Assembly (NCBI RefSeq): GCF_963678975.1
Contig: NC_089274.1
Span: forward strand, 23,211,133 to 23,275,132
DNA length: 64,000 bases
From: Dysidea avara
Taxonomy: Eukaryota; Porifera; Demospongiae; Dictyoceratida; Dysideidae
Direction of reading: 5' to 3'
The notes beneath the pieces were generated by a model. That model was not told the DNA's origin. It made no database searches and saw only the letters and a program-made list of their open reading frames with translations. Made by a program: the position numbers and the translations under genes. Every line of letters begins with the position of its first letter. Positions within the stretch are counted from its first letter, which is position 1. Below, piece by piece: positions 1 to 64,000 of the stretch.

Positions 1-1
1 T

Positions 2-325
2 CCAACCGGTATAGCAGAATGTAACAGCCAGGAGGAATTGATTCGTAAATTTGTGGGTGATTTTGTTGTTTTAAAGCTTCACCCAGGGTATTACCAAGAT
101 TTTGCTAGATGTCTTGGGCTATCTGAGATTGACTATGCCCACATTAAACAGGACTATTCTGACCAAAATACCAAAGAACTATTATACCAGATAATCCGTG
201 TCTGGTTCGACACAAGAGGGTCTTCTGCTAATGTGAATACCTTTAATGATGCTCTACAAAAACTGAAACACAAGGGATTGCAAGACTTTTTTTTATTTTA
301 CTGTCAAGAGAACCGTAAGCCCTAG
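2..325 (+). CDS. Death-domain protein, C-terminal exon (5' part outside window)
   Basis: The frame is open from position 2 to the TAG at 323-325, giving 107 residues, so the window starts inside this exon and the true start lies upstream. Residues about 25-95 follow the death-domain pattern: a LHPGYYQDFARCLGLSE helix, an acidic turn, then ELLYQIIRVWFDTRG with the typical Trp, and a final NTFNDALQKL helix. Death domains are six-helix adaptor modules that self-associate in apoptosis and innate-immune signalling. Nothing upstream is visible, so the rest of the protein (kinase, ankyrin repeats, other adaptor modules) cannot be guessed. The protein ends about ten residues after the domain, so the domain is C-terminal. 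The 3' UTR follows directly, and its poly(A) signal resembles a SINE tail. The domain call is from pattern recognition of the translated exon. Confidence 0.75.
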   Translation, partial: PTGIAECNSQEELIRKFVGDFVVLKLHPGYYQDFARCLGLSEIDYAHIKQDYSDQNTKELLYQIIRVWFDTRGSSANVNTFNDALQKLKHKGLQDFFLFYCQENRKP

Positions 326-430
326 TGTTTGTAAACTGAATGTTTAAGTACATTTGTATGCACCAGATATATTTTTGTATGTGAATTTTGCAATACCTGC
401 TATCTGTATATTTTGTATAGCCATGTCAAT

Positions 431-470
431 GTTCAGTGCTGGCCACTGTAAAGCTCTAATAATAATAAAT
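431..470 (+). terminator. Poly(A) signal of the death-domain gene, SINE-tail-like
   Basis: AATAAA lies at 464-469, about 140 nt after the stop codon. The preceding bases (GTGCTGGCCACTGTAAAG) match the 3' tail of repeats near 36260 (GTGCTGGTCACTGTAAAG), 49395 and 49715, which also run into AATAAATAAA-type ends. The gene may therefore end in a captured SINE tail. Confidence 0.5.
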
Positions 471-493
471 TAAAAATTAAATAGAAGTATGTT

Positions 494-1232
494 TGTCCTG
501 TAACTTTGCCTTAACATAACTACTGGTCAGTGGAGCAATACCATGAGCCTGTGTTACAAGGTGTACTGGTGGTGACAAAAGCTTACATAAGGTGTTTCAC
601 AGCTGATGACATGCTGTATACTATGAGGTTGCCACACTAGGTCAAGTGTACTGAGACCTAGTAGAGACTGCATGCATCAAGAACTTCCACATACAGGTAG
701 TGGTAAAAAAAATGTGTAACCACAAACAGTCCCTATTAATGCTGACATAGCACAGTTAATGTAATGTACAATTAACTATAGACCATGTGCGTGCTAGGGC
801 GTGGCACTTTATTACATCATCAAAATAATGCATCCACCATTTTTTGAGGGCAAAATACATATGCATTCTTTGCCTAGGAAACTTTAAAATGCTAATACAA
901 AGGAATCGTACTGAAAGATAGAGTATTGCTGGTACAAAGTAAGTTACTAGGTAAAAGTACATATATATAACATACTTGCAGCATGGCAAATTATTCCGCT
1001 TAGGGAAGGTTTTTGTAATAGAACACTTGGTACTTTTGCCCTCACTTTTCTCGTAAACTATTGTGAAACTTGAAGCCGTAGCAACTTTTTTCCAGTTTTT
1101 TCCTGACCACGCCTTAGAATGCACAAGGTCTATTGTTTCTATAGTTCTGAAAAACGGATCGTTTTTGTTCACAGCTTGTAGCTGTCATCCCACCACTTTG
1201 GGATGTAAAACTTTCTGTACATAGTGACAGAT
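494..1232 (-). pseudogene. Decayed duplicate of the last three myosin exons
   Basis: This stretch repeats 2327-2796, which holds the last three exons of the myosin gene. On the minus strand it can be read as APLTSSYVKAKLQD (compare [14 protein letters not shown] in the real last exon), a damaged penultimate exon, and HPKVVG followed by AVNKNDPFF (compare AVNRNGLFF). Stops and frameshifts break every exon. The sequence between its last two exons has been enlarged by a MITE-like insertion (781-1130). It lies just past the true myosin stop, so it is a local tandem duplication of the gene's 3' end rather than a processed copy: intronic bases are kept. Confidence 0.65.
781..1130. mobile_element. 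MITE-like element in the myosin 3' duplicate
   Basis: The ends form an imperfect inverted repeat of about 24 bp: GACCATGTGCGTGCTAGG at 781 against the reverse complement of the bases ending at 1130. The interior is AT-rich and shows no coding. It interrupts the duplicated exon fragment, so it postdates the duplication. Confidence 0.45.
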
Positions 1233-1310
1233 CTCAAGCAGGGTTTTGTGGTATTGCCAAAAATCCTTATTCGGTATATTTTTAAAATAATACCTTGGTA
1301 TTACTAAATA

Positions 1311-1513
1311 CAGTGCTCCCTCAACTCATTGGGCCCTGAGTGTGTTCAGATCAGCACTGGTTCAGATAATCAAAAAGTTCAGATAATAGAAGCCCATTCA
1401 TTTATAGACAGAGCCTGTTAAATTACTCTAATGGAACACACAAAAAATACTCTAATAGAACAGTCACTTCACTGTTTGGATAAATCGATGGCCGGATAAT
1501 CAAGGGACCACTG
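1311..1513. mobile_element. Pogo/Tigger-type MITE (TA target site)
   Basis: It starts with CAGTGCTCCCTCAACTCATT and ends with the inverted counterpart GGATAATCAAGGGACCACTG, flanked by TA on both sides (1309-1310 and 1514-1515). CAGTG..CCCTC termini and a TA duplication are typical of pogo/Tigger non-autonomous elements. It carries one copy of the ACTCTAATAGA motif at 1448-1467. Related elements are at 15002-15207 and 45863-46085. Confidence 0.75.
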
Positions 1514-2267
1514 TATAGGTATTGCCCTTGATACTGTACAAAAATAATAGGTATATATAGAATAGGTAGCAAGACAAAGAAAAGTTTGCATTCAGCACCC
1601 ACTGATCTATATACATGCAAAAAATTTAATAACAGTACATCCTGAATTTTACTATTAAATAGGTGAGTAATAACAGATTTACCAGTCAAGAGAGACCAGC
1701 CATTTGATGGATGTATTGAAATATCCAATACAACAGGTTTGTTCTCATAAACAAAGTAAGGTAGAGTACCAGCAAATACTATCAACTATATAGATGAGCT
1801 GAAAATTCCTGACTACTATGAAACCCTCAAATTACTGTGGTGGTAAATTATATACGAACAATTTTCTTTCAAGAATGTCCTCCATTTTCTTACCATAATT
1901 CTGGATAGTGCCTCAAAAATTTGCATCACAGCATTTCAAAAGATATTTATGGCACAGGACTGCAGGGAGTAGCTACGTCCTACTTAGAACTCACTGTATC
2001 TTGTAATTTATAATTAACTTTAGATGTAGTTATAGCATATAATGTTTTTGTATTTCTCACCCTTGCCATGCCCACATTGGCTTCACTTTTGAACCAGTCT
2101 TTGAGGTCGCATGTGACTGAGGTTTGTCATATACTTAGTGTATTACATTCTCTCATTTAATAATGATGGTTTTCAATCAGGATTTGTTATAGATACATAC
2201 GTGTTAGCATTAGTTTGACTATTGCAAATATCTGTCTGTATAACTGTTTATGTACATGTCACGTATT

Positions 2268-5200
2268 TTATGCTAAGTACATGGATGATCCTCTCACAAC
2301 ACCCTTAATATCATCTTCTTTACGTTGTTCCTGTAACCTTGCCTTAACATAGCTACTGATAAGTGGAGCAATCTCACGACCCTGTGTGTGTACTAGTGTT
2401 ACAAGATGTACTAGTGGTAACATACAAGCTTACATAAGGTGTTTCACACCTGATGACACGCTGTACCATGAGGTTGCCACACTTTAGGTCAATATATTGT
2501 CTTCCTGAGTGAGACCTCAACTTTCTAGTAGAGACTATCTCATGGAAGGGAAATGATAGCAAACTCTCCTATGAGGTGAACAATGACAGTCATTAGTTAT
2601 GTAACCACAAACCACATGTGGGTTCAGTGATAAATCCCTTTTATTTATGTTTAGATGGTACAATTAAGTGAGTGTAACACATTGTTGGGTTAACATACTC
2701 TAGTTTTGCTGCTGAGGAAGAATAGACCATTCCTGTTCACAGCTAGTATACATTCTCCCACCACTTTAGGATGTGAAACACTCTGTGTATGGATAGTACA
2801 TAAGGTCATCACTTACAAGTAATTCTTACCATGATAGGGAAGAATCTTGAGGCATACATTGGAAATTTCATTATGACATCTACAAAAGTAGGATCATAAG
2901 AACAGTATATTGTACTTTGTGTGGGAGGATCAAAGTGCTGAAGTGTACCATAGTTACCATAAAGTATCATAGTACATGATTGAGCAGATACAATACGTGG
3001 GCTAATATAGTAGTCATGTGGAAATTACAGTACAGGAACGTTACGAAAACAACCCCACCAGTTTGCTATACAATACATCATAATTATAAACAGATAGTCT
3101 GATCACCAGCAGTATAATTGATGAACACTCCAAACAAGATAACCAGTATAATAATTAACACTTAAGGCACTGCCGTGCTTGTGTGTACAAAAATACAGCA
3201 CTCGGAAGAGTGTGTGTCTTGAGACTAATATACAGTACTTGGCTTTGCCTCATGCTGTATTAGCCTCTCAACACTCCCCCTTGTGGTGCATTTTCTGTAC
3301 ACACATGCGGGAGTGCTTTAACTATAATGTGTTTACATATTACCTACCCATGAATTTGTCCCTTGCACCTTTCACTGTTAAGTGTTGTGCAGTGGACTGG
3401 AAGTGAAGTTGTACTTTATCCAGCCATTGTTGTGGTTTGAATTGTCGTGATACTGATGGTGGTATTAACTTGGCTGTCTGCTTGCTACATGGTATACAGC
3501 ATACATATTACAAACATTTGTAATGCACTATGTACACAAAAATCTGAAGACTTTGACTGTCATATACATGATCATGCCTACCCAGTAAAACAATGGGCCA
3601 CATGTGCACTACTCAGGTACTATGAGTCAATTCTCCTGGAGGTATATAGGACTGGTACTCCGCAAGAGGCTGTTCCATAATGTCTCGCATGTGAAAAAAC
3701 CTACTAAAGTCCCACCTGAACTTCATCTGTTTGTGAGACATGGACATCATAAGTGATATCCCACTAAAGCATCTGTTTCCACATGCAGTGGAACACATAC
3801 ATGTAGCCACATAATGTACCGCAAGAAAACACCACACAGTACATTCACTACTAACAGTGAAGGAAGATCAGTCTCTCCTCGTGCTCTATGTTGGAGTGCA
3901 GCTAACAAACAGACAGTATCCATCAACTGTTGTGACATCACTCCCCCATCCAGTTGAACAAGATGTGCTCTCATGAAATCAGGCACAGCCTAAATGAAAG
4001 CCACATAACCTTCATCAGTACAGTCTCAATTCTACCTGATGATAGAGTACACTGCTATATAATGAGTTCTCCAAATTCCATGAATTGAACCACATCAACT
4101 TCTGAAAGCACAACTTGTAGTTGAGGTTCTGACTGTCCAACATGGCACACACATCTTGTACGTACTCGTGTGGTGAAATAGGCAATGGTAGTGTGTCTGT
4201 ATAAGCTGATTAGTACAACACTATAGCTACTAGCAGCACACTTACGCTTCCCTAGGTCAGCATGTATACCAAATTCTTCAATGTCAGATTCTCCCAATAG
4301 GTTGAGCATAGTACATAATTCCTTTAGTAAATCATATGAGGTCTATACAGTTACATAAAATGTAAAATATAGCAAGATATGAAGACAGACAGACTTACAG
4401 TACATATTCTAACTCTCAATACTTTACTGTCATCTCCAGGCAAGTGGATGACTTGACGTTTTACAAAACGACCCACCTATTGGACACCAAACTGTCTTAA
4501 CACAACAGCAATCATAAGACATCCTACTATTATTGCTTCTATCTCTTCTTCCCCTGGTGGATTCTTCCTTCCACCATATCTGATTGTCTTCCTTAAGTTA
4601 GAATCACACATGCTGGCCATTGCTATAAAATAAAGTTATAAGCAATGTGTGCATACACTAGCTGTGTGGTACCATGGAATTCTCTCTTAGAGTCAGAACT
4701 GTTAGCTTGTAGGTAGCTCAACATATAAGGCAGTAGCAGCTCTGAACAGTTAAGGTATCCAGTACAGATGACTAACAATTTCCACCCACGCTCACAACTA
4801 TCACTAGTGGACCATGACACACAGTACAACCTGACCATGTAGTGCATTATACTCACTTCTTACTGCTCTTATTGCTGGTGGTCTGTTTCACCAGTTGACA
4901 ATAGATCTCATCCTGTAGTTCAGGGTGTTCACGGGCTGCCTATAAATCATACAGAATGGTCAAAGTTGTGAGTGACCATATATAGCTAGTGTGGACAGCA
5001 CCTTGAGAATAGCCATCACCAGTTCCTTCTCACTCTTTCCTTTACTCATGTAATCTCCCATGAACTTCATGATGTCTATGAATGAGTGTTGCACATTAAA
5101 TGTTTAGTAATGTGTGTGCATGGTTCCTTGTATATAGATGCAGGTATCCATGCATTAAATTAACTATGTACCCCCCCCCCCCCCCCCCCCCCCAAAGTGC

Positions 5201-5946
5201 TTCCACATATGTTAAAACATAAGCAAACTCTTGTTTCACTGAATACCCAGTGAAAAACTGGCATGAGTCAGGTGTTATGAGTCAATGCAGGTAAATTTCA
5301 TGCAGAGGTTATCCGTTTACGTCATTTTAAGTTAGTAACGGTTACTAGCCACCATGTTTTTGAGGCATAAATCAATGGGACCCATGCGAGAAATTGAAAC
5401 TTTTTGCGATTTTTGCACAATTTAAGAAAGACTTGGGGGAATCGCTACACAGAGTGAGTTAGTTATACTAATAGCCAATTGAAGAACTGGAATAGAGGGG
5501 ACTGGCAGTACAAGCCAGTGAGCAGCTGGAGTTTAATGGCCCTGTTTCTTCCAGCTGCGAAGCAATATGAATAACACAACAAATGCTCTACAGCTTTCTT
5601 ATTTTCACCAGCGTTCTTCGGCTTGCAACTCACTCTTACCTCACGTATTCACAAAGATAACCTGTAATTATATGGAAAATATTTAGTGTGATGTCAAACA
5701 TATAACCTCTATAGTACCCTGTCTCTAAGACGAAAGTGTGAGCAGTTAAAGTCTCACTTGAACCTCACTCATTATGTAAAACATGGACAGTTAGTATTTA
5801 TCAGTACACCAGGTCCTCATTAATTGAGCCGGGTATACTGGAGTAAGCAAACATCAACAACAGCAACTGGGTACAACTGGACATCAAACCTGGGACTTTG
5901 TGATTACCAAGCCAGTGTTCCAACCACTGATTGCTGCCTCATTACA

Positions 5947-6025
<79 letters not shown>

Positions 6026-9000
6026 TGCATGCATGTGTGCATTTACACATACACAGTATATACAAAATTAATTGTCACTCACTTAGGAAACACTCCACAG
6101 CCAATTTGTTCAGTTGTAAGTTAGTAGAATCCAACTTCAGTAAGGATACTGGCAGTGGAGACTGTATAGTAGACATACACAACTAATAGTACACCATTTA
6201 GTCCCCCAACTTTACCTTGGAGAATTTTACCAGGTCAGCAATATCTGACCAAGTCCATGACTGCTTTGTCTTCAATTGACCTGCACACCAAATAATTACA
6301 ATTTATGCTATAAATATACTAACTCTTTCCTCTGATGGTGCCCATGAATTTCAGACCTCTCAAAGTTCCTTCCATCTTACGCTGTAAATCCACCCTGAAA
6401 TATATGAGTTATGGGAGTAGACTGTTTAATATGGATTCCTTAGGGCAAAAATATTCTTATACTTTAAGACCCTAATTAAGTGTTTGGATTATTTATGCAG
6501 GTATCCTCATTTGTTTCATTGTAGTCAGATATACAGTACGATGTAGTTACATTATAATGTCACCTTTCCTGGCCTTGTCTGAAATGTTCCATAGCAAATT
6601 TCATCATGGATAGTTTCCCTTCAGAGCCTTCTCTGGCAATAGCAGTACTGGAGAGGTTTGATTTGCTTGGAGCCACACTTGAAGTGCTAACAACTTTGGA
6701 CTAAAGTTAGCAACAACAACAACAAAATTTAATTAATAGCTAATACAACAAATTGTAACTGACCATTATTTTTGATTTCTTGTCAGAGGCAACTACTCTA
6801 GCTCTCTAAAATAAACAAGTTTACAAAATTATATACAGAAATGAATAATATACTTCGATAGCTTCTTTAGTAGCACGTAGGCCAACTATGGACTGGACAT
6901 ATTCAGTTGGGAAACTGCCATGGCTTCCTTCATATTCTCCATACATCCACCCTATAGATGTGGTAGACTCTATTAGAGTATGTACAACTAGTGGTCTCTA
7001 TCTACCTTCATCTACACCTTCCTTGGGTATTATCTTAATAACGGCACCTCCAGGGAAGGACAACAGTGATGCCTCTTTTGTGAAATAGTCAAACAGAGCA
7101 AGAGCAAAGTGTACTTCCTGAGACACACAGTAATAAAATGAACAAAATGCTTATAGTACCTTTGTGAGCTCTGTTATTTGAGAATTGATGAGAGATGATA
7201 GCTGACTAGCCTGTGTATTCATAATAACTAACACATTAGATGATGTTGTATGCTTACATGTGGTGTCTTGAATTTAAGTTTCTTATTCTTGAGAATGATC
7301 TTACACTCATCCTTCTCTGTGTTTATATCATGAATGGCATCAAAACTGCATGAATAAACATGTGGCATTGAGTTAATCATATATCTGGCTTGCCTATATT
7401 TCTCAGTGACCTCCAGCAGGTCTCCTGCTGTTGATTGTGTAATGATTAGTACGCCGATGTGAGTTACTCCAACATGAGTCACAGTATTACCATCCTTGTT
7501 TTTATCCTGTCAATGATAGTCACATATCTTAATAGGACTGCAAATAACTTTTTGGCAACTGGTAATTCGTGCAGAAATTAATGCTACTTTCAATTTATTA
7601 AACTATGAGGTTAGATGTATCAAACAGTATGGTAGTACTGTTTAAGTAAGGATCCCCCAGAAATGACGTGCGCCACCTAAAATGCCACCTTTAAAATCAT
7701 CCTAGAGACATCTTACACCATGAAAATCACCTTTATGGAATAATATTAGTCCATCTAACATGAAATACAGCATTAAAACAAGAAAACACTAAAAATCTCC
7801 AAAACTCGAAATTTCATCTCACTCACTCATTCACTCACTGACCACAGTTGCAAGCCTAGAGCCCAAACAAAGCAGCGCACGGTCATCATTTTACGTCACA
7901 ACAACAAACTCACCAGTGGGATGTGCCTTTTGGGGTCCCAACGAGTGTACACCCTGTGCACCTTGTCTTTCCTTTTATCTTCAATCAGGTTGGTTGACTT
8001 CTTCTTCAAGCATCGAAACCATACCGAGGCATTAATTTTTCGTATCAACATTTTTCTGCAGACACCACAAAATTATTTCAGAAAGTGCTTATGCTGCTGA
8101 AAGAGCAGGGTTTCAAGTGCTGCATGTGAAGGCTGCTGAATTGTCACTTCTACTTTTGCCAACACCTGGACTGCAATCAACGAAGAAATTTCTTACTTAA
8201 TAGACAGACTAATACTCGACGGCTTGTTCCTCTGAATACACTGACTCAGCCACTCAGTGCCAGACGACGAGATCGAGCAAGTGATTGGATAGTACTCGAG
8301 TGGAAATTGTATTACTTCATCCTGTTAGTCGAGACTAAGTCCCAGACAACTGAAAGGGCTTGTTTGTTCGAACAACTTCCGGCCCAGGTGAATAGAATGC
8401 GGACCATCATACTGAGACAGGTCATAGATCTGAGCGCCACTGCTATTACGATCACAGGGGTGGATCCAGACTTTTTGAAAGGGGGTTCCACTCTGGAATT
8501 GCAACTTCAGCCTAGCTGTGAGTTGAAGGTCAAAAAAAAGAGGTCATTACCTGCTGACAATAGCTGCCCCTCACCAGCTAGGTATATTTATAGCTACATA
8601 GATGGTTTGCTATACTGCTCCTTTAAAGAATACTGTGACTGCTCTATTAGAGTATCTCGAGTGAAAGACTCTTACAAAAACGGGGTTCCATGGAACCCTT
8701 TGAATCCCCCCCTGGATACACCCCTGGATCAAAGGTAAGTTATGCAAGCTACTACGGGCTTATGTGCTTCCAATTTTGGCACAGTACGTACTTTAATAAG
8801 CTGTACAGGAACTTACTAGCTCACAAGTTACACTGTAACTAGCTGTGCTACAACAACAAAACTAAACAAACTAGTATTTTTAAAAATTGTTAATTCAAAA
8901 ATGAAGTAGGGATCTATGCAATAAAAAGTAGTGAAACAAGAGATGAATGATGGTATTACAGCATAGCTTGATGGGAAAGTCCCTACTTTGGCACATTAGC

Positions 9001-12000
9001 TATAATTTTGCTCAGTGTCAAAGTAGGGACTTCCCACTGAACTATGCTGTAATACCATCATTCATCTTTTGTTTCACTACATTGCATTGCATAGATCCCT
9101 ATTTTTTGAATTAACAATTTTTAAACATAATACTAGTACAATCCATGCATGCAGTAATCTACTATTGCTCAAGAAATAAAATCAAGTTGAGAAGGAAGAC
9201 CTTGATCTTGAGGTATTAATTAGTATGAGAAATTTCACAATTAAATATGCTTACTGTACCTTAACAGCAAACAATCTGGCAAAGTAACAATCACATTTTC
9301 TAGCTAGTTCAACCAACTGCTTCATACCATCATTGTCCACATAGCAACGCTCTGGAGTGATGCTACGTTGATCTAAATATTATAAATTGACATTTCACAA
9401 TGATATTATAATAACAACTAACCAAGCCATTGCTTGATAGTTTGCTTCTCCTTAACAGATAATCTCACACATGTGTTAGAGAACAAGTCCACTACAACCT
9501 AGTGCATATGTGTTGATATACATTTATTACAATAGCCAGTACAATAATCTTACTTGATGAAACACTAATTCTATCATCTTGGGGTCATCTACTCTCTCCA
9601 ATGGTGTAAAATACTGTAATAAAAGTGGTCAAATATTTATAGATTCCTTGAAGGGTTTTGTTACCTCTTTGCGTAAAATAAAGTTCCAGGCAGGGTCTTT
9701 GTATGAAGTAGTGGAGGTCTTGATGGGATCATATACTGATATATTTTGGGCAGGACGAGGTGGTATATTCTTCTCAGGATCAACAGTTCTGACTGCAGCA
9801 TGAGCAGTAACTTTTGTCCCAGGTCTGTAAAGTGATTTGGTGCGAGCAACCTTCATGCTGGCTCTACGCTGAACACTATTTGGAGACAAAAATTGTATTT
9901 GCTGTTCCAACTGCTTTGATAACTTGCGGACCATTACTCTAGAAGGAATGGGTTCAACAATGTCTACTGAGTCTGCATCAGGGGTCATCTGTCTGCTGAT
10001 TTTTCTTTTCTGGACTACCTGTGAAGATGCTTGTGTAACCTCCTTCTTAGATTCCACCATCTGTTGCATTCTTGTTTGACTAGTGGCTGGAGTAACACCA
10101 GCAGACTCTTCCCCCATAAAATCTGGTGGTGGGGGTACTATTAAACTTTCTATATCTACAGGACTGTTGTTGTTAACACTGGAACTGGAAACTAGTGGTG
10201 ATATTGGAAGATTATGTTTTGATGTAATGGAAGATCCTGAGTGCTGTGATTGTACAACAGTTACTTGTTTGGTGAGGACTGTCTGTGAACGTGAGATCTG
10301 TTGTGTTGCAGTGACCACTTGACTTGTAGCAGAGCCACTAGCTGTCATAACTTGCTGGGATGATGCACCACTCTGTTGTGCTGGAACAATTTCAGCTACA
10401 TGTGAAGACAATTTTTGCTTAACGTCTAGAATTGGTGTAGTAGATGGGATGGAGGGTTTGTTTGGCTTTGCAGCAGTGGTTGGAGCTGGAGGTTTCTCTA
10501 CAGGAAGTGGGGGAGGGGGTGGAGGAGGGGGAGGAACTGAACTTGGCTGAAGGGGTGGAGTACTTAGTGCTGGAGGAAGGGGTGGAGCTGGGGATGCACT
10601 AAGTTTTGGAGCAGTGAGCGGTGCTGGGGACTTTGAAGCAGTGGATGGAGCTGGAAGCTTGCCTCCAGGAAGCAGAGGAGGGGGTGGAGGAGGGGGAGGA
10701 GCTGATGATGTGGGTGGAGCACCAAGTAGTGGAAGCAGGGATGGAGTTAAGGATTTCTTGGGCTTTGGAGCAGTGAGTGGAGCTGGTAGCTTGCTTGTAG
10801 GGAGTGTAGGGGGAGGGGGTGGAGCTGTGCTTGGAGGGGGTGGGAGAGTAGTAGGAGGTGCTATTAATGATGATGGAAAGGGAGGGGGTGGGGGAGCAGG
10901 AGGTGGGGCTGAAGACCCACCTGATGACTGTCCAGGAGGTGATGAAGTTGTTCCTTTTCCATCTCCTTTGCCTCCACCTCCTTTGATAGCATCAGCTAAG
11001 GTATCAGGATCAATTTCTTCATCCAACATTGGTTGGAATAGTTGATCCAAGAAGTTATTCATTACATCTTGTTCAGCATTCACAGGAGGTAAAGCTACAC
11101 TATCTCTGTGTATATGTATAATTCACCTAGAACACATAATTATTCTGACAGTGTGCATACCTGCGAGTAGACTTTTGTTTTGGCTGGCCATACTGGTACA
11201 CAAGGTGATGCGATGGTTGACTTGGGAAATGTGGCGGGGTCTCCATCATAGATATTGCGTCCAGTATGTAACCATGTCCAGCAAGATCTTGTCGCATCTG
11301 ATCATCTTCTACAGATAGTGACCATCCTTCAAGCGATGTCACCCCCCTTAGTACAAAAAAAGAGAAGACATTTATATATATATATATAAGTTATAATGCA
11401 CTTACTTGTGCTGTGCTAGTTTCTCTGCAATTTCTGCTGCAGTTGTCCATGAATCCAAAGCAAAATTACCCTTCTCTCCTGTAAGAAACTCTCTTGTATT
11501 AATTTTAATACTTTGTTTCATACCCAATGGATAAGAGAATGGTAGGGACATGCCTTCAAAAGCTCTAGCAGACTGCCACTCTAGGAAGCATGGAGGAAAA
11601 ACCCTAGGGATATCTTTTGGAGATGTCTGTAGCAGTTTTCTTTGGCAGAATGCCTTGTATCCATTGTAAGCATAACTTGACACATAGCTAAGAAGATAAA
11701 AATAAAAATCGTAATACTGTTATATTAAAAGGCTAATCTGGGAATCCAACCCAAGACCTTCTGCATGTAAAGCAGATGTAATAACCTCTTCACAAGTGAA
11801 CCATTGGCACACATTCAGGATGCTTACTGTAAGTTGACAAGGAAAAATAATCATGTTATTACATTACAAAAAAAAAGAAAGAAAACTCATGGCTCATCTA
11901 GGGATTGAACCCAGGACCTTCTGCGTGTAAAGCAGATGTGATAACCACTACACCAATGAACCACTGACACAAGTGAAACACCATTCCATACTTACTTAAG

Positions 12001-14626
12001 TAAACAAGAAAAAAGAAAAAAACAATCTGAAAATGGCGGTGCAACCAAACCAAATTATGAATAAAAAGTTTGCAGCTCATCTGGGATTTGAACTCAGAAC
12101 TTCTGCATGAAAAGCAGATGTGAACCACTGACTTGCTACGCTAGATGCTTGCTAAAGTAAAAATGTAATAATTGTGTAGTACTAAAGCCCAAATTTAGCA
12201 ACTCAAAAAGTTATGGCTCGTCTGACTTTCTATGTGTAAAATAGATGTAATAACCACTACAACAATGAATCACTGACAACTGGATACTTACTTAAGCAGA
12301 TACTTGTTCAACCTCTTTGAGGGTGGAATGCAACCCAAGCATAGAGCAATCAGAAGCCAACCCCGCTTGAGATTAGACTCATCTCCATTACACCATGTTT
12401 GATTACACAGCTGGGCTAACAGTTCCTCTCCAAGATCACTACTAACCAACCCCTAAAATAAGTATCTGTAGCACACACAGTTTAGGGTATGTCATATAAT
12501 ACCATATAAATGATGTAGTTTCCTAATACTAACTCCTTAATGCCAGTTAGGCTGATATCACCCATAAACCTCATGACCATTTTAAACATGTCAACAGCAG
12601 TAGCAGCATCTTTTTCTGACTTCAGTCTTAGTAGTGATGATGGCAATGGCTCAAGAGCCATTGCAAAGTCATAACCCTCCTATGGGATAATGAAATACCA
12701 CAGTGTTACTATGCAAAACAAATTACCTGAAAATAAGTATTGGAAAATTTGCTGAAAGTACAAGAATCAATATCATCTGGGAGGTCCTGTAGAACTAGCT
12801 GAAGATCAACCACTGGCCCCTGAACAAGCTGTAAACCACTTGTCCAGTTAGCATTCTTCCATCCTTAAATTACAATAAAACATTAATCACTTGAAGAAAT
12901 ATCTCAGCAACAATCAACTAACCAGAAAGGGCTTGTATGATCACAGCTAATTCAGCTGGTATTACTAAGTGGGACACATTGACCAAGGCTGATCCCTCTC
13001 CAGTTGGGACTTCTAAAGTGGCAATGTCGATGGGTGGTGGTGCTTCTTCACTGATTTCTTGCATTATAGCTTGCTCTTTAAAACGCTTTTTCAGTAACAT
13101 CTGTTACAACCAATTGAAAGTGTCTACAAGAATATCATAAAACCTGTCTTGAATACTGACATTCATATAAATCTTTCGTTCTTTCTTCATACGGCACAAT
13201 GATTGGATAATGATGGTACTTTTTCTGATCTTGAGAAACTGTTTTCTGTAAAATTATGTATATTGTTAGCCACAATGTCTATTTAAGATAGCAGACCTGG
13301 CAATAAAAGTCTTGGAATAGCGCTGTATCACCTTTGTAGCAGCAAGGATCTTCAAGTATTTCTTTCTTGCTAGAAACCCACGTATCTATACACACAAGCA
13401 ATATAATGATCATGAAATTCTTTTACAAAAACATAATAATTATGCTATACCTGTTTCTGAATATTTACTATATAACCAGTCAATAGGACAGCTCTGGTAT
13501 TATCAAGCCGTTGTTCTGTCTTTTCTCTTAAGAAAATCTGTAGACACAAAATACATATAAAAGTGTTTACTCTATAGGTTGGGTACTTTGGTTTTTCCAA
13601 TTTGAAAGCCTGATGACTGTACTTTAGAGGACTGGAGGATCTTTATACACTTCTCCTTAGAAATATCATCTGGTTCTTGTGTAGTTGTCTTTAGCAAACC
13701 AATAACTCCATATCTATAAAATGTAGGTAGGACGTGTATCCATTATGCACACATACACACACACACGCCCACACGCATGTACACACGCATGCACGCACGC
13801 ACACATACCTATCGACAAAACACTTGAAGTTCAATCTGATAGGATAACCTGATCTTCTAATACGGATAGTCTCCAACATTCCAGAGTAGCGTAACTGATC
13901 CATCACCATCTCCTCCTCAAACATGTTAGGTGACTACACCACTACTGGTAGTACTATATCACATCATCACTATATCTAACCTTTGAATTGTTGGGCTTGA
14001 TGCAGCGTACAAAGAAAGGATGACACCTATGGGAATGCCAGGGGTGTTACTTTTTCACAAAATAAGCAGCTTATACAGTATGTATCGTGGTTGCTTCTAT
14101 TCATTAATAATCAGAAAAAATAATAGTTTTGTAATGTTCCTCTCTAAATTAATTACTTTAATAAAGCATACAGTTGTTGTGCCATACAGCTAAAATAATG
14201 GTGAACACTAGTTTTATCTGACAAACTGCTTGACATGCTAATTTGCCAAACTTTAGTTTGTTAATAGGCCTAGGTGGACAATGTAATATTCTACTTGAGA
14301 AAAATCATAAAATTCACTTGCCCATATTACATGTGACCTTACTTCGACATCTCCTGGATGAGTACACTCAGTGATTGAGAAAATATTGCTGCTACTGTTG
14401 GAGACCTCTTGCGGGTGGGAGCCCCACCCTTCCTAGATACTGAACCTGCACCTGTACTGGTGTCATCATCTTCCTCTTTGAATAATTCTGCTATAACCTG
14501 GAGAAGATGTATACAAGTGTGTGTGTGTGTGTGTGCGTGCGTGCATGCGTGCGTGCGTGTGTGTGTGTGTGAAACATGTACTGGATGTGTGTACACATGC
14601 ACTTACACATACTCACACATGCACAT

Positions 14627-14678
<52 letters not shown>

Positions 14679-16455
14679 GCGCACGCACACGCACACTACA
14701 CTAACCTTGCAGGTACTTCCTTGAAGCAGTTCCAACAAATCAGGTCTCACTGCATCTTTGTTCTTATCAAGAAAAGTAGCAACCTGCAAATGTATATATG
14801 TAATGTTGAAATATCATATGTATACTTGTTAGTACCTGGTACTTCACTTGACCAGCATAATGGTTAATGGATAATACTGGAATACGTTGTTTAGGCTTCA
14901 CGTAGTATGGATTCCCAGCATGTTGTTGATGACACTTCTCCAAAAATGATTCATCAGTTGCCTACATGGAGAGTGATAGGTGCTGTAGACAATTGGTTAT
15001 ACAGTGGTCCATCCATTATTCAGCCATTGATTATCTGAAGGGTCTGTTATCTGAACTGTGAAATTGACTGTTCTATTAGAGTATTTTACCTAAATTGTAG
15101 TCTGATAGAGTATTTTAACTGAGCTCTGTTTATAAATGTATGGGCTTTGTTTATCCAAACTTTCCATAATCTGACACACCTAGGGCCCAAAGAGATAAGG
15201 ACCACTGTACTTATATGATATTGAAAATGACTAGAATATTTTGAGTGAAAGCGATATATGCTCCATTAGAGTATTATAAATCAGTTGAATAAGCTTCAAC
15301 TATTCTGTTACCTTTTTCAGATAATAAGCATATCTGTAGCTGTCTGTATGCATTATGTGGTCTGTGTGTATGAATGTATAATGAACACATGTATCCAGGG
15401 CATGCGTGCACCACATGTGTATGGGTATACAGGGATGTGCCCAGGTTTAGAACAGTGGTGGCTACAAGAAACAGGGTTAAGTCCAGGACAAAATGTGGGG
15501 CTGTGGGGATATATAGAGTGGATCCTCACGTTACCTTAGGAAAGTTACACTCTTCATCTAGCAGCTGGAAAATCCCCATTGGCTTCTTATTGATAAGATC
15601 CAGGCAACCCTGGTTGTCATTGAAATCAATCATCTGCCAACTAATCTTCTCTCTACTGTATTCCTCCTACACACAAACCAAGTAGGACTTAAACACATAC
15701 ATACTATATATATATATGTACTGAGACAGCCAAGTAGTGACAAAAAGGTGTAACGTTTTAGTTGGTAGCAAGAATTAAGTTCTTCATTTTGTAAATTCTG
15801 AGTGACTGTTATATTAGAGTAGACATATTGATACACTGTTGCTGCAGTATACATGCTCTTTGGTTTTTGCATTATATCAGATTGTAATTCCATTCAAGAG
15901 GGGTTGTACCACAATAAAATGCTATAAGTGGTTGGCTCAGTAAGTGTGACAAAAATTTCACTGTATCTTGTTGAAAATCATGTGTAACTTGCCAGTACAA
16001 TAGCCACTCTATATGAATATTGGATCAATTATGCTGCATATTGTTGGTAAAAAAAAACAAAAGTACAATGTATCTCAGAGACTACTGGACTGACTAATAT
16101 ATTTGGTATGAAAGGTGTCTTACCCTTACAGAATTTTCACAGAAAACATTGTGGGACCAAGTTACATACTTACACATACCAAATTCCTACCATACTTGCC
16201 TGTTAACTGTGCAGCACTGGCTTCCTTGGCTGCACAATACATTACCATGTGTCTTCAAAGGAAGTGAGTCAAAGCAAAATACAAAGCAAGGTCCTTAAGC
16301 TGTGTCATTGCACTGCCACCGCTCAAAGAATATCTGGGATAACACTGTAGATGGGGCTGTACCATATATATGTCTCATAATTAATTTCAAAGATTCCCAC
16401 TAGACCACACCTGCTATATACCGTTTATTATCCCCAATTAGCACTAAAACTACAC

Positions 16456-16490
<35 letters not shown>

Positions 16491-16497
16491 ACACACA

Positions 16498-16542
<45 letters not shown>

Positions 16543-19500
16543 CACACACACACAATATATATATATGTAACCTGTTCTAATTTGAAGATGTACTGGTTGA
16601 AGTAAAATTGAAGATTCTCATTGGCAAAGTTGATACACAACTGCTCAAAGCTATTGATCTTAAAGTCCTACACAAGCACACCAGTCATCGATGGTATACA
16701 CCATGACAGATACACTATACCTCAAATCCAAAAATATCTAACACAGCAATTGATGAGTGCACCCCTGCCTTATTGATGATCTTGTTAATCCATTTCACCA
16801 ACCATGAGAACAGACGGACATAAAGGATCTTTGCTAAAGCATCTCTATCAGGTGGTCAATGTGTTAGAGTACAGTAAGGTGTATAGCTGACATACCTTGT
16901 GTCTAGTGTTTGTTCTACACTGTTGGGTGAGTAGAACATCTCACCTCTGGTCATCTGGTAACATAATTATAAGTAAATTTAATGTATTTATTACCATAGG
17001 CAATTTTTAAAGGACGTAAAAACTGACCGAGTTATATAAGACTGAAGTTACATGTTCACAGCATTTTTTTGTAGAGTATCAATAGCTCCACATTGACAAT
17101 TACAATTAGCCAAACTGAATTTTAATTGAGAAAATAACCAATGGCTGACTGCTATTGTAATACTACTATATGAATTGCCATAATTGGCTTGACCTTTAAA
17201 ATTAAACTCTACAGCTTCTATCTTTCATGTACTATTGTCAAAAGTCATGGTCTTAATAATGAGGTGATCAGTCTCATTCAAGAGGTTATGTATAGCTTTA
17301 TTTTAAGCAGTTTGCTTATGGGTATGAGTTTATTATTCCTCACCGTAATCTTGTTGGTAATTGATAATTCATATTTGTCTGGTGGTCCTCCCAGTAGGTT
17401 CCCAATGGACTGTAGCGTCTCTGGAGGGGACTCTATCACTGCTGCCTCCTGGCCATTTTTCTGTATAAATTTTGCACATAGTAAAACAAACAAATATCAC
17501 ACGACACAGGGAAGCCTCATTAATAAGAGACCCATAATATGGCCTTAAACTGTGAAATGTGCCTTTGGGATGTGTGGCTGCACTGTATAACAAGATGGTT
17601 AATACTTAAAATGACAATGACAATTACTCTATTCCATTGCAATTCAGCTAAAAGATTTAAGAATAGGGTAGCTAAAACTTTCAGAACACATTAATAACAT
17701 TCACTAACATCATATGCTCCAAAGAACATGTTTCCTAACTGAAGAACAGCTGCCAATATTCTAAATAATGACTGCTTCTCCTTGCTCTGAAATGAAATTA
17801 TGAAATAACAATTACAACCTAACTACCATCAACCTGCATTCCTAGCACTTCCATGGCTGATGTGAGCCTGCTGAAATCCTGTGCTTCATCTTTACTCTTA
17901 ATACTACAAGCTTTGCCCTATTCATGCAAATAATAGAGCAATGAATTGAATGAAAGCATATAAGTGTATATAAAGAACCCTAATAAAACATACACATTTG
18001 TACCTTAAATAATAACAAAATACTTTAATTGAGCAGTCATTTTCAATAAACAACTTTAACACCACACAACTTACTTGGTTAAGGTAGAAATAGTCCTCAA
18101 CACTACCTAGTCCATAGTTGGCCAGCTCAGCCTGTGGTAGACCAGTCAACATCTCATAAAAGACATGATAATTACGCTCATCAGGAGCTTGGAAAACTAT
18201 CCTGGATCGTTCCAATAAATACTGCGACACTTTTGCTCCTGCTATGACACCACTGCCATGGAGAATTGATAATTTGATGAAATATTATCTATGCAAACAT
18301 ACTCTTTGTTGAAGAAAATTTCAAGATATTTTCCAAACCGGCTAGAATTGTTGTTCTTTACTGTTTTAGCATTACCAAATGACTCGAGCAATGGGTTAGC
18401 CTCAAGAATCTGAAATATTACACAAATGAAATCAAATGCAGTTAAATACAATATTCTAACCTGTTCACTAATAAGGTTACTAGAAGCTTTATTTACAGCT
18501 GCTAAATATTGCATCAGTAATTTGGTTGACTCGGTCTTCCCAGCTCCACTCTCACCACTGTTGAGGACAGGCTCACACAACTACGAGATATTCAGCTGAC
18601 CTACCTTACAATCATACACTGATTTTCATTAGTAATTCTCATGTGAGAGTAAGCTGCATTGCCCAGAGCAAATATGTGTCTATTGGGAGCAAAGGTCAAT
18701 ATTAAAATCCCTCATCAACAACACTCATGCAGACAAGTGGATTACTTTATTTCTCTATTAACTCTGTAGATAGCTGCACTTTTGGACTTTTCTTAGTCCT
18801 CTCTAGCTAACTTAGGTTGCTATATGGCTGCATTCAGCCAATAATGGCAACAAAATCATTGATTAATCAATTACTATAAATTACCAACAAACAGCCAATG
18901 TACACTTACTTAATTACTTAGAAATTACAGCATATCAAATGTATTTGTATGTTACAAAGTACATGTACACACTGCAAACCATAATATTTTCTGACCACAA
19001 AACACAACAACGCAATTGATAACTTACGGTGGAAGCTTTCCAATAATTTGTCCTTCATATTCACGCACTACATCCACCCCATACATATTGAACATCTGAT
19101 AAGGGTTAACTGCTACAAGAATACTGCCAGTGTAGGTCTAATGATTCAACCATTACTAATAACATCAACATAATAATTTTTCATTGCTCACATATATGTG
19201 CCGTTGGAGGTATCTCTTCTTGATGTTGTAGATCAGTCCTCCTTCATGTAGGTCACTAGTTAGGAAGGACTAGTTTTGTAAAGTGATCACTAATTATATC
19301 ATACTTTAGTTGTATCATGTCTTCAACACCTTCATCAGTTGTGCTAGAACGTTGCTTGAGAGTGTTGAATGAAAAATTCAGTAGCTACATAGGAGTTGTG
19401 ATGTGAAAGTAATGTAATGATATTGATATCTGTGTACATAGACACACTACAAAGCCTTCAGCTACCATGCTATATAACATGGTGACACCCACCAGTGAAC

Positions 19501-20196
19501 CAGACCTGTGCACTACAACTTTAGAAGGCAAGGCAAACCTGACTGCTTTATTAGAGTTGAAGGTAGGTGACTGCTCTATTAGAGTACCTTGATCTTTTGC
19601 AGTGCTGAATTCTTTTCAGTTTCCTAACTTTTATTGAGACAGCTACCTTGGTTACTGTTAATGGTATAGCTATACTCCACTGACAATATGCATGTATCAC
19701 AAATGTAATTAAGTGTGTGTTTATTTATGTAGGCACCCGAAATCCCACCTGGACCCTTCACCCATTGTATGAGGCATGAACAGTTACAGCTGGGTGGGCT
19801 GCTTTTCCAGTCAACACCAGGTCTCCATTTATGTAGAGTGGTAGTAGGGTTGAACAATGTTTCAATAAATCGTCAATATGTGCCCGCAATACAATTATCA
19901 CATATATTCAGCCTTCACAATATTGTCCCATAGGCAATGTTTATCACGTTTTGCAATAATTATGACAGTTATTGCCTTACCTTGTGCCTCATATTTCATA
20001 CTGACATATTATTGCTAACCATATCAATTGGTTTGTAATCAAGGTAGTTGTATTTGTAAACTTATTCTCAGTGAAAACTCATATTGACATTGCAGACTTT
20101 TCTAACTATCTCAACTGGAAATAACTGGGCATCAAACCTCAGTAAACTCTTTAGATTACCAGGCTGGTGCTCTAGCTAGTTGGCTATATATGCTGC

Positions 20197-20284
<88 letters not shown>

Positions 20285-20752
20285 CAAAAATGGTCAAACA
20301 AGCAAAATTACAAATAACAAAGCACGCACACACACAGTGACCTACACGTCCAGTACATACCTCAGATGTGGGATCCCATTCATTCTGTAAAGATACATTA
20401 TCTCCACGAACAGCATGTATTACTCCAGGAAGCAGGTACCCTGATGCTCCTTGGTACCACACCAGCCCTCCCTACAGACCACACACATTTAGAACTACCT
20501 ATGAACTATCATGGAGTACTTACAGGCTGGTTATCCATTTTATGTTGAGCCTATTGAAAGAAGGGAGCAATAATAACGCACTCTATTGTAAACAGCTATA
20601 ATTCCTGCAACGGCACTATTTGCCTGTGCATAGTGAAGGGTGTGTGTTGTGCACACGCATACGTGAAAAATAGTTGTTACGTCTCGCACGGAAGGGGTAA
20701 ACGAGTGTCAAAATGCAGTACCTGTTAGCAATACAAGCCGCAAACTTACCAT
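2268..20752 (-). CDS. MYO15: Unconventional myosin XV-like, MyTH4-FERM myosin, complete gene of 61 coding exons
   Basis: Actin-based motor with MyTH4-FERM cargo tail. Exon chaining with consistent phases gives 7683 coding nt (about 2560 aa). Motor: P-loop GESGAGKT about residue 160, switch I NNNSSRFG, switch II DIFGFE, actin-binding RCIKPNNSK; then IQ neck, MyTH4, a long proline-rich exon, FERM-like lobe, SH3, second MyTH4 and FERM. That order is the class XV plan; MYO7 shares the modules but with a MyTH4-FERM-SH3-MyTH4-FERM arrangement and no such proline exon. The start is ATG 20752-20750, the last codon of exon 1; an in-frame ATG at 20538 is an alternative. The stop is TAA at 2268-2270. 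The C-terminus (SSMYLA) is not a clear class I PDZ ligand. In vertebrates myosin XV works at filopodia and stereocilia tips. One intron (7393 side) uses a GC donor. The gene is divergent from DRG2. Class XV is inferred from domain order. Confidence 0.9.
5170..5193. repeat. Poly-C run
   Basis: Uninterrupted run of over 20 C in a myosin intron. Length is likely uncertain in sequencing. Confidence 0.9.
5845..5945 (-). mobile_element. tRNA-derived SINE (copy 1)
   Basis: On the minus strand it reads GGCAGCAATCAGTGGTTGG, CTTGGTAATC and AGGTTTGATGTCCAG, a tRNA-like A box, anticodon arm and degenerate B box resembling tRNA-Thr. The same unit occurs at 20105-20190. Both copies abut a microsatellite on the tRNA side. 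It lies in a myosin intron. Confidence 0.6.
5947..6020. repeat. (CA)n microsatellite
   Basis: About 36 CA units directly adjoining the SINE, in the intron between myosin exons 6083-6161 and 5002-5075. The open frames through it are artefacts. Confidence 0.95.
8455..8726. mobile_element. MITE with CAGGGGTGGATCCAG ends and 5-bp target duplication
   Basis: It starts CAGGGGTGGATCCAGACTTT and ends in the inverted form CTGGATACACCCCTG. GATCA flanks both sides, an apparent 5-bp target-site duplication. It carries the GACTGCTCTATTAGAGTAT motif at about 8636-8655. Its left half (about 70 bp) recurs nested in the element at 35087-35450. It lies in a myosin intron. Confidence 0.7.
8870..9137. mobile_element. 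Foldback MITE: long near-perfect hairpin
   Basis: Arms 8870-8990 and 9018-9137 are inverted copies (about 120 bp each, few mismatches) around a loop of under 30 bases. Both ends carry ACTAGTATT. An RNA of either strand would form a long hairpin. It lies in the myosin intron 8056-9254, so it is transcribed in the myosin pre-mRNA. Confidence 0.8.
9665..11099 (-). other. MYO15: Myosin exon 33: single 1.4-kb proline-rich exon
   Basis: This one exon encodes about 478 residues between the first MyTH4 and the FERM-like/SH3 region. The first half is Pro-rich with several runs of eight or more prolines spaced by Ala/Leu/Ser and a repeated APxTAxKxxxP unit, much like a formin FH1 domain. The second half is Ser/Thr/Gln-rich, probably disordered, ending with a basic helix ([17 protein letters not shown]) and [15 protein letters not shown]. 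Such tracts bind profilin or SH3/WW domains, so actin-monomer delivery at protrusion tips is possible (inference). The G-rich complement yields long antisense open frames with no coding support. Confidence 0.8.
11731..11802 (-). pseudogene. tRNA-Val(UAC) copy, mutated
   Basis: Full 72-nt length with the anticodon arm intact (TCTGC-TTTACAT-GCAGA), but the acceptor stem has two mismatches and the T loop reads TTGGATT instead of TTCRANY. A TTTT run follows. It is probably a decayed tandem copy, 160 bp from the intact one. Confidence 0.75.
11891..11962 (-). tRNA. tRNA-Val (anticodon UAC), intact
   Basis: The 72-nt minus-strand sequence folds into a full cloverleaf. The acceptor stem GGTTCAT/ATGAGCC pairs at all seven positions (one G-T), the anticodon arm is TCTGC-TTTACAC-GCAGA, and the T arm is CTGGG-TTCAATC-CCTAG. 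The A box (TGGTGTAGTGG) and B box (GGTTCAATCCC) match the consensus, and T-runs follow within about 10 nt, a Pol III terminator. The anticodon loop gives TAC (Val). It lies in a myosin intron, on the same strand as the myosin gene, as the best-preserved of four tandem units. Confidence 0.88.
12074..12127 (-). pseudogene. tRNA-Val copy, D arm deleted
   Basis: It keeps the 3' half (T arm CTGAG-TTCAAAT-CCCAG, acceptor ATGAGCT), but the D arm is missing and the anticodon loop reads TTTTCAT. About 183 bp from the intact unit. Confidence 0.65.
12215..12271 (-). pseudogene. tRNA-Val copy, T arm deleted
   Basis: The 5' half and anticodon arm are recognisable (GTAGTGGTTATTACATCTA, TTTACAC loop), but most of the T arm is gone. 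Flanks resemble those of the other units, including a following TACTTACTTAAG, so the duplication unit included flanking DNA. Confidence 0.6.
13747..13806. repeat. Imperfect (CA)n/(GCAC)n microsatellite
   Basis: Alternating purine-pyrimidine tract in the intron directly below myosin exon 13809-13933. Confidence 0.85.
14518..14697. repeat. Compound (TG)n / (CA)n microsatellite
   Basis: A (TG/TGCG)n block followed after about 50 bp by a (CA)n block of opposite strand bias, filling the small intron between myosin exons 14343-14497 and 14706-14783. The two blocks could pair. Confidence 0.9.
15002..15207. mobile_element. Pogo/Tigger-type MITE (TA target site)
   Basis: It starts CAGTGGTCCATCCATTATTC and ends AGAGATAAGGACCACTG, with TA on both flanks (15000-15001, 15208-15209). 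It contains two relics of the TCTATTAGAGTATTTTA motif. It lies in a myosin intron. Confidence 0.75.
16457..16558. repeat. (CA)n microsatellite with TA tail
   Basis: Long CA array broken by CATA units, followed by (TA)5, close below myosin exon 16572-16667. Confidence 0.9.
20105..20190 (-). mobile_element. tRNA-derived SINE (copy 2)
   Basis: Same family as 5845-5945. On the minus strand: GAGGCAGCATATATAGCC, CTAGAGCACCAGCCTGGTAA, GAGGTTTGATGCCCAG. A (CT)n/(CA)n/(CGCA)n array abuts its tRNA end. It lies in a myosin intron. Confidence 0.55.
20193..20285. repeat. Compound (CT)n-(CA)n-(CGCA)n microsatellite
   Basis: Three simple-sequence blocks in a row at the 5' side of the SINE, in the intron between myosin exons 19305-19384 and 20361-20471. 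Confidence 0.9.
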
Positions 20753-20914
20753 CTTCCTTTAACAATAACCTGTGGGCTAGACGTGCAAAAACATTCTTTT
20801 TGCGGGGAGTGTCTCAGCTGTGGTCGCTAGGTGCGCATTATTAAGAGAGGGAAAACACCTGTGCGCATACGCATCAATGAGCGTTAATAAGAACAATCTA
20901 CGTGTAGAGCAAAA
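20753..20914. promoter_or_regulatory. Bidirectional promoter between myosin XV and DRG2
   Basis: Only about 160 bp separates the two divergent ATGs, so 5' UTRs and core promoters share this stretch. It is GC-richer than its surroundings and has no TATA box. TGCGCATACGCA at 20862-20873 is one base off the NRF-1 consensus, common in bidirectional housekeeping promoters. Functional sharing is inferred from spacing. Confidence 0.55.
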
Positions 20915-28396
<7,482 letters not shown>

Positions 28397-28554
28397 GACT
28401 CATGCATCCCATAATGTTTAATTATTTTGCATTAAATAATTTTAAAGAATGTTATTTTGCATCACAAGGAAATGCAAAAAAAAACTACACAGAAACTAGA
28501 ATATGGTACATTGTTCTATTGCAGTACGGTTCACATGTATTTCTCCAACAGTTC

Positions 28555-30199
28555 TTAGTACTCCCATAAGGTGGAGTTATCGACGACATTCTTGCTGGCC
28601 TTGAAGCCCCCGTGTTGTTCTCCTGCGATGTAGTTGTCATTCGAAGCTCTGATGCACATGTGTGTGTGGGCACGCAGCTCGATTGTGTAGGGGACTGGCT
28701 GTGCACTGCTGCAAGTAATTGTGCTGTCTCCATCTTCTAGTTTCCAAAACTTGCCATCTTTGGAGAAGAAATATTCACCTTCCTTGCACTCAACTTCAAA
28801 GACATCATACTGGGACCTGTTGCATTCCAACGTAGCAGCGGCACCCTTCGTGCCAACAAACCCATACTCTCCACGCAATACCAAGATGGGACGGTTGATC
28901 ATTTCAAAAACAAAAAAGGCGTCTTCATTGGCTTCAACACCAGAGGCAGCCAGTTGACCGTTGGCTTTTCTGACCACGTACTTGCCATTGGATGCAATCA
29001 AGGCTACTTTATCCTTGCTCCATTCGATGTCAAATTGTGATGTTGGTTTAGTGGGATCGGCTGAATCAGCGACTACATTGCTCGACTCACAGTTCCAATA
29101 CTTCTTATTGTTGCAATGAATGGCCCACTTGACTTTGCCACTCCTGTCAGTACGATCAGCAGCTTCTAGTTGGAACACTTCGGCATCAGTGACGCTTGTT
29201 TGGTTTGCCTTCACCTCTTGGGATGATCGAATTGAAGCATATTTTTTGGCAGCAGCAGCCAGCAAGGTGCACTGAGGGTGGCTGTCTTCAAGAACAAACA
29301 GCTCATCTTTACCAATTGTATCTTTACGAGATTGCATTGTAGCCGAAGCACCAACTGCAGTGAGGTATTTGCCTTTACAATCACGGAAAGCAACTTGGGC
29401 ATCACGGAACACCAAAATGTAGAGAGAGTCATCGCTGAGATTGTCAGTAAGGCCTCCAGTACGAGTAAGGTACTTCTTGTTGAAAAGCCGAAGAGCATAT
29501 CTTCCTTCGTGGAACTCCAGCACTATCATAGCATCAGCTCCCCATGGGATTTCTTCATTAACGCACACCTCAGCTCCTTTTAGATGAGCATAGGTCTTGC
29601 GGTTGACATTGCGAAGGTTGATTTGAGGGTGCATGGCCATGTGCATGGTCCAAAGAGTGGTGGCAGAGACTTCTTTTGGTGTAGCATTCAGCTGGTCCCC
29701 GGTTCCTCCAAAGTATCGGCCATGTGCTGCACTACGGATAGCCACTCTGCCATCTGGTTGGGTCTCCATTTCAAATTGCTGCTCATTGCCAACTTCTTCA
29801 GCAGAACATGACACCTTCCCATCAATATCACAGCCTATGAAATGTAAACACCATTGACAACGGTCCAAATATATTAGCTATAAATAGGACTAATGCTTTT
29901 TAGACCAAACAATGCAGTAAAAATCACTTGAAATCAATCGCAAAGAAGCAGACACAACATAACGAAGCCAATACAGAAGCAAAGAAGCTTTACTTACTTA
30001 GGTAACGTCCCAGACTGCTTTTAAGGGCAACAAGGCTTGCATCCACACGCTCCAAGGTGAAAATCTGCTTCTTTCGCATTGATGTTCCATTTGCTGTCAA
30101 CTTGAACTGGAAAGTTTCAGCCGTTAGGTACTTTCCAGCTGAATTGATCAGACCCATGGTCCATTTCAGCGTCTCGTTGAAGCCGCCTCCTTGAGCCAT
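28555..30199 (-). CDS. FSCN: Fascin, actin-bundling protein
   Basis: Fascin crosslinks parallel actin filaments in filopodia and other protrusions through four beta-trefoil domains. Two exons, 29998-30199 and 28555-29834, splice in phase (CTA-A / GC) to 493 aa, the same length as human fascin-1. The start MAQGGGFNETLKWTMGLIN matches the family's N-terminal trefoil. Other family landmarks include RYFGGTGDQL, HMAMHPQINLRNVNRKTYAH, VAFRDCKGKYL, GKDELFVLE, FDIEWSKDKVALIASNGKYV, NGQLAASG, INRPILVLRGEYGFVG, NRSQYDVFEVE and the terminal STLWEY. Trefoil repeats are visible as recurring GKYL/GRYL turns. The second exon's frame continues upstream into the intron, which gives a longer false open frame. 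It is divergent from actin with 383 bp between start codons. Confidence 0.97.
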
Positions 30200-31772
<1,573 letters not shown>

Positions 31773-31929
31773 AGAACTGAACATACATTGAATTAGTTAG
31801 GTTTTCTGCTTGAAGTCGACTTGCATAAAAATATTGTACAAAAAAAATTATGATGCACTGTAGTTTCATATAAATATTATTAATTATAATAATACTACTG
31901 GATGTCAAAGAGGGGTGTGTGCAGGTAAA

Positions 31930-34832
31930 GAGGGCGTTGCACGTTTATACCTAGTTTCAGGGTTCGTGTGTACTGTAGTAAGTGCAAGTATTGTTCAGCT
32001 AATGGTGTACGCAACTTTCGTGACTCCTTTATCAGTCGATATTCCACGGGAATACACGACCGAAAATATTGGAATATCTTTACAACACGTGGAGTCAGCG
32101 AGAAATGCTACTAACAGCTGCACTCAATTGCTGCCATTCAAGAAGTCCATTGTTACTTCAGTTATTATGGACCAACTCTACTTAGTGTCATTGACAGCAG
32201 CCAGCAAGTTAATAATGCTAGCTTAATACTATCAGAGGAGAAGATGTTTGCAGATTTACTGCTCATAATTTATGAACATTCTTTTTCTACTGGTTTTCAT
32301 GCATTCAGGAACATTACTAAATCCCAAAATGTACTAATAGCAGCAATTTCTAGAGCTCATGAAGTGACAGGTACAAAACGATCACAACTTGTTTACAGTA
32401 GGAAATACGCCAAGTCTTTTGGTTGCAGTTTAGACCTGTTAAATATTATGCCCACATCTTTTCTTAGTAGCGACAGTGAAGACTGTTATGATTTTGTTAT
32501 CTATGCCGCTAAGCAACATAATTCTGTTTGGCTTGCCAAACCTTATGTTGGGGTGTTCGGTAAAGGAATTAAGTTTACAAGGAGTTGCTGCAATTATTGG
32601 AAAAGATCAATGTTTGTGAAGACAACAAAATGTTTCAGTATATAATTCAAGAGTATCTTTCTGATCTATTGTTGATTAAAGTTTGACATCAGAGCATACA
32701 TATTGATTGCTAGAACTGATCCATATTTCTTGTACTATCATACTGGTTATCTTAGAGTGGCAGTGAACAGACTTAGCCAGGGAGGCCCATCTAACTAACA
32801 CTCTGAAGGGTTTTCCTCTGACGATCACTTCTGGATGTTTGATAAGATTTCAGCAGTACATTAGTAACATCAGCTCCAATAAGGATCAGTTTGTTAAGAC
32901 AAGACTGAAACCAATAATAAAGCAAACTGGATTGTTCTTACTACAAGCAGGCAATGAATTAGTTATGACTCAAAATTTTGTGTGCTTAGTCCTTTTGGTT
33001 TTGGAGAGAGGGACTAGAGCAATTTGCACATGCCACTTGTCTCGTTCACTATTCATGCTCCCTGGTGAATGTATTCAACACTTATCATGGTTACACCACT
33101 TTCACAAACGATGAAGTCTTGTCGTTAAAATGCTTTCGTGGACCATAGGATCCTCAACATACACTGTAATAAGCCATGCCCACACTGGTCGGTAGTAGCT
33201 AGAGTTGCCAGATAACCCTACTGTACAGTTCTGGTGATGCACCAGGAAAGCTGTCTTGTATGCAATGCAAATGATGGAGTTACATGTGAAATCACTTTAA
33301 TGATGTTGATTTGTTTTCAATGCCAAAATAGGGATTTTCATTATACTTCATGTCTCTTTAGTGCACAAACCCTTTAATACCATTTTGGTATATAGCTAAC
33401 TGATAAAACAGCACAGACTTTAGAACTATCCAGTTATGAACATGCCATGGCGTTACTGAGCCACGAACATCTGCCAGCATCTTTATGAAAGATGGCTACA
33501 TGTGACTGCTGTTGTATAATTTACCTGGTTGTCATATTAGGGTGACTGCTTTATTAGAGTATTTTATATCTCACTGTTGCAATATCTGAGGTGAAGCTAT
33601 CCCACATAACAAATCATTAAGAGAGTATAGTGGCAGTGCTCTGTTTCTTGACGGATTGGTTGTACTAGATGGTTGATGAAAAAAGTGTATTGGGTATAAC
33701 TCATTTGTTCTTGCCTAACCGTTTTGGCATTTATAGGGCCCATGTAATTAGAAAACAAAAACAAGAGGCAGAGTCTTAGCAAACCTACGCAAAAGCACTA
33801 ATACAATAACGAGAAGTGATTTTTTTGATCTGGCCAGTCTGCTTGATCATGGTTGACACCCGACTGTGGAGGTTATGTAAAATAGTTCTGTGTGACTTTT
33901 GACAGTAGTCTTTTTGGGGATTCCATTTTGTTTTGGGGAGATCCCTATATTATTTGTGACTGTCCCAACAAAAACCAAATAGTTTGCACAATTTCCAAAT
34001 TTCTTTCATTTTCTCAGTATTATCCACAGTTGGTTATCAAAGTTATGGTGAGTAGAGGTTTTGGAAATATAGTGCTAGATAGACAGTACGATAGTATGAA
34101 ATTACAGGTGCTTTATTTAATTCGCAACCGTAACTTATTTTGTTACTTTGGTCTGCGGACTTGGAATTTGGCCTAAAATGTTCACCATGCATTGTCAAAT
34201 TCACCAAGGTGCAGTTATAGCCCTGTATTTACTGGCACATACAAGTATGAGGGCGTTTCTCTTTTGTTCTTGTGGCCTCAATGGTATGTGTGCTCCCTAA
34301 ACAATGTCTCGATTAAAACTGGTGTGTTTCTTTATGGCATGCATAATTTCACCTATTTTTGTATGTTAAAAAGTATACTAGTGCAAACTATGCGAGAGGT
34401 TTTGCTGTGAGGGTCACTACTTAGCAATATAAATGTAATGGTATTTTAGAAAGTCATGCTACATTTTAGGACTAGAAACATTTGAAAGACTACCAGCTAC
34501 ATACTTGTTGTTAGGGTTGGACTTTATGGTGACATCTAATTATCATGTGTGGTTCATTGAGGCTAACCATACTCCAATGTGGCCTAAAGAGGTGCCTTTT
34601 ATTTACACCATGGGGGTGAGTAGTGTTGACTGTAGCTGACTGTGCTATGTTGTTTGTTCTGCAGAGTGACATGTTGGATTTAGTAATTGAAATACACTTT
34701 TCTTCTGACAAGTTTGTTAACTCACAACCTGGTGAGAAGTATGGCAGCTGGGAACTAGTCTACAATGAACTGCTAGCTAACTGTTCAGGATATCAGTATA
34801 ATCCTTGTAGAGACTTTCCAATACAGTCATGA
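31930..34832 (+). pseudogene. TTL-like copy A, broken in exon 1
   Basis: Homologous to copies B and C but damaged. The N-terminal part (about 31940-32225) still shows a hydrophobic anchor (LYLVSGFVCTVVSASIVQL), then a frameshift. The central TTL region (32290-32640) reads VTGTKRSQLVYSRKYAKSFG and LAKPYVGVFGKGIK before a stop. KFDIRAYILIARTDPYFLYY (from about 32683) and the last part of exon 1 lie in other frames. The exon-1 donor is GC (after 32950) where B and C have GT. Exons 2 (34470-34615) and 3 (34665-34832) are open and nearly identical to those of C and B, including the WFIEANHTP motif. It starts about 150 bp after actin. A transcript from it could not encode a full enzyme. Confidence 0.75.
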
Positions 34833-35086
34833 CCAAAAATAAACACTCATAGTGAATTTACTTTAAAATTCACTTTATAACTTACGCATGTATAATACAT
34901 GATATCTTTTTATGGTGAATTACTCCAGACAACTGAATGTAGTTCTATAGGGGTGATAACAATATTCTATATCAAGCAGTACAGCTTTATAGCTATGGTT
35001 CCAAGCAGACCAATTTTACATCACAGCCAGACAGATTGTGTATTAATTTCAGAACAGATTTTTTTTCTTACCAGGGGTACAATAAA

Positions 35087-35450
35087 CAGTAGCGGATCTA
35101 GAAATTTTCAGAGGAAGTTTCAGGTTGAGGAAGTTTTCAATAACTGTCAGGGGCAAATCCAGACTTTTTGAAAGGGGAGTTCCACCATGGAATTGTAACT
35201 TCAGCCTAGCTTTAAGTCAAAAACCAAAAAAAAGTAATTACCTGCTGTTGAACGATGTAATGCTGAGCAAACTTAAGAAGTTTGGCCAGTAGAAAACCTA
35301 AATATAATACTCTATAACTCTTGGTGATGATGTTTTCACCTACACAATCGTGAATCGTCATCCACACAAATTGTAAATAAATTTGGGGCACGCGCTATTT
35401 TCAGAGGGGGTTTCGGCTGAAACCATTGCAACCCCCAGTATCCGCCACTG
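35087..35450. mobile_element. MITE, CAGTAGCGGATC ends, 5-bp target duplication
   Basis: It starts CAGTAGCGGATCTAG and ends TATCCGCCACTG, with ATAAA on both sides. A segment at about 35152-35220 matches the left end of the 8455-8726 element, suggesting nesting or a shared module. Upstream 34833-35086 shows nothing else. Confidence 0.65.
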
Positions 35451-36069
35451 ATAAATCCTTTGGACTCAATATACTCCTGCTTTCATCATGGAAAAGCTAG
35501 ATGTAGTACTGTACATAATGCAATTCAGAATATCACCACATTGCTGTGGTGCTTATCTAACAGTTAATTCATTTGTTTTACCATCAAGAACCGGACCTTT
35601 CATTAATAAATATCTTCCATGTTGAAATAGAAAAAGGTTATTGTTGTACGTATATGTGTCCTCTTCTTAGTTTTCTGAGATTTTTATGTAGTGGCATATC
35701 TGGTAGAGGTTTCATCAGGATCATACATGATGTTGCAATTCATACATTGGGTTAACTGTAAACTTTATGCAGTATACAACTTAGGTATATTGGACTTAGC
35801 ATTTCTTGTAAAAATTATAGCACTTTACAATGAGTATATTTGAATAGTTACATGGACTGTCTCGTCACTTTTCTCAATGAACAACAGGCACAAGAACATC
35901 TTTTAACAGAAGTTGTGTGATTGGGAAAGATGGAACAGAATGGACATTTTATGAGTGATTATCTCGATTCCTTGGAATACACCAAGAAAGTAACCATTTA
36001 TTAATCATCAGCCTGGTCAGCAGGAATGTAGGCATTGGATGCTCTGTTATCCTTGTTACATCTTGTAGC

Positions 36070-36305
36070 TGCTAATGTGCCAGCTCAGTGCATGTCATAG
36101 TATACATTGGGTGACCTGCAGTTCGAATCCTGGGGTTGGAGGGATTTTTTTCCATACTTGGCCCCTTTTCTGTTACACCTTATCAGTTATAAGTCATTAA
36201 ATCTAAGTCCTTGAAATCAGGTTAGGTAATCCTAAGGCTGCAGCACATGTTGCTGTCAGACCTTCAGTGCTGGTCACTGTAAAGTGTTAGCTAATAATAA
36301 TGTGT
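36070..36305 (+). mobile_element. tRNA-derived SINE
   Basis: A box-like CCAGCTCAGTG (about 36080) and a perfect B box GTTCGAATCC (36121-36130) are spaced as in a tRNA, followed by a body and the tail CCTTCAGTGCTGGTCACTGT ... AATAATAAT. The tail matches 431-470 and the SINEs near 49.4-49.8 kb. Confidence 0.7.
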
Positions 36306-36384
36306 ACTGTATACAGCTATGTGTCTGCATGACTGAATAAGTTAACAGTCAGGGGTTCTATACATACATGTATATGCATATGTA

Positions 36385-36942
36385 CAGTGGCGGATCTAAG
36401 ATTTTTAAAAGGGGGTTTCTGAAAATCGGTATAGCTAAATAAGGCATCTGATAACAATTCTCTGGAAAATTTTGAGCTGATTTTTGTTAGCGATTACAAT
36501 AAATTCAATACTTTAAAGGGAAAATGTGCTGTTTACAACATCTGACTATTTTGGGGCCCAACAAAATCTTGTGATGCTTGTACAGCGCATTGTCCCTTTA
36601 ATCTGTAAATAATTACTAAATACTATAGCTAACTATACAGGGCAAATATGGTGACTACAAGCTGTGGCTTTGATTGCTCTATTAGAGTAGTTACTTGACT
36701 GCTCTATTAGAGTATCTCGATCGTTTGTAATGTAGTGGAGATGAAAAATGAAGTGTTACTGATGGTTTAATAGCTATAAATGGTGTTAGTTAAATGCAAC
36801 TGCATGCATGCTACTGGTATATAGTTGTTTGCTATGACAAATTGTCAATTCAACAATGTTTATGTAATGAGAATGCCACTAAGCTAAATTTAAAAAGGGG
36901 GTTTCTGTCGAAACCCCAGAAACCCGTCTGGATCCGCCACTG
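36385..36942. mobile_element. MITE, CAGTGGCGGATC ends, 5-bp target duplication
   Basis: It starts CAGTGGCGGATCTAAG and ends TCTGGATCCGCCACTG. ATGTA lies on both sides (partly within a (GTAT)n stretch at 36943-36965). Subterminal AAAAGGGGGTTTCTG occurs near both ends. It has two copies of the CTCTATTAGAGTA motif in tandem (36675-36715). Confidence 0.7.
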
Positions 36943-37320
36943 ATGTATGTATGTATGTATGTATACTGTATATTTAACTGTTTGTAATGCTGTACATATG
37001 TATATACCACATTTCCCAAGTGTATATTGTGTAGTCTAGAATTTGAAAATCACAGCAGATGTATAGTAGAGATTTGGAGGACATGTAACATATTATGTGT
37101 ATGCTCTTTCCTCGTATTAGACATCGACAATATAAAACAGTAGCTATATGCAAGCAAATTACAGAAAAGCAGGTGCACATACATTTATAACTTAGAAGAC
37201 AGTCTGTCAATACTCCAACTTGCAGCTGTAGGCTGTCAGCTTTGAATTAATGACAGATATCTTAATACTCCTTCACAGTATGTTTGTCTACGGAAGTTAC
37301 ATTCCCTGTATATGATCCTA

Positions 37321-37459
37321 TACTGTGAATTCAAAAGTATGAATTGATACCAAAGGGATGGCTCCTGTGCATGGCAACCAAGTATGACCCTCATACTCAA
37401 GTTGCCACAGGAGCCATCCCTTTGGAATCAATTTCATACTTTTGAATTTTTACAGTGTA
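37321..37459. repeat. Compact near-perfect hairpin (58-bp arms)
   Basis: Arms 37321-37378 and 37401-37459 are inverted copies with a few bulges and a 22-base loop. Ends are TACTGTGAATTC / TTTTTACAGTGTA. This could be a tiny foldback MITE or a source of a small-RNA hairpin. No coding. Confidence 0.75.
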
Positions 37460-38108
37460 TATAAGCCTGTACTGTGAGTTGTTATATGCAAGTATGTAGT
37501 AATTATATTACTCTTTGCTTTCTATAGCAATAGAACCATGCATGGACTGGAATGTATCACATGGGGGGGAATGCTGAGTTCATTAAAAATGTGGCATCGA
37601 TTGTTACAGTACATGAAGTGGTCTTATTTAGTGAGGTTTTGAATTATGTTACAGTGCATGCGCGGTATGTGCATGTGGCTAACTACTTTTGGTGTAAAAG
37701 TCCACAACTCTAATTAATACCAAAGCATGCATGCAGTTGACAAGACTACCACAGCAGGGGCATAGGGAGGTTTAGGGTGTTGGGAAACCCCACTTTGAGT
37801 TTCCCACAGAACCTAATACACTAATTAGTTTGGGAACACAAAAATGAGTGAGTAACACTCTTACACTAGCTAGCATACGTATACAGCACAACAACATAAA
37901 ACCTACATTTGTCTCTCAAGGAAGTGTCTACAGAAGGGGACATAGACCCTCTTGAAAGTTTTCTTAAATACTCTAATAGAGCAGTCAAATATACTTCTAA
38001 TTATAATGCTACAATGTCTGGTCTAGAAATATTATATCCTTGCTGAAAAAACTTTGAAATCTAAATTAAATCATTTGATTGCTTCCAACGATAAAGTTCC
38101 TTCTTCAT

Positions 38109-38446
38109 AGGCGGCGGAAAGGGGGGGGGGGGGTAGGGGGCTAAAGCCCCCCCTCAGAATGATATCACACCGAAATTATCTTTCTTGGAGTGGGGCTGAA
38201 AACCGTGATAAAGATCGAGATACTCTAATAGAGCAGTCACTCTAATAAAGTAGTCAGTGTGTAGCGAGCTATGTAAGGATTTTTATGTAGTTTATCAGCT
38301 AGAAATGGTAGCTGGTGAGGTGGAAAGCTCTTGTCAGTTGGTTGTGACCTTTTTTTTTTTTTTTTGGTCTCACCTTACCAAACTATAGAAATAAGTCTGG
38401 GTCAGCTCAGCGGAGCCCCCCCTCATATCAACTACTTCCTCCGCCG
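38109..38446. mobile_element. MITE, GGCGGCGGA ends
   Basis: AGGCGGCGGAAAGG at the left and TTCCTCCGCCGCTG at the right are inverted, followed inward by GGGGGCTAAAGCCCCC-like palindromes. It carries TACTCTAATAGAGCAGTCA plus a partial second copy. A poly-G run is near 38120-38132 and a poly-T run near 38350-38365. Confidence 0.6.
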
Positions 38447-38649
38447 CTGTCCTTCTTACATTACAAATCTGTTAATACATGGTTATTTATATGACTGCTC
38501 TATTAGAGTATAATAGACTGCTCTATTAGAATATATCTCAATCTTTTTAAGGAAACTTTCAAGAGGATTCATGTCCCCTCTATATAGATTCTTCCTTTAG
38601 AGATACTGCTGGGAATATATATTTATGTATATCATGTGCTTGGTTGCAC

Positions 38650-38718
38650 ACATGCGCACGCACACACACACACACCAGCACAAGCAAGCAAGCACACACA
38701 CACACACCAGCACAAGCA

Positions 38719-38755
<37 letters not shown>

Positions 38756-38903
38756 ACACACACACAGACACACACACACACACACACCAGCACAAGCAAG
38801 TACACGCACACACACACACGCCAGCACAAGCAAGCACACACACCAGCACAAGCAAGTACACACACGCACGCACGCACGCACGCACATACACACACACATA
38901 CAT
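38650..38903. repeat. (CA)n with interspersed CCAGCACAAGCAAGC units
   Basis: A CA microsatellite in which the unit CAGCACAAGCAAG recurs six times, making a second-order minisatellite. No gene. Confidence 0.9.
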
Positions 38904-41514
38904 GCAAAGCAAAGTAAAGCCTTCAGACCAGTAATTTCTCCTGAGGTGCTACCCTGCAGGTTACTGTATCATGTCTCATGCACACCCACCCTCCTGAACC
39001 TCACCTGCATGTCGTGTGAGACATGGATGGTTGGCCCAGTTTCAGCACACAAATTAAGGCAGATTGGAGGAGTGTAACATAAATAATTCTGAAAGGAGGC
39101 ATTGCTCTCTCCTGTGAAAAGAATAGAATTGCAACATAGATTGCTGTGGTTGCATTTTTAGTGTTTTTAGTAAGATTATTGTCAAGCACCTTTGCACAAG
39201 GCAAGTAAATTTGCAGTTTTAAACTTTCTGTATATTTATGAGCTGTGTTTGCCTGCAACGGGAGTGTATGATGTAAGGTGTTGTGCAATGAATTGGATTA
39301 TGTAATGTTGTTTGCACAATCCACTACGTGATTTAGTGGATTATGTCTAGTCAGCTTTAATGTACGTAGCTCAATGATATACGTACTTTTAGTATACATG
39401 ATTTGAACTTAGCTACCTGTTAGAGTATTGGGCACAAACAGAGTTCACTTTCCTCACAGCTCAAAAATATAATAGCAGTACAACACAAAAAATTGTGCAC
39501 TTTTTCATAAAGCATGACACTTTCCACATAAGTAGTATTCCTCATGACATAATTTTTTTATATAGTGACATCGCAGATTTGACCTTTTATGGCCATCATT
39601 TCTGTCTTAATCTCCCTGAGACATTAATTAACTTGTAAATACCTGGGAGTTAAGTGACAGTAAAATAAAACTGGAACATGCATACCAAAGAAATTACAAA
39701 CAAAGAGTATAATATACTGTTTAAGGTGGACAATTCTATCTTGCTTTTTTTGTAAGGTGATTGGGATTGCATATTGGCATGATAACAATGCTGAATCAGT
39801 AGCTTCCCACCTTATAGGAAAGACCTTAACCACCTTTTAGCTGAAGCATTTGCAATTTAGTAAATCCTAATTCCTAATCACAAAAGGAGCATTTTATTGT
39901 ACAACCATAATATAAACTTTTAGTGCTCAAATTTCCAATTGCACCTTTGTATAAAACGACCTTCTCCAGCACCTTCAAGTCAGGGGTGGATTTTTTTTAT
40001 GAAGGGGGGGGGGGGGGGGTCTAAGGGGCTACACCTCCCCCACCCCTTCCTTTTTAACTATTAATACTTACCCATCATAACCGATTCTTCTTCCGTATTC
40101 CATTATTATTGCTATATGCATCTCTGACCTGCAGTTGACATTTAATCCCAAAGCTATATACTATTGACATGCTGTAATAGACTGAATGCTAACATGCCCA
40201 TTCAACTCTCCAAGCTGCTCATGAGCACAAATGTAGTAAGCCCGAGTATCAATTAATTTACTACTTCAGAACTGGACAGTGTCATTGCCAGGATGGTCAG
40301 TTTTACATGTATCACTGGGTTGGAGATAATTGTGGTGCAACCATATAATCATCATATGTTAAAACTAAAAGAACCTTAACAAGTACACGTACAATATTGA
40401 GAGGTCTCTCACAAACATTGTATATTAGACTTCAGGAAAGCCTATATAACCCTCCCCATGCATGCAGTCAAACTATTGGGGGGAAGGTGTTATTTGTAGC
40501 TTGCATATTTACTCACCATGTACTACGTAACTGAACAATCTACTATTATTAGCTAGAACCAATATTAATGTACATAGAGAGCTGTTCCTGGTCACTGTTC
40601 TCAAATTCTCCAACATCACTCCAAGGAGCCCTGTAAGGCCAGGCAAATTAATTTATAGTTTATTGTCACTGCCTGCATGGCATTTGAATACTGTTCCATA
40701 ATCTTATCACATGATGTCTTGAATACAGGTATCATATACCTCCTTATACATAGGGTATATAGAAAGAGTGGTCATGGGCGGATCATGAAGATCCCATGCA
40801 TGTTGACAGCATTGGATCTCAGCATTTATATCAAGATTGAGATATTCTAAAATGATATGCCTACAAATACTGTAATAATTAAAACAGTATATGCACTGTA
40901 AGACAATTACAACATTCCTAATGCATATACATACTATAGTACTCATTATCTAGTAGCTTACTCCACCTGTACATGTACCTCATGCTTATACAATGTATAT
41001 TTAATTATAACTGGCAGTGACATATCATATGAATCATAAAGCTTATAATGGATATATCTATAGCTAAAATGTATGAATTTTGAACTGTGAATCAGTGCAT
41101 GCACATTTCAATGTCCATAATGAAAATGACCACCTATCCCATGCTTTTTTGAAAATTCTTTTTATGTGTGATCTTGTGCAGCAGTGAGCACTGCTTATGA
41201 ATCTGGTTTTCTCTATCTATACCAGCTAGGTCAGCATTGTAACTGTTTACTACACTATACCATTTAATGATATGTGCATTTTTGATGGTGCGATATCTTG
41301 TTGATGCTCTAAATAAATGGATGTTTATCTGATTTTTGGGAAGGGGAAATCAGAAGTGATTGTGACTAGTCGCTTTCACTATACAGCAGTCATACGACTT
41401 CCATAATTTCAACAGATTGTGCAACAATAAATTTACCTTATGCGCTATATGCTATATGTGCGTACATAGAAAAGCTAATCAGATGGAAGTGGTACAATTA
41501 ACCTTCACTCTCTT
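38904..41514. other. Gene-free stretch
   Basis: AT-rich DNA with no supported coding. It contains a poly-G run (about 40005-40018) just inside a MITE-like start CAGGGGTGGATTTT at 39983, whose right end I could not find. No other structure was recognised. Confidence 0.5.
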
Positions 41515-41519
41515 GATAA

Positions 41520-42222
41520 TCCAATAAATCCAATGAGTGATGGACCAAATCCAGAACAAACCTCTTTCTACAACCCTTCAGTTGCTCATCAATAATATAT
41601 CCTTTCTGTGATGCACATTCGGTGTGTAAGAAACAAGGAGATAGTCTATTACAGGCTAGGTAGAAGTGACACTGCTAAACTCACAATGAATAACAAGATG
41701 AATAGCTTGGAAACTTTGAAACTGGCATCTCAACTAGTACTGTCAATCTGATTTGTGATGAAAGCCAAAGAGAAGAGCCATTCTTTAGAGTAAATGATGA
41801 CAAGGAGACATTTCGATCTTTACAGCATGTGTGCCTGTCCTGATGGATGCAGTACTCCACCCATTCCTCAAACTTGTGACCAAACTGACTTGTGTACTTG
41901 TAAGAGTACTAGTGATGGTGCAGTGATAAACCTCCATGATCTAGACAACCCATATGCTCCATTGACTGCTGTGGACAGTGAAGGCTATACTTATTACTAC
42001 AATCTTTGCAGTGGAATAAAGCTAGATTGGAAAATGCAATGGAGTTGCTGCTTGTCAAGAAGATCCATTCCATGATACTTACTATAACATCGGAAATACT
42101 GGTCCTAAAACATTACCTCAAAATTATTTACATTTCATTACACTGGAGGTGCTCTTTTGATGTTAAAATGATATGTGATTCTGACTCTGATGACCCAACC
42201 AATGTTTGCAACACATGGTGAT
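41520..42222 (+). pseudogene. MRH-domain (mannose-6-phosphate-receptor-like) pseudogene
   Basis: Pieces in shifting frames resemble tandem MRH repeats of cation-independent mannose-6-phosphate receptor type proteins: PFCDAHSVCKKQG, then TGISTSTVNLICDE with PFFRVND, CACPDGC, and in the next repeat DLCTCKSTSDGAVINLHDLD, SEGYTYYYNLCSG, YYNIGNTGPKTLPQN and VKMICDSDSDDPTNV. MRH domains bind phosphomannose glycans for lysosomal sorting. At least three frameshifts separate these segments and no introns are apparent, so it is a decayed copy, possibly processed. Source gene not in the window. Confidence 0.65.
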
Positions 42223-42941
42223 ATATACCTAAAGGTATAATTGCCTATCCTCTGATTATACTTACCACAAAGTATGCATGTGCTAAACAAGTGCTTGAGT
42301 AACTGTTGACTATAGCTAGTACAAGCTATTAATCATTACGCACTGTAGTTTTTGAAGTTTACACATATGCACATACAGCATAATACATAACCTGTACCAA
42401 TTTTCTGTATTACTATGATGGGACTGCAATTTTTCATTTACTTTTTCTACAAATTATCGAGTTCATCAATACATGATCCCGATCAATATAATATACAACT
42501 CAGTAGCTGTAAAAAAAGTGTGCATCCAAGTAAAGCAGAGTTAACTTGACTGCGACAAAAAGTAATGATATACTAGAGCGCGACCATGTGTGAGGTATGC
42601 AAGCTGTAAATATCAATCAGATTTTTATTTTAATTTTATTTTTTTAATCAGATAGCTAGTACAATTATTAAAGTATTAGCTAATGGGTTTAACCTGAATT
42701 GTTTGATCGGTCAGTTAAAATATGTTCACTTGTAAACGGTGAATGCGAAGCCATGCCAACGTGTTGCTGTAAGATAAGGCATTTCGTTTTGAGAGCCGGC
42801 AATAAAATGTGATTGCTTCTTTTCCATGCCCCCCCAGCAGTTGCTGCAAAAAAGCTAACTCCACCTAACGAACTCGGTCACCATGCATACTCCCACTTCT
42901 TCTGCATCTCGTGACGTCTATAGACAGATGGTATTGATGCA
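42223..42941. other. Gene-free stretch
   Basis: AT-rich spacer between the MRH pseudogene and the upstream region of TTL copy B. I see no coding or repeat structure. Confidence 0.4.
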
Positions 42942-42954
42942 TTGTGGCAAAGGA

Positions 42955-43054
42955 GGAGCTGCAGGACACGTGGCAAAGTATTTGACTGTTCTATTAGAGT
43001 ATTAAGCGCCTATTTAAAAGCAACTGGCCACCGTAGGGGTGTGGCACGAGGAAG
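42955..43054 (+). promoter_or_regulatory. Upstream region of TTL copy B, shared with copy D
   Basis: These about 100 bases (CACGTGGCAAAGTATTTGAC, the CTATTAGAGTATTAAG motif, CGCCTATTTAAAAGCAACTG, GGGGTGTGGCACGAGGAAG) recur at 60848-60947 before copy D. TATTTAAA is TATA-like about 40 bp before the ATG. Promoter function is inferred from this and from conservation. Confidence 0.4.
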
Positions 43055-44833
43055 ATGCAAGTACACGAATCACGGAAGGCTAGGAAGACACTTGGAGCAC
43101 TGGTATACATTAGCATCGCCTTGTTACTGTTGTATGGATACTCCTTGTCAACCCGCGCGGTCCTCGTGCAAGAAGCACACGATGGCACTACTGACGTCAC
43201 AAAACTATTTACCGCGTTTCACAGCAAAAGCAACTACACAACTCGCAACTTTAACTGTACCTTTATACCAGCACAGATTGCGAAAGCACGCCACTATTTC
43301 TACCTTTTTGGAAGGGCGAAAGTGAAAGTGATAATGGAGGTCTGTGCTGCAAAGGGCTGGAAGTGGGAGTTCCTACCTAATAATACCATGATACCACATC
43401 TAATGGAGTCAACCTACGCAGACTCTCTGTACATAATTCAGGACAGGTCAAATATATTTGATCACAGCTTCATCAAGGAAATCACTGGAGCAAGACACGT
43501 GCTAGTATCAACCATCTCAGAAGCTCACAAGGTCACCGGCTCAAAGAATTCTCAGCTAATATATAGCAGAAAACTGGCTAAGTCATTTGGATGCACCTTG
43601 GATGATTTGAAGTTTATTCCCAAATCATTTCTTTCCTCAGAAATCAAAGAATGTTCAGACTTTGTTACATATGCTACTAATAAGCCCGAATCTATGTGGC
43701 TACTGAAACCATATAAAGGAATTTGTGGAAATGGGATAAAACTTTATCCAAATGTGTCATCATTATTGAGAATAATTATTAGCACATGTGGCAATCAGTC
43801 TAACTGGAGAAATCGGTACGTCATTCAGGAGTACCTTCCTAATCTTCTACTATTAAATGGGAGAAAGTTTGACATCAGAGCATACATATTGATTGCTAGA
43901 ACTAACCCATACTTTGTATTCTACCATCGTGGTTTTCTAAGGCTGACGGTAACTAAATTTAGTAAAACTGGTGGAAGAGATGCTCACTTAACCAACATAC
44001 ACTTGCAGGGGAACATCAAAGGATATTCACTAGAGGAACATATCTGGACTTATGATAAATTTCAACAATATTTGAGCAACATTAGCTCCAAAAATGACTA
44101 CTTTGTTCAGAAAAGGCTTGAGCCAATAATTAAGCAAACAGCCATATTTTTACTCCAAGCAGGTAGGCCACAATGCAATTTGAATTGGTTCTTGAGTTGT
44201 TGTTTTATATTTAAAAGCTTATACTGGTACTGCACTGTATTATGGGTGATATTGTTGTTATCACTGTATTATGGGTGATATTGTTGTTATCACTGTATTA
44301 TGGGTGATATTGTTGTTATCACTGTATTATGGGTGATATTGTTGTTATCACTGTATTATGGGTGATATTGTTGTTATCACTGTATTATGGGTGATATTGT
44401 TGTTATTACGTAGTTACATACTAGACACATGTTAGTTAACAAAAATTAGTGGAAAACTTGAAATGCATTTTTTTCATACAGGACTAGGAACATTTGAAAG
44501 ACTACCAGCTACGTACTTGTTGTTAGGGTTGGACTTTATGGTGACATCTGATTATCATGTGTGGTTCATTGAGGCTAATAATACCCCATTGTGGCCTAAT
44601 TCATACAACATGGCGGTAAGAATAATACACTTGGTTGTTCACTATATGCCTTGGTGTTATTGCAGAGTGACATGTTGGATTTGGTAATTGAAATACACTC
44701 ATCTCCAGACAAGTTTGTTAACTTACAACCTGGTGAGAAGTATGGCAGCTGGGAACTAGTCTACAATGAACTGCTAGCTAACTGTTCAGGATATCAGTAT
44801 AATCCTTGTAGAGATTTTCCAATACAGTCATAA
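43055..44833 (+). CDS. Membrane-anchored tubulin-tyrosine-ligase-like protein, copy B (intact)
   Basis: ATP-grasp ligase of the TTL family by motif: LLKPYKGICGNGI (about residue 217, ATP lysine and glycine loop), VIQEYLPNLLLL, GRKFDIRAYIL (about 268, Lys/Asp/Arg catalytic set) and GLDFMVTSDYHVWFIEAN (about 398, metal-binding Glu/Asn). Exons 43055-44162, 44482-44615 and 44666-44833 splice in phase to 469 aa. Unlike cytosolic TTL/TTLL enzymes, it starts with a basic stretch and a hydrophobic helix (residues 13-30, type II signal-anchor). Sequons follow (N60, N67 and others), and several Cys are shared with copy C (SFGCTL, GICGNG). Predicted topology places the catalytic domain in the secretory lumen, so tubulin is unlikely as substrate; the true substrate is unknown. 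An alternative is a cytosolic enzyme with a hydrophobic N-terminus. Intron 1 holds six 29-bp repeats. Confidence 0.85.
44232..44405. repeat. Tandem repeat, six 29-bp units
   Basis: Six virtually identical units CACTGTATTATGGGTGATAT+TGTTGTTAT in intron 1 of TTL copy B. Confidence 0.95.
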
Positions 44834-45862
44834 ATTGGTTATATACCACTAGCAGATGGAAGTATCTGTCTATTAGAGTAAAGTCTCATCACAATGAACA
44901 GACAGACAGACAGGCAAATGTGTCTAGAGAGCAATTCAGGACCAAGCTAATTGTGAATAACAAATACTATACATAGCTACACAGTAAATTCAAATGGATC
45001 AATTCAACCTCCATGGGTAAATTTAAACTACAAACTTTTTTTTGTTAAAATGACCATCTAAAAGTGGTTATAATTAGGGTAGGCTTTTGGACTAAATCAG
45101 TCAAAATAACTAAGGTAGGTCAATATAACTGTTCACTTAGGATGTTGAAATAACATATTTGGGTAATTTCAGTGTGCTTGGTCAAGTCTACTATGGCACA
45201 GACAAAATGACCAGCTACATGGTTAAATTTACAGTACACTGGCCATTATAACATTTGTGTTACATCCCACAATCAAAAGTGAACTTGGAGAACATAGGTT
45301 TTATATACAATTTGAAAACTCCATAAGATCAGGTATGTTTAAAGTATTAAAATGCAGTACGTAACAATTACTGTGAATATGTGTCATAGATAGATTAATG
45401 TATGTTAATAATACTAATGATGACTGACTTGTTAATTAAAGTAAACAAACAAATAAACAAATATTTTGTGACGTGAGTTAATTTTATCACAGATGGTTAA
45501 AATGACCATGATGGCAAGGTTATTTCAAACACTTGGCTAGAGGTTGAAGAGACTTTAGGGCATCTGGGTAATATGACTATATCTAACAAAGTTAAAATAA
45601 CCAAGTACATCCTTGGGTCATTACTACCAAAAAATCGGTTGTTTGAATTGCAGGTAAAACAACCCAAAAATTTTTGGGTCATTTGTGCTCATTTGAATTT
45701 ACAGTTAACCATAGGAATGCTACTAGTTTATAGTCTCCTAGATCAGGTTCACCAGCATCAAAATACTTTAGTGTTTGCCTGGTATTGTTACATGGAATCA
45801 ATATTTACACAAGCATTGTATGTATAGCACAGGCAGGATAGCACCTGGTAGTTATGTACAAA
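44834..45862. other. Gene-free stretch
   Basis: 3' flank of TTL copy B. One CTATTAGAGTA relic near 44870 and a (GACA)n patch near 44900. No coding or structured element recognised. Confidence 0.4.
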
Positions 45863-46085
45863 TATAGTGGAACCTCAGTTATCCGGACCCCACTTATCTG
45901 TATTCTTGGTTAACTGAACTATGAAAATGACCGTTCTATTAGAGTAGTAACTGTTCTATTAGGGTAGTTGATAATACTGAAATTTAAAAAAATGTTCTTT
46001 ATGCACAGTTTCAGAGATACGGACTTTTTAGACTTATGGACCACCCCTGATCCCAAGGGGTTCAGATAACTGAGGTTTCACTATA
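45863..46085. mobile_element. Pogo/Tigger-type MITE
   Basis: Ends TATAGTGGAACCTCAGTTAT and AACTGAGGTTTCACTATA are inverted, with TA at the borders. Contains CGTTCTATTAGAGTAG and a second, mutated copy, as in the other pogo-type elements of this window. Confidence 0.7.
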
Positions 46086-46611
46086 GTATAGTTGTGCTTA
46101 TCACCAACTCTACAATGATCCATTTCAGTCATCACACTATTTCATTTGTTAGCTATAGTACATAGATGTAGCCTGGACTGTTATTACTCATTGACCGATC
46201 TTAGTACTGTAACTATCTACATTTCCACTTTATTACAATTGAAAACTATCAACTGTGGCCATAAATTTAATTATCTAAGAGTTTAGAAGTATGCACGTGC
46301 ACATATAATGTATTGTTTTCTGGTATGTCGCTTATACATAGTTGATACATATTATTATTAAAAAATACTGAACACATTCCTTATACATATAATGTATCAC
46401 ACAACACGCTAATGATTGTCCAGTACACATCCTACACTATCTTATTGCTAGTTTACATCAATAGCAACTGTCATGTATAAGACCCAACACTTTTTATTAT
46501 TACGTCAGAATACAGTCCCTTCTTTAGTAAAGTCAGGGTGATGTTGATATAATGTTAGTGTATCCTCCATCATTCACACAAGATCACAAAATCCCCCAAC
46601 GCTGCAGTGGA

Positions 46612-48497
46612 TAGCTGAACTCTCTACAGAGTGGTTTCTTTGTAGCTGAACTCTCTACAAGGTGAGATCTTCTAGTTGATCTCTCTACAGGGTGACTTGT
46701 TTCTAGTTGAATTGTCTATAAGATTAACTGCTTGTAGCTGAACTTCCTACAGAATAACTTGCAATGTAATATAATTCTTTAATGGAGTAAGTTATAAACG
46801 TAGCCGAATGCTCTATTAGACCACTCCAATTGGTAATTATGTTTCTGGTCCACCGCCCGCACATGATCCTTCTTTACAGAAAGTGAAATTTCAGAAATAC
46901 ATGGGGAATATGCCCGCATCAGATTTTTGAAAAAGCTGGATTTCAGAAACAAATATTGGGCTGCTACAAACATGCTAAATCTAACTGCTTACCCTGTAGA
47001 GAGTTCAGCTACGAAAAGACCACCCTGTAGAGAGTTCAGCTAGAAGAAGTCACCTTGTAGAGAGTTCAGCTACAAAGAAACCACCATGCAGAAAGTTCAG
47101 CTGCATGCAAACAAATAATTCTGTAGAGAGTTCAGCTACAAACAAATCACCCTGTAGAGAGATCAGCTAGAAACAAGTCAGCTAGAAACAAGTCACTCTG
47201 TAGACAGATCAGCTAGAAGAAGTTACCTTGTAGAGAGTCCAGCTACAAAGAAACCATCATGTAGAGAGTTCAGCTGCAAACAAATCACCTTGTAGAGAGT
47301 TCAGTTAGAAACAAGTCACCCTGTACAGAGATCAGCTGGAAGAAGTCAACTTGTAGGAATTCAGCTACAAAATAACAGAGTTCAGCTGCAAACAAATCAC
47401 CTTGTAGAGAGTTCAGCTACAAAGAAACCATCATGTAGAAGTTCAGCTGCAAGCAAATCACCCTGTAGAAAGTTCAGCTAGAAACAAATAACCCATCAGC
47501 TAGAAACAAGTCACCCTGTAGAGAGATCAGCTAGAAGAAGTTACTTTGTAGAGAGTTCAGCTACAAAGAAACCATCATGTAGAGAGTTCAGCTGCAAATA
47601 AATCACCCTTTAGAGAGTTCAGCTAGAAACAAGTCATCCTGTAGAGAGATCAGCTAGAAGGATCACCTTGTAGAGAGTTCAGCTACAAAGAATCACCCTG
47701 CAGATAGTTCAGCTACAAACAAGTCATCCTGTAGAGAGATCAGCTAGAAGAAGTTACCTTGTAGAGAGTTCAGCTACAAAGAATCACCCTGCAGATAGTT
47801 CAGCTGCAAACAAATCACCCTGTAGAGAGGTCAGCTACGAACAGATCACCCTGTAGAGAGTTCAAATACAAACAATTCACCCTTTAGAGAGATCAGCTAG
47901 AAGAAGATACTGTACTTTGTAGAAAGTTCAGCTACAAACAGATCACTCTGTAGAGAGTTCAGCTATGAAAAGATCACCCTGTAGAGAGTTCAGCTAGAAG
48001 AAGTCACCTTTTAGAGAGTTCAGCTACAAAGAAACCACCATGTAGAGAGTTCAGCTGCAAACAAATCACTCTGTAGAGAATTCAGCTACAAACCAATCGC
48101 CCTGTAGAGAGACCAGCTAGAAACAAGTCACCCTGTAGACAGTTCAGCTAGAAGAAGTTACCTTGTAGAGAGTTCAGCTGCAAACAAATCACCCTGTAGA
48201 GAATTCAGCTGCAAACCAATCGCCCTGTAGAGAGACCAGCTAGAAACAAATCACCCTGTAGACAGATCAGCTAGAAGAAGTTACCTTGTAGAGAGTTCAG
48301 CTGCAAACAAATCACCCTGTAGAGAGTTCAACTACAAACAGATAACCCTGCAGAGAGTTCAGCTAGAGTCAAGTCACCCTGCAGAAAGAATCCTGTAAAG
48401 AGTTCATCTACGTACAAGCAAATCACCCTGTAGAGAGTTCAGCTACATGCATTTCAAGTCACCCAGTAGAGAGATCAACTGCAAATTATCCTGTAGG
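46612..48497. repeat. 31-bp minisatellite with an inverted leading block
   Basis: From 46991 to 48497 a unit of about 31 bp (GTAGAGAGTTCAGCTACAAA plus AGAAACCACCAT-like bases) repeats roughly 45-50 times with alternating variants (TACAAA, TGCAAA, TAGAAAC, TAGAAGAAG). Five units in the opposite orientation lie at 46612-46760, separated by about 230 bp of non-repeat DNA. The inverted pairing could form a large stem or mark the subterminal repeats of a DNA transposon. No coding. Confidence 0.85.
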
Positions 48498-48690
48498 GAT
48501 TAATTGACATGTAATAAATATAATGCATTATACATATAATTTGTACCATTTACTGATAAAATAAGAATGAGTTAAAGTATTTATAAAATCTGCTTCATCT
48601 TTTTCTTTTTCCTGTGGTAGAGAAAAAAATACAGGTTAAAAACCCCAAAGCTGGCCATAGTTGGGGTATAAAAATACAAAAAGAAATGAA

Positions 48691-48947
48691 ATCTAATCAA
48701 AAACAGCCAAGCTGTGAAAAAAGGAGTGCGGCCCTTGAAAAGGCTATGGTGAAAAAAGATGTGAAATCCAAGGTGGCGGCCAAGAAATGGCTGTGATGGT
48801 AGGTTAATGGTAAAAATTTTAATAGCGACAATTCAGGTGAATTTGGTGCCGCTTGGTCTTGACCTTGGATTTCACATCTTTTTTCACCATAGCCTTTTCA
48901 AGGGCCGCACTCCTTTTTTTACAGATTGGCTGTTTTTGATTAGATTG
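48691..48947. repeat. Foldback repeat with about 85-bp arms
   Basis: Arms about 48691-48773 and 48862-48947 are inverted copies (CTAATCAAAAACAGCCAA, GGAGTGCGGCCCTTGAAAAG, GGTGAAAAAAGATGTGAAAT) around an about 90-base loop. A MITE or hairpin RNA source. The Lys-rich open frames on both strands are by-products of the symmetry. Confidence 0.75.
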
Positions 48948-49339
48948 CATTATAGGGAAAGAATATAGACCAGAAATTGTAACAAAACTAATGTATACAC
49001 AATGCAAAACTAAATTTGCATGAGCTTATACTGTTAGTATGTGGTGTTAATCATGGGGACAGATAGCTCCTGTACTTATATACTTATCCATTGGATGTGC
49101 TTGACATACTTGATAGTACGTAGTAATGTTTCAATTGTTTATAAATCGTTTCATTGTTTATCAGTGGGTATGCATGCATGCTTGTATGCATAGTCCCTGC
49201 ACTAGCTAGTTGGGCCAGTGTATAATATCCACTATCACACAATGTATGCATTTGTACATGAAGCATACACTCAATCTGTTGAGTTTTGAGCCATTGAATT
49301 TTTTAGTGACTGGGTGCTGCATCAGCTCCCGAACCTCCA

Positions 49340-49437
49340 CATCAGGTAACTGTAGCTAAAGTCTTTGAGCAGGCTGTAGGACCAGGTGTCCTACAGACCT
49401 TCAGCACTTGTGCTGTAAAGCATTAATAAATAAACTA
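49340..49437 (+). mobile_element. 5'-truncated SINE tail
   Basis: TAGCTAAAGTCTTTGAGCAG ... CTTGTGCTGTAAAGCATTAA, then TAAATAAA. It is nearly identical to the tail of the full element at 49545-49757. Confidence 0.7.
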
Positions 49438-49544
49438 GTGTCCATTTGGTTCTACTTGGGGTACTTAAAGATAATGAGTTACTCTTTAGAATTACTATGG
49501 ATATAGTTACATGAAAATAACAAGGAGAAAATAACAAGGAGAAA

Positions 49545-49757
49545 ACATTCTGACCTCCTGATAGACTCCTGTAAGCGTTCAAGCGTAAATCGGATGGCTG
49601 CAGGTTCGAGGCTACTTAGGTCCATTCATGGATTTTTTCTCCTTTCTCCAACTTTTCAAACACACCTTATGTAGCTAAAGTCTTTGAGCAGGCTGTAGGA
49701 CCAGGTGTCCTACAGACCTTCAGCACCTGTGCTGTAAAGCATTAATAAATAAATTAA
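49545..49757 (+). mobile_element. tRNA-derived SINE, fuller copy
   Basis: B box GGTTCGAGGC at about 49603, a body with TTTTTTCTCCTTTCTCC, then the shared tail ending GCATTAATAAATAAATTAAA. The family is the same as at 36070 by tail similarity. Confidence 0.65.
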
Positions 49758-50040
49758 AAACTCTGTACAGCTGATAAAAACCACCTTTTGGTTACGCCAC
49801 TGAATTAGACATAGAAACTTTTAAGTCATGGAAATTTAGCTGTATCAATTAAGATATATCAGATTTATATATGTGTCAACATAACTAGTGCTAGCTAACT
49901 AAACATTAAATAATTAATAAGTACAGTAATAATAATACAAAAATAAACCATGCTTGTTCTGTATTAGAATGAATGGCAGTTTTAACAGTTTGCGTGCCAT
50001 AAAGAAGAACTGCGACATACTATGTGTCGTTCATCATGTG

Positions 50041-50547
50041 CAGTGTTGGGAGTAACGCGTTACTTATGTAACGCTATACGTAATACTATTACTTTTGTGG
50101 CAACAAAGTAATATAACGAAATATGCCATGAAAACAGGTAATATAACGGAAGTTACTTAACTTACAAATGTAACGCGTTACCTAAGTAATATAGTTACTG
50201 TAACGAGTCTAATATTACGTAATATTATTATTACAAGTAACGAAGTTACTAAACTCGTTTGTAATCCTCTGAGTAATGCCTAACCACAACAAAGTAACGA
50301 GGCTTATTGAATGAAGCTTATTCACATTTATAACCAAGATTTGCACATTGTCCAACAACGCAATCATGTCACGTGATAAGGTGGTAGTTTCACACGTGAC
50401 AGCTTAAGGCTGTGGACACAAAGTAATATAATATGTAATATTATTACAGTTACTTTATTTTATGGGTAATATGTAACTGTAACTAAATAGTTCAGTTGCA
50501 AGTAATATGTAACTAGTTACTTTTCCAAAGTAACTTGCCCAACACTG
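50041..50547. mobile_element. hAT-like MITE, CAGTGTTGGG ends
   Basis: Starts CAGTGTTGGGAGTAACG and ends GTAACTTGCCCAACACTG. Flanking octamers ATCATGTG and ATCATATG form an 8-bp target duplication with one mismatch, as for hAT. The interior is full of GTAAC/GTTAC palindromes. Confidence 0.75.
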
Positions 50548-50859
50548 ATCATATGTCCCATTATGCAAGCAAGTTGTTAGTATAATTATGCATACATGCT
50601 GACAAGAGCATTACTTGATTCCACAATAGAAAATGTACATAGCTAGCTAGCTACCACTTGCCACTTTTTGAAGTGGAAATAGTGTTGTATGGACATATAT
50701 TATCCCTCTGGCTAAAATCTGAAATAATAAAACAAGACTGCTATACACATTCATACAGCAATTAGCCGTGAAAGTTTTGTAGTGCTATATGGCTAGTAAT
50801 TATAGAGCATCATATGTATGGCAAGTATAGTCCAAGGAACTAAACCAAAAGCATTTTGG

Positions 50860-53400
50860 AAAATGTTAACTCTAGGATGAAGACTCGTCCTACGATTGAA
50901 GAGTTGCATAAATCTGATGATCCATCTACATCTTCACATTCAGAAATGGTTCAGTAGTATGTTTAATGAGTATTTTTCTAGTGTTCAGTTTTACTTCTGA
51001 AGATGATTTTATTCCACCACTTCATAGTGATAGTTCACCTTCAATCATTGACACATTCAGTTGGTTATTACACCACAGTTGGTATTATCTAAACTTACAA
51101 ACTTAGAAAGTAGTAAATCTCCTGGTCCTGATGGTTGGCCAACTGCATTAATCAAAAGTACAGCAGATTTTATCTGTTTTCCTTTGTCTCTTTTATACAG
51201 TAAATCCCTTACTACTAGCAATGTTTTACCAAATGAAAAAACATATATTACACCTTTTCACAAAAGAGGACCTCATAATCTTGCTTCAAATTATCGCTTT
51301 ACTTCCACCATAGTTAAAACAATGGAGTCTATTGTCAAGGATAATATCTTGAGTCATATTTTAGACAGAGGAGGTATGACACGCACACATGAACGCACAG
51401 TGTTTATTCTAGGATTTCTCCTTTGGGGGGAAATCAGGAATTTTGGGGGTGACCAGGTGAAAGTCTGCTATATAGTTGTCCAAGTTCACAACTAAGTAAA
51501 ACACTTGAAGTAGTTTCCAAACACTGGTTAGCCATTTAAGGCTGTGTCATGAGTGCAGTTGATTTTGATTTTTGTGATTGGGCAAAGCCAGATTATATGA
51601 TCAGGCTTTCTGAGATTAAATCTGGAGGGTATTTATGGTGGCTGTGTGTGCCATTGAAAGTAGAAATTTCTACAAATTACACTTTCCGGCTGAGATTAAA
51701 TTTAAGGACAATTTTGAGAGTTAAGCATACTAGTTAGAAAAAACTGGGTAGACTTGGGCTCTCAGATGAATAGCCATCACTATATGCATAAAATTTTGTT
51801 TGTTGTATATGTACCCTAGCAGATTTTTAAAAATTGATTGATCTGATACTGAATCTGAGAGCATTTTAAGGTTGCGTTTGCAATTTTTAACCTGGGAAAT
51901 TTTTACATATTAACCACTCTGAGATTGAATCTAAGAGCATTTTTGGTATGCCGTTTTAAAAACAAGCTTGACCTAAGTACAGTGTAGTAGTCACAATTTT
52001 AGGAGTGAGTCTGTGAGATTTTAGGGGGGGAAGTTCCCCCCTAACAGCCCTAGAATAAACACTGTGAGCGCATATGCTTTGTACAGGGAAGCTAGGGGTT
52101 ATCCCATGAATGTCTTCTTATGAAACTACAGTCTATTGGAATAACTGGTAATGCCTGGAAGTGGTTTGAAGCCTATCTTAAACCTCGCTATCAATGTGTC
52201 AAAATATAGGGACTCATATTCTGAGCTATGTAATGTATTTTCAGGGGTTCCTCAAGGGAGTGTGTTAGGACCTCTACTGCATGTTCGTCATCTTTATCAA
52301 TGACCTGCCTAATTGTATTAGATCTACAATTCCTTTCATATTTGCTGATGATACAAAGTGCCTTCATGTAATCAGATCCACTGAGGATACCAGAAAACTA
52401 CAAACTGATATTAATAATGCTTCTAGCTGGAGCACCACATCATACCTACTCTTCAATGAATCAAAATTTATTCACCTTCGCTTTTATCCAACAACCACAA
52501 CAGATCATCCAACTAATACCATCAATGGAAACCCCATTACAACACAAAGATTTTGGTGTAACTTTCTCATCCAATTTTAACTGGTCAGCACATTATAACA
52601 TTACATCCACAAAAGCTTATCAAACACTAGGACTCATCAGATGAACTTTTAAAACTATCTGTATCAATGCTAAGAAACAACTATATATACATTGCACTAG
52701 TTCGATCTCAACTTCTGTACCGTTCACAACTATGGAGACTACAACTAATAAAAGATATCACCATGTTAGAATGCATACAACGTAGAGCTACTAAATACAT
52801 CTTAAATGCCTATACTTCATCATACAAATCTAGACCGCAACAAATGAATCTATACTGCCACTTATGTATACCTACAAACTTCATGACCTAATGTTCTTTA
52901 TAAAATCTTTAAAATCACCAACAGATAACTTTAATATCAATTATCACTTTTGCTAGCAGTACTACGAGGTCTGGAACCCACCAAAAGTTAATTCACCCAA
53001 GGAAATCAACAGCAACTCAGCACCATTTTTACTTTAACAGAATCGCAAGACTTTATAACTGTTTACCAGTCTTAGACCTATCATTATCTACTAACATAAT
53101 CAAGCATCACATAACTAACTACTTCTGGACTCATTTTACTGACAACTTTAAATCTGAGAGAGCCTGTACGTACCATTTTCTATGTCCTTGTTATCGTTGC
53201 TCTAGGGGAACCAATCCCCACCAACTTCAATCAATTGTAATTATTAGTATAGCTGTAATAGTGTAAGTAGTGTGTAATTGTAATAAGTATATTGTAATAA
53301 TTTGTGTGTATGTATATTTTCCCTGGCTGCGGGTACATGTTGCCCACAGGCCATTAATGCAGGTTTACCCTGCATTAAAAAGCATTTAAAATAAATACGA
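50860..53400 (+). mobile_element. Non-LTR retrotransposon remnant (reverse transcriptase), interrupted
   Basis: Reverse-transcriptase blocks in broken frames: SSKSPGPDGWPTALIKS and ITPFHKRGPHNLASNYR (51100-51310), FSGVPQGSVLGPLL (about 52240), FIFADDTK (catalytic motif, about 52340) and the C-terminal LYRSQLWRLQLIKDITMLEC and IQRRATKYILNAYTS (52690-52830). A 3' tail ending AAATAAATACGAAAAAT closes it near 53400. This is the jockey/CR1-like LINE layout. Frameshifts and stops make it inactive. A hAT MITE sits inside. Confidence 0.8.
51398..52064. mobile_element. hAT MITE nested in the LINE
   Basis: CAGTGTTTATTCTAGG and its exact reverse complement bound the element. Flanks TGAACGCA (51390-51397) and TGAGCGCA (52065-52072) are an 8-bp target duplication with one mismatch. 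Removing it restores the LINE sequence context. The interior has GGGGGG/CCCCCC subterminal palindromes. Confidence 0.85.
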
Positions 53401-53931
53401 AAAATACGTGCCGATCGAACTCTTTTCTTATGCTTAATTCAACGGTGCAATCTACCCAATTCAACCCCAGTGGTTTAGTTTCGATATACGTATACCAGCC
53501 TATTGGAGGAACCGTCACGTGATGAATAATAACCCATAGATATCAAGTTAGGTTTTCGTCTGCCATTTTCTGCGCCTGGCTAATCTTTGCTGTCTCTGTT
53601 CAGGGGTTTCCCGAATTCTCCGTGCTCTATATTGCTCCTTCCGTCGTCTTCAGCACTCTTTCTTCTTGTTCCATTTTAATGACTTGTAATGGTTGACCCT
53701 ACCGTACGAGCCTTATTCGGAGTGTCAGTAAACTATACTGTGATTCTTCCGATTTTAATTAGCAATCGTCAAGCCACCGAACTTTAATGCATACAATAGT
53801 TAGCTATTATAAGTAATTAATCGTTTTTCTCCGCTTTTTATTGTACATGGTTCACCCTACGAAACTTTTCGCTAGCGTGGGGCTTGCGCTCAGGCTCGCC
53901 CCAATTATCTCAAAAATTTAAACGAGAAAGT
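53401..53931. other. Upstream region of TTL copy C
   Basis: No coding. Contains TATTGGAGGAACCGTCACGT (CACGTGA near 53517). Promoter elements for copy C would lie here but none is certain. It has no similarity to the upstream region shared by B and D. Confidence 0.35.
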
Positions 53932-56900
53932 ATGCTAAACCTTAAAGGTTTGATATCTACATTAGTGTGCATCGTTGTGGTGTCCCTATTCACATATGGC
54001 TACTGGCTGTCTACTAGTACACTTCTGCTCAACGATGAAAGCATCACGCATCTGTACCGCCACGCCCCCAACAGCAGCAGAGATCTAGAGATGTACATGC
54101 TTTCCGATCCTTCAAACGAATATATTTCCAACACATCAAAATGTGAGATGTGTATGTCAGCACAGCTACTACCATTAACAGCAGTACAAGATTGCTTTTA
54201 CATGTTCAAGATAACTGCAGTGGTTCCTATAGTGGAAATCTGTCGCAATAGACACTGGAAATGGAGGGTAGTAAAAGATAGTGAGACAATCATATTCAAG
54301 ATGAAGAAATTTAACAATTCTCTTTTTATACTTCATGAAACTCCAACTGCTTTTCGTCATAGCTTCTTCAGGAAAATGACTGGATCTAAACATCAGCTGG
54401 TTGCCACAATCTCAAAATCTCATAGAATATTTGGTACAAAGATGGCACAACTTATTTACAGCAGAAGATTGGTAAAATCATTTGGGTGCACTCTGGACCA
54501 ATTAAAATTTTCTCCTAAATCTTTTCTTGCCTCAGATAAAAGTGATTGTTTTGATTTTTTCTCGTATGCTGCAAAATATCTTAAAACCAAATGGGTTCTC
54601 AAGCCATATGGCGGAATTTGTGGAAATGGCATTGAGATTTTTCAAGACACACCATCAATGGTGACAAGGCTGAATCACAAGTGTGGTGTTAAGTCTAGTT
54701 GGAGAAAAAACCAGTACATAATTCAAGAATACCTTCCCAATCTATTATTGCTTAATGGGAGAAAGTTTGACATCAGAGCATACATATTGATTGCTAGAAC
54801 TGATCCATATTTCTTGTACTATCATCCTGGTTATCTGAGAGTGGCAGTTAACAGACTTAATGAAGCAGGTGGAAGGGAGGCCCAACTAACTAATACCCAT
54901 ATCCAAGTGAGCATTGAAGGATTCTCTCCTGAGGAACACTTTAGGACTTTTCATAAACTTCAGCAATACATTAGTAACACAAGTTCTGACTGATTATTTT
55001 GTTCAGACAAAACTTGAGCCATTTATCAAACAGACAGGATTGTTTTGGCTACAAGCAGGTCAGTGGTATATTTATAGTATAATTATTGGAGGGGAATTGT
55101 TGGATGTAAAGAAAAGTATCTTTTAAGTCACTTTGGCAAAAACAACAGCACATTTACTGTACTGATTTTGATCATTGAAGCAGGGGCGTAGCCAGACTTT
55201 TGCAATTAAGAGGCTAAAGATGAAATGCTTTCAGTTGGTCTAACATGCTGCTAACTTTTCAGTGTCTCAGTGTGCATGTCAACATGATTAATGATCAAAA
55301 TGAAGCACCCATCATCTGGCTTAGGGATGCATTGATTTCACTGGAAAATTTTTGGCATAATGGGTGGGTAAAAGCAATGAGCAAAATGCTGGCATAATAG
55401 GTGCAATTTTTGTGAAGTAGACATAAAAAATTGCACAAAAGATCGAGATACTCTAATAGAACAGTCACATGTGATAAAATGTCAACAATGCATAGCTAAT
55501 TGTTATTAGAAACCATGTTGTTCAACTCCTGACTTGCATGCAAGAAGTTGTTAGTTTAAAATCCAACTAAATTTTTCTGACCATACTGTTTTGTACATAC
55601 ATTTTACTTTATAGTTCACAGTTACTCGACATCCAAAAAAGACATTGATTATTGAGGATTTTTTGATAAAACTAAACACCAGCCATCTTACAACTCAAAT
55701 ATTGTTGTTGCAAATCATTGCATACTTTTGTTCATTCTATACAACACATATGGTGTGTAGGGTAGACTCACTGATCAGTTGACTGGATTCCTATTAAACC
55801 ACAGACAAGCAGCTTTAATTTGGTGTTTGGGACACATCAACTTAGTTAGTTGTTTCACTGGCCTGACCAACGCACTTTTTCATAGATTAAAAGATTAAAG
55901 TAAATTAAATTTTTTTGTAAGCTAAAAAATCAAGCTGAATTATCGCCAAAAACTCAAAGCATCAGCCTTGTACTCTTTCTAATGCACTTTAACGATACTG
56001 TTCACAACAGAAATAACAAATTACAGGTAGGTGGGGGGGTGGCCTCAACAAAATGTCACAACTTTACATGACTAAACTTTTTTGTGCAATTTGTTCATGT
56101 GTTTTTGTGCACATGTATTACTGGCATACAAGTCACCATCTAGTCTGAGATAATAGAGCAAGTCCTACACTGTAGGGGCAGGCATCAGTGCTATATAGTA
56201 ACACAATATAGTTAGGAAATAGATACCTTAGGATGCAAAGGTCAACCTGGAGGTATCCCTCCCCTCCCCTCCCTCCTTCAGGAATTGTTTTGAAAATTAG
56301 ATCACCTGATATTGAACCTGAGAATGATTTTGGCAACTAATATTCCTGCTCAGTACACTCTTAGAAAGACTTTGATAATACTTGTAGTGATAGCTAGGTA
56401 TCCTGTTGCCATTATGTGTAAACGTTTGTATCCTCCTTGCCCATATAAGCAAAACCTTTAATGCTAAAAGCAGTCTGTATTTGAGAAATACAGGCCATTA
56501 TGCGTGCGTTAAGCATCCAGGCAGGCACACAGCCGCTGCAGGGTGCATGCCAGAAATTTTATAGTAAGAAGTTATTATATATCCAATTTAGTTGTATGAC
56601 ACTGTGATTAAGTTTCCATGGAAACAGATCAACATACAGGTTTTCCAATAAGTAGTATATACTACTTCAGTGTTACCAGATCTAAACAGTAGCATGTAAG
56701 GTATTGTAACCACTTTTCTATCATATTCAACTAAGTGCATGAGTGGGAGGATTATAAGTACTTTATGGTAGCTATATATACAAAATGACTGTGACTTCAG
56801 AATAAAATGTGTTATTGATTTCAAAAAAAAACCAAGTTGTTCTTTAGAGTGAGCTCTATAATTCTATGGCAGATGTTAACTATTTATTTGAAGCCTAATG

Positions 56901-57541
56901 GAGATAGAAAGGACCATTCTCAGTAGAAAAGTGGCCATAAAGGTCAACAAAGGTCAAATCTGAGATGGCCAAAATCTTTCTGAAGGACTGTCCTAGCACT
57001 GTGCCAAATTTCATGATTATTATGAAAAGCACAATTTTGCCAAAATTGCCATGAAATATTGTTATTGTTATTAGTGCTTTACATATGCTGTATTATCATG
57101 CCCAAGATCATGCCTAATCAACAGACAAACTATCAAAGTTCACTTGCAACGTGATAGACTGTTTGTGGCTATCTAGCTGTTTATTTTCAGGATTGCGGAC
57201 ATTTGAAAGACTACCAGCTACATACTTGTTGTTAGGATTGGACTTTATAGTGACATCTGATTATCATGTGTGGTTCATTGAGGCTAACCATACTCCATTG
57301 TGGCCTAAAGAGGTGCCATTTATTTACACCATGGGGGTGAGTAGTGTTGACTGTGGCTGACTGTGCTATGTTGTTTGTTCTGCAGAGTGACATGTTGGAT
57401 TTAGTAATTAAAATACACTCTTCTCCAGAGAAGTTTGCTAGCTCACAACCTGGTGAGAAGTATGGCAGCTGGGAACTAGTCTACAATGAACTGTTAGCTC
57501 ACGATTATAATCCTTGTAAAGATTTTCCAATGCAGTCATAA
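53932..57541 (+). pseudogene. Membrane-anchored TTL-like copy C, one frameshift
   Basis: Exons 53932-55058, 57191-57336 and 57386-57541 correspond to those of copy B. From ATG 53932 the frame encodes a short basic start, a hydrophobic anchor (LISTLVCIVVVSLFTYGYWL), sequons (NSS, NTS, NNS), shared Cys, VLKPYGGICGNGIEI, IIQEYLPNLLLLNGRKFDIR and so on, all intact, until codon about 353. There, after NTSS, C has two bases fewer than A and B, shifting into TGA at 54991-54993. The other frame continues YFVQTKLEPFIKQTGLFWLQ to a good donor, and exons 2 and 3 are open (WFIEANHTP). So it is either a very recent pseudogene or an assembly error. If the two bases are real in life, the protein would be about 440 aa. 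Intron 1 (2.1 kb) holds a CAGGGGCGTAGCCAGAC transposon end at 55181. Confidence 0.7.
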
Positions 57542-58839
57542 TAGCTTATTGCATGGTTAAAATGATACTTCTGTTCATTCCCTGATTACTTTATGTTTCT
57601 CCCAGATTATTTTCATAGGCATTCCAGTATCAGAATTTTTAAGACTTTCTCCTTAAATTCCTCAATAGAACCTCAGTACATAATTACAACATGTGTTTAG
57701 CTTAATTGTCTCATCTGAGCTATAAAGACAAAACTCATTATGGGGTTTGTCAATACTGTGGCACTGAGCACTGTTTAGTTTTATCATGCATATCAGTTCT
57801 AAGTAAGTTTTGTGTTGTTTTGAAATGTTAGTAGTGTATAAAGAAAACTCTGAAACCATATAATATGCTGTCAGGTGGAAGGTATTCAGTATACTTTAAA
57901 GTGCATGGGTATAGTTACTTTGCTGCATGGTTAGCAATTTTCAGCTGCACAATAATTTTCTGATGGTTGTATGATACCATGCATGCAACTCTAAAATACA
58001 AACCACTGGTATTGTATACGTGAATGGCATAACCTCAACTCTGCATGCCTTGGGAACTGTTGCATTATACTTCCAATCATAAGATAGCCACCTGATAGCT
58101 ATCGTATACAACACTAGTACTATGCTAGACAGATTTGGATGTATTAGTTGAAACATCTTTGCTCACCACAACTGAGTCCAGCAAGCCCTAAAGCAGTCAC
58201 AATTTCAAGCAGGCTACTACTAGATTGTTACCTTCATAATTCCAATTGTGCCATTGTAATAATGCACGAGAGAAAATGTATGATACTGTGGTAAAGGCCA
58301 AAGTAACCTAATATTAAATTATACATTTCTGCGTGAGATCGACAATCAATAATCTATCATTTAAGTATGTACATAAAAGTGCACTTTTCTAGAATTTAAA
58401 AATCTGGCCCACGATAGTTAATGAGTTGAAATGAGCTCAACTACATCATCAATAATTTATCTCAATTCACTGGCATAAGGCCTGGCATAAACTTAATTAT
58501 TAGTTTCTCGTCCTCACCCGCATCGCCGTTATTCTTACTTCATCCAGGATTTTTTACACCACTGGTGGCTAAGTGAGGCCAATCAGCACCTTTTACTTGC
58601 TAGAGCAGTCTAAGAAAATTGCATTTTGAGTCATTTTAGCTAGCTAATTCAGCTATCTAGTTAGAAAAAAAAAAATTTAAATCCACCCTCCCATGCTGCT
58701 ATTTTGAGTACAGGAGGATGAGAAACTAATTATTGAGTTTATGTGGCCTATAGCTAAACTGGAAACTTTTTCTGGAGGATCTAAAAATTCAAATATTTTT
58801 GTGATCTAGAATTTGACAATAATTTCATTCAATTAATTG
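57542..58839. other. Gene-free stretch
   Basis: 3' flank of TTL copy C, AT-rich. I see no gene, RNA or clear repeat. Confidence 0.4.
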
Positions 58840-60800
58840 AAGAACCCCCCATGTTGGAAGAAATTTATACTTGATCTTATTCTCACGAACAGTGATGAAT
58901 TAATGTGTGATTTGTTAACTGGCCCCTAATACTGTCCTCTCTTCTGATCACTTTATAATTACTTTTCATGTATGTTTGTCTATTTCATCAGCTCCACTAA
59001 ATAATAGATATTGGTCTTATGACTATACGTACTCAAAAGCAGAGTCTTACAGAAATGGAAAACATCAATTCATCTATTTTGATCTAACAAATGTATAGAG
59101 TCTATTTGGAACATTGTTAGTTCAGCTATAACCGATGCCATATCTCTGTTCATCCCCATGTATTAATCATATCAATTACAATATCTTGCATGGTTTAACA
59201 GTAATCTCAAATGAAATGTTTGTGTACTCGGAGAAGAGCATGTAGATGCTCACCTACCACTCACCCCCGTCTTATACAATCTGATGAACATTTCCAACAG
59301 AGCACCATACATGACAAACTATGAAACTTCTCTCATCAATAATTTTGCCTTTGGTTCAACCTTAGTGATTTATCACTACGTGTACAAACAAAGTTTAAAT
59401 CAATTGCATCCAAAGTCTATTTAGACTCTTTTACAGCTACTTGTGATTAATCCAAAGCAGAGCTATCAATTGCTATTTCCATTCAGTATTTAAAGCAACA
59501 CAATTAACTCATTCAATTTAAGCTGAGTTTTTTTGAGGCTCTAGACACCTCCAAAGCAGTTGGTAGCTTTTGACAACATCAGTCTTAGAGTACTTATAAA
59601 CACGGTGCAGTGTCTTTGTCTCATCCTTTATGTTATTTATTCAATCTTAAGTTTATCTACTAGTGGATCACAAGAGTGTAAAACTCACACAATCTACAAG
59701 GCAATTGACTGCATGCTCTCTACACCACTGTCCTATATCCTTGCTATCTAATGCTTGCAAAGTGTTGGAAAAACAAGATTATAGTGAAATTTAATATGTG
59801 CTTGGCACAATCTCCACTGTTCAATTTGGCTATATTCAGGGTAGATCAAACAGCTCTTATTATTTCTAAACTACATCTATGAAGCAGTCTATATATGGCC
59901 ACCAATTAAAAAGCTAGACTTCAACTTCCAAAAGGCTTTTGACATGGTTCAACATAACAAATTACTTATATACCAAATTGTGGAGAATAGGCATCTATGG
60001 AAACTTATGGAAGTGAACTACATACGTGACTGATTGCAGACATTATAAATACCAAGAGTTTATAATGTACCTATCTGATACTTTACCAGTGTTATCTGGG
60101 GGTTCCACAAGGAAGTATCCTTGACCCTCTATTGTTCTAATCAGTGAATTTACCATCAGAAGTCATTTCATCAGAACTTTTTCAGTTTGCTGATGGTACG
60201 AAATTATTAAAAATCATGCATCTTTCTCAAATATATAGCCTACTTTTACAAAAGGATTTGGATTCCTACAACTGGAGCCATAGCTATAACAAATCCTACT
60301 TTAGAATTCTCAAATGTGTGTTCCTTAGTTTTAATAACATCATACAGTCCCAATATGCTACAACATCTAAATAAACATTGGGATCTTGGTGTACAGATAT
60401 CAAAAGATCTATCCTGAGAGATGATCTGCTCCAAGGCATATAAATTATTGAGAGAGTAACATACATACACTTGAGAGAGTACACATGCAGAGGTGTGCCA
60501 CTAAGTATATTTTGAATGATTACTCTTCTGATTATAAAATATATACATAGACGTTTAATTAAATTAAAACTCCTTCCATTGATGTATAGTCTTGATTACT
60601 ATATGTTTTGTGAAATCTTCAAACAGTGCTAACCAAGTGATCACTTCAACATTTTGAGGACAAACTCAGCTATTTTCTACGAACAAAAAAATTCATAACT
60701 TCTATTTCAATTGACTTCCTAGGCTGTGGAATACCCTTCTCCCAATCAATACCTGGACACAATCAGGTCAGTGATTTATGACTGAACACAATTGGAATCA
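58840..60800 (+). mobile_element. Second decayed LINE
   Basis: Fragments across frames: LDLILTNSDEL and SSDH (end of the endonuclease domain, 58870-58960), LDFQKAFDMVQHNKLL (RT motif A, about 59920), GGSTRKYP-like remnant of the PQGS block (about 60100) and LFQFADGTKLL (60180, FADD mutated to FADG). More degenerate than the 50.9-53.4 kb copy. It ends just before TTL fragment D. Confidence 0.7.
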
Positions 60801-60847
60801 TTTTTACAGAACACCTTAACCCAAATAATTCATGTACCTGTGGTACA

Positions 60848-61260
60848 TGTGGCAAAGCATTTGACTGTTCCATTAGAGTATATTTTCATACTTAAGCGCC
60901 TATTAAAGACAACTGCATGGCCACTGTAGGGGCGTGGCACGAGGAAGATGCAAGTGTACAAAGCACGGCAGTCTAGGAAGACACTTGGAGCATTGGTATA
61001 CATTAGCATCGCCTTGTTACTGTTTTATGGATACTCCTTGTCAACCCGCACAATCCCCATGCAAGAAGCACACGACATTGTGCCACTGCATGGCACCACC
61101 GACGTCACAAAGCTACGTATTTACCACGTTTCATACTCGGCAAAAGTAGCTACACAACTCACAGCTTTAACTGTACTTTTATACCAGCCACACAGATCGC
61201 AAAAGCACGTCACTATACTTCTACCTTTTTGGAAGGGCGAAAGTGAAAGTGATAATGGTG
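60848..61260 (+). pseudogene. TTL-like copy D, 5' fragment
   Basis: Duplicates the upstream region and first about 95 codons of copy B (MQVYKARQSRKTLGALVYIS, anchor included, starting at 60948). An indel after DVTKL throws the rest out of frame, and similarity stops abruptly at 61257 (...AAAGTGATAATGG), where B continues into its TTL domain. No TTL catalytic part follows. It retains the CCATTAGAGTAT motif and GGGGCGTGGCACGAGGAAG upstream block. Confidence 0.8.
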
Positions 61261-62100
61261 TGAGGTATAGTGGCTAGATAACACTGAATGACCGTTGAAG
61301 GTCCCAAATAGAGGAGACAAAATAACGAGCTGCAATACATTATAAGAAATCAGGGGTCGTAGGCTTGATATTTGAGAAGCGAAAACAATATACAGTGCTG
61401 AATGGGATTCTACAGCTACAGGTTAAACATTAACTCGGCTCTGCATTGAAAGTAATACCTGCACCATAAAATTACATGCAGTACCTTAAATGGTCGGATT
61501 GAGGGTGGTCTAAGGCTGGCAACTAAATTTTAAAAATCTTTAGGAAATGCATAGGTTTTAACATAGATAATATATACCTTATATATTATCTATGGTTTTA
61601 AACACAATACACTACGCACAACACGAACTTACGTGGGTCTGTATCCAAGAGACTTAGCTCCTTATCATCTTCGTTTGCACGTAATCTCGTCTCTGTTAAC
61701 GAAGGATAAATCCTGGTTTTCAGTTATTACTCTCTCCACACCGTCTAGCTTTTAATATTTCTGGCGGCGCTCGGTCCTGGCCGCACAATACAGAAAACTT
61801 GATTCCAGCAGTTTAGCGTCTCTCCTTTGCAGCAAACCCATTTAGACAGGACTATACGTATATTATTATTATATTGGGATCACGTGATCACAAATAATTA
61901 AAATTAATAAATAATTAGTTATAGTCAATCTAATGGCTGTCAGTTTAGCTGCAAGTCAGTAGTCTTCAGGAACCTATTGGGGAATAAATGACATTATTTT
62001 ATGGCAGACATTAATAACAGATGAATGTATGAATGCAGGCACTGGTCACACGTACAAACAACAGTATGAAGAAGAAGTTAGCAAGCAAGCACTCATCTCA
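61261..62100. other. Gene-free stretch
   Basis: No supported gene. A possible minus-strand donor (61634) follows a short open peptide (TETRLRANEDDKELSLLDTD), but no start or partner exon was found. Confidence 0.35.
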
Positions 62101-62104
<4 letters not shown>

Positions 62105-62137
<33 letters not shown>

Positions 62138-62300
62138 ACTGACTGACTGACTGACTGACTGACTGACTGACTGACTGACTGACTGACTGACTGACTGACT
62201 GACTGACTGACTGACTGACTGACTGACTGACTGACTGACTGACTGACTGACTGACTGACTGACTGACTGACTGACTGACTGGCTGAATGACTGACTGACT

Positions 62301-62336
<36 letters not shown>
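62105..62336. repeat. Compound (CT)n-(ACTG)n-(CA)n microsatellite
   Basis: About 13 CT units, then roughly 40 ACTG units, then about 16 CA units. Frames through it (QSVS repeats on the minus strand) are artefacts. Confidence 0.95.
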
Positions 62337-62339
<3 letters not shown>

Positions 62340-62949
62340 CGTTTAAATCAGCACACAATTCATTTCTATTAACACCTTATTTCAAGTACGTGTATACCCA
62401 CAAAGTAATTCATAGTAGTGGCGATATAATAAAGACACCTTGCCTTTTTCGTGAAGCTTATCGCAAGTTATTTTACTTTTATGTGTTCTTGTGTGTGGGT
62501 GCCTCACCCACCCCTCCCTTCCCACCCCCTTATATGCTACACGTGTAATATTATGGTAGCTTGAAAAAACTTGTTAAATTTATAGGTTTTTATGCAAGTA
62601 TTTAAATACTCTAATACAACAAACAGCACTTTTTGACAAATGTGTAGAAATGTACATTTCTTGTAATGACGTGTTCGCGCCTTGTACCAACCTAATATAT
62701 ATTAGATTCACGCATGCGCATATTTACAAAGCCTAATAATAGTAACAAGTCTATAGATAAGTGATGTCAATCAGTCTGAGACAAATGGAGGCCTGTGCTG
62801 CATGAAGAAAGTGAGAATATTGTTTATGAAGTAGTTGACCTCAGGAATGTTGAATGGAAGCCCTGTCTAAAAAGAGCATGTAAGGAAATTTGTGCCACTT
62901 CATGATAATCCAACCTGTATGCAAGACCAACTGGAAGCAATCCCTTAAG
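62337..62949. other. Gene-free stretch
   Basis: AT-rich spacer with one mutated ACTCTAATACA motif near 62607. Possibly the decayed 5' part of the LINE that follows. Confidence 0.35.
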
Positions 62950-64000
62950 TTTGCAAAATCTCAGGAACATTCATTGAAAGGGTATGTTGATGATGTAACT
63001 TTAATCTCAACTGACTTTGATGCCCACACCTCAGTGTTACAAACACTTGATAAAAAGCAACTGATCAGTCTGGACCTATCTTTCAAGCCAGCTAAATGTG
63101 TTTCTTATCTGTTTGATGGTACTAAGATAATTCCTCAGGGTATTTCTTTATCCAATGGTGCTACCAGATCCATTGTAGAAGGCGAGACCAAATTTTTGGG
63201 TAAGCTTATTGATCAGTGTGTCATTAAGTGCTACCAAAAGGGTTGCAGAAACATGGATGAAAACTCACCTTACTAGTTTATTGTCTGCTACTGACTCTCT
63301 CCAGATTCGTGGAGAATATAAACTTTGGATATACAGAAGTTACATCATCTCCTTGCTACGCTTTAACCTCTGTGTAGATGCAGTTCCCAACTCCACAATT
63401 ACACAATTAGAATCAACTGCCACTTGATATCTTAAGAAATGGTTAAATCTGCCACGTAGTGCAACTCGAGTTCTTCTGTATTGTCCTGATATTTGCTGTC
63501 CTAGCATTTCACATATTTCCAGAGAAGCCAAGTTAAGTTTATTATCCTGTGTTAGTGCTTCTGCTGATTCTCGACTTCAAGAGCTAGGACTACAGTTACA
63601 GCTAGGAAGTATTCCTTTGCAAATATAGAATGCTGATTACTCCCTCCTAATAACTGCTTGGGAACAAATTTCTTCTCTCCCAACTGCTCGCTCATTGTAC
63701 ATCAAAGCAAAGCAGTTATCGTCTAAGTCTAACTGTGAAGCTCATTTAAAGACACTAACAGTCCAATCCAAGTTCAGTGACTTTGCTAAATTAGAGAATT
63801 CGTGTAAGACCTGGAACAGACTGATGGCAGGATTCCAACCTGGACAGCTCTCATTTCTCCTGCGAGCTGCTTCTGACACATTACCAACTGAAGTTAACTT
63901 AAGACGGTGCATTCAGTCTGATGTGCGACGCACTTTATGTGACTCTTCCAGGCCTACCACTGCCCACATCTTAGGTGGTTGCCCTGTGGCATTAACTCAA
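62950..64000 (+). mobile_element. Third LINE: RT C-terminal half, runs off the window
   Basis: RT palm motif GYVDDVTLISTDF (about 62980), then AKCVSYLFDG, ETKFLGKLI, WIYRSYIISLLRFNL, KKWLNLPRSATRVLLYCPD and a C-terminal region with TAHILGGCPVAL, resembling the Cys/His knuckle after non-LTR RTs. One frameshift near 63210 and stops at 63428 and 63628 show that it is inactive. It belongs to a different lineage from the other two LINEs (YVDD rather than FADD). Confidence 0.75.

Follow-up and report, generated by a model that had tools for sequence, protein, structure and literature searches.

A secreted TTL-like ligase domain was predicted in the animal protein C7orf58 by Anantharaman and Aravind in 2010 (PMC2824669); the paper predicts that this TTL-like ATP-grasp domain acts on cell-surface polymers, and it describes a secreted protein in which the domain is joined to cadherin-like and PC-esterase domains. 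The sponge locus described here contains an intact gene, copy B, which also has a TTL-like ATP-grasp domain, with secretory targeting judged from hydropathy and charge only. In contrast to C7orf58 (now named CPED1), copy B is stand-alone and predicted to be membrane-anchored, a distinction drawn against the description of C7orf58; no PC-esterase or cadherin-like fusion was detected by Pfam analysis at E≤1 in copy B, which ends at residue 469. An earlier sequence-only reading had called a lumenal TTL-like ligase undescribed, which was too strong in view of the 2010 prediction for C7orf58 (PMC2824669). The concept of a secretory-side TTL-like ligase is prior art, and copy B departs from C7orf58 by its stand-alone architecture and its predicted signal-anchor. 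Among the matches listed in the open-licence literature, none described a TTL protein that is both stand-alone and anchored, and in the literature searched amino-acid ligation in the animal secretory pathway is predicted, without demonstration.

Copy B resembles the TTL/TTLL family (PF03133; e.g., Xenopus TTL, Protein Data Bank entry 3tig) in its ATP-grasp domain and aligned catalytic positions and differs from it by an N-terminal signal-anchor and a predicted lumenal side. By analogy only, the FAM20 family, which includes the active kinase FAM20C, offers a precedent for a type II anchored protein with an ATP site in the secretory pathway. FAM20A is a pseudokinase within this family of Golgi type II proteins, as stated in PMC10948845. 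In contrast to copy B, FAM20 proteins have a kinase fold without ligase chemistry.

The window, i.e., the whole stretch of 64,000 nucleotides that was analysed (G000:C3:23211133-23275132), belongs to a 551-Mb assembly of 108 contigs. Comparison of the spliced copy-B protein with all frames of the window revealed four related copies on the same strand, designated A to D:

31930..32952 (start approximate), + strand: copy A pseudogene, remnant of exon 1 interrupted by stops and frameshifts
34470..34615 (end approximate), + strand: copy A exon 2, open
34665..34832, + strand: copy A exon 3, open; DNA 95.8% identical to copy B over 55 codons
43055..44162, + strand: copy B exon 1, with start codon, predicted signal-anchor, stalk and first part of the TTL domain (residues 1-369 plus one base)
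43091..43147, + strand: copy B hydrophobic helix, residues 13-31, mean Kyte-Doolittle hydropathy 1.95
43706..43738, + strand: copy B KPYKGICGNGI, residues 218-228, aligned to the TTL ATP lysine and glycine-rich loop
43859..43879, + strand: copy B GRKFDIR, residues 269-275
44482..44615, + strand: copy B exon 2, with GLDFMV and WFIEANNTP
44666..44833, + strand: copy B exon 3, ending at the stop codon; two cysteines in the tail
53932..55060, + strand: copy C exon 1, with an open frame of 353 codons up to 54990 that includes the helix and two motifs
57191..57336 (end approximate), + strand: copy C exon 2
57386..57541, + strand: copy C exon 3 with stop
60948..61257, + strand: copy D, related to B, with start, predicted anchor and part of the stalk; frameshifted

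An intact gene model was obtained for one of the four copies, copy B (43055-44833), which has three exons separated by GT..AG introns, encodes 469 residues and ends at a stop codon. Copy A is a broken pseudogene, in which KPYVGVFGKGI is followed by stops and frameshifts, then by FDIR and finally by IEAN in the open exon 2; its hydrophobic stretch has no in-frame ATG ahead of it. Copy C carries KPYGGICGNGI and GRKFDIR before a frameshift near 54988, late in exon 1, after which matching sequence continues up to about 55060 and IEAN follows in exon 2; one of its two C-terminal cysteines is lost. Copy D (60948-61257) is an N-terminal fragment in which no TTL motif was found. The sequence-only reading had described a tandem family of four ligases, all keeping the TTL motif set. 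The four related same-strand stretches stand, and exons 2 and 3 of A (34470-34832) and C (57191-57541) extend them; "family of ligases" was too strong for an array with one intact copy in four, and the motif set is complete in B, split by a frameshift in C, degraded in A and missing from D. An array of four intact ligases was ruled out, copy B alone being intact.

The copies differ in patches in their DNA identity. Between A and C, identity reaches 95% in a 301-base stretch that begins in exon 2 and ends in exon 3, 97% in 98 bases surrounding FDIR and 91% in a further 34 bases, and it falls to 74 to 82% in three other aligned patches. In exons 2 and 3, B is 86% identical to A and 82% to C, and D is 83 to 92% identical to B, beginning about 90 bases ahead of the start codon. 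This patchwork of identity between the copies (31500-35200, 42700-45000 and 53400-58200) suggests tandem duplication as the origin of the array, accompanied by some gene conversion; A, C and D would then be decayed copies, and A and C probably exchanged sequence. Comparison of B with C by NG86 gave dN values of 0.14 to 0.70 against dS values of 0.96 to 2.26, with dN below dS in all four computable blocks of six; no value was obtained for the whole exon, for the other two blocks or for B-A exon 3, and none by YN00. The B-C values fit past purifying selection and are silent on copy B alone today.

Searching the whole 551-Mb assembly with copy B, exon by exon and with all 24 candidates scored, revealed at least 21 matches, at least 13 of them in the array and at least 8 elsewhere at 26 to 36% identity (these counts are lower bounds). 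No further array member was found in this search, and no copy-B match at E≤0.01 was present in the 20 kb before and the 30 kb after the window (L009-L013). A Pfam TTL search of the genome gave 27 matches, three of them inside the array, and copy B is 24 to 41% identical to other TTL-domain loci of this genome over the matched stretches. With respect to a prokaryotic or viral origin, none of 146 pattern matches in viral contigs and none of 105 in genome contigs was confirmed as a relative; these scans used two short peptides each, taken from a two-sequence alignment, and count as weak negative evidence. The TTL gene at L015 (G000:C13:4840500-4847500) shows the highest identity to B outside the array, 36 to 38% in matches of at least 80 residues. 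Coding pieces upstream of it resemble an NlpC/P60-type domain by eye, and two of the pieces have no Pfam match.

The decay of A, C and D, and the failure of the assembly search to find another member, would fit a dying gene family in which B, too, is without expression or function, an explanation that overlaps with the other alternatives considered below. We regard it as improbable: copy B keeps an open frame through all three exons, has GT..AG introns and ends in a stop codon, and dN lies below dS against C in the four computable blocks, although the latter speaks for past selection only.

Analysis of the copy-B protein by Pfam identified a TTL domain (PF03133) at residues 181-422 with E=1.2e-36 and 126.9 bits against a cut-off of 20.1, and exon 1 of copy C gave E=5.4e-20 and 72.2 bits against the same cut-off. 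The best solved structure for copy B was Xenopus TTL (3tig; E=1.7e-17). Alignment of copy B with 3tig placed K218, KFDIR, the D of GLDFMV, E400 and N402 opposite their TTL counterparts, and the motifs WLLK, RKFDIR, GLDFMV and FIEAN of copy B sit on WIAK, RKFDIR, GFDFMV and LIEVN of TTL. By its Pfam match, copy B belongs to the TTL family of ATP-grasp proteins, and in the alignment its main catalytic positions correspond to those of Xenopus TTL; in TTL, these residues take part in ATP and metal binding. Besides TTL, the Pfam matches at E≤1 were YheC/D-like (PF14398; 34.7 bits) and GSH-S_ATP. The YheC/D-like match is uninformative because another TTL gene of the same genome, L001, has the same secondary match (42 bits). 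Assignment to a YheC/D-type bacterial ligase was rejected on these grounds, the TTL score of copy B being the higher one.

A catalytically altered or inactive copy B, lumen-facing and serving as a pseudoenzyme or binding protein, is rather unlikely, since the examined TTL catalytic positions align. What speaks for it is the fast-diverging N-terminal half and the breakage of three copies. Disrupted active sites are also described for teleost and mollusc C7orf58 in PMC2824669.

After an in-frame stop at 43034, the first ATG is the one at 43055, and the next one in frame comes only at codon 94. From this start, copy B begins with a charged tail followed by a single hydrophobic helix (residues 13-31), which shares its exon with KPYKGICGNGI and GRKFDIR. 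L001, the single control, read as a stop-to-stop frame, has a hydropathy peak of 0.92. Net charges before and after the helix are +3/-2 in B, +1/-2 in C and +4/-1 in D, for flanks of 6 to 16 residues chosen by the analyst. By the positive-inside rule, the flanking charges of B predict a type II topology with the TTL domain in the lumen.

The helix is kept in copy C, where it peaks at 2.1, though B and C encode the same residue at just 25% of the first 60 aligned codons. In a drift simulation of the first 36 codons of copy B (4,000 runs per level, at 0.3, 0.6, 1.0 and 1.5 substitutions per site), 22.8, 14.3, 10.7 and 9.6% of the runs, respectively, remained open at all, and 2.7, 1.0, 0.45 and 0.3% remained open with such a helix; about 3 to 4% of the open runs kept the helix at 1 to 1.5 substitutions per site. 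Equal hydropathy over 19 residues was reached by 168 of 2,258 overlapping open 40-codon stretches of the window (7%). A chance helix is unlikely but not very unlikely, and the test of helix retention is no more than suggestive. The case is strengthened by the flanking charges, by the start codon and by the recurrence of the helix in several copies, which are not independent of one another. Of the type II signal-anchor proposed by the sequence-only reading, the N-terminal hydrophobic segment was confirmed; the stretch in copy A lacks a preceding in-frame ATG, and the topology is still a prediction.

The predicted N-terminal anchor speaks against copy B residing in the cytosol as the characterised TTL members do. 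A cytosolic TTL domain, reached by the opposite orientation or by a start at codon 94 and acting on tubulin like its relatives, would agree with the in-frame ATG at that codon, with helix evidence that is only moderate and with the fact that characterised TTL/TTLL enzymes are cytosolic. It is nevertheless unlikely on the strength of the charge pattern in B, C and D, the open N-terminal frame with its helix retained in C and the position of the B helix in one exon with KPYKGICGNGI and GRKFDIR. The lumen-facing ligase claimed from the sequence at the outset is the best reading of copy B, as judged from the helix, the +3/-2 charges and the shared exon, with the lumenal side now worded as probable.

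N-glycosylation sequons were another part of that claim. After residue 35, copy B has 8 sequons compared with 3.8 in shuffles (P=0.03), one of them being the catalytic EANNT, and exon 1 of copy C has 4 compared with 2.1 (P=0.15); L001 has 2. Sequons are present in B and C, but their excess is weak and unconvincing alone. Copy B contains 8 cysteines in 469 residues, none in the helix and six in exon 1, and all six of the latter are matched in copy C, which bears out the earlier claim of shared cysteines for these two copies. C224 of copy B takes the position of a lysine in TTL. The cysteines of copy B may form disulfides. Because L001, a cytosolic-type control, has more cysteines (12 in 429 residues), the argument lies in the shared positions and not in the count. 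Neither the sequon excess nor the cysteine count was kept as an argument, in view of the weak P values and the cysteine-richer L001.

Overall, the evidence on copy B is moderate, and we lean towards a single-pass type II protein of the ER/Golgi with a lumenal TTL-type ATP-grasp domain that would join an amino acid to a substrate. We infer ligase activity, with an amino-acid donor and a substrate, by the following putative route. With ATP and magnesium, the lumenal domain would activate a carboxylate on its target, either a protein of the secretory pathway or cell surface or a glycan, to which an amino acid would then be joined, with chemistry as in cytosolic TTL/TTLL enzymes acting on tubulin. 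A more specific proposal, made tentatively and considered less likely than not, is that the animal has a dedicated amino-acid ligase of the TTL family in the ER/Golgi, stand-alone and of type II topology, which post-translationally attaches residues such as glutamate, glycine or tyrosine to proteins that are secreted or belong to the matrix. Should the predicted topology hold, the ATP-dependent ligation of amino acids, a reaction known from cytosolic tubulin, would also occur on the secretory side of the animal cell, and copy B would be a simple stand-alone enzyme for testing the 2010 prediction on the multi-domain C7orf58.

In the neighbourhood of the array, a gene resembling fascin (28555-29877, - strand) and a gene resembling actin with one intron (30553-31772, + strand) were recognised by eye; a long proline-rich open reading frame at 9629-11122 (- strand) resembles, likewise by eye, a formin FH1 region. 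Pieces of reverse-transcriptase-like open reading frames lie between and after the copies (51052-52580 and 62884-63276), and retroelements may have contributed to rearrangements there. The sequence GTTCTATTAGAGTA, allowing at most one mismatch, occurs at 17 places in the window on both strands, compared with 0.02 expected in shuffles (examples are 1448-1461, 15070-15083, 42988-43001, 45933-45946 and 55449-55462). Copy B has one occurrence immediately upstream, and D is preceded by a variant; GTTCTATTAGAGTA is perhaps part of a dispersed repeat.
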